Source: Hirsutella rhossiliensis (taxonomy: Eukaryota > Ascomycota > Sordariomycetes > Hypocreales > Ophiocordycipitaceae). Taken from it: a stretch of DNA of 64,000 nt. The translations under genes and the position numbers were made by a program. Positions 1-64,000 of the stretch are shown piece by piece. The notes below the pieces were generated by a model. It worked only from the letters and a program-made list of their open reading frames with translations, had not been told where the DNA came from and did no database searches. Location: positions 4,402,001-4,466,000 of the forward strand of contig NW_025408668.1 in the NCBI RefSeq assembly GCF_020360975.1, written 5' to 3'. Position 1 is the stretch's first letter; each line of letters starts with the position of its first letter.

Positions 1-352
1 CTCGCCGCCGAGACATATACAAAGCCCACCATGGCTTCGGGCCTAGACACGGCTCGTAACGGACGTGTGGCAATCCCCTGGAACAGTCGACATGGCTGAG
101 AAACTCGTCCAGAAAAGGCACCGGGATGCGCAGCACCTTCCCCTGCCGGGGGTACTTGACGTAGTCGTCGTCCATCAGCCTCCGGTCAAACGTGTCCTCG
201 ATCCAGCGGCGACAGCGGTCGAAGAAGTCGGTCCTCAAACAGTGCTTCGCGCCCGTAGGTCCCTTCCAAGTCATGGTGTCCACTGTGTCAGGCGACAACG
301 GCTCCTCCGGGGCCAGGGTAGAATAAGAAGACTCCCTTGGTCGTAGTGCCAT
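1..352 (-). CDS. Unrecognised protein, C terminus beyond the window
   Basis: An ATG at 352-350 opens a frame that stays open to the first base of the window, 117 codons. The visible part contains FDRCRRWIEDTFDRRLMDDD and is rich in aromatic and charged residues, which looks like real coding sequence. The TATA box lies about 320 bp upstream and a donor-like GTGAGC sits near 414-409 on the minus strand, so the true start or a leader intron could lie upstream. I do not recognise the family and see no paralogue in the window. Confidence 0.4.
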   Translation of the reverse strand, partial: MALRPRESSYSTLAPEEPLSPDTVDTMTWKGPTGAKHCLRTDFFDRCRRWIEDTFDRRLMDDDYVKYPRQGKVLRIPVPFLDEFLSHVDCSRGLPHVRYEPCLGPKPWWALYMSRRR

Positions 353-887
353 GCCGGGCAACACCCTTCGTGAATCAAATGCTCCACAGGTTCAGACCTT
401 TCCGTTCCGCTCACCAACTCCGTCTTCGGCACAAAGCACGAACGAGAGAAATGAAGGGCAATACTCTTGCCATGAAAAGAAAAAGGCCCTTCCGGGACTC
501 GGGAGAAGCCGCCTGGTAAACCAACCAGGTCAGTGCAAACAACCTCGCCCACCCTGCTCGTGTCATGTAAGTGATATCGTCTCTGCCCCACTCCGTTTGC
601 CTTTTCGTGCGTTGCCATGGGCAAAATTATCCTCTGGACAGAAGGAAAGTGAATCCGATGTGGGCGAACCCTGGGTTCTTATACCTTCTAGGGTCGGTGG
701 TGTCCGGGTGCTTCCCCGGACGTAAGTGGAGTTGAGAAAAGCTGCGCAATCCAACCATTAACGCGCCATCTTCCGTCCCGTTGATTGGCTCTTAGAACTA
801 AGTCACTTCCCCCCTGTCCGTTGACTTCTAGTACTACACTCAATCACGTGCGTGAAAGGTGTCTAAAGACTGGGCCATGGAGCAGAG
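1..887 (-). repeat. Array unit S1 (partial, minus orientation)
   Basis: Promoter-side part of a unit cut by the window start. From its stem-loop at 887 leftwards come the common promoter region, a TATA box at about 674-688 (minus strand) and an open reading frame from 352 to the edge. The flank of its stem-loop is the rarer type II (GGCCATGGAGCAGAGG). Confidence 0.8.
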
Positions 888-923
888 GCCCCCTATAAAC
901 CAAACTTAAGGATATAGGGGGCC
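887..923 (-). other. Stem-loop H1, candidate replication origin (TATATCC variant)
   Basis: Ten-base-pair stem GGCCCCCTAT/ATAGGGGGCC with the conserved TTAAGTTTGGTTT loop, read on the minus strand. Type II flank. Confidence 0.85.
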
Positions 924-2047
924 CGGGGGTAGAGTCGACATCCGTCTCCCCTACAGTCCACTCCTTCCTGTCGTGTACCATTGACTCCCTCCAGTCGTTC
1001 AAAACTCGCTCCGCTCAGACAGTGCTCCTTCCAGTCGCGGGCCCAACGGGTTTTGTTTGTGTGTGTTTCGTACGTGCCGTGTACTTGATCTGTGTGTTCG
1101 TTCCTCCCGTCACAGTTCCTTTGCTCGTATTCACTCGCTCAGTCAGTCAAGACTCCCGTCTTGTTCTCACCATTCCCTTGCTCATTGCATTCGCTCGGTC
1201 AGCCCTGCCTGGACTGTGCTCTTGTGTGTTGTCCGTCGCGTGCCCGTCGGACACGTGCTCCTCTTGACGGGGTACTACTTTCTTGTGAACGTAGTTGCTC
1301 GATTGAAGACTCGTAAGTGTGACATCCACGCCTCGACCTTCGGCCTCGTCGCACACCCTTCGGGTGTTCTGTCCATAGTGATGAAATGCCCTGCGGGGCT
1401 TAAGCTCAGTGCAGAGAGAGTCAGGGGTTTGACCTTGTAAACGTAGGGGTGAGTACACTATCTTTGTTGATCTACTTGTAAACGATTTTAGAGTCTAGTG
1501 GCCGTGTCGAGTGAAGCCATCGTGACAGCTGTATTAGGCAAGTGGGGTGTCTACCATGCGATCGTCCTCCACCTTTCTATGAAGTCTGTACTCTCTACAA
1601 ATCATGCTTCGCTTTCGCCCACAAAGCCCACTTGAACCCTATTCTACGCCGTCGAGCCTTCGCTTCCGCTTCAACATAACCACATTGCTCCAAATAGAAA
1701 TCATACCTCAACGCAGTCAGTTTTCACCAAGCCGACCGACTTCATCTCGTCTCCCAGTGTCTGTACCCTGGCTCCACCGCGGCGTGTACAAAGAAGCAGA
1801 AAGGCAGAAGGCAGCCTCAAGCTGCTGCATGGAAAGGTGGCCAAACCCCCTGGAATTGTCTCCGGTTCCCGTGGCGGAAGTGACTGTCGTCCCGGTCCTG
1901 TTCCGACAGCTTTCGAAGCATTGTCCACCATGTGTCTGTGAGGGCGGAGCCTTGCCCACCGGGTGGCAGAATGAGATAGGCTTTTACCACCTCGTAAAGA
2001 ACAGAAAAGAGTCCGTGCGCTTTTCAGCGAAATTCCAAGGGACGGTT

Positions 2048-2460
2048 TCACTCCCAAACTGTGTAATACTTCCTCATCAGATCCTCCAGCCGATCTCGTG
2101 ACTGTAGCGCTGCCATCGCTTCTTTCTCCATCAGATAAACCCTGCCGTGTGGCATCACCGGGAAAGCAGAACCCGAGAGTGGACAGACTCGGGACTCAGC
2201 CCTCGTGTCTCTACAGGATGTAAAAACATCCCCCGTTCCGCCTGGAAAGAAGAGCGATGAAGCGACTACCGCGCGCCGTCAACAAGACATAGCCTCTCGT
2301 CGGAGGGTGTACCACATGCACATGTGGAGGGTACAAGATCACGCAAGTGATGGATCACTCCGTTACCACTTCTCGTGGGTAGTTCAACCCGATGCTTGTC
2401 TGCTGCCGAGCCAATGGGTGGAATCACCGTCACTCTAGCTCCAAGATACTTGTTCATCAT
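2048..2460 (-). CDS. Small spliced protein of 103 aa, copy 1
   Basis: Two-exon gene starting MMNKYLGARVTVIPP about 100 bp below its TATA box and ending in ..DLMRKYYTVWE. The predicted intron has donor GTGATC and acceptor TTTCCAG. Compared with the copy in S12, this copy is one C shorter inside the predicted intron; the total span is 413 instead of 414 bases, so the spliced frame is intact in both. That conserved outcome is good evidence for the splice model. No domain recognised; the C-terminal half is charged and probably helical. Confidence 0.55.
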
Positions 2461-2831
2461 ACCTTGTCCGACAAGACGAAGTCAACCTGACCCGGTTGAA
2501 GAAATGGGAAGGAGGAGAGTAGAACCGTCCTAGGTTCCAGTGTCAAAGTGGCGGGCACCCGTGCCCTTCATATACTCCGTTCAACCCGCTTGTACACACA
2601 AACAAGCAAACAAGATCTGTCCGGTTTCTGCACCTTCCCGTATGGAAGGTCATGGAAACTGTACGTAACCTGACCCCGGCATGCAAGTGGACACCAGCTG
2701 CCTCATGTGACGTGGTCCTTTCCCTCCGTCAAGTCCCTCTTACCAACCTAGTTCCTCCCGTCCCGTACGCAACTGCTAACGACTACATGGAAGCTAAAGC
2801 AACCTGTCTATGGGCTGGGCCGTTGTGCCAT

Positions 2832-2866
2832 GGCCCCCTATAAACCAAACTTAAGTAATAGGGGGC
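2832..2866 (-). other. Stem-loop H2, candidate origin (TATTAC)
   Basis: Conserved stem and loop on the minus strand; the loop base carries TATTAC, the 3' part of the CRESS nonanucleotide. Type I flank (GGGCCATGGCACAACGGCCC). Confidence 0.85.
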
Positions 2867-3669
2867 ACATGCAGTGAGTGACTCCGTCACCCACAGTAAC
2901 TTCGCCCTCCAGGCTCGTACCTTTTCCTCCGTCCCGTCGTCCAAGGGCTCCCTCCGGTCGACCAGCTCCTTCCAGTCGCGGGCCCAACGGGTACTGTTTG
3001 TATGTGGGTTGGGTGGAAGTGGTACTTTGGTTGTTCTGGTGTGTGTGTGTCTCGTCCCTTGCTCCCTTCGGTCGCGGTCCTCCGTCCCGTGACTGTGTAG
3101 TTGTTCTTGTGAACGGGGTTGCTCAGTCGAGGATGGTGAACGTGACTCTCCACAGTCGAACCTTCGGCTCGTCTGCACCTCCTTCGGAGGTAATGACCGT
3201 AGTCGTGATGTGCCCTGCGGGGCTGATGCTCAGGGTCGTGTCTCTTGCAATGTGTTATCTTGTAAACGCTTGGGTTTTCTACGTCAAGGGTTGGGTTGCT
3301 TCAAGTAGGTGCTCTTGTAAACATGCTTGTTAACGACTGATGAATGTCTATGTGGAAGTAAAGATCTACGCGAACGTTTTGTGGCGCTCCCCATGGACCA
3401 TGGTATGGTCACTAGTACAGTCACCGTCACTCCTGGAGTCAAGTTTCGCCCGATCAATCATTGATACCTTGTCGTGGAAACGCGCTTGGACAATGAGAGC
3501 CACGAGGTTATTCCTAGATCCCGATTCGGCTAGTGGGCATTCCCCTGCACCTCGACTGATCGCTGGCGAAAGGACAGCCTCCAGCCGCCGGCAAGAACTC
3601 GGCAGACGGAACCGTCCACTGGGCTGTACAAGTCCCGCGCTCTCTTGAACCAGCCTCTGATCACTATCG

Positions 3670-4182
3670 CTACATAATTGTATGACTGGGGAACCATAAA
3701 CCTTCCCGGCCAATGTCACGACACAGTTCCCCCAGCAGTCTTGTGTCACCAAAGACAACCCTGTCGACATCGTCCCTTAGGGGAAGCATCCACGCTCTCG
3801 CGTCCCACTGGAGTGAGTCTTCACAGCATGACAAACACCATGCACGGCTCAAGCCGGGCCTGAGCCAGGGCTCATCCGAATCCGGTAGAAACGCTGATGG
3901 CGAGTCCAAGCCCCCCTTGGAGTCTACCTTGACCAAGACCTCGTACGTGCCCGTTCCACTGCGGACAGCACAGAAACGAAAAGTGCGGCCGACGAGGCAT
4001 GCGCGCAATCGTTGCACCATCTCGGAAGGCATCGCATAATCCTCGACCACCCATCGAAGGAAAAACCAGTGGCGACACCACTGGCGCGCTTTCAAGCGGA
4101 CGCATGCCGCATGATGACAGCAGTAGCACCCCCTAGGTGGCTCTGCAGAAATGGGTAACGTGGCGGGTAGACCGGGCTGCAT
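3670..4182 (-). CDS. Family Q protein, 170 aa
   Basis: Intact frame starting MQPGLPATLPISAEPP. Residues about 20-35 are Cys/His-rich (CYCCHHAACV), followed by WFFLRWVVEDYAMPSEMVQR, a strand and helix that align with FWLRYQPAEQESFDDV of S21 and FWVSYQPAAEESFDDV of S10. The C-terminal CCEDSLQWD...FGDTRLLGELCRDIGRE aligns with the ends of S18 and of the S6 fragment. Two introns or a 5' leader intron are likely, because the TATA box is about 345 bp upstream. The order hydrophobic strand, helix, then FRFCAVRSGTGTYEVLVKV recalls the Rep endonuclease fold without its His pair; this is inference only. Function unknown. Confidence 0.55.
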   Translation of the reverse strand: MQPGLPATLPISAEPPRGCYCCHHAACVRLKARQWCRHWFFLRWVVEDYAMPSEMVQRLRACLVGRTFRFCAVRSGTGTYEVLVKVDSKGGLDSPSAFLPDSDEPWLRPGLSRAWCLSCCEDSLQWDARAWMLPLRDDVDRVVFGDTRLLGELCRDIGREGLWFPSHTIM

Positions 4183-4739
4183 ACCGGCGACTCCGTGCCA
4201 AGTTCACTCCGTTACGTTACGCTCTGCAAGAGCAGAAGGCAAAGGTCCCCAACAAGAGGGATCAGACAGCTTCCGACCTGACTCGAGAAGTCAGCCTTCA
4301 AGGCAGGCATCGTCCCTGCCACGCGCACGCGCTGTTCTCGCAACGAAATACGACATCCGTCTGTGAGTTCGCGGGTGCAAACCCCGTTGCAGTGTCAACA
4401 TGGACTTACTTTCGTAAAAGATATTCTCCGAGTGCTCAAGGCATCAGATCAAGCGGCCCAGCTTGCGTGAGGAAAAAACGCAGGACCGTCTCAGGCTCCA
4501 ATGCAAGAGTGGCGCCCCCCCAGGGCTTTATACCTCTGGTGTCTGAGTAGTGTCCGGGCTCTCAGCCCGTCCAGTGGTGGGGTCATGCAACCCTTTGGGA
4601 AGCTGACATGTGACGCGGCCCCCTCCCTCCGTCGAGTAGCCTCTTAGCACTCAGTCTCTTCCATCCTGTGCAAGACTGCTAGTACATCACTTTCTGCCCT
4701 TGCGGACATTTCGTTCCTAGAGCTGGGCCGTTGTGCCAT

Positions 4740-4775
4740 GGCCCCCTATAAACCAAACTTAAGTAATAGGGGGCC
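4740..4775 (-). other. Stem-loop H3, candidate origin (TATTAC)
   Basis: Conserved stem-loop, minus strand, type I flank. Confidence 0.85.
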
Positions 4776-5728
4776 CAAGAGTAAAAGTGACTCCGTCCCT
4801 TTACTAGTCCCTCGCCGCCTGCTCGGTACTGTTGACCTCGTTCCACTCGTCCAAATTCGCCCTCCAGTCGAAGGGCTCCCTCCAGTCGCGGGCCCAACGG
4901 GTAGTGTCTGTATGTGGGTTGGGTGGAAGTGGTACTTTGGTTGTTCTGGTGCGTGCGTGTCCTTCACACTCTTCCTTTGCTCGTATTCACTCGCTCAGTC
5001 AAGACTCCCGTCTTGTATGTTTGTTGTAGTGCCCGTCGTGCGCCCTGTCGGACGCTTACTCCTCCTCCACGGTATTTACTTCCTAGTAAACGACGCAATC
5101 AGTTGAAGAGATGTCAGTGTGGCTCTTCACGTGTCGACCTTCGGCCTCCCCGCACCCCCTACGGGGGTAATGTCCATAGTCGTGAAATGCCCTACGGGGT
5201 TTATCCTCGGAGTGGTAGCCCTTGGAATAAATGATCTTGTAAACGCTTAGGCTGTCTACGTGAGGGTTTGGGTCTACGTTCTTGGTGATATCTATCTGTA
5301 GCCAAGTGGATGCGGTGACCAGGACAGTTCAATCTACTATCTGCAATTGATATGTTCAGTGTTTAGTGTAGATTCCTCCCGTCATCACGTCCCTTAGCGT
5401 TTCTCTACGCGTCTATCCTTGCATGGTTGAGTCTACATGTGCACAATGAAGTGAAGCCATCCCGAGCACTGGTTTAGGCAGGTGGGGGGGTGTGTACGGG
5501 GCGATTGTGTGGCCGGACCAATGCGCTGCTGCGTGTATCTGTTGCGTGGTGGGTAGTCGTCTCCTCTCCCGTGCCTCTGTGAGGAGTGCTAGAATCGACA
5601 AACGTTTCAAATGTGCTGCTCGATGACCGCTCAGAGCAATCCGATCACCTTCTCTGGCTCGACTCTTTACTCTTTTCTCCGTGCCCGGAAAAGAAGTAAG
5701 TGTGCAGTTCGTGGCTGACATGGAAGAT

Positions 5729-6143
5729 CTAGACTCTGCTGTGAGTCAGGATCCAAATCCGAGTCCAAGTCCGAGTTCGAGTCCGTCTCGAGTAAGTAGA
5801 GAATAAATCCCGCTCGGGATAATACTCAAAAACCGTGCACATGCCTGTATGTTCAGTGCATGTCTCTATAGAGTATAGACGTGCTGATCAGACCGTTTCC
5901 TTCCCGTCACGGACTACCGAGTACCGACAATCGTTCCTCTGTCTCCCGTTGGATGTCTCGCTGGAGCCACTTACCAGATCGTGGGTTCCCGTCGCCCTTG
6001 CCCAGGCCTCTACCAAGGGATCCTAAGGAGCTCACTCCTTTGACTTTCTGTCCAAACAGAATACCTGCCCCGGTAAGTAGACACAGGATCCTGTGCGGGT
6101 TCTGACAGTCCTCTCGGTGTGCATCTCCGACCATTGCTCCCAT
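5729..6143 (-). CDS. Small spliced protein of 101 aa
   Basis: Exon 1 is 6143-5975 (MGAMVGDAHREDCQ...), intron 5974-5866 has a perfect donor GTAAGT and acceptor CTCTATAG, and exon 2 is 5865-5729. The exon lengths (169 and 137) join in frame to 102 codons including the stop. The middle has a glycine-rich stretch VSSLGSLGRGLGKGDG, then EHTGMCTVFEYYPERDLF, and the tail is an arginine/threonine run encoded by a degenerate TCCGAG hexamer repeat at about 5752-5795. No family recognised. Confidence 0.45.
5752..5795. repeat. Degenerate hexamer repeat (TCCGAG)n
   Basis: About seven imperfect copies of TCCGAG/TCCAAG in tandem inside the last exon of the S4 gene. On the minus strand two frames are open through it: one gives an Arg/Thr/Trp tail, the other an acidic Asp/Ser/Leu tail. 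Confidence 0.6.
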
Positions 6144-6678
6144 GCATGTGAGAATGCGTCCGCCAAGACGATCAAGAAAGAACTGACTGTTCTCTACTGT
6201 CCTGTCCCTGGATGCACTCCGTTCTTCCCTTCTTCCAGTCTATCTCTCCGTGTCCATACGCCTACCTTGATGCGGTCTCCCGACTAAGTGGCCTGTCTTA
6301 TGCCGACAATGAACGTAGATCCGGTCCTCTCCGGTTGCTGTGTTCTCCAAGAAACACCCGCTTGGGTGAAGAAAGAAAGAAGGGAAGACGAGAACCGTGC
6401 TGGGTTCTGTCAAGTGTGTGAGGGGGGGCGTCCCCCTCTATATACTCCGTACCAGATCTGTCCGGGTTCTGCCCCCTACCAGTGTGGAAGGTCATGGAAA
6501 CTGTACGTAACCTGACCCCGGCATGCAACCTGTGCGGAAGCTGCCTCTTTGGCGCGCGTGGTCGGTCCCCTCCCCCTGCCTCTTATGACGCACCCACTCC
6601 CGTCCCGTCCGATGAGTGTAGGACTGCAGTGAATCACGTGCGTTCATCCTGCTCTATGGGCTGGGCCGTTGTGCCATG

Positions 6679-6713
6679 GCCCCCTATAAACCAAACTTAA
6701 GTATATAGGGGGC
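6679..6713 (-). other. Stem-loop H4, candidate origin (TATATAC variant)
   Basis: Conserved stem-loop, minus strand, type I flank. Confidence 0.85.
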
Positions 6714-8612
6714 GCGGCAGTCAAAGCGACCTCCCGTCTCTTTGTGTCCACTCCTTCCTGTCGTGTACTGGTGACTCCCTCCAGTCGTCAACTCGCCTCC
6801 GGCTCAGACAATGCTCCTTCCAGTCGCGGGCCCAACGGTGTAGTGTTTGTAGTGTGTCTGTATGGGAGAGTGACTTGGACGTGTTCTGTGAATGAGTGTG
6901 TCGGTTTGTGAGGTGTAGTGTTCAGTCCGTCGTGTGCCCCTACGGGACACTTACTCCTCTTGTAGTGTTGAGCTGTCTTGTGAACGGGTTGACTCAATTG
7001 AAGAGTGTTGATGTGACGCTTCGCTGCTCCTCACGCCCAGAGCTTCGCCCTGGTCGCACCTCCTTCGGAGGTAATGACCATAGTGATGAAATGCCCTGCG
7101 GGGCTTATCCTCGATGTAGTGTCTCTTGGAGTGAATGATCTTGTAAACGAGGGTTAGCGTGGTGACTGGGAGAGGATCAAGTGCTTGTGTGGCTAAGTAG
7201 TAGCCGGGGCCGTCCATGATCTTTATTCGACGTCTTAATGTACAGTCTGCTCCTTGTGAACGTCGTCACTCTATCTGCACCGCTCCTCCCGTGCCGCCCT
7301 CACTCATTACTCCTCCCGTTGCTTCCTGTGTTCTCCTGGGTTTCTGTGGCGCTCCCCTGCGGTCGCTGCTCGCTACGTCCCGGTTCCACCCCTTGGGGTT
7401 AGGGCTGGGGTCCTTAGGGTATTCGGTCACACTGTTGCGTGGGGACGGATGCTACGTTCAGGGTTCTTCCCCTGTACTAAGACAGTGTCACAGTCACAGT
7501 CACAGTCTACTCGGGGGGTTGAGTACCGTCCATATGCCATGTGAGGGCATCGTCACGACTCTAAAGGGAAGACGGGGCTGCCCCCTTGGAAAGCCATCTC
7601 GCGTCTACGGTCGCTTGCAGTCCTGTTCCTCCCGACACTCCTCCGGTCTGGCATGTATCTGTCCTGTGCTTCTGGACAGGGGCTCTCGCGGCTCGCTTCA
7701 CTCACCAAACGAGTCGATACCCAGTCCAGTCATGCCCCCCGGGCCATGGAAACCTTTTGGGTGAAACGCCCGCCAGGGCTGTTGAACGCAGTGAGTATGT
7801 GCGAAAACGGGAACAAGCGGCAGCGCGTGGACCAGTCAGTCGACTCCAGATGCGATCACCAATCGAGTTCCTCACCCGGGAACAGAACGGGTCGGAGCCC
7901 GTCCAGGGCGGAGATGGAGTGCCGTGCACAAGGGAGTAGTACCCAGATACTCTCTACCAACCTGTTCCTGTCACGGGAACAAGTGGGAGCGCAAGCCCGG
8001 GCGAGGGCTGTTGCGGGAACGAGTGCACTCGTCAGTAGTACCTAGATACTTTCTTCTGCATTGTTCCTTCCCGTCACCTTGTTCTGATTGTTCGTTTCCA
8101 CTCACTTGCCGTCTTCTGTTTGCTCCCTCAGTGTCGCCTTGTCTGTCAGTCTTGATCACTGATCCTGTGTGTCGGTTTGTTCCTCTCGTCACTTACTCTG
8201 TTCCTTTTGCTCCTCCCGTGACGCTTTCTCATGCAATCTAGTCGCATGTCTGTCGTGCCTACCCGTCTTCTTGTCGGCGCGTAGGCGCTATCCATTCCTC
8301 TCGTCAAAATGAATGGGTAGAGGAAGAGAACCGAGCCGGGTTCTGTTGGGTGTAGGAGGGGGGGACCCCCCTCTTTATATGTCTCTCGACCAGGTGTGTC
8401 CCCACCTCCGTCCGGGTTCTCCCAGACCCTTCCATTTCTAGATGAGTGCACGTAAGCTGTGCCAGCAAACTGCACCATGTAACCGACCTGATCCCCCCCG
8501 GCTCATTGGTCGTTATGACCAAGTCACTTTCCTCCTAGTCAGTGCCTGCTAGTACATCACTTTCTGCCTTTGTCAAGACATTTCGTTCCTAGAGCTGGGC
8601 CGTTGTGCCATG
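6679..8612 (-). repeat. Array unit S5 (minus orientation, ORF-poor class)
   Basis: TATA at 8371-8384; iterons at 7140-7149, variants at 6977-6986 and 7253-7262; 3' element near 7542-7558. Between TATA and 3' element there is no convincing gene on the sense strand, only short arginine/serine-rich frames. The sequence between about 7250 and 7830 is clearly related to S6, S9, S30 and S32 at the DNA level, for example the block around TTAGGGTATTCGGTCACACTG. The 182-codon frame at 7216-7764 lies antisense to the promoter and I treat it as chance. Confidence 0.75.
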
Positions 8613-8647
8613 GCCCCCTATAAACCAAACTTAAGTAATAGGGGGCC
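8612..8647 (-). other. Stem-loop H5, candidate origin (TATTAC)
   Basis: Conserved stem-loop, minus strand, type I flank. Confidence 0.85.
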
Positions 8648-9200
8648 CAAGAGTAGCAGTGACTCCCTCACTCCTACAAGGTCCTCGCTGCCTGCTCGTA
8701 CCAGTGTCCTCCATCCTGTCGTCCGTTCTCGCTCCGCTCAAGCACCTCCCTCCGGTCGGGGTGGCCCAACGGGTATTGTTTGTGTGTGGGTTGTGTGGGA
8801 GTGGTACCTTGTTCAGGGTTTGTGGGCGCGTGTAGTGTATTGTGTGGTCCGTCGCACTTCGTTTGCTCCTCCTCACTGTGTACTGCTCTCGTGTAAACGC
8901 ATTCACTCGGTCGAAGTCTTGTCAACGTGGCTCTCCACGTCCGAACCTACGGCTCGTCCGCACCCCCCTTCGGGGGGATTGCCTCCATAGTGATGAAATG
9001 CCCTGCGGGGCTTAAGCGCAGGGTGGATTTCTGGGAGTCTATTTCCTTGTAAACGCTTGTGTTGTCTACGTGAAAGATTTGGGTCTACGCTCTTGGTGAC
9101 GTTTGTCGGTAGCCAGGTGGATGCAGATGTCAAGTCATTAGATGTCATCTACTGCCATAATCTAGGGTTGTGTGCTGGGTTGCTACTGCAACAGTTCAAG

Positions 9201-9425
9201 TCAAGTGAGGCTGCCGGGACTGCCTAAAGCGGCAGGTGGGATGACTCCCTCGGTGGTTCGTTCACACTCGCCACTCGGTTTGTTCCCTTGAGCAGCCTCT
9301 CGGATCTCGTCGAGTAAAAGCTTTCCCAAATATGTTTCTCCCAGGACAACATTGTCCCCGTGCGATCGGAAGCAGGCTAACCAAAGCGGCACGTTCCACT
9401 TTACAGCATTCCAGCAACAACGCAA
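9201..9425 (-). pseudogene. Family Q gene, 3' fragment
   Basis: Open frame without an ATG, cut at the inversion break point 9430. Its residues CCWNAVKWNVPLWLACF and YLGKLLLDEIREAAQ match the C-terminal block of S18 (CCMEQMKAHLPFWIF, LLNKLLDEIRGE) and S3. It has no promoter in this interval, so it should be silent. Confidence 0.6.
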
Positions 9426-10716
9426 CCTCGACGCCCCTCGAGCAGGAGAACCCTGCCGACTCCCGATACCTTGTCATGTTCGGCAAAAAGATCAAGGTAG
9501 GACTGGTGTCCACGACACTCGCTCTGCGCCCTGGACGGGCTCCGTTCCCGTTCTGTTCCCGCTGAAGGGAATGATTGGTATCTGCATCTCGGTGAGAAAG
9601 GTTGGAACCTTGTGCACGCGCTGCCGCTTGTTCCCGTTTTCGCACATACTCACTGCGTTCAGCATCCCCGATGGGGTGCCTCACCCAAAGGGTTACTATG
9701 GCCCGGCGGACATGACTGAAGCGGGCGGCGACACTTTTAGGGAGTGAAGCGAACCCGGAGACCCTTTTGCCCAGAAAGCACAGGACAGATAAAGAAAGTG
9801 ACGCGAGGAACAGGACCGGAAGCGATTGCAGACATGCAGTGTTACGCCAAGGGGACAGACCACCCCGCCTTCCTCTTCCAGCAGCCACGATACCCTCAGG
9901 TGGCACGTAGACCGTAGCCTAGTACATTGGCAGAGTACAGGCCAAAGACCCTGAACGTAGCGTCCGTCCCCACACAGCAGTGTGACGGCATACCCTAAGG
10001 ACCCTAGCCCCAACCCTAAGGGGTACAATCGAACGGGAGGAAAAGCGACCGTAGGGGAGCGTCGAGGCAATCCGGGAGAACAGCGCGGGCGATGGGAGGA
10101 TCGAACGGACAAAAGGACACGCGAGGAGCGGGGCCGATAGAGTGACCACGTTCATAAGGGACAGACAGACTGTGCACAAGCTGCTGAACAAAAGACCATT
10201 GACCGTCCCGGCTACCACTCAGTCGAGCAAGAGCCCTCCACTCGTACCGTTCACAAGGGCATGACACACGTTTACAAGTGAATTGACTCCGAGAATTCCA
10301 CTCTGAGGATAAACCCCGTAGGGCACATCACGACTATGGAATCAACCCCGAAGGGTGCAGTGAGCCGAAGGTCGAACTGTGGAGACCACGCTCAAGAGAC
10401 TTCAATCGAGTAAACACGTTTACAAGGAATCTACACAGAGAAGAGGAGCGAGCATCCGTCAGGGTGCGCGACGGACTCCCAACAACACAGTCACACCAAA
10501 GAACAATCGTGAATACGGACCGAGTGACGAATACCAACACGAACACACCACCCCAAGTCACTCGGTCATACACTCCACACCCAAACAGTACCCGTTGGGC
10601 CACGACCGGAGGGAGTTTTGTCTGAGCGGAGCGAGTTTGGGACGACAGGAGGGAGTCAACAGTACACGACAGGAAGGAGTGGACACAAAGAGACGGGAGG
10701 TCGCTTTGACTGCCGC

Positions 10717-10752
10717 GCCCCCTATATACTTAAGTTTGGTTTATAGGGGGCC
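10717..10752 (+). other. Stem-loop H6, candidate origin (TATATAC variant)
   Basis: Conserved stem-loop, first plus-orientation copy, type I flank. Confidence 0.85.
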
Positions 10753-11223
10753 ATGGCACAACGGCCCAGCCCCAGTCATTAGTCACCTTTCCCGCTTAGG
10801 GATTGAGTGAGGTCCTAAATGGAAGAGACCGGGGGGAGCGACATAGTACTAGCAGCAGCTGATCGGAGAGGAAGATGCGGGCCAATGGATAGCTTCCACG
10901 CCGTGGTTGCATATCCCCCACTCATGACCGGGTGCAGAAGCCCGGACATTCCTTCAACACGGAGGGTATAAAGGCACGGGCTGCCGCCCACTTTCAACGA
11001 GGATGGCTTTCCTCTTCAATCCGTCAGGTCTCTTGCTGGGAAGCACGGGATAAGATCCCCCCTCCTCTCTTTCCGGGAGCAAGCCCAGGAAGGTGGTCCG
11101 TTCTTCCACTACGTGCACGGTGCTCGCTGCACTCGTTCCCTCACTCCCGTTGGGCGGGACTTCGATCGGTAGCCGGGACGCATACGGAGTGCCTTCTTTG
11201 CCACGAACGGAGCCGGGCAAGTG

Positions 11224-12060
11224 ATGGAGCCGGTGGCTGTTTCTTGGTGTCCCGTGAGGTCCTACTTTCGTGCTCTGGCTAGTGATAGCCCACCGGAGGC
11301 GGAGGCGGAGCCGGTGCACCTGGATTCGAGTCGGGAAGACGTGGCTCAACATCTAGCCCGGAGGTTAGTATGCGGTAGCTACTGTCCAGTCTTCACTTGT
11401 GCAGCCTTGAAGGCGCTTTACCCTCACGATCGCAAGATGGTGGTTGACTGGCTGAAGTCGGAGTGGAAGCCTCTCTTGAACTTGCCCGTTGGAGAGGAGT
11501 CCATCGTGGAATGGAACAGGAGCGCGGTCGCCAAGTGGCGTCTGTTTGAGTCTACCTTTCGTGTCGCTTTGGCCTGGACAGGCTTCGATGCAGGCGGACC
11601 GGACACAGAAGTGCGCAGCGGAGCATCACACCTCTTCTCGCTTGAGGCCCTAGTCGCCCACTACAGGCAGTCGGCGGCATTTCACTCCCGCTCCTCGGGC
11701 TGTTCTTCGTGCCGCGGGAAGAATTCGGAGGCGTGTTCTTCCGATCTGGCTGCTTACTTGAAGCTCTCGTTTGCTTCCACGCCCAGTGCGAGCGGCGGGG
11801 AGGTTCCCGACTTTGGTTCTCTCTCCCGGGAGCAGATGGCGGCGTGGTCCCTTGCTACGTCTTTTCTTAGCCTTGCCTTGCTTGGCAGGGCACTCGACAG
11901 CTCTTGCATTGACTCCTGTGGTCATGCTCTCCTTTTGCGTTGGCAGCCTACCGTAGAATGGATCTTTGCAGGTTGGGAGGATCAGGGACTTGCACCCGAC
12001 GTGGAGCCAGATGACGCACCACCACCGTACCCTGGCAGTGGTTGGTTTGGAAATGTATGA
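11224..12060 (+). CDS. Family P protein, 278 aa
   Basis: Longest uninterrupted member of family P. It starts MEPVAVSWCPVRSYFRAL at an ATG about 250 bp below the TATA box; a 5' leader intron is possible. Residues about 50-75 (CPVFTCAALKAL...VVDWLKSEW) correspond to the VVVYFL...CWKQLEAS block of S13. The C-terminal block SLSREQMAAWSLATSFLSLALLGRALDSS aligns with MNDEQVDALWCAHSYFTLAILARHVHSV of S28 and FSRDQRESLALWFSLQTLEMVARVVGS of S24. The last 20 residues are acidic and proline-rich. Function unknown; the copy number suggests a component that each segment set needs or that diversifies by duplication. Confidence 0.65.
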   Translation: MEPVAVSWCPVRSYFRALASDSPPEAEAEPVHLDSSREDVAQHLARRLVCGSYCPVFTCAALKALYPHDRKMVVDWLKSEWKPLLNLPVGEESIVEWNRSAVAKWRLFESTFRVALAWTGFDAGGPDTEVRSGASHLFSLEALVAHYRQSAAFHSRSSGCSSCRGKNSEACSSDLAAYLKLSFASTPSASGGEVPDFGSLSREQMAAWSLATSFLSLALLGRALDSSCIDSCGHALLLRWQPTVEWIFAGWEDQGLAPDVEPDDAPPPYPGSGWFGNV

Positions 12061-12649
12061 CCTCTTTGCTTAGCTGCAGACTTCAACACTCCACCGTAGA
12101 ATAGAATAGTGACGACTTGCCATCCGTCTGAGTAAATTGACACATGGCCTTGCACTGTTTCTCTACTCACACCGACTTGGCTCTATCCACACCATCACAA
12201 AGCATCGTCGAACCTAAAAGCGTTTACAAGATCTCTAAGGCGTTTACAAGTACCCTCAGATCGTTTACAAGAGACTGGCTATATCATCACCCCCGGAGGG
12301 CCCATTCATGACTATGGAAATTACCCCCGAAGGGGGTGCAGTGAGGCCGAAGGTCGAACTGTGAGAAGCCACGTTGACGAGACTTCAATTCGGTAGACAC
12401 GTTTACAAGGGAGTAGATATGCGACAAGGAGGAGCAAGCATCCGACAGGGTGCGCGACGGACAAAGAATAATGTGTAAGCAAGATGAACAGCTTTCTGAA
12501 AGTCACAGGCACGCATACAAGCAATACAAACAGTACCTCCCCAACACAAATGGGCCACGACGAGGGACGAGTCGACCCCTTGACCGGAGGGAAAAGGTAC
12601 CGCAGCGGGACGCGAGGATTGTATGTGACGGGAGGTCACTCTGTGCTTC

Positions 12650-12684
12650 GGCCCCCTATTACTTAAGTTTGGTTTATAGGGGGC
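12650..12684 (+). other. Stem-loop H7, candidate origin (TATTAC)
   Basis: Conserved stem-loop, type II flank (GGGCCTCTGCTCCATGGCCC). Confidence 0.85.
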
Positions 12685-13116
12685 CTCTGCTCCATGGCCC
12701 AACGTACTAGGCAGGTTACTACAAAGTAGTTTCACTGCGGTCCATAGGCGAAGACGACAGGGGGGAGACAAGCAGTACTAAGAACCAATCAGACGGATGG
12801 ATAGATGGTACGCCACAAGGTGTGGGTTGCGCAGCTTCCACACACCATCAGGCAGGTGGACGGGTTGGAGCCCCGGACGCGGGTGGAGACCACACACACC
12901 CTGGGAAGGTATAAGAGGGGGACCTCGCCCACACGCAGGACACTGGATTGTTCTGCTTTCCACCTACACACTCAACCCAGCGGTTGACATTCGCTTGTCT
13001 AAGCACACGGAGGAAATCGTACTCATCACCAGGCAGACCTGGGCGAGGACGGAAAAGATAACGCGGAGGGGGCCGGAGAACAGGATAGTTCACTGGAGAC
13101 AGTGGAGACGGCGTCG

Positions 13117-13767
13117 ATGGGGAGGGCTTGGCCCGTCACCGATGTAGTGTGGGTAGACACCACTGGGTCTCCGTCTAAGTATGCCGAGCCGGATTGCGTC
13201 GCCTGCGCCTGCTACTTCTGCGGACGGGAGTTCCGCAACTGTGTGCGACCGAGGGGGGAGTTCTTCTCTCTATCTCTTCTTTGTCCGATTGTAGAGGACA
13301 TGACGATACCCGGGCCGAGTGACCCGGCAGTCTTGCTTTCTTTTACCTCTCTTGGTGCCATGATGGCATCCTGGTTGTCTCTCTCCGACACGGTGGAGGG
13401 GCTGGTGCACGCCTGGTTTTCATGGAACTGCCATGCAGGATCATGCGGGTCCTTGTTTGGACACACGACAGATGCGGAGTGGAATGCCTCGGCTCTGGAC
13501 ACTTCGGACCAGGGAGACTGTTGTCTCCTTTTGCTCTTTCAGTCCTCTGGGAGGTTCCGGGGTCTCTGGAGAGAGCCCGAGCTGGCGACACAGCTGCAGT
13601 CGCTTCTCGGCGGTCTTTCGGAGTTCGACGCGGACGGGATGCTAGGCACAGCAGATGCCGATGTTTTGTGTGAATTGATTCCGCACACGCACACCACGGC
13701 TTGGCTGGAGACAAGAAGAGATGTGTTGGAGTTTTGCACATATCAGGTGGTGCATCGTTCTGGGTAG
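13117..13767 (+). CDS. Family P protein, 216 aa
   Basis: Intact frame starting MGRAWPVTDVVWVD. A Cys-rich patch CVACACYFCGREFRNC lies near residues 25-40. The block LLSFTSLGAMMASWLSLSDT followed by VEGLVHAWFSWNC aligns with AAFLFSHLSPLVGPMTYREV followed by QLAVEHYLGWC of S13, which places it in family P. The frame upstream to 13102 is open but begins with GTG, so I start at the first ATG, about 200 bp below TATA. No catalytic motif seen. Confidence 0.6.
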   Translation: MGRAWPVTDVVWVDTTGSPSKYAEPDCVACACYFCGREFRNCVRPRGEFFSLSLLCPIVEDMTIPGPSDPAVLLSFTSLGAMMASWLSLSDTVEGLVHAWFSWNCHAGSCGSLFGHTTDAEWNASALDTSDQGDCCLLLLFQSSGRFRGLWREPELATQLQSLLGGLSEFDADGMLGTADADVLCELIPHTHTTAWLETRRDVLEFCTYQVVHRSG

Positions 13768-14562
13768 TTTGCACAGTTGATGGGTGATCGATCGGGCGGA
13801 GAGCACCCCTCTTTCCTAAAGTAGATGTGACGATGGATTCATTTCACGTTAGACAGTGGACTGTAGACACGAATAGGTAGTGACACGCGGTGTATGACGC
13901 AAGGATTATGCACTTCACTAGACACGTAGAACTACGTAGACAGACTTGATACCCAAGACGTTTACAAGAGGAAATCAGCAACGACGGGAGAAACAAAAGA
14001 GAACAAGCGGACACGACGGATGCACAACACTACACGATGCGTTTACAAGGGACTGGTCGAGTCCTCACGAGATACTATACTTAAATACGTTTACAAGGTA
14101 ACCTGTTGCCCCGGCTACCACCCTAAACTTCCAATCCCCTTCCGAGATACGAACAGAACACCCGAAGGGTGTGCAGACAGGCCGTAGGACTGGCTGTGGA
14201 GAGTCACCTTGACCACTCCTCGATCGACTCACGACGTTTACAAGGAAGTCGGTACAGCACAGGAGGAGCGAGTGTCCCGTTAGGGTGCGCGACGGACAAT
14301 CAACACAATGCAGCAACTCACCGACAGACAAAGTACACAGACGGTTTGAGTGGCATAGACACACAACACAACCTCACCCAGCCACTCAGTGGACAGTCTG
14401 CTCAAGTACTTACCCACACACGACAACAACCAATCACACACTGGGCCCGCGACGGGACGGAGCATGTCTGAGCGGAGCGAGTCTTTGCACGCCTGGAGGG
14501 AGTCAAAGGTACCGCAGCTGGAGGCGAGGATTGTGAGAGGGACGGAGTCACTCGGACACCCA

Positions 14563-14598
14563 GGCCCCCTATTACTTAAGTTTGGTTTATAGGGGGCC
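14563..14598 (+). other. Stem-loop H8, candidate origin (TATTAC)
   Basis: Conserved stem-loop, type I flank. Confidence 0.85.
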
Positions 14599-16450
14599 AT
14601 GGCACAACGGCCCAGCTCTAGGAACGGAATGTCCGCAAGGGCAGAAGTGATGTACTAGCAGTTCCGGAGAGGATTGGAGGGACTGAGTGCTAAGAAGGTA
14701 CTCCCCAGAGGGCGAGTGCCGCGCTACTTGTCTGTTTGCTTTAGCTTACTTAGACACTCCACTACTGGACGGGTTGGGAGCCCGGACGGATACAGACACT
14801 GGAAGGTATAAGACCGCGCGGTCGCCCACTCTCTTGATCCAGGAAGGACCTCTTCTTCTTCTTCTACTCACCCAGCAGGTGATCGTTCTGAACGCAAATA
14901 CGGAGTCGATGCTGACCCTGGGCACAGGTTCATCCTCACACACTGCACCCCCCTTCGGGGGGGTTGATTCCATAGTCGTGATGTGCCCTACGGGGTTTAT
15001 CCTCAGAGTGGAATTCTCGGAGTCAATTCACTTGTAAACGTGTGTCATGCCCTTGTGAACGGTACGAGTGGAGGGCTCTTGCTCGACTGAGTGGTAGCCG
15101 GGACGGTCAATGGTCTTTTGTTCAGCAGCTTGTGCACAGTCTGTCTGTCCCTTATGAACGTGGTCACTCTATCGGCCCCGCTCCTCGCGTGTCCTTTTTG
15201 TCCGTTCGATCCTCCCATCGCCCGCGCTGTTCTCCCGGATTGCCTCGACGCTCCCCTACGGTCGCTTTTCCTCCCGTTCGATTGTACCCCTTAGGGTTGG
15301 GGCTAGGGTCCTTAGGGTATGCCGTCACACTGCTGTGTGGGGACGGACGCTACGTTCAGGGTCTTTGGCCTGTACTCTGCCAATGTACTAGGCTACGGTC
15401 TACGTGCCACCTGAGGGTATCGTGGCTGCTGGAAGAGGAAGGCGGGGTGGTCTGTCCCTTGGCGTAACACTGCATGTCTGCAATCGCTTCCGGTCCTGTT
15501 CCTCGCGTCACTTTCTTTATCTGTCCTGTGCTTTCTGGGCGAAGGGTCTCCCGGTTCGCTTCGCTCCCCAAACGTGTCGCTATCCGCTCCAGTCATGTCC
15601 CGGGGCCATGGAAACCTTTTAGGTGAGGCACCCCATCGGGGATGCTGAACGCAGTGGGTATGTGCGAAAACGGGAACAAGCGGCAGCGCGTGCACAAGGT
15701 TCCAACCTTTCTCACCGAGATGCAGATACCAATCATTCCCTTCAGCGGGAACAGAACGGGAACGGAGCCCGTCCAGGGCGCAGAGCGAGTGTCGTGGACA
15801 CCAGTCCTACCTTGATCTTTTTGCCGAACATGACAAGGTATCGGGAGTCGGCAGGGTTCTCCTGCTCGAGGGGCGTGAGTGCCCCGACACTGCTTCCCGG
15901 GTGTCTTTCCACATGTTCGTCCCCTCACTTCGTCTGTCTCCTGTGTCAAGTCGTCCTCTCGTACAGCCGTCCTGCGACGGAGAGGGAAAGGACAGAACGA
16001 GTCTGTCGAATGTCTTCACAGCCACTTCGCAGGTTGCCCCTCCGGTGTCAATTCATCCTTACCGTCCGCTGTCTTGTCGTGGCGCAGCCACCATGTAGTC
16101 TCCTGTGACTTGACTGTTCTCGCCAGTGAGCCATCCTGTTGCGCCGTAGGCGCCATTGCCCTCTCCAAGAAACAAGAAGAGAGGAAGAACCGTCTGGGTT
16201 CCTTGTGTGTGTCGAGGGGCACCCCTCTATATACCTCTCGGTTGTGTGGTTCTCCACCACTGTCCGGGTTCTTCCATCCCCTTCCATGCTGCAGGTGTGG
16301 CAACCACTACGTAGGAAGCCACCCTGTTGACGCGCCATCTGCCCTCCGTTCGATTGGCTCTTATGACTGCTCCACTCCTTCCATCCGTTTCCGCCTAGTA
16401 CTACACTCTTCGTTGCACTCGGTGTCTATGTGCTGGGCCGTTGTGCCATG
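14563..16450. repeat. Array interval S9: promoter stub joined to an inverted ORF-poor unit
   Basis: From the left: plus-orientation promoter with TATA at 14806-14813 and about 130 bp of leader. Near 14945, inside the conserved CCGAAGG stem, the sequence switches to a minus-orientation unit: iterons at 15031-15040 and 15052-15061 (reverse form), 3' element near 15411-15430, ORF-poor body, TATA at 16225-16237 (minus) and H9. The block 14945-15876 is the inverse of S6 9431 to about 10350. No convincing gene seen. Confidence 0.8.
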
Positions 16451-16484
16451 GCCCCCTATAAACCAAACTTAAGTAATAGGGGGC
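16450..16484 (-). other. Stem-loop H9, candidate origin (TATTAC)
   Basis: Conserved stem-loop, minus strand, type I flank. Confidence 0.85.
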
Positions 16485-17390
16485 GCGGCAGTCAAAGCGA
16501 CCTCCCGTCTCTTTGTGTCCCTCACCTCCGGATCGGTACCTTTGACCTCGCTCCACTCGTTCAAAACTCCCTCCGGTCGAAGGGCTCCTTCCAGTCGCGG
16601 GCCCAACGTGTGATTGGCTGGTGCGGGCTGGACGTGAGTGAGTGGGTGAGTGTGTTGCGTGTGTCGTTGAACTCACTCAGTCCGTGTTTCCGTCTGTTGT
16701 GTGTGTGTGTCTCGTCCCTTTGCTCGTTGCACTCGCAGGTCCTCCGTCGCGTGACTGTGTAGTTGTTCTTGTAAACGTCTCATTCCATTGAATATCGTGA
16801 GTGTGACTCTTCACAGCCAGTCCTACGGCCTGTCCGCACCTCCTTCGGAGGTAATGACCATAACGATGAAATGCCCTGCGGGGCTTATGCTCAAGTTGGA
16901 TTACTTGCAGCGAGTCACCTTGTAAACGGTTTGAGACCGACCATTTATTGTCGTGTGCCGTAGTGACCGGGTGTGAGCAAGCACAGAGTCACGGGTGAAT
17001 TGCACAGGCGAGACGGAAGAGTGCTACTCTATGTAGTGCGTGCAAGTATACAAACGAGGGGATCGTGGACCCCAAAGAGGAAAGTGACTCCAACACCAGA
17101 AGCACCATCGCTCATATGTACATGACAGAAATCGCGTCCGTCAAAGAGCAAGTCCACCATAGACAAGCTGGTGGTCCAGTTCAGGTCAACGCTGATATCC
17201 TCGACATTTACATCGCCAAACAAGACCGAGTCGCAATCCCGGTCCGGAGTTGAAACAGTCTTCCCAAGACAGAACGCCGGCCTGCTGCAACGCTAGACCA
17301 ATGTCGAATTCCGGTGGGCATGGTCCGAAGGGGGTACTGGAACGAAGTTCTCGTCAGCTGCTTGAACACCCTCGTCCAAGAGTGACTGCA

Positions 17391-18011
17391 TCACACTCGC
17401 CGCCGGCAAGTGCAGTGAGGTGGACCAACGCGGTGGAGATAGGCCTGGATCGTCCTTCGCAGAGCCATTCGGCAAGCGCGGCTCGGATTCACACCCATCA
17501 TCCACTTGGACAACACCAGTGGGGCCGCTTGCAATCGAGACCCGGTCTCTGGGGAAGAAGAAGGCTTGCCGCGTCCGCGACGCAATTGACGACCCACCCG
17601 TCGTTTCTTGTCCCGTTGCCTCTCCTTTTGATAGTGAGCGTCGAGATGGCGAAAAAGGTCCTTTCTCGATCCAGCCTCCCGGTGCTGGAATTCGCTGACA
17701 TGGCATCCGTCCATTTGCTCAAAAGGAATGGGGTGTCTGGCCCGTCTCCGGCCATTTCGCATCGTGTATGTCTCCACGCGCCCCCTTGCGCTTCCACTTG
17801 GCTGCATTACAAACGCTGCCGACCCTCTGTCTCCTTGGAGTGCAGATGACCACGTCAACTGCTCGAATGCCAGCACGGTCCACTTCGCCAGCCCAAAGGC
17901 GGGTTGACCACGGGTGACGTTGTCCACCAACTCAAGAACATCGTCAAACGATTCTTCCGCCGCAGGCTGGTAAGAGACCCAAAAGACTTGACTCCGTGCC
18001 AGAGCCGCCAT
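17391..18011 (-). CDS. Family Q protein, probably frameshifted
   Basis: ATG at 18011, 83 bp below the TATA box. The N terminus MAALARSQVFWVSYQPAAEESF matches FWLRYQPAEQESFDDVVALL of S21. After about 60 residues the three minus frames each carry parts that resemble family members (for example PFLLSKWTDAMSANSS in the frame of 17797-17498, next to SRDKWARKGAQG of S21), so the annotated 206-aa frame is probably wrong in its second half. Single-base shifts or introns could explain this. Function unknown. Confidence 0.45.
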   Translation of the reverse strand: MAALARSQVFWVSYQPAAEESFDDVLELVDNVTRGQPAFGLAKWTVLAFEQLTWSSALQGDRGSAAFVMQPSGSARGRVETYTMRNGRRRARHPIPFEQMDGCHVSEFQHREAGSRKDLFRHLDAHYQKERQRDKKRRVGRQLRRGRGKPSSSPETGSRLQAAPLVLSKWMMGVNPSRACRMALRRTIQAYLHRVGPPHCTCRRRV

Positions 18012-18344
18012 GATCACATGGCCGTGGTAGAGGAAGAGAAGGGATGATCGTGGGGTCAGCCCCACAGGACAAAAAAGTGGGCGGTCGCTGGACCTTATAT
18101 ACCCCGAGGGTGGTCTGCAAAGACGGCCGCTCCCGCGTCATCCATCCAATCAACCGGTGGTGCTTCGCCTGCCTGTCTGTCTGTCCGGGATCCGACCCGG
18201 CCAAGTGTGGGGGCAAGGAAACTGGCGTAACCTGCCCTCATTGGACCCTCGTCCTCCCCCCTGTCGGATGCGCTGCTATGACTACCTGTGCTCTCCCCTG
18301 TCGCTCCGGTCTACTACTGCAGTGAATCACGTGCGTTCATCCTG

Positions 18345-18370
18345 CTCTATGGGGGTTTATAGGGGGCCTC
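18345..18370. other. Collapsed stem-loop H10 at an inverted junction
   Basis: The minus-orientation unit S10 ends at ..CTCTATGGG and the plus-orientation unit S11 begins at GGTTTATAGGGGGCC. Only the right arm and part of the loop remain. Promoter sides of both units face this point. Confidence 0.8.
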
Positions 18371-20278
18371 TGCTCCATGGCCCAGTCTTTAGACACCTTT
18401 CACGCACGTGATTGAGTGTGGTACTAAATTGAAGCGACCGGGGGAAGCTCAATCGTACTAAGAGGCAGCCACACAGGGAGGGTGACGCCACGCACTCATT
18501 GGATAGTTTGCTGGCACAGCTTACATAGCCACTCCACTACTGGATGGGTTAGAAACCCGGACAGATGCTACAGACACTCGGAGAGGGATGGATAAAAAGG
18601 GAAGACCCCCCAGCGGAGCGACTGTCGGGCAGACTTGCTCTTCTTTTTCCACTTTTCCGGCAGCATCACGGAAGTGCATCGTTTTGTTTTTCGAAGAGGA
18701 AGGGACTTGATCCAGGGTAGGTATCCACCCCGGCACGGGACGAATAATACTCGGAGGAACTTGCTTAGGAAAGCAATAGCGTCAGTCAGCTGACTACGCG
18801 CACTCGTTACCGCGGAGACGCGGCGCAGACACAGCGACCACGCTTGGGGACAACGCCACCCGGGCAAGTGGATCTTGCTTTTTCCTCGTGGGACAGACGA
18901 AGTGACCGCCATCGATCCGGGAGCGACTCTTCGGACAGCGCGCATCACTCTTGGCAATCATGGAGCATGACGCAGGACTTCGTCAGCCTGATTTCTCCAC
19001 CGCGGCAGGTGCCCTGAGGCTGGCAGCAGAACATCTGGAGCTCTGCGACAATCTTCCCGCGGTGGACGGCGGTGCTCGTCTGGCGCAAAGGATGGATGCT
19101 GTTTTGGAACAGCTCACCATGCTAAACCGGAAGGTCGACGGCATAGATCGCCGGATGGACGTCTTGGATCGCAAGGTCACGGTGTCGTCAGTTGAGCCGT
19201 GTTTCCTCTCTTTTCGGCATCGGTTGCTGACAACTCCCTTTTTACAGAAACCGCAACGCGGTGGTGCGGGCGCGGAATGCCACAGTCGTGCGCGGAGATA
19301 TGGACCTGGTGCCTTTGCACAGCGTCCTGACGGGCGAAGTGATTGAGGGTTTCCCTGACAATGTCAACCAGTTGGAGAGATTGCATGGTGGGTGATCTCC
19401 CGAACCTGGAACTCCTTACGCTGACACGTCTATTCCTCGACGATAGTACGGGACGTCGATCAACTGTTACGCCACATGGGGGAATCCACCGCCGGCTCGG
19501 CAGCGGAGAAGAAGAGGAACCTGAAGTTTGCCACCGGGCTGGTCACACGGGAGCTGTGACGGCTTTCCTTCCCCTTTTCGTGCATCCCTTCCCTTTTCTC
19601 AGCAGCGTCGGCGTTCAGGAGGACTTACTGTATCGGTATATCGCGATACCTTCATATTGCCAAATTGTTTGTATGGGACAAAACGAGCATCTTTTAACCG
19701 CATGGAGCTTAACCCCGAGCGAGGGTACCGTGACTGTAATCACCCGGCTACCAATAGACATAATGCAAGCACTTGTCCCTTTACCGCCCATTTAAACCGT
19801 TTACAAAGTAGACCCCAATCCGTTTACAAGTATTCCCAACCCGTTTACAAGATCATCACCTTCAAGCAATCCACCCTGAGCATCAGCCCCGCAGGGCATT
19901 TCACGACTACGGAATCAACCCCCCCGAAGGGGGGTGCGGACACGCCGAAGGTGTGGACGTGAGGAGCCACACTGACATCTCTTCAACTGAGTACAGCGTT
20001 CACAAGGAGTAGTACCCAGGAAGGAGGAGCAATTGTCCCCGAAGGGCACGCGACGGACACACAATACACGCACACAGCAACAGACACCAGTCACTCGCAC
20101 AGACGGAAGGTACACTCCACCACACAAACAGACCGAGCAGCTACATCCAACACTCTCCGTTGGGCCCGCGACTGGAAGGAGCCCTTCGACCGGAGGAGCC
20201 CTTGGACGACGGGACGGAGGAAAGGTACGAGCCTGGAGGGCGAAGTTACTGTGGGTGACGGAGTCACTCACTGCATGT
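18354..20278 (+). repeat. Array unit S11 (plus orientation)
   Basis: Type II flank, TATA-like GGATAAAAAGG at 18590-18600, a 5' block shared with S19, S20 and S29 (including AGTCAGCTGACTACGCGC near 18782), a complete three-exon gene (18960-19559), iterons at 19798-19807 (variant), 19821-19830 and 19842-19851. Confidence 0.85.
18960..19559 (+). CDS. Three-exon coiled-coil protein with SAP-like tail, 159 aa (complete copy)
   Basis: Exons 18960-19186, 19248-19387 and 19447-19559; introns have donors GTCAGT and GTGGGT and acceptors TTACAG and GATAG. Lengths add up to 480 bases in one frame. Exon 1 encodes NLPAVDGGARLAQ and a heptad-like run LNRKVDGIDRRMDVLDRKV, a short coiled coil. Exon 2 encodes NRNAVVRARNATVV...LVPLHSVLTGEVIEGFP. 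Exon 3 encodes VDQLLRHMGESTAGSAAEKK...KFATGL, a helix-turn-helix like the SAP fold. This order (coiled coil, R.RN, TGE.I..FP, LLR.LGE) is, from memory, typical of short hypothetical proteins of filamentous fungi. Four segments carry it; this copy alone is fully open. It may bind DNA or act in the nucleus; that is inference. Confidence 0.7.
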
Positions 20279-20312
20279 GCCCCCTATTACTTAAGTTTGG
20301 TTTATAGGGGGC
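20278..20312 (+). other. Stem-loop H11, candidate origin (TATTAC)
   Basis: Conserved stem-loop, type I flank. Confidence 0.85.
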
Positions 20313-20686
20313 CATGGCACAACGGCCCAGCCCATAGACAGGTTGCTTTAGCTTCCATGTAGTCGTTAGCAGTTGCGTACGGGACGGGAGGAACTAGGTT
20401 GGTAAGAGGGACTTGACGGAGGAAAGGACCACGTCACATGAGGCAGCTGGTGTCCACTTGCATGCCGGGGTCAGGTTACGTACAGTTTCCATGACCTTCC
20501 ATACGGGAAGGGTGCAGAAACCCGGACAGATCTTGTTTGCTTGTTTGGTGTGTACAAGCGGGTTGAACGGAGTATATGAAGGGCACGGGTGCCCGCCACT
20601 TTGACACTGGAACCTAGGACGGTTCTACTCTCCTCCTTCCCATTTCTTCAACCGGGTCAGGTTGACTTCGTCTTGTCGGACAAGGT

Positions 20687-21100
20687 ATGATGAACAAGTA
20701 TCTTGGAGCTAGAGTGACGGTGATTCCACCCATTGGCTCGGCAGCAGACAAGCATCGGGTTGAACTACCCACGAGAAGTGGTAACGGAGTGATCCATCAC
20801 TTGCGTGATCTTGTACCCCTCCACATGTGCATGTGGTACACCCTCCGACGAGAGGCTATGTCTTGTTGACGGCGCGCGGTAGTCGCTTCATCGCTCTTCT
20901 TTCCAGGCGGAACGGGGGATGTTTTTACATCCTGTAGAGACACGAGGGCTGAGTCCCGAGTCTGTCCACTCTCGGGTTCTGCTTTCCCGGTGATGCCACA
21001 CGGCAGGGTTTATCTGATGGAGAAAGAAGCGATGGCAGCGCTACAGTCACGAGATCGGCTGGAGGATCTGATGAGGAAGTATTACACAGTTTGGGAGTGA
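20687..21100 (+). CDS. Small spliced protein of 103 aa, copy 2
   Basis: Exon 1 20687-20804, intron 20805-20906 (GTGATC...TTTCCAG, 102 bases), exon 2 20907-21100; 312 coding bases in frame. Starts MMNKYLGARVTVIPPIGSAA and ends RLEDLMRKYYTVWE. If the intron is not removed, the same frame would stop at a TGA at about 20869. See the S2 copy for the indel that supports the splice model. Family unknown. Confidence 0.55.
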
Positions 21101-22222
21101 AACCGTCCCTTGGAATTTCGCTGAAAAGCGCACGGACTCTTTTCTGTTCTTTACGAGGTGGTAAAGCCTATCTCATTCTGCCACCCGGTGGGCAAGGCTC
21201 CGCCCTCACAGACACATGGTGGACAATGCTTCGAAAGCTGTCGGAACAGGACCGGGACGACAGTCACTTCCGCCACGGGAACCGGAGACAATTCCAGGGG
21301 GTTTGGCCACCTTTCCATGCAGCAGCTTGAGGCTGCCTTCTGCCTTTCTGCTTCTTTGTACACGCCGCGGTGGAGCCAGGGTACAGACACTGGGAGACGA
21401 GATGAAGTCGGTCGGCTTGGTGAAAACTGACTGCGTTGAGGTATGATTTCTATTTGGAGCAATGTGGTTATGTTGAAGCGGAAGCGAAGGCTCGACGGCG
21501 TAGAATAGGGTTCAAGTGGGCTTTTGTGGGCGAAAGCGAAGCATGATTTGTAGAGAGTACAGACTTCATAGAAAGGTGGAGGACGATCGCATGGTAGACA
21601 CCCCACTTGCCTAATACAGCTGTCACGATGGCTTCACTCGACACGGCCACTAGACTCTAAAATCGTTTACAAGTAGATCAACAAAGATAGTGTACTCACC
21701 CTACGTTTACAAGGTCAAACCCTGACTCTCTCTGCACTGAGCTTAAGCCCCGCAGGGCATTTCATCACTATGGACAGAACACCCGAAGGGTGTGCGACGA
21801 GGCCGAAGGTCGAGGCGTGGATGTCACACTTACGAGTCTTCAATCGAGCAACTACGTTCACAAGAAAGTAGTACCCCGTCAAGAGGAGCACGTGTCCGAC
21901 GGGCACGCGACGGACAACACACAAGAGCACAGTCCAGGCAGGGCTGACCGAGCGAATGCAATGAGCAAGGGAATGGTGAGAACAAGACGGGAGTCTTGAC
22001 TGACTGAGCGAGTGAATACGAGCAAAGGAACTGTGACGGGAGGAACGAACACACAGATCAAGTACACGGCACGTACGAAACACACACAAACAAAACCCGT
22101 TGGGCCCGCGACTGGAAGGAGCACTGTCTGAGCGGAGCGAGTTTTGAACGACTGGAGGGAGTCAATGGTACACGACAGGAAGGAGTGGACTGTAGGGGAG
22201 ACGGATGTCGACTCTACCCCCG

Positions 22223-22258
22223 GGCCCCCTATATCCTTAAGTTTGGTTTATAGGGGGC
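22223..22258 (+). other. Stem-loop H12, candidate origin (TATATCC variant)
   Basis: Conserved stem-loop, type I flank. Confidence 0.85.
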
Positions 22259-22881
22259 CATGGCACAACGGCCCAGCCCATAGAGCAGCTTGAACGCACG
22301 TGATTGCATGCGGTACTAGACGTATCGGACAGGCAGGGAGATACGTAGTCGTAAGGACCAATCAACCGGAGGGAAGAGGGTACGTCACAAGGTGTGGGTT
22401 GCGCAGCTTCCACACACCCACCCAGAATCGGAAGGGGGGGGGGAACCCGGACGCAGGTGGGGACCACAGACGGGACGGAGTATAAAGGTCGTGGACCGCC
22501 CACCACCAGTTCCATCATGTTCCTGGGTTGCCGACGCCACCCACACCGCACGTGACAGCGTCACCGCCTGAGGGCATGGAGACGAGGGGTTTCTTTGCTC
22601 AGAGCAAACTTGCACTTGTGCCTTCGCGGCCGCGTCGAAAGACGTATAGGACGCCGACCACTCCACGCGTTGATCGCAACTTCAGCCCTTGGGGCGACTT
22701 TATACGTGCCTTGCACGGGTGGTGTCACCTCCCTCGTTTCCTTCCCCACGTCCCGTCGGGACCTGCTGAGAAGCCTTGGCCACAGCTGCTCGTTCAACCG
22801 GGTTGGTTGATTTTGTACGCCATAAGGAAGTCGAAGACGGATCAACAGTCCGAAGGATAACCTGTCGGAAGACACACAGGC

Positions 22882-23484
22882 ATGGCCCTGAGCGCTGAAC
22901 GGATCTTTGCGGCAACTTCTCGCAAGTCCCTTCGCGTACACTGCCCCATGAAACTGGCCGCCAGTGGCATTTACGGTTACTTACGAAGCCGAGCGTGTGA
23001 CTCGGAAGAGAATCCCGTCTTCGACGTGGACAGGCTCTGGTCCGTCGATGCTCTTTGCATCAAGGCAGGAAGCCCTTGTATGGTGGTTGTCTACTTCCTT
23101 CATGACACCGCCGAGCACATGGACAGCTGTTGGAAACAGTTGGAGGCGTCTCTGGCCGTCGACGCCGACGTTTACCGCTTTGCCCCCGGTGACGCAGGCG
23201 GGGCTGGTCATTCCGCTGCATTCTTGTTCAGCCACCTCTCACCATTGGTGGGACCTATGACCTACCGAGAGGTTCAATTGGCTGTCGAGCATTACCTTGG
23301 CTGGTGCTCCAAGTTGGACAGGAACATTCCCCGCTGGAAGAGTGCGCAGCGGATGACGGTGGAGCTTATTCCCCCGTCGAAGAGGACTGGGTGGTTCAAG
23401 GCCAGGGAAAAAGGGTTTTCAGACCGTGTTGACAAAGGTTTCGGCATCGGATGGGGGTTTCCCTGCATCCCTCCTTGCAAATGA
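22882..23484 (+). CDS. Family P protein, 200 aa
   Basis: Intact frame starting MALSAERIFAATSRKSLRVH. Core block MKLAASGIYGYLRSR...VDALCIKAG, then CMVVVYFLHDTAEHMDSCW, then ADVYRFAPGDAGGAGHSAAF, a strand-helix-two-strand pattern also visible in S15 and S28. It ends PPSKRTGWFKAREKG...CIPPCK, shorter than S7 and S28 and without the C-terminal block they share. The 5' part of the transcript (22490-22880) holds another open frame (22528-22860), so an upstream exon is possible. Function unknown. Confidence 0.6.
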   Translation: MALSAERIFAATSRKSLRVHCPMKLAASGIYGYLRSRACDSEENPVFDVDRLWSVDALCIKAGSPCMVVVYFLHDTAEHMDSCWKQLEASLAVDADVYRFAPGDAGGAGHSAAFLFSHLSPLVGPMTYREVQLAVEHYLGWCSKLDRNIPRWKSAQRMTVELIPPSKRTGWFKAREKGFSDRVDKGFGIGWGFPCIPPCK

Positions 23485-23490
23485 GAAGTG

Positions 23491-23661
23491 ATGGACTTGA
23501 TAACGGACACAGTTCCGGACGTGATGGACCTGCTGACGGACACATCGACTGACGTGGCATCGAACCCCCTCATCGGCGAAGAGCAGGGTGAGAGTAAAGG
23601 ACGCACTCCACTTAATAATGTGTCCAGTCACAGTGAGGATATACCGATAGAGTATGAATAA
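23491..23661 (+). CDS. Small acidic frame after the family P gene, 56 aa
   Basis: ATG at 23491 in the same frame as the TGA-terminated gene that ends at 23484. It encodes MDLITDTVPDVMDLLTDTST and ends in acidic residues (SEDIPIEYE). The repeated DTVPDVMDLLTDT pattern looks coding. It may be the true C terminus of the family P protein, reached by splicing or after a frame error, or a separate small protein. Confidence 0.35.
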   Translation: MDLITDTVPDVMDLLTDTSTDVASNPLIGEEQGESKGRTPLNNVSSHSEDIPIEYE

Positions 23662-24157
23662 TGACTGGGATCAAACAGTCAACCGTTGACAAGTATGCAA
23701 AACAGCCTTAGTATTTGTCTTCATACGTTTACAAGAGAATCCATTGCAAGTACTCCACTCTGCGCATAAACCCCGTAGGATCCTTCATCGTTATGGTCAA
23801 TACCTCCGAAGGAGGTGCGGACAGGCCGCAGGACTGGACGTGGAGACCACGCTCAAGAGACTTCAACTGAGTACATCGTTTACAAGAAAGTCCACTCGGC
23901 ACAGGAGGAGTGGGCGTCTGAAAGGCGCACGACGGACATACAACCACTCCAACACCCGCTCAGTCCCTACTTAAGTCACTTCACCACCCGAGACACATAC
24001 AAACAGTACCCGTTGGGCCACCCCGACCGGAGGGAGGTGCTTGAGCGGAGCGAGTCTTTGCACGACTGGAGGGAGTCAAAGGTACACGACAGGGAGGAGT
24101 GGACAGGTGAGCGGGACGCGAGCATGGTAGGAGTGCCGGAGGTCACTGCTACTCTGA

Positions 24158-24193
24158 GGCCCCCTATTACTTAAGTTTGGTTTATAGGGGGCC
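24158..24193 (+). other. Stem-loop H13, candidate origin (TATTAC)
   Basis: Conserved stem-loop, type II flank. Confidence 0.85.
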
Positions 24194-25086
24194 TCTGCTC
24201 CATGGCCCAGTCTTTAGACACCTTTCACGCACGTGATTGAGTGTAGTACTAAATTGAAGCGACCGGGGGAAGCTCAATCGTCATAAGCACCAATCAGAGG
24301 GACGAAGGATGGTACGTCACAAAGTGCTGGTTACGTAGTTTCCTTGCACCCCACACTTGGACGGGTGCTGCACCCGGACACAACAGACACCAGAGGTATA
24401 AAGAGGGGCCTCGCCCACACACAGGACACTGGATTGTTCTGCTTTCCACCTACACACTCAACCCAGCGGTTGACATTCGCTTGTCTAAGCACGGACACGA
24501 TGGAATAGCACCCACGGATCTAGGAGAGTGGTCCACTCCTCCACTACGTGCACGCTGCGCGCTGCACTCGCTCTGTCATTCCCGGAGAGGGTATGTATTG
24601 GTATCCAGGCTGGATATGGACAGATTGGTTCTGTCCTTTTCAGGCGAACCGTGTTCGTCAAACGGCAAAGCAAAGCAGTACGTGACTGGGAAGGAACAGT
24701 CGGAATGAAGCGACAGGAGAAGCAAAAAGGGAAAAGGAGACGGGAAACAGGGGAGGTGATACCCTGCCGGCGGCCCTTTGGGTCCTCGGCTGCGCCTCGC
24801 TCGGAAGCCTTCTCGTGAGAAAGGGCTGGACAAGTGTCCACTGCACTCCCACTGCGCCCTGCACGGGCTCCGTTTACCGTTTGCTCCGGGAAAATTCTTG
24901 AACATGCGTTCAACACCGCAAGGGTGTCTCACTGACGGCGTCACCACGGACAGAGACCATGGAGTCGATCTCATGACGGATATTCTTTTGACCCGTGAGG
25001 GTTTCAAGGCAACGGCCCTTGTCGCACTTCTCTTTACGAGGCGGTAAAGGCTTCCTTGCTCGACTTACATTCGATATGCTTTGTCT

Positions 25087-25314
25087 ATGTTCCGCGGAAC
25101 GGTGAAGCGCGAAGCAGCGGAGGCTCTGGTCAATGACCGCTTGGACGCCCGGAGGGGCACGAGAGTCAAAGCCGCGGAGGACTGGATTGCCTTGGGGCGT
25201 ACTCTTACGAAGTACTCGGTCATTGTTTGTACAACCCTCCCACCCAAGCACGGAGACACCCACCACGCAACAGATACATGCAGCAGCGCATTGGTCCGGC
25301 CATCGCATCTTTGA
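25087..25314 (+). CDS. Possible small protein, 75 aa
   Basis: ATG frame MFRGTVKREAAEALVNDRLD...RVKAAEDWIALGRTLTKYS, which reads like a real amphipathic helical protein for its first 50 residues. Beyond that another frame (ending RYMQQRIGPAIASLTPRLPKPVLG) looks equally protein-like, so a frame change may lie near 25220. No relative found in the window at the protein level. Weak call. Confidence 0.25.
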   Translation: MFRGTVKREAAEALVNDRLDARRGTRVKAAEDWIALGRTLTKYSVIVCTTLPPKHGDTHHATDTCSSALVRPSHL

Positions 25315-26067
25315 CACCCCGCCTGCCTAAACCAGTGCTGGGATAGCTTCACTTCCTTGTGCACAGGTAGACTCAACCGTGCAGGATGAGCAACAAGCCC
25401 TTGGACATACATTGTAGACCAAGCAAGTGACGGCAAGAACGCAAGGAGTATAGTAGCAGTGCACGAAGATAATTGATTTGACCTGGATGAGGTCACCAGG
25501 CTACCGACTGATCCCTCACGGTGAAGTGATGTGGTGAACTTCTCCATGCGTTGACAAGAGAGCCACCCCACGTACTGTATCCCACTCACCCGGCTACGCA
25601 TCAACACCCACGGACAAACATCGTAGACTCCACCCTCGTTTACAAGTATTCCCAATACGTTTACAAGTAGTAGTCACTGCCCCGGCTACAGACAACCATC
25701 TCCAATCCTTCCGAGATACGAACACAACCCCGAAGGGGGGTGCGCACGCGCCGTAGGGGCGGGTGTGGATGAGATACTCACGACTCTTCAATTGAGTGAG
25801 ACGTTTACAAGAACATCGACACAAGACGAGCACTCTTGACGGAGCAAGCGTCCACCGGGCGCGCGATGGAACAAGACACACCACACATCTACACCTGCTC
25901 ACACACACCCAGGTCACTCCGCCATACAAGCACACGGACAAAATACACACTGGGCCCGCGACGGGACGGAGCATGTCTGAGCGGAGCGAGTCTTTGCACG
26001 ACTGGAGGAGTCAAAGGTACCGCAGCTGGAGGCGAGGATTGTGAGAGGACGGTCACTCGGACACCCA

Positions 26068-26102
26068 GGCCCCTATTACTTAAGTTTGGTTTATAGGGGG
26101 CC
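26068..26102 (+). other. Stem-loop H14, candidate origin (TATTAC)
   Basis: Conserved stem-loop with one C fewer in the left arm, type I flank. Confidence 0.85.
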
Positions 26103-26600
26103 ATGGCACAACGGCCCAGCCCATAGAGCAGCTTGAACGCACGTGATTGCATGCAGTCATAGAGCGAAAGTGACCAGCGGGAGGGAAGCTAGTACTAAGA
26201 GGCAGGGGGAGGGGACCGACCACGCCGCGTCCAATCACAGACAGTTTGCTGGCACAGCTTACATGGATGGATCCACTACTGGCCGGGTTGAGCACCCGGA
26301 CACTCACACATACACGGAGTATAAAGAGGGGTGGCGCCCCGTCCAAATGAGTCCAGTGGACTTCACCTTTTTCTCTGCTTTATGCAGATGTGGAGCTCAC
26401 CGCGAAGGGAGTTTGTCGTTACTTACTCAGACGCAGGAGCGTTGTCTATCCAATTCGGTGGATATCTCTAGCCAAGTACGAAGTCGACGGCTTGGCACAG
26501 AGTACCTTGGCCCTTCTTCGCATCAAGTGGTGCACTCAACTCGATTCCAGCAGAACGAGAACCTTCTCTTCTTTCGAAAATCCTTGAAGCCTGCGCAGTC

Positions 26601-27353
26601 ATGTCGCAGTCGGCAGGCCGCCTCTCAGATCAGAACGTGGACGTCATTCGGGGATGAAGACCGGTGGTCGTCTATGTGTTGTGGATGGACGTTTACCCCG
26701 AGCAGTGGGTACGCATCCAAGGTTGCCTCGACTTTACTAAAGCGGGGCTGGAAGATGACCGGAACCGTTTAATGCTGTCGGATGACATGACCCGCCCGTT
26801 TGGCCAGCTCGAGAGAGAGCTGCACGAGGTACTGTGCACTGCCCTCTGTTGCTTTCCGGAGGAGGTACCCGTCTGGCCCTGGCTCATGGCATTACCGCAC
26901 CAGCTGCGGCGGTTTTGTAGCCCCTACCCGAACGAGGCGGATCACAGCCTGGGCTGTTTGATTTCTGCGTACTGCCGGCATTACTCGAGTGACGCGGGGG
27001 AAGAGGGTCGAGAGCGTCGCCTCGTTGTCGACCAGGCCTTGAGTCGTGTCCGGGCGTGTCTTCTACAAGGCTATGCGCCGGAACAAGGAATTGTTCGTCG
27101 ATGCTGTGATCATGCTCGGTGCATGAATCGTCTAGGGTTGACGAGTGTCACTGTTGAGCAGGCCGAGGGTTTATTGTGCGTGTATACCCACTGCACTTCT
27201 GCGGTCTTCGCCGCGGTGGTTGGTAGCACCGATGCACTGGAGTTGGTTCGAATTCGGTTTGACCGCCTTTGGGAGCGAGTGCACCATCTGCTGTTTACGG
27301 GGGAGGATGACCCTACTCTTGGTGCTGGCATCGCGACTAGACAATCTGCGTAG
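26601..27353 (+). pseudogene. Family P gene, interrupted copy
   Basis: The C-terminal 230 codons (VVVYVLWMDVYPEQW ... LWERVHHLLFTGEDDPTLG) are open to a TAG at 27353 and match S28 (LWARVLHALETGEDAPGL). In the same frame upstream is a short ATG frame MSQSAGRLSDQNVDVIRG that stops at a TGA (26655-26657). Further upstream, between TATA and 26580, three frames each show protein-like stretches, including ELTAKGVCRYLLRRR that matches KLAASGIYGYLRSR of S13. So the full gene probably runs from about 26350 and is broken by small indels, a stop or unrecognised introns. Function unknown. Confidence 0.5.
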
Positions 27354-27963
27354 AGCACCACTTGACATCTTGTATCGCTGAGACGCTAGCCCTTTTGGGT
27401 GTTGGCGAAACCCTCATTCGTTTACGGAGACATTGGTATGGACTCAATAGACTCAATAGACTGAACGGGGTTTCATCTCTCTATACCACCGTGAATTGTT
27501 CCTGTACTCATACTTGTCCACGTAGGTTTCACCCACATAAAGCGTTTACAAGAACACCCAACACGTTCACAAGGCGATACCCCTTCCCGGCTACCACCCC
27601 TTTCTTCCAATCCCTTCATGGATACGAACACAACCCCCCCGAAGGGGGGTGCAGACGCGCCGAAGGGGCGGCTGTGGAGAGCCACGCTCACATCTCTTCA
27701 ACCGAGCACATCGTTTACAAGCACACATGCACAGTCACGGGACGGAGGACCTGCGACCGAAGGGAGCAAAGGGACGAGACACGCACGCACCAGAACAACC
27801 AAAGTACCACTTCCACCCAACCCACATACAGACACTACCCGTTGGGCCACCCCGACCGGAGGGAGGTGCTTGAGCGGAGCGAGATCTGACGACTGGAGGG
27901 AAGTCAGAGGTACCGAGCAGGCGGCGAGGGACTAGTAAAGGGACGGAGTCACTTCTACTCTTG

Positions 27964-28000
27964 GGCCCCCTATATCCTTAAGTTTGGTTTATAGGGGGCC
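27964..28000 (+). other. Stem-loop H15, candidate origin (TATATCC variant)
   Basis: Conserved stem-loop, type II flank with one change (CTCCACGGCCC). Confidence 0.85.
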
Positions 28001-28395
28001 TCTGCTCCACGGCCCAACGTACTAGGTCGCTTACGTAGTTTGCAGACAGTCCATAGCGCGGATGTGATTGGAGAGAACGGAGCCGGTCATAACAGGGAGT
28101 GAGACGGGATGGATCACCCTGGTCAATCAGACAGGTTGCAACGCTTCCTGACTGCATCCACTACTGGCCGGGCGCAGAGCCCGGACACTTTCGCCGCTAC
28201 GGAGTATTTAGAGGGGGGCAGCCCCGTCTCTTTTGGATCCAGGCATCCTCTTTTCTTTCTCTTCTTCGTACTGTCGGGACGACACTGCCAGAAGCCAAGT
28301 TGCTGTACACGTTGCACCTTACCATCTTGCTTTCTTGAAGCAAGTCCTACTTGTGCCACTTCCACTTTCCAGTGACGGAGTCTTGTACTGCCAGG

Positions 28396-29182
28396 ATGTC
28401 GCCCGTGGTGAAGCGCGGCCGCAAGGCTGATGAGGTAAATGACCCGTCGGAAGGAACGACGCAGCCCAGGGGCAAGACTCGAGTGATGTCTTTGACAGAC
28501 GCAGACGTGGCGTCGGGGAGCAGCAGCTCCTTGGCTGTCCTCGGGAGGCCGCTTGGTCCAGAGTATGTGCAGCGGAGACCGGGGCCCGGAGGGTCGAAGC
28601 TTTCCTATCTCAGCAGCGCGGATGCAATCTCGTTGGCGAATGACATGTTTGGCCATGACGGATGGAGTTCGGAGGTCATCGAGCAGTCTTGCGAATCCCG
28701 CACAGAAGGCAACCCCGCGAAGTGGATGACGGAAGCCGTGTGCAGGGTGCGTGTCACCGTCTTTTGGGTGACCAGCGGAGCCCCAACTTCCCACGATGGA
28801 ACCGGCTTTGGCGGGGCGACAAGCGCAACACGAGGGCGGAAGCCATGGAAAAGGCCGTCAAGGAGGCCGAGACGGATGCTCTCAAAAGGGCCCTCCGCAT
28901 CTTTGGCGAGGCATTGGGAAACTGTCTCTACAGCAAGCCGTATCTCTCCTGGATCGAGAAGGTCCGGGCCCGAGAGGGCAAGCAGGATGAGACGAAGCAC
29001 TACACCGCGGATATATTGGTCCGGAAGCCTCAGGTGGTGGTCTCCCGAGCAGTCAATCCACTCTTTCCTTTCCACGGCAGGGCAGTCTCCCCCGTCCGGG
29101 CAGACAATCAGTGCGTGCATTGCCCACGAATGATTACTACGACGATGAAGAGCTGTTTGAGGATGTTGGCTTTGAACCGTAG
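28396..29182 (+). CDS. rad52: RAD52-family single-strand annealing protein (frame-broken)
   Basis: Encodes the conserved N-terminal annealing domain of Rad52/Rad22. After a basic, serine-rich leader ([13 protein letters not shown]), frame 1 carries [20 protein letters not shown], then [18 protein letters not shown] and a variable loop to HDGTGFGG. Frame 3 continues with [20 protein letters not shown], then [15 protein letters not shown], the helix that closes the domain. A third frame gives an acidic tail ([17 protein letters not shown]) and stops at TAG 29180-29182. Both frame changes are -1 shifts; the first lies at the G run 28813-28816, the second near 29033. The long C-terminal part of cellular Rad52 that binds RPA and Rad51 is absent. 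It starts at the first ATG, about 190 bp below TATA. Rad52 anneals complementary single strands, which would suit recombination among segments that share ends. Confidence 0.85.
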
Positions 29183-29872
29183 TCCAGTGGTGCTGCGTTA
29201 GCAATTGTGACTGGATTTGCGCGGGTGCTGTCGATGACTCGTTGAAGGAGGACTTCACGACAGCCTCACGCCGGGGCTGGATGGCAGCTTCACCTTGATC
29301 CAAGGGTATCACCCACACTTGACTGTAGGACAATAAAATGGAATAGTCACGCTCTGTCCCAATGAATGTGCCCTTGACTCCTCACGTTACCCTTCCACGT
29401 AGACTGCTCCTTCATAAAGCGTTTACAAGGTGATCCACCAAGATAGTATGCCAACTCTCGTTTACAAGGACACTCGACTCCAAACACTACAACCTGAGCA
29501 TCACCCCGGAGGGCTTCAGAGCTATGGAAATTACACCCGAAGGGTGTGCACGGAGGCCGAAGGTCGACGTGTGAAGCCACGCTCAAGAGACTTCAACTGA
29601 GCACTGCGTTCACAAGACGGTTCAACACCACAGGAGGAGCACGCGTCTGAAAGGCGCGCGACGGACACAAACATACACACACACTGACCTCCAACAAGGT
29701 CACTCACCCACCGGACCCACACGCAACAGCTACACCCCACGCACTCACCGTTGGGCCCGCGACTGGAAGGAGCATGTCTGAGCGGAGCGAGTCTTTGCAC
29801 GACTGGAGGGAGTCAAAGGTACCGCAGCTGGAGGCGAGGATTGTGAGAGGGACGGAGTCACTCGGACACCCA

Positions 29873-29908
29873 GGCCCCCTATTACTTAAGTTTGGTTTAT
29901 AGGGGGCC
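29873..29908 (+). other. Stem-loop H16, candidate origin (TATTAC)
   Basis: Conserved stem-loop, type I flank. Confidence 0.85.
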
Positions 29909-30244
29909 ATGGCACAACGGCCCAGCCCATAGACAGGTTGCTTTAGCTTCCATGTAGTACTAGACCGAAGGGAGGGGAACGAGTGCAGGTGGTCATAGCA
30001 GCTGATTGGACGGGACGGACAACGCTGGTCATCCATCCAGCTTCCCAAAGGGTTGCATGGATCCACCTACGTCCGGGGAGCGCCGGACATTTCACATACA
30101 CAGAGGGTATAAAGACCCGGGGTCGCCCATTGCAAGAGCATCCGGATGTTCTTCCTCTTCCTCTTTATTTCACCCGTGAGGGACATGGTGGCTTCGCCAC
30201 GACTCGGAAGGTGAGGATTTCAAACGGCCGGGGAGGCCCTACTG

Positions 30245-30496
30245 ATGATGGTGGCTTCGCCACAACTAGATGGTACCGGTATCTTCAACTGGATGTTCAG
30301 AGACAAGAGACTCCTTGACTTGGCCGGGAAGGCTTTACACGGGAATGTGGTGAGTGCGAACGAGGAAGGCATCTTCTTGATTCTCTTCCGATCCGAGCGG
30401 ATCAGACGAGAGTCTTCTGCAGGCTTAGTTGGACAAGTGTCCACGGCACTCCCACTGCGCCCTACACGGGCTTCGTTTACCGTTTGCTCCCGGTAA
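30245..30496 (+). CDS. Possible small protein, 83 aa
   Basis: ATG frame MMVASPQLDGTGIFNWMFRD ... in an ORF-poor unit, about 130 bp below TATA. It overlaps the GTGGCTTCGCCAC hairpin and runs into the block shared with S14, where the frame is not kept. No relative seen; it may be chance. Confidence 0.2.
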   Translation: MMVASPQLDGTGIFNWMFRDKRLLDLAGKALHGNVVSANEEGIFLILFRSERIRRESSAGLVGQVSTALPLRPTRASFTVCSR

Positions 30497-31059
30497 CATA
30501 TCTTGAACATGCGTTCAACACCGCAAGGGTGTCTCACTGACGGCGTCACCACGGCCTAGAGGACGTCAACGCACTTTCAAACCTGGCTCTTTTGTAGAGC
30601 CTCGTGCACGACAGGGACGGGGAGCACACACGGCCAGTGGTGACTTGTCTTCTTTTCTTGTCTTGTGCAAGGCGGCACAAGGTTGCCCCGTTCAGCCACC
30701 CGGCAGTTTCAACACGTGAGGGTCTCTCGGCAACGTCCTTCTTGGCCTTTTTCTTTACCAAGTGGTAAATGATTTCCCTCCTTTTTTTTTCCAGAGAGAG
30801 GGTACTTTTGCTTTATACGCACAGGGCTTGACAAGTGTGGAAGTGAGGAGACGAACTGTCAGAACGAGCTTGACGGGAGGGACTTTTCATTGATCCTAGG
30901 AAACACCAGGCGGACAGCCCCGCTCACACCAAGACGGCACTCACGATGCCCTCACTCGTAGACAAACACCCGTAGACGGGCAGATAGAGATAGAGATAGT
31001 GACCGCGAGGGAGCATGGCTAGTCAGAGGCAGCTTCGGCCAGGTTCTGCAAGCTTCCAT

Positions 31060-31130
31060 GCACATATCCACTACTCACCGGGCGTGAGACCCGGACAGTT
31101 GACCCTTGAAGGGTATAAAGGCACCCGCTG
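31060..31130 (+). promoter_or_regulatory. Second promoter inside S17
   Basis: CCGGGCGTGAGACCCGG palindrome at about 31078-31094 and TATA (GGGTATAAAG) at 31111-31120, both in the usual spacing, followed by the CCGCTGCCGCCC leader. No stem-loop precedes it and no gene follows before the iterons. Confidence 0.65.
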
Positions 31131-31777
31131 CCGCCCCCCCTTCCAACACACATGTAGACTTCACCCCAATGCATCCCCGGCCACCACGAGACGCAACATA
31201 CGCAGGCACAGAGAGGAGCGACGTGAGGAGCAACAGTGAATACGTTTACCAGGAGCAGATCTTCCACTCCCCATCGTAGCCCTCACATGCGTTTACAAGA
31301 ACATCACACTGCCCGGCTACCACTCTGTGACACCAAAGCACTTGTTCCTTTCCCAGTCACCACGCCAACCCCGTTCACAAGGCACAGACTCCAACATCAC
31401 CTCCGGAGGACCCAAGCAGGACTATGGAAAACTACACCCGAAGGGTGTGCAGACGCGCCGTAGGGCGGCTGTGAAGAGCCACGTTGACCATCTTCAATCG
31501 AGTAAAGTGTTTACTAGGAAACTCAACACCCGACAGGACGGAGGACGCGCGAGTGCAACGAGCAAGCGGACGAGACAAATCCACCCAACAAACAGAAGTC
31601 ACTTCACCGTACAAACACACTACAAACAATACCCGTTGGGCCACGACCGGAGGAGTTTTGTCTGAGCGGAGCGAGAAAAACCGAAAGGAGGGAGGTTTTG
31701 GACGAGAGGAACGAGGACACTGGGACTTCGACTGGCGGGAGAAGACAGTAGAGTGAGGGAGTCACTCATACTCTTGG

Positions 31778-31812
31778 GCCCCCTATTACTTAAGTTTGGT
31801 TTATAGGGGGCC
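31778..31812 (+). other. Stem-loop H17, candidate origin (TATTAC)
   Basis: Conserved stem-loop, type II flank. Confidence 0.85.
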
Positions 31813-32607
31813 TCTGCTCCATGGCCCAGTCACTAGGAACGGAATGTCTTGACAAAGGCAGAGAGTGATGTACTAGCAGTTTTGTACTGGAAGGGAAAGA
31901 CTGAGTGCTAAGAAGGTACCTGACGGATGGAAGGTGGCCGCGCTATTGGTCCAGCTTCCAACGCAGTGGTTGCGTGACTCCACTCTTGGACGGGGTAGAC
32001 ACCCGGACGGTATCACCTCGATACGGAAGGAGAGGAACATAGAAAGGGCGAGAACGCCCACGAGTAGAGCGACTGTCGGGGAGACGTCAAATCTCTTCTT
32101 TACCTTTTCAACGGAGTATAAAGACCATGGGTCGCCCAACCCAGAACTGTGGACGGTTCACTTTTGATATATTTTCCTTGCGGAAATCAATCGGCTCGCA
32201 GAACGACGGAGTGGGATATTGCCTGGTGCAATTGTTTTCCCGCTGGTTCTTCATTGGGCTCTTGGGCAGAGTCTCCCGCAATGGCGTGAGACAAGATGGA
32301 TTGACTGGTCTACCAGCCCGAACGCGTCCTTTGTCTCTCTAGAGACGCGCTACGGAGTAAGTTAGGGGCCGAGGTGCCCATATATTGTTTACATTTGTGC
32401 TGGACACAAATCTTCTCCTTTCACTTCACCTAGCGGCCGGGCAGCCTTGATCTGGCCTCCCAACTCTACGTACGTACGTTCCCGGAGCGGAGCCTGGGCC
32501 AGAGTCTCTCTTCGGTTCGTCAATTTTGGGCAGCATGGATCTGCCAGCTTCCTGCGAGACAATTTTGCCCGCCCTTCTCTGCCCACGGCAAGGACACGAG
32601 ACCGCGG

Positions 32608-33068
32608 ATGCTGCTGCAGCCATCCGTTTTGTTGTTCTCTACGGATTCAGCGCTTCTGCGAGCGGTGGCTTTTTCTCCTGTTGGTGACAACACACAAGCG
32701 CTCGGCTTCTTCTTTTTCGGAGACTCTAAGGGACTGTCTGGGTCCCAGGGACTTTTCTACTCGGTGGCGCAGCGTGCGCAGGATGGCCTCTTCATCCACA
32801 GGGTTCTACTGTGGGCTGGCCCGAACGCCGGAGGTTCAGTCGCGAGGATTGCTGCACGCTGCAGACTCGGCTTGGACCTTCACTTCCTCCAGTTGCTGAC
32901 AATGAGTCGGCCGGTTCGGACTGTATTGCTGTGCCACTATCATGCTGTATGGAGCAGATGAAGGCGCATTTGCCTTTTTGGATTTTTCACATGACCACGG
33001 AAGGAACTGTCACCTTTGGTTGTGATGGGCTTTTGAACAAGCTCTTGGATGAGATACGGGGCGAGTGA
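32608..33068 (+). CDS. Family Q protein, one internal frame change
   Basis: Frame 1 (from ATG 32608) encodes LLRAVAFSPVGDNTQALGFF and GSQGLFYSVAQRAQDGLFIH. A -1 shift near 32900 leads into the frame that ends CCMEQMKAHLPFWIF ... LLNKLLDEIRGE at 33068, the block that defines family Q (compare S3 and the S6 fragment). A further ATG frame (32535, MDLPASCETILPALL) overlaps upstream and may be the true start in another frame. The gap from TATA to the start (about 480 bp) suggests a leader intron. Function unknown. Confidence 0.45.
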
Positions 33069-33704
33069 GACTGATAGATGACTTTGGTCATCGTTATATT
33101 CATTTTGCATGACGTTGGTGTTCAACGGTTTTCCTTTTTCGGATATCACGATGGCTTCGTTTTAACGTAGATGAAAAGACCGATCCAGAATAGCGGCAGC
33201 ACGGTCAATTGACTGTATCCACGAACATGGTAGAATCATAGACTTCACACCGAGGGATTATAATCACACATGCGTTTACAAGTATTCCGTAGACGTTTAC
33301 AAGGGGAAACCCTTCGCGTAATCCACCTGGTATGATCAACCCCGTAGGGCCCAGGCAGGACTATGGAAAACAATCCCCCCAAAGGGGGGTGCGACCGAGC
33401 CGAAGGTTCGGGCGTGAGAAGCCACACTGACTCTCTCCAACCAACACAGCCCGTTTACAAGCACATCCACGTTCACGAAGCACAACACACTGAATGACGA
33501 ACGACACACAACAGACAACTCCACCCAGTCACTCAGTCACACCCGCACGTGAACACCATACAACCCTCAACAACCAATCACACACTGGGCCCGCGACGGG
33601 ACGGAGCATGTCTGAGCGGGCGAGTCTTTGCACGACTGGAGGAGTCAAAGGTACCGCAGCTGGAGGCGAGGATTGTGAGAGGGACGGAGTCACTCGGACA
33701 CCCA

Positions 33705-33740
33705 GGCCCCCTATTACTTAAGTTTGGTTTATAGGGGGCC
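33705..33740 (+). other. Stem-loop H18, candidate origin (TATTAC)
   Basis: Conserved stem-loop, type II flank. Confidence 0.85.
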
Positions 33741-34354
33741 TCTGCTCCATGGCCCAACGTACTAGAGCAGTGTGTTACTACAAAGTAGATACGCTGCAGT
33801 TTTAGACCGAAAGGGACGGGACGGAGAGAAGGTAGTACTAAGAGCCTGGCGACCGGGAGACGGCACGCCTCACAGTCAGCTTCCACGCAGTGGTTGCATG
33901 ACTCCACAACTGGACGGGCGCAGAGCCCGGACGGATCCAACACACGCGGCTTGGGACAAAGCCATATAAAGGGGAGGACACCCCCCCGAGCAGAGCGTTC
34001 CGTCGGGAAGACTTGAATCTTCTTTATGCAGCGGAGTGAAGGCCAGGAAGCACGGTCTCGAGTGGACGAGGACATTTTATCGCCGCGTCGTGCGAGGCAC
34101 CCTCACACTTTTACCTACCCTGCACAAGGGATCCATCCATGTTTGCGTGCTTACGAAAGCAACGGAGCAGGTCAGCTGACCACGCGCATCTTTTGTGTTG
34201 TTTGGCCAACACGTACACGTCAAGGGGAGACGTCACCTCGGCAAAGTGGGGTTTGCTTTTTCCCCTGCGGACATACAGAGTGATTGATCTGATCTCTGGA
34301 TCGATTATTCGTCCTCGGAGACCTTTGGCGGAGACCTTCTATCTCTTTTAAGTG

Positions 34355-34942
34355 ATGGAGCCAGCGCGGCTACAGCGAGCTCAGCCCGATTTCCTCTTGC
34401 AGCGGACAGCTTGAGGAACGTCGCAGAGCAGTTGGAGAGGTGTGAGAACCTCCCCGCAGTGGACGGCGGTGATCGTCTGGTAGGCATGATGCAGACGCTG
34501 CTTGATCGGTTTGCCGTCTTGGAGAGGAAAGTGGACGGCTTCGATCGTCGCCTAAGGGTCTCGTGAGTCGCGGCAACTTGGCGTGATCCCTGTTTGGGAA
34601 AATGTTGTGACTGACCATTTTACTCTCTAGGAATCGAAATGCGGGGGTTCGCGCATTGAACCAGTCCGCTGTGCAGCCGGATAGCCGACTGGCGCCCCTT
34701 TTCAGTTTCGAGACGGGAGAGTTGCTACAGGGTTGTCCGTCTACTGTCCAAGATCTGGAGTCGCTACAGGGTAAGCACCACATTAGACCGAATTTCCTGC
34801 GGCTTTGGTCTGACCACGGCTGGTGATAGCGGGAGAAGTCGACCGGCTGTTGAGACACCTGGACGAACCGTCCGATGGTCGCGTTGACGTCAGGAGGAGG
34901 CGCCTCAAATTAGCTTTCGGTGTAACAACACGGATCGTGTAG
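34355..34942 (+). CDS. Three-exon coiled-coil/SAP-like protein, copy with disturbed exon 1
   Basis: Exon 2 (34631-34770) and exon 3 (34830-34942) are open and have exactly the lengths of the S11 exons (140 and 113), with introns GTGAGT...CTCTAG and GTAAGC...GATAG. They encode NRNAGVRALNQSAV, TGELLQGCPSTVQDLESL and VDRLLRHLDEP...RRRRLKLAFGV. In exon 1 the ATG frame stops early, and the family sequence SLRNVAEQLERCENLPAVDG lies in another frame; the length (208) is one base off the family phase. Either one base is missing or an intron ends at TTGCAG 34403. Confidence 0.6.
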
Positions 34943-35638
34943 TCCATTCTCACTTTCTTCCTTTCCTGTCTGTTGCCTCAGTCATCCCGGTTCGCCGTGG
35001 CGTCGGCGTTTAAGGGGAAGTACCGCATCCAGACATCGTGATGCCTTCATCGTCACCTCGTGTATTGTATTTAATCACAGAGAGTGACAACAAATTGACG
35101 AGCACTAAAACACTGTGACACTTGTTAATGACCTGATGTGACCATAACTGCATTCTTCCCAATCACCCGGCTATGGATAAAAACCACCAGCACCAGACAT
35201 TTCAACCCGTTTACAAGAACACTTCACTCTAAGAGACACTACACTGAGGATAACCCCGAGGTCCTTCATCACTACGAAAGCAATCCCCGTAGGGGTGCGA
35301 CCAACCGAAGGTTTGGGCGTGAGGAGCCACACTTGACATCTTCGATTGGGTAAACACGTTCACAAGATACTCCACGCAGGAACAGGAGGAGTGTCCCGAA
35401 GGGGCATACGACGGGCAGTCAATAGAATGAACAAGACAGAGTCTTGACCGACCGAGTGCAACGAGGAAGAGAACACGATGTACCAGGCACGTACACTGTC
35501 AATACAAACTGTACATGCTGGGCCGCGACTGGAAGGAGCCTTGTCTGAGCGGAGCGAGAAAACCGACAGGATGGAGGTGAAGAGGTACCGGAGCAGGAGG
35601 CGAAGGTTGTATGTGACGGGAGGTCACTCTGTGCTTCG

Positions 35639-35673
35639 GCCCCCTATTACTTAAGTTTGGTTTATAGGGGGCC
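35639..35673 (+). other. Stem-loop H19, candidate origin (TATTAC)
   Basis: Conserved stem-loop; the flank (GGGCCCATTGCCCACGGCCC) is a third variant. Confidence 0.85.
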
Positions 35674-36291
35674 CATTGCCCACGGCCCAGGCCCAGCTCT
35701 AGACACCTTTCCGTCAGGATTGAGTGTGGTACTAGCAGTTCCGGAGAGGATAGAAGGGACTGAGTGTTAAGAGCCTGTTGAGTGGAACGGAGACGGCGCG
35801 TCACAAGTCAGCTTGCACGTAGTGGTTGCATGACTCCACAACTGGACGGGAGGAGACCCGGACGGATACTACAAAGACCTTGGAAAGGGATAAATAAAAG
35901 GGGACGATCCCCCGCCGGAGCGACTGTCGGGCAGACTTGCCCTTGGCACTTGTTCTCTTACTTTTCCGTCGGGATCACGGAAGTTCCATCGTTTTCTCCC
36001 CAGGAAAGGGACTTGATCCAGGGTAGGCTACCTTCTCTTCCCAGCGCACGGCGCGGGACGAATAAAAGTCCGGAGGGACCTGGTTTGCTTAGGAGAAAGC
36101 AAGCAGCAGAGTCAGCTGACTACGCGCACTCGTTACTGCGGAGACGTGACACGTCCAACACCTCTTGTTGCATCCGTGGGGCAGGTGCACCTACGGTAAT
36201 CATCACCTAGGCACCCAACGATCAGGCAGATCTAGACCGCAGCTCGTTAGCACCCAGCAGTGCCTTTTTTGGCCCTCGTTTTGCTTCAGCG

Positions 36292-36892
36292 ATGGAGGCC
36301 GCGCAGGACCTTCCACAGCCCTCTTTTCCGCGGGTGGCGGACAGTTTATCGGCTTTGTCCGAGGAGTTCTCACGGTGTCAAAATCTTCCGGCAGTCGATG
36401 GCGGTCTTCGACTCGCACAAGCGCTGGAAGCCATGCGCAACGATTTGCGGAACGAGATGCGCACGATTAACAGGAAGTTGGATGATTTAGACCGTAAAGT
36501 GGACGGCCTAGACCGCAAGGTCACGGTCTTGTGAGCATCGCTCTGCTGTTTTCCCCGATGCGGGTAGCTAACTGGATCTTGGCAGGGACAAGAACTTCAC
36601 GGCGCGTATGCAGAACAGCATCGTCGTTCACGAGTGTCGACTTGGCGCCCCTCTGCAATGTCCGCACGGGGAACCCGATTCCCGGCTGCCCAGCGACTCT
36701 GGGAGACTTGGACAATGTTTCTTGTGAGTGCTCCCCCCCACATCCTGGCAAACGTCTACTGACGGATAGACGGCACCAGCACAGGAAGCGGCCGACCTAC
36801 TACGGGAGTTGGGTGAATCGGTCCCGAGAGGACTAGACCAGCGGAGGCGCCAGCTAAGACATGCTTTTGGAGTCAGGACACGGGCGACGTGA
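36292..36892 (+). CDS. Three-exon coiled-coil/SAP-like protein, frameshifted copy
   Basis: Exon 1 (36292-36530) encodes PSFPRVADSLSALSEEFSRC, NLPAVDGGLRLAQ and the heptad run INRKLDDLDRKVDGLDRKV. Intron 1 (GTGAGC, branch GCTAAC, TTGGCAG) is canonical. Exon 2 (36586-36723) starts in the frame of NFTARMQNSIVV but the later TGNPIPGCPATLGDLDN lies in another frame. Exon 3 (36770-36892) encodes AADLLRELGES...RRRQLRHAFGV only after a further frame change. It is more diverged from S11 than S29 is. Probably non-functional as written. Confidence 0.55.
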
Positions 36893-37571
36893 CAAGGTTT
36901 TTTTTTCTTCTTGCGCTTCGGTTACGCAGCGACGGCGTTGATGGAATCTTTGTTGCATCGGCATGTCACGATGCCCTCATTTTGCGTTAGGCTAGTTACA
37001 CGAAGAGTGATGATGGGGCAACTTGATGTGAACGAATACATGACCACCTGTGAACCATCTTGATATGACTCTGACCGTACTTCTTGTCTTGAACTGTTTA
37101 CAAGAATGCCATCCAAGATAGTAGACCCCACAACCGTTTACAAGGGACAGACTTTCTGTTCACCTCCGGAGGACTCCTCTATGACTACGGAAGCAATCCC
37201 CCCGAAGGGGGGTGCACACAGGCCGAAGGACTGGGTGTGAAGAGCCACACTCGCCATCTTCGATTGGGTAAGGCGTTTACAAGGTGGTCGACTCCAGCAG
37301 AAGGAGGAGTAGGCGTCCGTGAGGGCGCACGACGGACACTGACTGAACACAAAAGCCGGGACGATTGACCAAGCGAATGTAATGAGCGAGGGAATAAAGT
37401 GACAAGACATGGACGCACAGAATGAGTACCGGGCACGTACTCAACACATACGAACAGTACATCTGGGCCACGACCGGAGGGAGTACCCGACTGGAAGGAG
37501 GACAAACGACGGGACGGAGTGACTTCGACTGGAGGGAGAAGAGGGTGTGACGGGAGGTCACTTACCCCAAG

Positions 37572-37607
37572 GGCCCCCTATATGCTTAAGTTTGGTTTAT
37601 AGGGGGC
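37572..37607 (+). other. Stem-loop H20, candidate origin (TATATGC variant)
   Basis: Conserved stem-loop, type II flank. Confidence 0.85.
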
Positions 37608-38179
37608 CTCTGCTCCATGGCCCAGTCACTAGGCAGGTTACGTAAGTATCACTGCAGTACTAGGCCGAAAAGGACGGGACGGACTGAAGGCAGTGCTAGC
37701 AGCGAAGACGACCGGAGGGGAGGTCGCGGGTCCAATCAGAGACAGTTTGCCGGCACGGCTTACTTGACTCCACAACTGGACGGGGGAGAAACCCGGACAC
37801 ATGAGATACGGCAGTATATAAAGACCTGGGGGTCGCCCCTCTACGCAGATCCAAGCAAGATCTTTTTTGTCGCGAAGCAACAGGGTCCAGACGGTGAGTA
37901 TGGCCAGTTAGTAGACGAGAGTCGGTATCGAGCAACGGCGTGTTTTCAGTCCCACTCGAAGAAGGTCGGTGGCCTTCTTTTTATACGTACACACTGATTT
38001 GGCCAATCTCGAGCGGAGCAACCGGAGTGTCACTCACACGAGAAGGAGCTCGTTTCTCCCGTCAAGGGGACAAAGAGGCTAGGCGGCCTTTCGCTTAAGT
38101 CCAAGTGGACGCGGGTCGTGGATTGTCGGACTAGTGTCCGGCCACTGCTCTCCGTCTTTATTTTCCCATCTTACGAAAG

Positions 38180-38896
38180 ATGGCCTCCGAGGACTCGTTG
38201 GACTTTAGCCCACCTTATCGGCCCTTGCCGAACAGTGTTCGTCTGACGCACCGCCCAGGGGAGCGTGGTGTAGGTGCCACTGCTTTCTCTGAGTAGACCG
38301 CGGCCTTTTGGCTAAGGTATCAGCCGGCTGAACAAGAGTCGTTTGACGACGTCGTCGCACTGTTGCATCGTGTTATGCCCAAGGGGAAGGGGCTTTACGT
38401 CGCACAACGACAACTGGATGGTCAGCGCGTGGTAGAGGTGCTCTTCTGCTCGCAGGCCCGGTATCGCGTCACTAGCATGTGCTCAAGAGACAAGTGGGCT
38501 CGCAAGGGAGCCCAGGGACAAGTCGTGGGCATCACTTGGCCTTCCCTCCGACAGACCCGGGAGGTCTTCATTGCCGACTGTTTGGATCAGCTACGACGGA
38601 TCCCCAAGGAACATAGTCTAGGTTCTCTCAAAGAGTTTCTGTTTGGACTGGACGCCTCGCTGGACCGAGAAAGCGAGCGTATGGCTCGGCTACGGAAGTC
38701 GCCGTCTGCCTCTGGTTGCTATATGGCAGGGAGAAGGATCGTGAGTATCCTGGGAAGACGCTTGTACTGGCTCTCGCTTGATTTGGGCGAAGAGGCGGCA
38801 GAAGCCGAAACCTGCAAGGGATCCAAGTCGGACACAGCGGGAGACACGTCTCGCTTTCCCAACCGGGACATGACGATAGCTTCACTTTTGAATTGA
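38180..38896 (+). CDS. Family Q protein, in-frame stop or short intron near the N terminus
   Basis: From 38297 the frame is open for 200 codons: AAFWLRYQPAEQESFDDVVA, KGLYVAQRQLDGQRVVEVLF, SRDKWARKGAQG, then QTREVFIADCLDQLRRIPKE, ending RFPNRDMTIASLLN. It has no ATG before the conserved strand, but an ATG at 38180 (MASEDSLDFSPPYRPL) lies in the same frame, separated by a TAG at 38294-38296. A 60-base intron from GTTCGT to CTCTGAGTAG would remove the stop and keep the frame; this is my guess. Longest member of family Q. The first 60 residues resemble the start of S10. Function unknown. Confidence 0.5.
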
Positions 38897-39504
38897 ATTT
38901 GGCACGCTGCATGCAACAATCCGTGACCGAGCCCACTGCGCTTGACTTGACGTGTTTTGTACCTGAATCCTGACCAGTGTCACAAACCTTGTAGAACCAC
39001 ACGCGTCTACAGGCATTCTCCAGGCGTTTACAAGTACCCCTTCACCGTTTACAAGGGACAGCCTCGAAGATCACCTCCGGAGGACTCCTTCACGACTATG
39101 AAAGCAATCCCCCCGTAGGGGGGTGCAGGCGAGCCGAAGGTTCGACTGTGAGGAGCCACGCTGCAAGAATCTTCAATTGAGTAGACATGTTCACAAGGGA
39201 ATCCACGCAAATACAAGAGGAGCGATTGTCCGGAGGGCATGCGACGGACACGACACAATACACACACCACGGGCAAAGAGTGAGTGGCAGAACAGATACC
39301 CAGCACACACTACCTCATTCAACCCACTCACTCACGTCCACCCCGCACCACCCAATCACACGCTGGGCCACGACCGGAGGGAGTTTTGTATGAGCGGAGC
39401 GAGATCTGACGAGTGGAACGAGGAACTGGACGACTGGAGGGAGGACACTGGTACGAGCCTGGAGGGCGAAGTCGGTGTGTGACGGGAGGTCACGCATACC
39501 CCCG

Positions 39505-39540
39505 CGCCCCCTATATCCTTAAGTTTGGTTTATAGGGGGC
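39505..39540 (+). other. Stem-loop H21, candidate origin (TATATCC variant)
   Basis: Conserved stem-loop of the Rep segment, type I flank. Confidence 0.85.
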
Positions 39541-39709
39541 CATGGCACAACGGCCCAGTCACTAGGCAGATTGAACGCACGTGATTGCATGCAGTCATAG
39601 GCGGAAGCGACGGGGGGAGCGACGCAGTGCTAAGAGCGAATGAGCCTAGAGGGATCACGCCGTCCATGGAAAGACAGCTTGTGTAGCTTGCGTAACTTGC
39701 ATGTATCCA

Positions 39710-39775
39710 CTACTGGCCGGGGCAGACGCCCGGACAGAATGACACCGGAGGGTATAAAGCGGGCAAGGTGCCCCA
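39710..39775 (+). promoter_or_regulatory. Rep promoter
   Basis: GCCGGGGCAGACGCCCGGAC palindrome near 39716-39735 and TATA (GGGTATAAAG) at 39750-39759, about 95 bp above the Rep ATG. Confidence 0.7.
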
Positions 39776-39853
39776 ATGTTGAACTCGGATGAGTTGTCTC
39801 CTTGAGTCTCGTTTCCTGCGTGGCAAAGAGAGCGAGAGAGATAGAGAGGAACG

Positions 39854-40992
39854 ATGTCTTCCACCATGGAGGTTGATCCTCCTGCTAGTGATAGCGGTTA
39901 TGAGTCTGTCGAGAGGATGCTCGCGAGATCCCCGGAGTGACCGAGAAGCATCAAGACTTTGTGTTCCATGCAAACATGGCGTTTGTCACCTACACCGCAG
40001 CCGGGTCGAAGACCCAGAGGAGTTCCACAGGTATCTACGAGAGTCGCTGGCGCCGAGCCTGCCACGGGTTAACCGCAGGACTGGACAGGCAGGAACAGTA
40101 CAGGTCTACGGCTGCAAGGAACTGCATGAGGATGGCACTCCCACTATCATGTGATGCTCAAGTTCGAGCCCCGCGTGCACTGGAGGAACGCCCGTGAAAA
40201 GTTCAGGGTCTGGATTGATGTAAAGGATGGTCGTGAGGTGGACACGACGTCGATCAACATTCACAAGAAGCCGGAGAACGAGACGCCTGCGTACTTCCTG
40301 CAGTGCGTGCAGGCTTATATCGCCAAGGGTGGCGACGTCTTTGGCGAGTGGATCGGTCCCAAGACGACGACGGCGTCGGAAAAAGACAAGTACTTGGAGC
40401 AGGCGGTTGAGACGGAGTCCCGCGAGGAGGCGGAGACGCTGCTCAAGACGCATTTCAAGTCCTGGTGGGTACGTAACCATGCGAATTGCCAGGCTTTCTT
40501 GAGGACCAAGAAGGGTCCTTCTGCCAAACCCCATGCGCCTTCCTTTCCTCCCTTACCCTGGAAGGTGCCGAGAAGGTTGCTTCAGTGGCGGCAAAAGAAC
40601 TTTGACGTGGCCCGGCTTGGTCGTCCGACATGTCTCGTCATCGTCGGTCGGCCCCGCTCTGGCAAGACCGAGTGGGCTCTTTCCTTTGGTCGTCCAGCTC
40701 ACATGACGGGTGAGTGGAATATGGATGAACTCATGAAGCCGGACATTACACATGTTGTCCTCAACGATATCAAGTTGAGGGCTTTTCCTAAGCGTGACCT
40801 TGCTGGCTGTCAGGGTACATCACCGCCACAGGCAAGTACCGCGAGCAGCGGACCATTCGCATGGGTATACCAGTCATCTGGACTTGTAATGAGGACAATG
40901 ATGTTACCAAGGACAAGGATATTGGTCAGTATTTGCTTGAGACAGCCGTGATTTATCGTGTGCCAAAGGGGAAGATGTTGTATGGGAAGTAG
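39854..40992 (+). CDS. rep: CRESS-DNA replication initiator Rep (frame-broken)
   Basis: Rolling-circle initiator with both classic domains. HUH endonuclease: motif I FVTYTA at 39982-39999, motif II with His-x-His at 40142-40150, motif III YIAKGGDV at 40315-40338 with the nicking Tyr and Lys. SF3 helicase: Walker A GRPRSGKT at about 40646-40669, Walker B HVVLND near 40750-40767, motif C IPVIWTCNED near 40866-40895. The order and spacing fit geminivirus/genomovirus-type Reps. The gene as written passes through five successive frames; all four changes are -1 shifts at short G or C runs (39915-39916, 40003-40005, 40140-40142, 40813-40815). The helicase-domain frame 40151-40810 is intact. The start is the ATG 95 bp below TATA. 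Expected role: nick the stem-loop and drive replication of every segment through the iterons. Confidence 0.9.
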
Positions 40993-41404
40993 ATACAAAT
41001 CGAGAAGATGCATTGTTGTGACACCGCCAGCATCGTAGATCAAAATCGTTTACAAGCTCACCACATTGCCCCGGCTACCACCCTTCATCTCCAACCCACT
41101 CATGACTATGGAATCAATCCCCGCAGAAGTGCGACCGAGCCGAAGGTTCGGGCGTGGAAGCCACGCTCAACCATCTTCGATTCAGTAGACACGTTTACAA
41201 GCCGGTCTTCACGCGACAGGAGGAGCAACCGAAGGGCGACGGACACAAACACGACAACTTGCACACACAAACCCCAAACACATGCTGGGCCCACGAGCGG
41301 AGCGAGTTGAGACGACCGGAGGGAGGAACTGCCCTTGAGTGGAACGAAAGGGTACACGCCTGGAGGGCGGGTGGACTGTGTGACGGGAGGTCACTTGTCA
41401 GAAA

Positions 41405-41440
41405 GGCCCCCTATTACTTAAGTTTGGTTTATAGGGGGCC
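41405..41440 (+). other. Stem-loop H22, candidate origin (TATTAC)
   Basis: Conserved stem-loop, type I flank. Confidence 0.85.
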
Positions 41441-43361
41441 ATGGCACAACGGCCCAGCCCCAGTCCTAGGCAGTTTCCACGCAAGTGGTTACATGCAGTC
41501 CTACACTCATCGGACGGGACGGGAGGGGGTGCGTCATAAGGACCAATCAGACGGAGGAAAGATGGTACGTCACAAGGTGTGGGTTGCGCAGCTTCCACAC
41601 ACCCTCTTTTCACGGTGGACGGGTTAGAATCCCGGACACGAGTGGGACACATACAACGGAGAGGCAATATAAAGAGGGCGGCGCCCACTTTCTTTCAATG
41701 AATATGGGACGATTCTCTTCCTCTTCCCTTTTCATTTTGCTCGTCAAATCACACGGAGTAGACGGACAGACAGCCCCCCCACCTGGTCGACCACAGACAC
41801 GGAGGCGGAGACCTCGAGCCGGTAAGCGTTATGGCCCTGGGGGCATTCTCTCTCATCCACTTTCACTCCTGCACGGGGTGCGAGCCGGAAGCAAATGGAC
41901 AGAAGTCCAGGGTTGAACCTTTTCATACGGAGTAGGTGCCCGGAGCAGCACTTGTCCTAAGGACAAAACAGAGTATGGGAAGATTGTCTCTTCTTCTTCT
42001 TACTGTCGGGAGATGAACATGACAGATTTATCTGCTTTATGATTATTCCAAGCGAGAGCATACGAGCAACAGAACGATGCGACATGAGGAGCACGCACAC
42101 ACACCAAGGGACGGCATAACGGGAGCAATCTCACACCGACTGGGTTCGGTAGAAGCACACTGATGCTTCCCCCGCAGCTCTGAGCACGCGGTCTAGGTTT
42201 TTCTTTTCTTTTTCTTTTACGAAGCAGTAAAAGGTTCCACTTGTCTTCTTTCTTTCATGCTGACGGCAAGACACCTTAGGTTGAAGCGGACAGGGTGAGG
42301 GGACGAACTCGACTGGAAGGCTACAGCAGGCGCTTGACTCCTTGAGCCTCTCTTGGGTGGCAGTGCTGGCTGCTGCACTCTCACCAGGTCTTTCGCCGTG
42401 TTCAACAACGTGAGAACAGCCACGAGGAGGGGCGGCAGGAGCTCACCTTGTCCACTTTCACGGAGAAGTGAGAGGACCCACACATTTGAACCAGTGATTG
42501 GGTTCATTATGAATCAGATAAAAGCGAGAGAGCTGACATGGAATGAGGATAATGGTACGAAGCAGGCAGCGGAGGACACGTGCACAAAGGAGTGCGCCGG
42601 CCCCCGGCTGCACGTCACCTTGTATTACCCCCAACCCGCCTAGGCTATACCCGGGAATAGCCTCACTCTTCGTTACGTGGACAGCAGCGACCGTGGAGGG
42701 AGCGTAAATTGATAAGACAAAGATCGAGTGACGGGAGGAACCACCAGGCAGGAGACGCGACATGGGAGCAGCAACGGTGAATATATTTACAAGATAGCCA
42801 CACGAGATCATAGACCTTAGACACGTTTATAAGGTAGTCTATTGCAAGGGCTACTACCTCCAATACAAGATCATGACAAAGAGACACCCAGACTCCAACC
42901 CGTTTACAAGTAGACCACATCCGTTTACAAGTCGTAGTCACTGCCCCGGCTACCAACCCTCACTCCCAATCCCTTCCGAGATACGAACACAACCCCCCCG
43001 CAGGGGGGTGCATGCGGGCCGAAGGACCGGATGTGGAGAGTGGCGCTCACCATCTTCAATTGAGTAACGCGTTCACAAGGAAACACACAGAAGGAGAGGA
43101 GCGATTGTCCGGAGGGCATGCGACGGACTAACCACAACACCCCACGGGCAAAGAGTGAGTGGGAGAACAGATACCCAGCACACACTACCTCATTCACCCA
43201 CTCACTCACGTCCACCCCGCACCAGCCAATCACACACTGGGCCCGCGACTGGAAGGAGCATTGTCTGAGCGGAGCGAGTCTTTGCACGCCTGGAGGGAGT
43301 CAAAGGTACCGGAGCTGGAGGCGAAGGGACAGTAGAGTGAGGGAGTCACTCATACTCTTGG
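41405..43361 (+). repeat. Array unit S23 (plus orientation, ORF-poor class)
   Basis: CCAATCAGACGG near 41543, TACGTCACAAGG near 41566, TATA at 41665-41674. A 72-codon frame (41698-41916, MNMGRFSSSSLFILLV) starts too close to TATA to be convincing. CTTTTACGAAGCAGTAAAAG hairpin near 42215-42234. Iterons at 42901-42910 and 42922-42931, degenerate copies near 42784 and 42825. Nothing else recognised between 41920 and 42780. Confidence 0.75.
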
Positions 43362-43397
43362 GCCCCCTATTACTTAAGTTTGGTTTATAGGGGGCCA
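43361..43397 (+). other. Stem-loop H23, candidate origin (TATTAC)
   Basis: Conserved stem-loop, type I flank. Confidence 0.85.
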
Positions 43398-43956
43398 TGG
43401 CACAACGGCCCAGTCACTAGACACCTTCCGCAGGTTGAGTGTGGTACTAAGCAGAAACGACGGGGGGGAGTGCATGCAGTCATAAGAGCCAATCGAACGG
43501 AGGGCAGATGGCGCGTCACACATGCAGGTTACGCAGTTTCACTGCAACACCACTCTTGGATGGGTTGAGAACCCGGACAGATCGACAACGGAGTATAAAG
43601 GCACGGGCTGCCGCCCACTCTCCTTTTCTACCGTCTCTTTCAGACCTGCGGTCGGCCACATCTTTCCACTTCTTGCCTGCGGCTCGCGGGACGCTTCAAC
43701 TCGGCAGGATATTTTCAGGCAGAAAGTATTCACGTCTCATTGGAGAAAGAGATTTCTTTGACTCTACAGAGTAAGTCTTTTTTTTAAACTCTAGGACAGA
43801 TATTCGGGAGAATACATCTGCTTTTACCCTCTAGACCACGTTGAACACTGTGTGTTGTGTGCAGAATTCACGTTGACAAGCAGTGGCTGCGCTACTCCTC
43901 AACCTTACAAAGCCGGCCGACGGAGTCATTTTTTGCCCGCTTCTCTTGCTGGCGCC

Positions 43957-44634
43957 ATGGCGATGGCAGGAAGCCTCCCAGTGTACTCCTTCCACCGTGG
44001 GGAAGGGTTTGGCTCGGAGCCAAGGGGCGCTCTCTTGGATTGTGGTAGCCTTGTGGCGCTTCACCTTCGTGCATCACAGGTCAGGGACCACCTTGCCTCG
44101 GTGGCTGTCGCAGACATAGTTTCTGCGGATGACTTTTCCGATCTCTCTTTACAGGAGATGGATGGACTGGTGTCCGACTTGTTGTATGAAGTCGGTGACT
44201 TCCTGCGACATTGCTCTTCCTCTTTTATTTGGCTTGGTTCGCAGTCGGACTTAGAGGCGCGAGGAGTTGTCGCGCTGCATATTCCGGAGGTCATTGTCCT
44301 GGAGAGGGCGATGCTCGATCGCATGTATGTGACCCTTGCCATGCACACTGCTGATCATTCTCCCGAAGGAGGCCGGCTTCTCTGGCGGCAGCTGGCGGAA
44401 CAGTTCCCCACTTGTTCTGGTGACGGGGATTATCCGGACACAGACTGGACGTTTTTTGAGATGACTAGATTCAGTCGAGACCAGCGCGAGTCTTTAGCCT
44501 TGTGGTTCAGCCTGCAGACGTTGGAAATGGTGGCGCGTGTCGTTGGTAGCATCGATTGTGAAAAGTGGGCACAGGACGTGCTGTGCAAGGTGGATGGTAG
44601 AGTGAAGGAATGTATTCTCGGTAGACCCGTGTAG
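43957..44634 (+). CDS. Family P protein, 225 aa
   Basis: Intact from ATG 43957 (MAMAGSLPVYSFHRGEG). Block SLVALHLRASQVRDHLASVA, then ADDFSDLSLQEMDGLVSDLL corresponds to the DDMTR region of S15 and S28. The end FSRDQRESLALWFSLQTLEM...VVGSIDCEKW aligns with the C-terminal block of S7, S15 and S28. Upstream lie good splice signals (GTAAGT at 43771, TCTAG near 43791 and 43835, TGTGCAG at 43864), so the transcript from TATA at 43591 probably has leader introns and the N terminus may be longer. Function unknown. Confidence 0.6.
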   Translation: MAMAGSLPVYSFHRGEGFGSEPRGALLDCGSLVALHLRASQVRDHLASVAVADIVSADDFSDLSLQEMDGLVSDLLYEVGDFLRHCSSSFIWLGSQSDLEARGVVALHIPEVIVLERAMLDRMYVTLAMHTADHSPEGGRLLWRQLAEQFPTCSGDGDYPDTDWTFFEMTRFSRDQRESLALWFSLQTLEMVARVVGSIDCEKWAQDVLCKVDGRVKECILGRPV

Positions 44635-45073
44635 GAGGCACCTGTGTTCCAGTGCTGTTCTTTCCTAATCGAGTAGTCACGATGCCCTCACCCTCACTTT
44701 GATATCCCTGCGTGAGTCTGTGTCTAGGGCTGTATCCAGCGCCCACCTCCTTCAGGCTTGACATCACAGTGTACAAGATACTCTGTAGACTTGTTGATCA
44801 ACTCGTCACCGACAGACATCACCCCGGCTGTAGAGTGGAGACCTTTTTTCCTTTCACAAAGCGTTTACAAGAGAGCGACATCGAATAGCATACTAAACCC
44901 GTTTACAAGGAACAGACTTGAAATCCCCAATCCCTTCTGAGATACGAACACAACCCCCCCGAAGGGGGGTGCACACGCGCCGTAGGTGCTGAGATCTGAC
45001 GAGTGGAACGAGGTCAGAGGTACACGACAGGAAGGAGTGGACACAAAGGGACGGGAAGTCACTTTGACCCATG

Positions 45074-45109
45074 TGCCCCCTATTACTTAAGTTTGGTTTA
45101 TAGGGGGCC
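45074..45109 (+). other. Stem-loop H24, candidate origin (TATTAC)
   Basis: Conserved stem-loop, type I flank. Confidence 0.85.
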
Positions 45110-45404
45110 ATGGCACAACGGCCCAACGTACTAGGCAGGTTACGTAAGTATCCATGCAGTCATAGACCGAAAGGGAGTGGAACGAGAGAAGGTTGTCATA
45201 AGAGCTGGGGGAGGGGACCGACAACGCGCGTTCATTGGGTAGCTTCCAACGCAGTGGTTGCGTACACATCCACTCTTGGACGGGGTAGACACCCGGACAA
45301 CTTTACCACACCGGAGGGTATAAAGGCACGGGCTGCCGCCCACCCACTACAGAACCCAGACGGTTCTCTCTTTTTTTCCCTTCGTCAGACCTAGGAAAGG
45401 TTTG

Positions 45405-45514
45405 ATGCTTTACGCGTATGTCGACGCAGGACGCAACACGTTAGACGCTGGACGATACGCACTCAGTCGGAGACATTTGTGCAAGGGAGCACCGTATTTT
45501 CTGGACCGGCATTC
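45405..45514 (+). pseudogene. Truncated gene start of an unknown segment
   Basis: ATG frame MLYAYVDAGRNTLDAGRYAL in normal position below a TATA box, cut after about 37 codons by the fusion at 45514. Beyond it the frame runs on through antisense sequence of the family P copy to 45968. No other copy of this start occurs in the window, so it marks a segment otherwise missing here. Confidence 0.45.
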
Positions 45515-46253
45515 AGTCGCGATGCCAGCACCAAGAGTAGGGTCATCCTCCCCCGTAAACAGCAGATGGTGCACTCGCTCCCAAAGGCGGTCAAACCGAA
45601 TTCGAACCAACTCCAGTGCATCGGTGCTACCAACCACCGCGGCGAAGACCGCAGAAGTGCAGTGGGTATACACGCACAATAAACCCTCGGCCTGCTCAAC
45701 AGTGACACTCGTCAACCTAGACGATTCATGCACCGAGCATGATCACAGCATCGACGAACAATTCCTTGTTCCGGCGCATAGCCTTGTAGAAGACACGCCC
45801 GGACACGACTCAAGGCCTGGTCGACAACGAGGCGACGCTCTCGACCCTCTTCCCCCGCGTCACTCGAGTAATGCCGGCAGTACGCAGAAATCAAACAGCC
45901 CAGGCTGTGATCCGCCTCGTTCGGGTAGGGGCTACAAAACCGCCGCAGCTGGTGCGGTAATGCCATGAGCCAGGGCCAGACGGGTACCTCCTCCGGAAAG
46001 CAACAGAGGGCAGTGCACAGTACCTCGTGCAGCTCTCTCTCGAGCTGGCCAAACGGGCGGGTCATGTCATCCGACAGCATTAAACGGTTCCGGTCATCTT
46101 CCAGCCCCCGCTTTAGTAAAGTCGAGGCAACCTTGGATGCGTACCCACTGCTCGTGGGTAAACGTCCATCCACAACACATAGACGACCACCGGTCTTCAT
46201 CCCCGAATGACGTCCACGTTCTGATCTGAGAGGCGGCCTGCCGACTGCGACAT
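45410..46253 (-). pseudogene. Family P gene, inverted second copy of S15
   Basis: Mirror of the S15 gene with small differences: one extra G in a run near 46114, an A insertion near 46169, and a 6-bp insertion near 46357 upstream. These put the N-terminal and C-terminal parts in different frames. The C terminus reads past the fusion point and ends in 40 codons antisense to the truncated gene. The in-frame TGA seen in S15 is present here too. Confidence 0.5.
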
Positions 46254-46756
46254 GACTGCGCAGGCTTCAAGGATTTTCGAAAGAAGAGAAGGTTCTCGTT
46301 CTGCTGGAATCGAGTTGAGTGCACCACTTGATGCGAAGAAGGGCCAAGGTACTCTGTGCCAAGGCCAAGCCGTCGACTTCGTACTTGGCTAGAGATATCC
46401 ACCGAATTGGATAGACAACGCTCCTGCGTCTGAGTAAGTAACGACAAACTCCCTTCGCGGTGAGCTCCACATCTGCATAAAGCAGAGAAAAAGGTGAAGT
46501 CCACTGGACTCATTTGGACGGGCGCCACCCTCTTTATACTCCGTGTATGTGTGAGTGTCCGGGTGCTCAACCCGGCCAGTAGTGGATCCATCCATGTAAG
46601 CTGTGCCAGCAAACTGTCTGTGATTGGACGCGGCGTGGTCGGTCCCCTCCCCCTGCCTCTTAGTACTAGCTTCCCTCCCGCTGGTCACTTTCGCTCTATG
46701 ACTGCATGCAATCACGTGCGTTCAAGCTGCTCTATGGGCTGGGCCGTTGTGCCATG

Positions 46757-46791
46757 GCCCCCTATAAACCAAACTTAAGTAATAGGGGGCC
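46757..46791 (-). other. Stem-loop H25, candidate origin (TATTAC)
   Basis: Conserved stem-loop, minus strand, type I flank. Confidence 0.85.
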
Positions 46792-47497
46792 TGGGTGTCC
46801 GAGTGACTCCGTCCCTCTCACAATCCTCGCCTCCAGCTCGGTTCCTTTTCCTTCCAGTCAAGGGCTCCTTCCAGTCGTGTCCTCCCTCCGGTCAGGGCCC
46901 AGGTGTATCTTTTCCACTGCTTGTGTATGTGCCAGTGACATACAATCTGCAGTGTTCTTCTCGTCACCATTCATTCCCTTGGTCGTATTCACTCTCTCGG
47001 TCAGTCCTCCGTGACTGTGTACTCTGTCTCTGTCTGTCGCGGGCCTTCCAGACCCTTGCTCCTCTACTACGACAAGTCCCCTTGTGAACGATCTCCTCGA
47101 TCGAATAGCGTCAACGCCACTCTTCACAGCCGCCCCTTCGGCGCGTCTGCACCCCCTGCGGGGGTAATGACCGTAGTCATGAAATGCCCTGCGGGGCTTA
47201 TCCTCGATCAGATCACTTGAAAGGGTTTCATCTTGTAAACGCGTAGGGTCTGCTTGTAAACGCTTTCAGGTGCTTGCCAAGGGGTTCATCTACGTTGTTT
47301 CGCCACTTGATCTCGTAGTCGAGCAGCATGGGTCCCGAGTCAAGGTTGATAGTCACACTGTGTCTGGGGTTGCGTGGGATGCAACGGGTGAGGGCATCGT
47401 GACTGCCGTATCGGGCAAACGAGGTCAACCCCTCGAGATCTTCACATTGACCGCTTACGTCGGCACGTTCCTCCAGTGCGTGTTGTATGTATCGAAT

Positions 47498-48221
47498 CTA
47501 TCCCAAGATATAGTCTACTCCCATATCGCTAATGACAGTTGCCCTGTGTGCCAAGAGGCAAGCCGCTCCGTCAAACCGATTGTCTGCTATACGATGCCCG
47601 ACAAGGCGGGCCAACAACGCCAAGGTGCACGTGTTTCCCCAGGCGAAGACGATGGCTACCTGAGCCATGTTGCAATACTCCCAGCCTTCGGCACAGGCGA
47701 GTCAAAGTCCTTACGGTCCGCCATACCCTCGTGGTCGGCGAACTGGCTCCGCAACCAGAGACAGGGACAACCCTTAGCTCTACACAGCCGGCTCGAGGCA
47801 CACCCTTCTCTGAAGGTGGCAAGGCGGAAGTAAAGCCTCCGTAGCGTCGCTTCCCGCACGCGGCCATATCGCACATTTCGAGTCCTACTCCGACAGCCAC
47901 TTGCCGATCTATTCTGCCAACCCAGGGCAGGTTCAACTCACGGTGCACGCGTCGAAGCACAAGGTTCGAGAGCGCTGCCAAGCGAAGAGCAGAGTCGCGG
48001 CCTGCGTCGACAGAGCCAAAGTCCGTCAGACAGTCATCCAGGTATGCCCGCATCACTTGACGCAGTCCCTGGTCATGGAGTAGCACATGTCGCGTCTCCG
48101 AGGTCAAGTAGGCCCACTCGAGTGTAGCATCATTTGCCCCAAAGTGTCTGTCCCCGACGAGGATGAAGAGGACGGGCACTGCCTGCGCATCTCTCTGAAT
48201 ATGGCTCCGCCGTCCAACCAC
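47498..48221 (-). CDS. Family P protein, frame-broken
   Basis: The long frame (48221-47571) carries AVPVLFILVGDRHFGANDAT and WAYLTSETRHVLLHDQGLRQ, VMRAYLDDCLTDFG. The C-terminal family block, EYCNMAQVAIVFAWGNTCTL, ALLARLVGHRIAD, lies in another frame that ends at TAG 47500-47498. Upstream, a frame with VVHITPAREAIDNAKLSTGH (48483-48232) probably belongs to the same protein. So at least two frame changes or introns separate the parts; the 48221 start is only where the frame opens (GTG). Function unknown. Confidence 0.45.
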
Positions 48222-48688
48222 TGTGCGGTTCCTACCGTAAGTAGCCAGGAGACACTTTGCTCCAATGGCCTGTGCTCAACTTAGCGTTGTCAATGGCCTC
48301 ACGGGCTGGGGTAATATGGACGACGCGTTCCTGTCCCACAGAAGAAGACTGGCCTGTCGTGGGAAGGAAAGGGGACTCCGCCCTAATAATTTCTCTGGAA
48401 AGCCCGCCGGGAGTAGGACAAAGAGAGGAAGAGCATCCAGGTGCTCTTGCAATGGGCGACCCCGAGGTCCTTATACCCTTCAAGGGTCAATTGTCCGGGT
48501 CTCTTGCCCGTCCAAGTGTGGGTGTGTGTATGCAAGCCAAGGCAAGCTACACTCTGCGGCGTACCATCCTTCGTCCCTCTGATTGGTTCTTAGAACTAAG
48601 TATCTTCCGTCCCGTCCGACACTTCTATGTACATCACTCCTGCCCCTTGCGGGACTTTCCGTTCCTAGAGCTGGGCCGTTGTGCCATG

Positions 48689-48724
48689 GCCCCCTATAAA
48701 CCAAACTTAAGGATATAGGGGGCC
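48689..48724 (-). other. Stem-loop H26, candidate origin (TATATCC variant)
   Basis: Conserved stem-loop, minus strand, type I flank. Confidence 0.85.
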
Positions 48725-49590
48725 GAAGCACAGAGTGACCTCCCGTCACACCATACCTTCGCCGCCAGCTCCGGTACCTTTTCCTTCCAGTCAAGGGCTC
48801 CCTCCGGTCGACAGCTCCTTCCAGTCGCGGCCCATGTGTACTGTTTGTATTGACAATGTACGTGCCGGGTACTCATTGTATGTGTTCGCCCGTCTCACAC
48901 AGCTCCCTCGCTCGATTCTCTCGCTTGGTCAGTCCTGCTTGGACTGTACTCCATTGTCAGTCCGTCGCGGGCCTTTCAGACCCTGGCTCCTCCTGTGTGG
49001 TGTTTACTCCCTTGTAAACGCTGTACTCGATTGAATAGCGTGAGTGCGACTCTCCACGCCTGAACCTTCGGCTCAGTCGCACCCCCTGCGGGGGGTTGAT
49101 TCCATAGTGATGAAATGCCCTGCGGGGCTTACGCTCAGTGTCGACTGCTTGAAGTGGATGATCTTGTAAACGGATGTAAGACTTCACCCTCCTCCGTAGC
49201 TTTCCTGTGAACAGATTTCCTCAGTCTGTTTTCGTATGCGGGTGACGCTTACGCTGTTCGCTATTTCATTTCCGTTATTTGCCTATGAACGGTCTTAGGT
49301 ACACTATCTTTGTCAGTCTACTTATCAACGCGGGTTCGTACGTTCAGTCGAGGGTGAGACCATCGTGACTACTGTATCAAGGGTGTCTACGGTCGGTGCC
49401 ACGTGTTCGGGCAATACAATCATGAAAATGTCACAACGCATGTACAATGTCGTGCCTCGCGACGATGACTCCGTCTGTCTCCCGTCTATACCAGGTCCGA
49501 GCTACGTTCTTTCTCGGCCACGATGATGGAGTGAACAAGGTCGCCTGCTGATCCGAAGACAGCTGCAGTCCCACACTGCCCGCCCTCAGG

Positions 49591-49824
49591 TCAGTCCATT
49601 CCATGTGTCCGTGTCTCCGTCCGTCTCAAGAAAGGCAGAAAAGTTGCATACTCCTCCTCCGAGTGGTATTCACTCTGGCTCTGCTCCGCGCGTGGTCGAA
49701 GAAGCTCCAATGAATAGGCAGTCCCCAGCTGCATGTAGGACAGACAGTCCCGTGGTGCGTTTCCAGGTCCTGTAGGAACAGTGACTCTCGTCCTGGTCCC
49801 CAGTCCATTCGAATGGCTCCACAA
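49591..49824 (-). CDS. Possible C-terminal part of the S27 protein, 77 aa
   Basis: Frame MWSHSNGLGTRTRVTVPTGP ... SQSEYHSEEEYATFLPFLRR, on the sense strand just after the family Q-like frame. Composition looks protein-like. It could be the second exon of the same gene or a separate small frame. Confidence 0.25.
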   Translation of the reverse strand: MWSHSNGLGTRTRVTVPTGPGNAPRDCLSYMQLGTAYSLELLRPRAEQSQSEYHSEEEYATFLPFLRRTETRTHGMD

Positions 49825-49891
49825 AGATCGAGTACGTGTCTCCCCGACCAGAGTCTCGCCCGCTAGGTCGCTAGAACGAACACCTCATTTA

Positions 49892-50218
49892 CTACTTCAT
49901 AAAGGAATGGACAGGAGTCCGCGTGCTGTTCAGCAGAGTTGCAAGGGACGGTTTCACTCTCGTGCAAACGCCCCACCGAGTGGTGACGAAAAGAAGCCCA
50001 GCTCCGGGAATACGATGGCGACAGGCAATGGTCCTTGTGCATACTTCCAATGAATGGCCACCTAGCCTGGATGGGGACTCACGGCGCCGTGCCTCGGGTT
50101 CCAACATTGTGCGTAGCACAAGTAACCTGTCCCAGTTGGCAAAGAGCGGTAGAATAGACCCCTGTCCGAATGCCTCCGGGGTGTAGGAGAGAAACACACC
50201 ACTTGGTGTCGCGTGTCA
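49892..50218 (-). CDS. Family Q-like protein, N-terminal part
   Basis: Open frame with ATPSGVFLSYTPEAFGQGSI, which matches the FWVSYQPAAEESF strand of S10 and S21, then LEVCTRTIACRHRIPGAGLL. It has no ATG after its upstream stop, so a spliced start or a frame change near 50220 is needed. It ends ..HSFMK at 49892. Weak but recurrent similarity supports it. Confidence 0.4.
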
Positions 50219-50614
50219 GTGCGAGTGTCTGTTTGCTGCTGCGCAAACCTTTGCAATGACTTTCGCCGGACTCCAGGAGCCAGACTCCGTGTTCTCTGAC
50301 GACAGAAGATCAACCGGCCTCGGTTGGATGAATAAAGAAGAAAACAGAACCGGGCATGGTTCCGTGTGTGTTGGAGGGGGGGCCTGCCCCCTCTTATATT
50401 CCTCTCGGTTGCTGATCCCCAGCAGGGGTGTGTTCTGCCTGAACCCATCCAGTTGTGGAGTCGTGGAAGCTGTGCAACCCGACCAGTGGCGCGCCATCTT
50501 CCGTCCCGTTGATTGGCTCTTAGAACTAAGTCACTTCCCCCCTGTCCGTTGACTTCTAGTACTACACTCAATCACGTGCGTGAAAGGTGTCTAAAGACTG
50601 GGCCATGGAGCAGA

Positions 50615-50649
50615 GGCCCCCTATAAACCAAACTGGTTTATAGGGGGCC
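50615..50649. other. Palindromic stem-loop H27 at an inverted junction
   Basis: Minus-orientation arm GGCCCCCTATAAACCAAACT joins a plus-orientation arm GGTTTATAGGGGGCC, giving an almost perfect palindrome without the TTAAG loop. Left flank is type II, right flank type I, so two different origins were fused. Confidence 0.85.
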
Positions 50650-51183
50650 ATGGCACAACGGCCCAGCCCATAGGAACGGAAAGTCCCGCAAGGGGCAGAA
50701 GTGATGTACATAGCAGTATTGAACAGGCGGGGAAATACTTGGTCATAAGAACCAATCAGAGGGACGAAGGATGGTACGTCACAGAGTGTAGCTTGCCTTG
50801 GCTTGCATACATCACATGCTGTGCGGGTCGGAACCCGGACACGAGTGGGAACACACTTCCGCAGAAGTACATAAAGAGGGCGTGCCGCCCACTTCCTTCC
50901 GACCTCAGACGGTCCGTTCTCTCCCATCTCGAGCAGGCTGCTCTTTGGCTTGATGCCCATACTGCCTTTTCCGTCAAGGAGCACGAAGACTCTTCTCTAC
51001 GTTGCCCATCGTTTGGTTCGTGGGCAGCCAACCTCCCACCCCGGAGGACGGGACTATGCTAAAGGGAGTCGAGTAGACCTCCCGAGGTTCGCTTGTGCGT
51101 CACGGCAAATACCGCTGCTGGGACAGTTGTCTTCCCGGTCAAGGAACGCACTGTGTCGGACACTTCTTCCTCGTCAGATCACG

Positions 51184-51930
51184 ATGCTGGGCACGGAGGC
51201 CCTGTGGGGTTTGTACCCTGATTCTCTGTGGACCGAGTCAACGTTGCCGGTGAAGGAGGGTTTGGCTTTGACTGTTGGTTCTTGGGCAGCATTGCCCGAG
51301 AACGTCCGAAGGTGAAGCGAGCTTGACCGGGCGCACGACGTCCTTGAGGTCAAGGATGACGACATGACTCGTTCGTTTACCGTCCTGCAGACGGAAGCTT
51401 GGGCGATTGCGCGCTTCGCGACCCGACACGTCCTGCCGACGTCTAAGTACGACACTCAGCCCCAGGTGCAAGCTAGCGGCTTGTGGGTGGCTAGCGACCG
51501 TGACGACCCCTATGATTGCTGTGAGCGCGTGTGCTTGGAACACGGCGTGGACTCGTTTGTCCATCTCTTCTTGCAGAACGCCACGAACTCGCGCATGCCG
51601 GCGAATCCAATCCCGGACGATCGGGTTTCGGTTCTCCGCGGACTCGTCTACAGGGTTTTCCGGGACCTCGCACACTGCTCTCTGCAGGACAGACCTTGTT
51701 GCAATCTGCTCCTTCGCCGGGAGAATCCTCAAGAACAAATCGCGATGAATGACGAGCAGGTGGACGCGCTATGGTGCGCTCACAGCTACTTTACCTTGGC
51801 TATTCTAGCGAGACATGTGCACAGCGTCAGCATGTACAAACTGTTTGTGGATCAGTTTCGGCGTTTGTGGGCTCGCGTGCTGCACGCCTTGGAGACGGGA
51901 GAAGATGCGCCCGGCCTTGCGAAGAAGTAA
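51184..51930 (+). CDS. Family P protein with one in-frame TGA
   Basis: From ATG 51184 (MLGTEALWGLYPDSLWTEST) the frame runs to a TGA at 51313-51315 and then on, in the same frame, to TAA at 51930. The part after the stop opens with ELDRAHDVLEVKDDDMTRSF, which matches RNRLMLSDDMTRPFGQLERE of S15, and ends LWARVLHALETGEDAPGLAKK, matching S15. So homology spans the stop. The 188-codon frame from ATG 51364 could be made alone. Function unknown. Confidence 0.55.
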
Positions 51931-52351
51931 CCACCCTGCTTGATCGTGGTGTTATAGATCACTCAATGGAACAAGAAGCGTGTATTTATACTGAATGGTT
52001 ATGACAATACCAGGACATTCAATGTCCTCCTAAAGCGGCCTCAGACCGTTTACAAGTGCATGACACGCGTTTACAAGTGAATTGACTCCGAGAATTCCAC
52101 TCTGAGGATAAACCCGTAGGGCACATCACGACTATGGAATCAACCCCGAAGGTGCAGTGAGCCGAAGGTCGAACTGTGGAGAGCCACGCTCAAGAGACTT
52201 CAATCGAGTAAACACGTTTACAAGGGAATCTACACAGAGAGAGGAGCGAGCATCCGTCAGGGTGCGCGACGGACTCAGCCCTTTGACGGAGTCAACAGTA
52301 CCGAGCCGGAGGTGAGGGACACAAAGGGACGGGAAGTCACTGTCACCCCCG

Positions 52352-52387
52352 GGCCCCCTATTACTTAAGTTTGGTTTATAGGGGGCC
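52352..52387 (+). other. Stem-loop H28, candidate origin (TATTAC)
   Basis: Conserved stem-loop, type I flank. Confidence 0.85.
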
Positions 52388-52827
52388 ATGGCACAACGGC
52401 CCAGCCCATAGAGCAGGATGAACGCACGTGATTCACTGCAGTAGTAGACCGGAGCGACAGGGGAGGGAGGACACCCCGAGCAGAGCGACCATCAGGAGGA
52501 CTCGCACCTGTTTTTCTTTTTTGGAATTCTCAGTCAGCATCACGGAACTGCACCATTCTTTCCCAGCGGAAAGAGAGACAATCCAGGGTAGGTCTAGCCC
52601 TCTTCCCAGGGAACGGAAGGGACGAATAATAGTCCGGAGGAACCTGCTTCTGTAAGCAGATAGTCACGTGACCGCGCGTCGTTCCTAGGGTGACACGCAT
52701 GTTTTGGGAGATCCTGCGGGGCTGGCTTCACTCATGGTGGTCATCGCCATTACTGTCGTCTCCTACTGATCAAGCAGATCTAGTTAGCACCGGCAGTGCT
52801 TTTTCTTTCACATCTCTTCAATCAGCG

Positions 52828-53452
52828 ATGGAGGCAGCACCAGCCCTTCCACAGCCCTCTTTTCCGCGGGTGGCGGACAGTTTATCGGCTTTGTCCGAGG
52901 AGTTCTCGCGGTGTCAGAACCTGCCGGCGGTCGATGGTGGTCTTCGACTCACACAAGCGCTTGAAGCGATACGAAATGACTTGCGGTCTGAGATGCGCAT
53001 AATGCGGAATGAGATGCAGACAATCAGCAGGAAGCTGGACGGCTTGGACCACAAAGTAGATGGTTTGGATCGGAAGGTAACGGTCTCGTAAGTCGAGCCG
53101 TGAGTTTTCTTCTCAGCATCGGTTGCTGACTTCTTCCCCGTTCGGTAGGAACCGGAACGCAGTGGTGCGAGCTCGGAATGGCACGGTTGTCCGCGGAGAC
53201 ATGGACCTGGTGCCCTGCACAGCGTTCTCACGGGCGAAGTGATCGATGATTTTCCCGACAACGTGGATCAACTGGAGCGACTGCATGGTGAGTTGACGTC
53301 CCCGGTCTTCAGGTGCTATACTCATCGTTTTCATGATAGCGCGAGACGTAGATCAGTTGCTGCGCCACCTAGGGGAACCTGTGACAGGCTCGGCAGCGGA
53401 GAAGAAGAGGAATCTGAAGTTTGCGACAGGGCTAGTGACACGGGAGCTGTGA
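52828..53452 (+). pseudogene. Three-exon coiled-coil/SAP-like gene, promoterless and frameshifted copy
   Basis: Exons 52828-53087, 53149-53287 and 53340-53452, introns with GTAAGT/GGTAG and GTGAGT/GATAG. Exon 1 (PSFPRVADSLSALSEEFSRC, ISRKLDGLDHKVDGLDRKV) and exon 3 (VDQLLRHLGEPVTGSAAEKK) are open and close to S11 and S20. Exon 2 is 139 instead of 140 bases; the shift lies near 53209-53216, before TGEVIDDFPDNVDQLERLH. With no TATA box left in its unit, it is probably silent. Confidence 0.65.
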
Positions 53453-54113
53453 TGCTTCTTCTTTGTCTTTTCTTGTATGCCCGAGGCTTCTTTCCGATAG
53501 CGTTGGCGTTTAGGAACTTTAACCGGATGGGGACTTGACGATCCCCTCACTTGGTGACCAAACAACGTTTATAAGTAGAGCCGAAAAGATAGCATGCCTG
53601 CAACCGTTTGCAAGAGGATATTTTGCAAGAGACATTACTCTGTTACAAGGGAGTAAACAATACTGTAGCCTTTTAATAACCGCTTGACCATAGATTCTTT
53701 TCTTTTCTTAAGCGTTTACAAGAACACTACGCTGCAAGGGCTACAGACAATCGTTTCCAATCCCACTCATGACTACGGAATCAACCCCCGAAAGTGCGAC
53801 CAGGACGCAGTACTGGGCGTGGAAACCGCGCTGCAAGAGACTCAGATCCAGTCAACACGTTTACAAGCACATCCACGTTCACGAAGCACACAACACTGAG
53901 TGACGAACCACCCACAACACAACCTCACCCAGTCACTCAATCACACCCGCACACGTGAACACCATACAACCCGCACCAGCCAATCACACACTGGGCCCAC
54001 GACTGGAAGGAGTGTCGACGACCGGAGGGAGGTTTTGAGCGAGTGGAACGAGGTCACCAGTACACGACAGGAAGGAGTGGACACAAAGAGACGGGAGGTC
54101 GCTTTGACTGCCA

Positions 54114-54149
54114 GGCCCCCTATTACTTAAGTTTGGTTTATAGGGGGCC
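54114..54149 (+). other. Stem-loop H29, candidate origin (TATTAC)
   Basis: Conserved stem-loop, type I flank. Confidence 0.85.
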
Positions 54150-56041
54150 ATGGCACAACGGCCCAGCCCCAGTTCATAGGTAGCTTTCCCGCCCAGGGAT
54201 TGACTACAGTACATAGCACGGAAGGACGGGACGGACAGCAGTGAGTCATAACAGCCTATCTGAATGGAGGGAGGATGCTGGTTCTCATTGGATAGCTTCC
54301 ACGTAGTGGTTGCATAGCCAGGGCAAGTATGGACGGGGAGGAGACCCGGACATATGCGGGGAGCGCAAACATTGAAAGATTATAAGAGGGGGACGGAGCC
54401 CCCTCCAACACACCACTGAACCCAGCACGGTTCCTCTCCTCTTCATTTTTCCTTGGCGAAGAGGGCAATGGCGTCTACGGCGCGACCAGAGGACCGCCTG
54501 GTGAGAACAGTCTAGTCACGGGAGACTACATGGTGGCTGCGCCACGACAAGACACCGGACGGTAAGGACTATTGACAAACACAGACAGGGACAAGAAGGA
54601 CACTCTGGGTGAGAACCTACCCGGAGCACGAGCAGTGACGGTCTAGAGACATGGACAGACTCGGGTTTTGTCCTCTTACTTTCGTCGAGCAGAAAGCATC
54701 GTTTGAACTGAAATCACCGGGATACCGGTGGTCAAGAGACACGCACAGGCCTGTTCTGTTTTTTTCCTTGTTTCTTTCTTCCCGTGGAAGGAGAAAGCAT
54801 CGGGTGCCGACTGACTGGTGCACGCGTTCCCGCCGCAGCCCTCGGCCGGGCTTGCGCTCCACTTGTTCCCTTGGAGGATTTCGGTCGGTATCCGCATCTT
54901 GGGAGACTCGATCTGTATCCTGTGCACGCGCTTCCACTGCGCCCTGCGGCTACGCTCCCGCTTGTTTCCGTTCTCGAGGAAAGGAATGCACTCCGCGCGC
55001 CCGGGCGCTCCGTCGACCACCATCCCGCGGCCAATTGGACAGGACAAGAGTCGGTGTGGACTCGTTGGGTGAGAGAAGCGAACCGCCAAAGCCCTTGCCG
55101 AGAAGCACGGCAGAAACACGCCCGTGGGAGAAGCAGTGACGAGAGGAAAGACTGAAACGTCGGAAGACAAGCAGTCGGACGCTGAGGGGCAACCCGCCTT
55201 CCTTTCGAGTCGTCACGATGGCCTCACATGGCACGTAGACGGCAGACGGCAGCCCCTGTGAACGTATAGGCCAAGAAGCACCCTGACCTTCAGACTATCT
55301 CCGCGCAGACAGTTGGACGGCAGACCTCAAGGACCGTAGACCCAGCCCTCGGGAGAAGAATCGGAAGGAGGAACAGTGACCGTGGGAAAGCGCCACAGCA
55401 ACCCAGGACAGCAGAGGAAGCGACAGGGGCGGGCAGAAAATGTGGCACGGAAGTAGAAGTACAGATAGAGTGACCACGTTCACAAGGGCAGACTGAACCT
55501 ATGCTGCTGAATAGAAGCACCCACCGCCCCGGCTACCACATGAAACCTATAAGCATCCTAGATAGAAACCGTTTACAAGTACACTCAACGTTTACTAGAG
55601 AATGAGCTCCAAGCAATCCACCCTGAGCTTAAGCCCGCAAATTTCACGACTACGGTCATTACACCCGAAGGGTGTGCAGGCGAGCCGAAGGTTCGACTGT
55701 GGAGAGTCACGTTCACCATCTTCAACCGAGTAAAGCGTTTACTAGGAAGTAAACAATCCAAGAGGAGCAAGTGTCCAACGGGCTCGCGACGGACTGACAG
55801 TACAGAACAGTCTAAGTAGGACTGACTGAGCGAGGGCACCGAGCAAAGGAACAAGGTGAGGGGACCAACAGTCTGCATGAATGTCACTGGCACGCAGACA
55901 CACAGTACAAAAGCTACACACTGGGCCGCGACTGGAAGGAGCTGTTCGACCGGAGCGAGTCTTTGCACGAGTGGAGGGAGTCAAAGGTACCGCAGCTGGA
56001 GGCGAGGATTGTGAGAGGGACGGAGTCACTCGGACACCCAG
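54114..56041 (+). repeat. Array unit S30 (plus orientation, ORF-poor class)
   Basis: TATA at 54377-54388, a GTGGCTGCGCCAC hairpin near 54532-54544, a body related to S5, S9 and S32 (GTGCACGCGCTTCC near 54920), 3' element at 55209-55238, iteron at 55570-55579 and variants near 55590 and 55735. Frames such as 54651-55139 are Arg/Ser/Pro-rich on both strands and not kept in the related units. Confidence 0.75.
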
Positions 56042-56076
56042 GCCCCCTATTACTTAAGTTTGGTTTATAGGGGGCC
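56041..56076 (+). other. Stem-loop H30, candidate origin (TATTAC)
   Basis: Conserved stem-loop of the capsid segment, type II flank. Confidence 0.85.
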
Positions 56077-56423
56077 TCTGCTCCATGGCCCAACGTACTA
56101 GAGCAGTGTGTTACTACAAAGTAGATACACTGCAGTTTTTAGCACGAATTGACAAGCAGGAAAGAAGTGGGTCGTAAGAGCCAATGGAGGACTGAACATC
56201 GCGCGTCAATTGCTCAGTTTGCTGCACAGCTTACTTGACAATATCCACTTATGGACGGGCTGAGAGCCCGGACACTTTCGCCGCTACGGAGTATTTAAAG
56301 AGGGCTGGGTCCCTCGCCGACTGATCTCGGGGATCTCTCTTTGTCATACCCTGGTCCGCCGCCAAGTCAGAGATTGACTTCTGAACACCTGTTGCTGGGT
56401 AGCTTTGTCTGGAGACCAAGAGA

Positions 56424-57368
56424 ATGGCTTATTATCGACGAAAGTCGGGCTCCCGCTACTCAGGTGGTTCGTATCGTCGGAGGGGAGGACGACGTGGATA
56501 CTCCCGCTACGGGAAGAAGCGCTTCTCGAGAAAGAAGAAGACGGCATCGGCTTCCTCGCGCATATCGATGCGCAAGATGCGGGAGCAGATCCAGCGCATG
56601 TCGCTGGCACAGCACGGTGAGCCACGTAAGTATGCGTTGAGGGGGGCCCCCGACGACCTTCGGGTCCGTCCCTTCGGAGGCAACGCGCAGAGGTATTACT
56701 TTGCCGCACCCGTGTCGGAGATCTTGCAGAAGGCCGCGTTGACCTTGGGCAATCGAACTTCGGTGTATGTGACGGGCGTCGCTCTCGAATTTGATCTTAT
56801 TCACGCTTGTCCGGTGGACTTTTTCGCGCTTTGTCTTCCCATTGCAGGTGCTGGGGGGGCCCAGTTGATTCCTCTGGATGAGAAGAGGAGAGTTCCCTTG
56901 GCAGCCAGCCCGAAGGGTGAGCGCAGTGTGTCTCCAGTCCTTCGTGACAGGACGGATGAATTGGTGGATCTTATTTCACGAGCGGCTTTCTCCGACAACG
57001 CGCGAGATGGCACCCTCTTCAACGCGCCCTGCACAGCGGAACCTCCTGAAGGGCCAGCTGACGCTCAATGGGAAGAGCAAGGCTGCTCATACCGGCAGGG
57101 CAAGTGTTTCTCTGTCACGCAAGGAGACAACAGCGCTGGATCGATTGCCAGTCATGTTCGAGACTCGATTCGTGTCTGGTGGGACATAAGTAAGGTGGTT
57201 CGGGTCTTCCAAGACCAGCTCAAGCCTCTTGATGGCCATTATTCCATCCTCTGTGGAGTGCGGCCGCAAGTCGAGCCCAGCAAAGTCCTGAAGACGGAGG
57301 ACGACGGGTTGCCCGAGGACATTGGATGCTTGCAGAGTGTGCGCGTGACGGTTCATGTTAGACAGTAG
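56424..57368 (+). CDS. cap: Capsid-like protein with arginine-rich N terminus, 314 aa
   Basis: Uninterrupted frame. Residues 1-45 are extremely basic and aromatic/glycine-rich (YRRKSGSRYSGGSYRRRGG, RRGYSRYGKKRFSRKKK), the DNA-binding and nuclear-targeting arm typical of circovirus, genomovirus and related CRESS capsids. The remaining 270 residues alternate short hydrophobic strands (RYYFAAPVSEILQ, TSVYVTGVALEFDLIH, DSIRVWWDISKVVRVFQDQL), as expected for a jelly-roll, and it ends SVRVTVHVRQ. Its length is normal for such capsids. ATG lies about 125 bp below TATA; a short leader intron is possible. It is the only major gene in the window with no frame damage beside families P copies S7, S8, S13. 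Identification rests on composition and context, not on a conserved motif. Confidence 0.75.
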   Translation: MAYYRRKSGSRYSGGSYRRRGGRRGYSRYGKKRFSRKKKTASASSRISMRKMREQIQRMSLAQHGEPRKYALRGAPDDLRVRPFGGNAQRYYFAAPVSEILQKAALTLGNRTSVYVTGVALEFDLIHACPVDFFALCLPIAGAGGAQLIPLDEKRRVPLAASPKGERSVSPVLRDRTDELVDLISRAAFSDNARDGTLFNAPCTAEPPEGPADAQWEEQGCSYRQGKCFSVTQGDNSAGSIASHVRDSIRVWWDISKVVRVFQDQLKPLDGHYSILCGVRPQVEPSKVLKTEDDGLPEDIGCLQSVRVTVHVRQ

Positions 57369-57979
57369 TCAAGTCAGATTTTCCCTTCTCGGTGGTCGCG
57401 ATGGCTTCCTCCTTTTTGTAGTTGCATACGGAAACAAATGACGCACTATCTATCTCCGCAAGGCATTTCCAATGTTCTGTGACTGTCACCCTGCTCCTCA
57501 CTCATCGGGTTCGACGTTAAAGCGTTTACAAGAATTCTCCCAAGCGTTTACAAGACAATCTACTTCAAGCGCTACCAACCTAAATCTCCATCCCTTCCGA
57601 GATACGAACACAACCCCCGAAGGGGGTGCAGACAGGCCGTAGGACTGGCTGTGAAGAGTGGCGCTCACCATCTTCGATTGAGGGTGCCGTTTACAAGAAC
57701 ACCCGGCGACAGGAGGAGCAAGTGTCTGGAAGGCACGCGACGGACGGGAAACAGAATACAGTCCCAGCAGGACTGACCGCGCGAGGCACGAGCAAGGGAA
57801 TAAGTGAGACGGGCGAACCAAGAAAATCAAATGTACCAGGCACGTACATTGTCAATACAAACAGTACACGTGGGCCGCGACTGGAAGGAGCTGACGACTG
57901 GAAGGAGCTCTTTGACGGAGGAAAAGGTACCGCAGCGGGACGCGAGGATTGTATGTGACGGGAGGTCACTCTGTGCTTC

Positions 57980-58014
57980 GGCCCCCTATTACTTAAGTTT
58001 GGTTTATAGGGGGC
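57980..58014 (+). other. Stem-loop H31, candidate origin (TATTAC)
   Basis: Conserved stem-loop, type II flank. Confidence 0.85.
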
Positions 58015-58186
58015 CTCTGCTCCATGGCCCAGTCTTTAGACACCTTTCACGCACGTGATTGAGTGTGGTCCTAAGCAGAAACGACGGGGGGGAGTGCATG
58101 CAGTCATAGCGGCGCGTCCGACAGGGGGGAGGCCGCCGGTTCTCATTGGGTAGCTTCCAACGCAGTGGTTGCGTACACACCCACTA

Positions 58187-58298
58187 CCCGTGCCACGCCC
58201 CACTTTATTTGGAATTCGCAAGCTCCCACCTCCTAAAGTTGGTGCTCACCACCAGTATCCCCACACCACCGGAATACCCAGAATTTCGACTCCCCGAC
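58187..58298 (+). repeat. Left terminal inverted repeat
   Basis: 112 bp, identical as far as I can read to the reverse complement of 60001-60112. Identity of both ends suggests a recent insertion. Confidence 0.93.
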
Positions 58299-58347
58299 TT
58301 CAGCATCCCTATATCTTAACCAATTCACGATCTCGTCGATAGCCGAA

Positions 58348-59750
58348 ATGGAAGCACGTGTACAAAACGCTCTTCGATATATTGAAAATTTTCCGGTGCT
58401 AAAGTCGCAACCGTAGCGCGAGAATTCGGTGTAACACGTGATCGATTGCGATACCGTCTTCAAGGCCGACCTCCTAAAACTGGCCAGCGAGCTAGAAATA
58501 CGAGGCTTTCCGAACCAGAAGAGAAGGCCCTATGTCGCTATATCGATCGTTTGGATAATATAAACCTTGCGGTACGCGTCGAGTTCGTTACTGACGCGGC
58601 AAACTGTATCTTGCGCGAGCGGTCTAGCCAGCGCGACGCTCCTACCGTGGGGCCAAACTGGACTTCTCGCTTCTTAAAGCGTCACGGCTACTTCAAAAGC
58701 GCCAAAAGGCTTCAAGCAGAGCGCCAAGTCTCCGAGAATCTTACACGAGTTAACCAGTATTTCCAGCATCTTCGGCAGGTTATCCAAGACAATGGTATAC
58801 CTCCTGAGGATATCTGGAATATGGACGAGACTGGTTTTCGCATCGGGGTTGGAAAAGACCAGCTGATTGTGACAAAACGGAGGAGAGCTCATTATTTTGG
58901 CATTCCTGAGAATAGGGAATCCGCTACTGCGATCGAAGCTATCTCGGCGAATGGGGAGGTTGTTCCGGCTTTTTTGATACTCGCTGGCCAGATGCACATG
59001 GCTTCATGGTATCAAATACCTGAGCTAGATCCTGACACAGTTATTCGACCCACGCCTACTGGTTACTCAAACGACGTGATTAGTCTGGAGTGGCTCCAGC
59101 ATTTTGACAAGCACTCGGAAAAAAGCTCAAGAAGCTCGAAGCGACTTCTAATTCTTGATGGTCATGGCTCTCACCATACCAGGCAGTTCATTGAATACTG
59201 CGACAACCACAATATTATTCCCTTCGGCATGCCGCCTAATCTCACGCATGCACTTCAGCCTTTGGACGTTGTCGTTTTCCAGCCCCTAAAGCACTATCAC
59301 GCCAAGGCTTTAGATGTCATGGTTCGAGATGGCCTCGTCAACATAACCAAGCTTGAGTTTCTCTCCTGCATTCAACAAGTACGATTGCATGCTTTCAAGG
59401 AGAGTACTATACGCTCCGCATTTCGCAAGACAGGAATCTTCCCATTCAATCCACAAGTAGTACTTCAATGTTTGGAAGCTCGTCAAGCCACGACACCCAC
59501 ACCTCCTCCCAATTCAGGACCACACTCCTCACCTTTCGAGACACCATTGACTCTACGACAAATAAACAAGGTAGCGGACAAATTAGATCTCGTCCTTGAA
59601 GACGATAAAAGCCTGGATCCCGACTTTTCTCACGATCTCAGTCGATTTATTCGAGGATCGCTATCTCTGGCGACTGAGCTCGTGCAGACTAAAGGGACTT
59701 GGGACGAACCAAAATGGCGGAGCGGATCCAAAAACAACGTAAGGCTATGA
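58348..59750 (+). CDS. pogo/Fot1-family transposase (frame-broken at both ends)
   Basis: Cut-and-paste transposase. A psq-type helix-turn-helix starts at ATG 58348 (MEARVQNALRYIENF) and continues one frame lower in VAREFGVTRDRLRYRLQGRP. Then come the Tc5-type DNA-binding domain (WTSRFLKRHGYFKSAKRLQA) and the DDE domain with NMDETGFRIGVG, LLILDGHGSH and LTHALQPLDVVVFQPLKHYH, all three acidic residues present. The main frame is open to 59750. A homologous-looking tail (MAERIQKQRKAMKNIQLQSG) follows in a third frame to about 59851. Both changes are -1 shifts near homopolymers (CC at about 58391, AAAGGG at about 59692), like those in the array genes. Acidic triad and target site match the fungal Fot1 group. 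Confidence 0.9.
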
Positions 59751-60000
59751 AGAATATACAGTTACAATCAGGAGGAGTATTGTCAGTGGCCCAAGGACGG
59801 GAAATGGTGCAACAAAGGGAGATGATCAGATTGCTAAAGCAAGGAAGGTAGTAGAAGACGCGGAGAAAAGGCGCATAACGCACGCAAGCGATGGTTTGAG
59901 GAAGCAGCAAAAAGGCACGCCAATGGAGGGTTCAGGAAGGTTAGAACGAGTGGAAGTACGCGATTCTGAGCGTGGTACGCGGTGGTTGAAGCGATTCTAG

Positions 60001-60112
60001 GTCGGGGAGTCGAAATTCTGGGTATTCCGGTGGTGTGGGGATACTGGTGGTGAGCACCAACTTTAGGAGGTGGGAGCTTGCGAATTCCAAATAAAGTGGG
60101 GCGTGGCACGGG
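60001..60112 (-). repeat. Right terminal inverted repeat
   Basis: 112 bp, mirror of 58187-58298, followed by the TA duplication at 60113-60114. Confidence 0.93.
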
Positions 60113-61801
60113 TACCGGACGGGCGCAGAGCCCGGACAGATCGACAACGGAGGGTATAAAGGCACGGGCTGCCGCCCACACACAGAACGGGGACTGTTCT
60201 TCTTTCACTTCACTCTTCATTCCTGAAGAACGGCCGCAAGGACGTGCGAAGCAAACAGCACAGGACGGGCATGTCTGCTCTCACACCGCATGCACGCTGT
60301 AGTGCACATACACACAGACGCGACCGGAGGGAGCAACGGACAAAAGGACAAGAGGACGATCACGCACAAGTCGGGCGGGAGGACAACCGAATGAGAAAGA
60401 TAAGAGTGAGTGAGGAGACGAACTGACTGACAGAAACCAGGGGGGAACAGAGAGGGGCGGTAGCCCCTTGGCTAGAAGAAGAACGCGGCAGTTCCTTCAC
60501 TCCTTCTCTTTTCCAACAAAGAGAACAAAGCAGGACAAGAGGTCCACGGCGCTCGGCTTCCTTTGTTCCCGGAGGGACTCTCTGCAGTTGTCGGTGTCGA
60601 CCACTTTCTGGTGAAGGCACGGAGAGCACAGGTTGGACAGAGTGACGGGAGGAACTCGATCTGTTCAATGTGCACGCGCTCCCTCTCCGCCCATGCTGGG
60701 CTGCGCTCCCGCTTGCTTCCCCCTATTGAGGAAAAGGGAAATGCACTCCGCGCTCTGGGCGCTTCGTCAAGTCCCGTACCCCGGCCAACACGGACAATAT
60801 CGGGTAGGTCCCAGCAGGTTGGTGACGGAAAGGAACCGGGAAAACACGTTGCCGAGAGGCACAGGACAGACGGGCTCCGGACAAAGACTATTCCCGGCCA
60901 GGGATACGCGACATGCAACCAACGGGAAGCGGTGGGACACACACCAAGGACTCAGCTCCACTTGCCCAATGCAGCACCCATGATGCCCTCACGTAGCACG
61001 TAGACGGGAGATGGCTATCTCTCCAGATGAACAAGGGCACGACTCCGACTGCCACAGACTGTGAATTCTGCTCCGACAAGAGGAACGGTGGGACAGGCGG
61101 CGGAAGCAAGGCGAGGCACACGTGAGAAGTGCGACTGGGGGAGCAAAAGGACAAAGCGGCGCCCATTTCCAACAGACAGAGTGAAGACGTTCACAAGGAA
61201 CCAACACGAGACGGGCTGCATAGACCGTGAACAAGAGTACACATTGCCTTGGCTACCGATAGATCCCACAGATGTCGTAGATGAATCCGTTTACAAGGAC
61301 CCTAAAGCGTTTACAAATATTCCAAACGTTCACAAGTTGTAGTCATTGCCCCGGCTACCACTCCCCTCCTCTCCCCCTTCCATGACTACGGAATCCACCC
61401 CGCAGGGGTGCAGACATGCCGAAGGTATGGCTGCGAAGAGCAGGGACCGAGCGACGCGAGGGAACCGTCATACTCACCCTCCTCGACTGAGCATCTCGTT
61501 TACAAGGTAGTCCACTGCACAAGAGGAGCAAGAGTCCGTAAGGGCTCGCGACGGGCATCACACAACCTCACTGAGTGGCGCTCAACGCTCAATCACAACA
61601 CACCCTACTCCACGCCACTCAGTCCCGTTGTCTACACTACCCACTCACCCACGTCCAGCCCGCACCAGCCAATCACACACTGGGCCCACGACTGGAAGGA
61701 GTGTCGACGACCGGAGGGAGTTTTGAACGACAGGATGGAGGTCAAAGGTACGCGACTGGAAGGAGTGTGCAGACGGTGACGGGAAGTCACTGTCACCCCC
61801 G

Positions 61802-61836
61802 GGCCCCCTATCACTTAAGTTTGGTTTATAGGGGGC
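61802..61836 (+). other. Stem-loop H32, candidate origin (TATCAC variant)
   Basis: Conserved stem-loop, type I flank; one base of the TATTAC core changed. Confidence 0.85.
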
Positions 61837-62113
61837 CATGGCACAACGGCCCAGCCCCAGTCCTAGGTAGCTTTCCCGCTCAGGGATTGACTACAGTACT
61901 AGAAGGCTCGGACAGGCAGGAAGAGTCTTAGTCATAGGAAGGTACCCGATGGAGAGAGGGTGCCACGCTATTGGATAGCTTCCGACAGGTTGCATATCCA
62001 CTCCACTTACGGTCGGGGGGAGCGCCCGGACACTTTGGATCCGAGAGGTATATAGAGGGCAGCGCCCGTCGCTCATCAGTGTCGGAAGACTTTTTCCTTT
62101 GCTTTATGCAACT

Positions 62114-62383
62114 ATGGAGAGACCCAACTGGGACAAGTGTCCCGTCACCACCACCGACACACAGCAGGCGTGTGGGCGCAACGCTAGACACGAGGGGGAA
62201 TCCACGCCCTTTCTACGCAACATGGATGGTTTGAATACTAGAAGCCGGCGGACGGGAGTCCGTCATTTAGTATTGCACCGTGCGAGTGCATCTCTCATCA
62301 TCAACATGGTCTCCGGAGGATGGGACCGAAACAGAGTGTTGGACGAGCATTCGTATCGACGGGGTGTCCTTCACGCGGAGTGA
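62114..62383 (+). CDS. Unrecognised small protein or first exon, 89 aa
   Basis: ATG 57 bp below TATA: MERPNWDKCPVTTTDTQQAC ... VRHLVLHRASASLIINMVSG ... SYRRGVLHAE. The start position and composition favour a real gene. A later frame (62431-62640, ending ..LEFYFFAWCIQLEVATF) and the one at 62679-62972 probably belong to the same gene through introns or frame changes. Confidence 0.4.
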   Translation: MERPNWDKCPVTTTDTQQACGRNARHEGESTPFLRNMDGLNTRSRRTGVRHLVLHRASASLIINMVSGGWDRNRVLDEHSYRRGVLHAE

Positions 62384-62678
62384 GAGACGGCTCTCCTTCG
62401 ATTTCACTACCTAGGCTAGGTGGTCATTGATTGTCTTCGTGCACGAGAGCATCGCCCACTGGGATCATTGCCCGGGGAGGGCTTCATCCGTCCACATGGG
62501 GTACAAAGACGGGACTCTTCCTTGTCTTATGCAGTGACTGCCTCGTGATCATACACACACTGTGTGTTTCTCCTACAACGGCGTGTTTGGAGTTTTATTT
62601 CTTTGCTTGGTGCATCCAGTTGGAAGTGGCCACTTTCTGAACTGACTTGGAATCCTCAATCCGAGGAGGATGACTTAA

Positions 62679-62972
62679 TCATCGCCCGACGAGGGTGAAT
62701 GGTTTGGACCACCCGTTGAGCATTCTAATGCGGTAGCCACGCGACTCCTGCTGTTGGACCGGCTGCTCTCCTTCACGTATACAGGGATGGAGTCTCTTTC
62801 TCATGTGATGTGGCATCTTGCACGGTGCCAGACTAAATGCAGACGGAGTGGTAAGTCGATGGATGGCGACTCTTGCGTAGACACCCCACTTTCCCTTCTG
62901 GGACATGACGATGGCTTCCTTGGTAGTGAATCTAGCCATCGCTCAATACATATCATATCCGTCACATGTTGA
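62679..62972 (+). CDS. Possible C-terminal part of the S33 protein
   Basis: Frame opening after a TAA at 62678: SSPDEGEWFGPPVEHSNAVA, TRLLLLDRLLSFTYTGMESL, SHVMWHLARCQTKCRRSGK. The middle resembles, loosely, the C-terminal helices of family P. It runs over the 3' element (GACATGACGATGGCTTCC), as S21 does. No ATG at its start, so it is an exon or a broken frame. Confidence 0.35.
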   Translation, partial: SSPDEGEWFGPPVEHSNAVATRLLLLDRLLSFTYTGMESLSHVMWHLARCQTKCRRSGKSMDGDSCVDTPLSLLGHDDGFLGSESSHRSIHIISVTC

Positions 62973-63714
62973 ACCAGTTACATCGATGCCTGACTGTGCC
63001 TGTAACCACTCACGCTTGGCTTGATGACGGTCCACAAGGCCTCATACTCTCTACACACCGCCAGGCTATGCTTGACTCGACAAAGAGCCTAGACATGAAC
63101 GGGAGGGTAATGCTTTTCAGACGTGATCTTCATAAGCTGGCTATGACTATGGATAGAGGTGAGACTATCATACAAGGAGATGGCCTGATATGCTCCACAC
63201 GGTAAATGACGACGGCTTCACCTAAGCGTTTACAAGAACACTTCATCCGTTTACAAGGGACAGACTTGAAGATCACCTCCGGAGGACTCCTCTATGACTA
63301 TGAACATTACACCCGCAGGGTGTGCAGGCGAGCCGAAGGTTCGACTGTGGAGAGCCGCACTGACGAATCCTCAATCGAGTAAACACGTTCACAAGAAAGT
63401 CCACAAGACGAGAGGCTTGTCCACGCGAACGTAGCGAGCAGGGGGACAATGGGAGGAGACGACCATCACAGACCGACACGGGAGGAGCAAGTGTCCCCTT
63501 GGGGGCAAGCGACGGGCAGAGAACACAGCACACACGCCAAACAGAACAACCGGAGTCACTCCACTACCCAGAACACAGACGAACAGTACACGTTGGGCCC
63601 GCGACGGGACGGAGCATGTCTGACCGGAGCGAGTCTTTGCACGACTGGAGGGAGTCAAAGGGACTTCGACTGGAGGGCGAAGACAGGAGAGTGAGGGAGT
63701 CACTCGGACACCCA

Positions 63715-63750
63715 GGCCCCCTATTACTTAAGTTTGGTTTATAGGGGGCC
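63715..63750 (+). other. Stem-loop H33, candidate origin (TATTAC)
   Basis: Conserved stem-loop, type I flank. Confidence 0.85.
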
Positions 63751-64000
63751 ATGGCACAACGGCCCAGCCCATAGACAGCATGAACGCACGTGATTGACTG
63801 TGGTCCTAGCAGTGTTGGACTGGAGGGGAGATACTGAGTCATAAGAGGCAATCAGACGGGAGGGATGAGCCGCGTTTTGATTGGGTAGCTTCCAACGCAG
63901 TGGTTGCGTACACATCCACTTTTGGACGGGTTGGAGGAACCCGGACACTTACGGTAGACCAGAGGGATATATAGAGGGTGGTGCCTCCCCTCTATGCACA
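63715..64000 (+). repeat. Array unit S34 (partial, plus orientation)
   Basis: Promoter region only: GGCAATCAGACGGG near 63847, palindrome near 63924-63945, TATA (GGATATATAGAG) at 63964-63975. The window ends before any gene, so the array continues to the right. Confidence 0.8.

Follow-up and report, generated by a model that had tools for sequence, protein, structure and literature searches.

The 64,000-nt window (the whole stretch of DNA analysed, positions 1..64000, C2:4402001-4466000) probably belongs to a concatemer, integrated in a chromosome, of a CRESS-DNA mycovirus that has dozens of ~1.9-kb circular, mostly one-gene segments. On our best reading, the concatemer is recent and its segments were joined origin to origin. 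Stem-loop maps placed the window in the middle part of a ~366-kb array (C2:4374755-4740853) enclosed in the 8.44-Mb contig C2 of Hirsutella rhossiliensis, a nematode parasite, and a small second array lies on contig C12. The array comprises roughly 180 pieces of ~1.9 kb, which look like individual DNA circles from a single family of tiny viruses. A sequence-only reading had described an array of stem-loop-bounded units running past both window edges, and the maps confirmed this overall. No description of the array was found in the literature searched, a coverage that leaves most subscription journals and all bioRxiv preprints outside.

Stem-loops and unit borders

A pattern search allowing ≤2 mismatches identified 181 stem-loops genome-wide, and the reversed pattern, used as a control, gave 0 matches. 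Pattern and protein matches are the only data for C2 about 4488000-4551000, 4615000-4617000 and 4642000-4707000, some 130 kb of array in total, about 128 kb of it in two inner parts. Within the window, 32 stem-loops (24-nt core, ≤5 mismatches) and a half loop at 18354 were detected, in agreement with the earlier count of about 33 units, and 20 mononucleotide shuffles of the window yielded none. The loops run in the order 5 minus, 3 plus, 1 minus, 14 plus, 3 minus and 6 plus. Their spacing of 1.67-2.12 kb bears out the uniform unit length, except for two double gaps, 16463-20301 and 58003-61825, the latter comprising one unit and a host transposon.

12650..12685, plus strand: stem-loop (putative Rep origin), one of 32, with GGCCCCCTAT stem and 16-nt loop
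888, 2833, 4741, 6679, 8613, minus strand: stem-loop core starts
16451, 46757, 48689, 50616, minus strand: further core starts
10728, 14574, 20289, 22235, 24169, 26078, 27976, 29884, plus strand: stem-loop core starts
31788, 33716, 35649, 37584, 39517, 41416, 43372, 45085, plus strand: further core starts
52363, 54125, 56052, 57991, 61813, 63726, plus strand: last core starts
16463..20301, unstranded: two units with a head-to-head join at 18344-18354
50600..50665, unstranded: palindromic head-to-head junction, both units beginning in the loop

Three stretches were folded in all. The stem-loop at 12650..12685 formed a DNA hairpin of -10.8 kcal/mol (z -2.7) and the junction at 50600..50665 one of -24.8 kcal/mol (z -7.1), while the variant loop at 39507-39567 reached a z of only -0.95. 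At the join 18344-18354, the right unit begins inside the loop and the left unit lacks about its first 30 nt. The stem-loop had no match in IMG/VR, and Rfam gave no match at the gathering threshold. Not every interval is one clean unit: five at strand switches (U05, U08, U09, U23 and U26) are composites, and the part of the array with sequence examined contains 14 strand switches, where units are truncated or composite.

Unit types, their order and the integrated state

The 89 same-strand units (mean 1922 nt, sd 55) were grouped into 65 types, using 50% instead of 70% length coverage after removal of 8/97 units as strand-switch composites; such composites made up the cluster C2_4452616 + C2_4629118, one of 16, and supplied a single member to each of two further clusters. 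Clustering of all 97 units returned an identical set of 71 clusters whether the identity cut-off was 70, 80 or 90% (70% length coverage); with 90% identity and 30% coverage, 68 clusters resulted. Bodies of same-type copies are nearly without substitutions, and different types do not align with each other over most of their length; Chao1 gave an estimate of about 155 types. The claim that units differ in content held for most of the window, where 25 typed same-strand units fell into 24 types, but some units repeat, such as U01 and U10, which matched at 99.5% over 1950 nt (0 substitutions and 9 gap openings in a second comparison).

900..2845, minus strand: unit U01, type T4, reversed near-identical copy of U10 (20301-22247)
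58003..61825, plus strand: one unit (about 1.89 kb without the insert) split by a 1.93-kb host DDE_1 transposon

A tandem array with hairpins would also suit an ordinary host satellite or a Helitron-like rolling-circle transposon. We dropped both as most improbable because the units differ in content, where a satellite would have near-identical monomers, and carry a geminivirus-type Rep and a capsid candidate; moreover, 0/54 scanned ORFs matched a Helitron family in Pfam.

Indels between copies (4.7 per kb, vs 1.6 substitutions, with 100-column blocks of >3 substitutions excluded from the count) look technical, and their high rate indicates poor polishing of the repeats. This counts in favour of an assembly artefact in which episomal viral DNA was misjoined into the chromosome. 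This artefact is very unlikely given the host transposon within a unit, whose perfect inverted arms (58185-58298 and 60001-60114) include a flanking TA on both sides and which has another copy inside the array at C2:4397495. The RIP-mutated unit at the right array edge, grading into AT-rich DNA, and the second array on C12 also speak against it.

The order of units is near random: 65/66 adjacent pairs are distinct, and among the pairs with both types multicopy (n=15) one order was found twice. Together with the enclosing contig, the host transposons, the two head-to-head joins at loops and a content of Rep, capsid candidate and many further units, this order gives good support to the endogenous concatemer proposed earlier; its types may stem from more than one virus.

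The array could instead be a domesticated, polydnavirus-like provirus, inherited as a genome whose Rep sets free unit circles from one origin to the next. This alternative overlaps with our preferred explanation. A Rep can release units from origin-to-origin tandem order, as is known from inoculating tandem copies of related plant viruses. The low substitution divergence and the open capsid frame agree with this alternative, and relic units and diverged Rad52 copies elsewhere suggest a long association. The 14 strand switches, the near-random order, the host transposons inside and the broken Rep frames count against it, and we regard it as quite unlikely. Likewise quite unlikely is the form in which the array is a living inherited genome divided into some hundred circles or more, most with one gene, which its chromosomal copy keeps together and Rep launches from consecutive origins. 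If true, it would be a CRESS-DNA analogue of polydnaviruses, and chromosomal storage of segments would escape the cost of multipartite transmission.

Gene content and shared regions of the units

As the sequence-only reading had stated, Rep and the capsid (here a candidate) occur once each in the window, on separate units; the window Rep copy, however, is frame-broken.

39529..41428, plus strand: unit U20, Rep unit, ORFs 39789-40154 and 40154-40951, frame broken (Gemini_AL1_M 9.5e-8)
56064..58003, plus strand: unit U29, capsid candidate 56424-57368 (314 aa) with an Arg/Lys-rich N terminus
27988..29896, plus strand: unit U14, Rad52-like gene, ORFs 28396-29133 and 28662-29201, frame broken (PF04098 5e-17)
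2845..4753, minus strand: unit U02, family A gene 3670-4182 (170 aa)
10740..12673, plus strand: unit U06, 278-aa ORF 11224-12060, no Pfam domain
12673..14586, plus strand: unit U07, family B gene 13117-13767 (216 aa)
22247..24181, plus strand: unit U11, family B gene 22882-23484 (200 aa)
31800..33728, plus strand: unit U16, short family A ORF (117 aa)
37596..39529, plus strand: unit U19, family D gene 38375-38896 (31% identity/106 aa to L020:6203-7078)
43384..45097, plus strand: unit U22, family C gene 43957-44634
52375..54137, plus strand: unit U27, family E gene 52699-53091

The Rep is geminivirus-like. Gemini_AL1_M scored above the cut-off in the window copy, and the L025 copy matched Gemini_AL1 at 4.2e-5 (23.9 bits vs a cut-off of 24). 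Motif-like stretches, which we take to be motifs I-III and Walker A, align with relatives, and PDB Rep endonuclease domains were matched with a best value of 6e-6. No relatives were found in IMG/VR, and PF02407 gave no match, a result of little weight since its control also matched nowhere. Judged from sequence, the array combines the CRESS-DNA traits of a putative stem-loop origin with iterons and an HUH/SF3 Rep, the latter with an open frame in none of the 6 copies examined (longest ORF 265-312 aa, vs 353-462 aa in long database relatives). These broken frames weigh against our preferred reading, although they are perhaps assembly errors. A 280-aa partial Rep on two contigs (P0005) equals two array copies in length, which could reflect the same frame break in two assemblies.

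The capsid candidate has an open frame and 8 homologues, including HIM_12209 of Hirsutella minnesotensis. It had no match in Pfam, none in PDB by sequence at E≤1 and none in 'phages', and no relatives in IMG/VR. The Rad52-like copy at C2:4593740 has an open frame (1.7e-37). Gene families are spread over units of different type (family A: 12 units, 9 types; family B: 8 units, 6 types), and a protein-database search at 1e-3 yielded no homologue of family A. As far as sequence comparison goes, these families are under purifying selection, with dN/dS of 0.20-0.48 in all seven compared pairs of ≥41% protein identity; synonymous sites were saturated in 20/45 tabulated pairs, the table holding 45/46 pairs (one at 24% identity or less omitted). 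This saturation, the missing capsid matches, the lack of family A homologues and the absence of relatives from IMG/VR also weigh against our preferred reading.

The longest ORF lies on the unit strand in 50/65 types, and ORFs longer than in shuffles (p≤0.05) occurred in 35 types on the unit strand vs 9 on the other. The remaining 30/65 types have no unit-strand ORF above shuffle expectation (p 0.05), which weighs against our preferred reading. Captured host DNA was considered and rejected: in a whole-genome search with 2/65 types as queries, two ORF-poor bodies had matches (29 and 8 places) nowhere outside the C2 and C12 arrays. An own promoter for each unit was borne out in part, as 33/46 TATAWA sites found across the 65 types are 200-299 nt past the stem-loop, but the stricter GGTATAWA is present in 12/65.

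Three elements recur across units (the stem-loop, the directional CGTTTACAAG repeat and a common region of ~700 nt), and 50-mers common to different types cluster at -500 to +200 around the loop. These shared elements bear on the possibility that several co-infecting few-segment CRESS viruses and their satellites, none highly multipartite, were integrated at one hot spot. The Rep genes form at least two lineages, T0 and another at C2:4561276 that is 55% alike (matches alone point to more Rep places, C2:4509574 and C2:4649234). Two capsid places carry variants 84% alike. Both findings allow several co-integrated viruses or satellites. Precedent exists in the coconut foliar decay virus (CFDV) complex, with 12 circles that are mostly alphasatellites in the portion of the account used here (PMC5890292). 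However, the CFDV satellites encode Rep, and here only few units do. Furthermore, the core loop is present in 65/65 types and the iteron GTTTACAAG in 64 of them (137 in unit orientation vs 1 reversed). Common-region flanks join 49/65 types in one component, which includes the Rep, second Rep, capsid, Rad52 and zinc-ribbon units. We regard co-infection as a possible but rather unlikely explanation.

The earlier term 'very highly multipartite' stands as our best inference, for types known only as integrated units and not as separate molecules: most of the 65 types are flank-linked, but given the Rep lineages and capsid variants, the number of segments per virus may lie well under 65.

Under the preferred multipartite concatemer, Rep from one segment would nick the loop of every segment in trans for rolling-circle replication, and nicked segments would be joined at the loop by the cut-and-join activity of Rep or by common-region annealing, possibly aided by the Rad52-like protein. 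Chains would then have been inserted into the chromosome, partly inverted and truncated. Duplication followed by divergence (families A and B), along with common-region swapping, may have produced part of the segments. A packaging limit of the capsid would account for the uniform length, which is only suggestive as a sign of separate encapsidation.

Comparison with known multipartite systems

For multipartite viruses, an open question is that a full set becomes harder to deliver as segments increase. In the portions of the published accounts used here, segments number three or four in CRESS mycoviruses (PMC10731770) and six to eight in nanoviruses. If our reading is true, this limit would be raised several-fold to tenfold by a CRESS virus of a fungus that has tens of segments, mostly with one gene each, gene families spread over them and a Rad52-type protein of its own. 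Such a virus would also be a system for direct tests of segment number, common-region recombination and chromosomal storage.

Polydnaviruses are double-stranded DNA viruses of wasps and are not known to have a CRESS Rep. Their proviral loci, as described in the source portions used, resemble the array in holding segments in tandem within a host chromosome, here in one assembly. Nanoviruses have separate circles with a common stem-loop and Rep acting in trans, as we propose for the segments here, but their segments are ~1 kb and their hosts plants, compared with 1.92-kb units in a fungal genome. The CFDV complex is similar to the proposed segment set in its many circles, eleven of the 12 being of one size; nine are Rep-encoding alphasatellites, and the genome is possibly tripartite (PMC5890292, in part). 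Fusarium graminearum gemytripvirus 1 (FgGMTV1/FgGV1) has, like the segment set proposed here, circles of their own for Rep, the capsid and one more protein in a fungal host, but has three segments vs 65 unit types here (PMC10731770, in part). BcssDV1, according to the same portion, has four ~1.7-kb (1669-1707 nt) circular one-gene segments with common regions. It is a precedent in design for our reading and resembles the array, as interpreted here, in uniform-size one-gene segments (Rep, CP, hypothetical proteins), stem-loop common regions and an ascomycete host. In contrast, BcssDV1 is a free virus from particles, its loop sequence is different, its Rep lies on the opposite strand of its segment and that portion of its description mentions no Rad52, whereas the units here form a chromosomal array of 65 types that includes a Rad52-like unit.

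Extent of the array and its unit types

Hirsutella rhossiliensis is a nematode-parasitic ascomycete, and the genome holding the window comprises 81.8 Mb in 40 contigs; the window corresponds to C2:4402001-4466000. The stem-loop core gave 32 matches in the window versus 0 in 20 shuffles. Genome-wide, the stem-loop occurred at 181 places (≤2 mismatches), compared with 0 for a reversed control pattern; the 100 places that were positioned lie on contigs C2 and C12. In the stretches examined, stem-loops span a main array from C2:4374755 to 4740853, with an isolated first loop (4374755) and dense loops from C2:4382240, and a second array lies at C12:2381617-2393844. We recovered 97 complete units, of which 89, between same-strand loops, had a mean length of 1922 nt (sd 55).

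Similarity between units was bimodal: the 97 units formed 71 clusters, the same number at identity cuts of 70, 80 and 90% (70% of length), and the 89 same-strand units formed 65 types. Forty-nine types were found once, 12 twice, two three times, one four times and one six times; Chao1 for the 89 units was ~155 types, a rough value given non-random sampling. Among 38 same-type, same-strand copy pairs, 21 showed 0-9 substitutions and 17 showed 14-105, the latter concentrated towards the unit ends, which carry a different common region; every pair had 5-19 gap openings. The Rep unit carried two versions of its last ~350 nt on an almost identical body.

The 50-mers common to different types clustered around the loop, from ~500 nt upstream of it to 200 nt downstream. 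The sequence GTTTACAAG was present in 64 of 65 types (137 in one orientation versus 1 in the other), 33 of the 46 TATAWA sites in the 65 types lay 200-299 nt after the loop, and the stricter pattern GGTATAWA occurred in 12 of the types. Exact 40-nt flanks were reused between types, thereby linking 49 of 65, and the resulting component takes in the Rep, second Rep (a diverged lineage), capsid, Rad52 and zinc-ribbon units. With 100-nt flanks, the biggest linked component comprised only 3 types.

Gene content and frame breaks

The Rep in the window matched the Gemini_AL1_M domain. Rep also matched Rep endonuclease domains in the PDB and 30 database proteins, including H. rhossiliensis's own. None of the six Rep copies examined had a full-length open frame. 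The Arg/Lys-rich capsid candidate was open (314 aa) and had 8 homologues of 253-330 aa, 7 of them from source 'lgn', on contigs of 1.1-1.6 kb; Rep relatives were likewise on short contigs. Such contigs would fit separate segments, or else fragments. Contigs of 1.1-2.1 kb with Rep or capsid relatives ('lgn', 'ena' and Aphanocladium album records; proteins P0003, P0006, P0011, P0013-P0016, P0031 and P0033-P0038) are candidate free single-gene segments. Relatives also lie on another H. rhossiliensis contig (12,525,496 bp) and, in H. minnesotensis 3608, on contigs 9-23 kb long.

Further genes were located as follows.
Array unit C2_4473378, L007:3434-4072: 3CxxC zinc-ribbon gene (6.6e-22)
C4:208973 (L034): Rad52-like gene, open 306-aa frame
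C9:3056816 (L035): Rad52-like gene, open 287-aa frame

The array Rad52 copy at C2:4593740 was open (247 aa) and matched solved RAD52. Array Rad52 was 57-62% identical to the C4 and C9 genes and 38% identical to the C7 gene that is probably the host's RAD52; it therefore belongs to a lineage of its own and was not newly captured from C7. The C4 and C9 genes, 33-35% identical to host RAD52, are possibly domesticated viral genes. Two gene families, A (12 units, 9 types) and B (8 units, 6 types), both connected different unit types. For 45 of 46 compared pairs, dN/dS was synonymously saturated in 20 and 0.20-0.76 in 25; the trustworthy values, from the seven pairs whose proteins were at least 41% identical, were 0.20-0.48.

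Pfam matches among 54 ORFs of ≥140 aa were limited to Rep domains, Rad52, the zinc ribbon and a weak Clr2 (0.009). The longest ORF lay on the unit strand in 50 of 65 types. ORFs exceeded shuffles in 35 types on the unit strand versus 9 on the other at p ≤ 0.05 (20 versus 2 at p ≤ 0.01), so 30 of 65 types had no unit-strand ORF beyond chance in this test (p 0.05). Two ORF-poor unit bodies had matches confined to the arrays.

Same-type copies differed by 318 indels versus 111 substitutions over 67,432 columns (diverged blocks excluded; pairs inside one type are not independent), and 205 of the 318 indels fell in homopolymers of ≥3. Eighteen host transposon copies at 99-100% identity spanned 1392-1407 nt versus the 1401-nt query. 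Since the host transposon shares this habit, the frame breaks are likelier to be indel errors of unpolished repeats in the assembly. Real breaks are less likely; in their favour, a 280-aa partial Rep (P0005), recorded on two contigs, equals two array copies in length. Repeat copies, both array units and transposon, differ mainly by short indels, often in homopolymers, and annotated proteins from such regions may be broken by them.

Joining, age and relics of the units

Adjacent same-strand unit pairs were distinct in 65 of 66 cases, as expected if circles had been drawn from a pool and joined, and not if an ordered array had been duplicated. Among 15 pairs with both types multicopy, one order was seen twice; one adjacent pair was two Rep units in tandem. 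The parts examined contained 14 strand switches. At base level, both units at the window 50616 junction begin inside the loop, and at window 18344-18354 one begins in the loop and the other ~30 nt further in. These two junctions would fit molecules cut open somewhere at the loop, as Rep might do. The remaining 12 switches had spacings of 174-2908 nt, implying truncated units.

Insertions and relics were as follows.
Window 58185-60114: host DDE_1 transposon interrupting one unit, with perfect 114-nt inverted arms including flanking TA
C2:4743375-4744388 (L029), right array edge: RIP-mutated Rad52-unit copy
C2:1462743-1464314: relic of Rep, interrupted by stops, next to a family A frame that is open (230 aa)
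C10:2217501-2226500 (L031) and C13:1629001-1637000 (L032): 6.4-kb duplication (99.4%) with older truncated units and family A and B genes

At 99-100%, the DDE_1 transposon matched at least 20 other genomic places (scores covered 40 of the 93 candidates), including C2:4397495 within the array. In the edge copy, 315 of 375 changes were C>T or G>A, and 92% of CpA sites and 79% of CpG sites were altered, the mark of RIP; AT-rich DNA (25-32% GC) lies beyond it. The mark was absent from the window (indices 0.88 and 1.02). These patterns show that RIP has operated in this lineage, with the window left unmutated; the array is thus either younger than the RIP at that edge or has escaped it.

Rep relics with stops were found on C5, on C1 and at C2:1462743, the last appearing to be a lone older insertion. 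The stem-loop was not found in the C10/C13 duplicated stretch, which holds a relative of unit C2_4623314 (78% nt, 76% protein, dN/dS 0.49). Together with the older relics on other contigs, this relative indicates that at least one type of segment has been retained over time.

Interpretation and known systems

We consider the array probably a concatemer of recent origin, lying in the chromosome and derived from a CRESS-DNA mycovirus with an extremely multipartite genome, the best reading of these results. What is least certain is whether these 65 types all belong to one virus or come from a small community with a shared replication origin. In this respect CFDV urges caution: circles that occur together in large numbers can be satellites (PMC5890292). 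The genome of BcssDV1 (PMC10731770) is divided into four segments of 1669-1707 nt, each with a single gene, for Rep, CP and two hypothetical proteins; the segments carry both long and short common regions. On that description, the array differs from BcssDV1 in its number of segment types, its Rad52 gene and its chromosomal concatemer, whereas the unit plan is similar.
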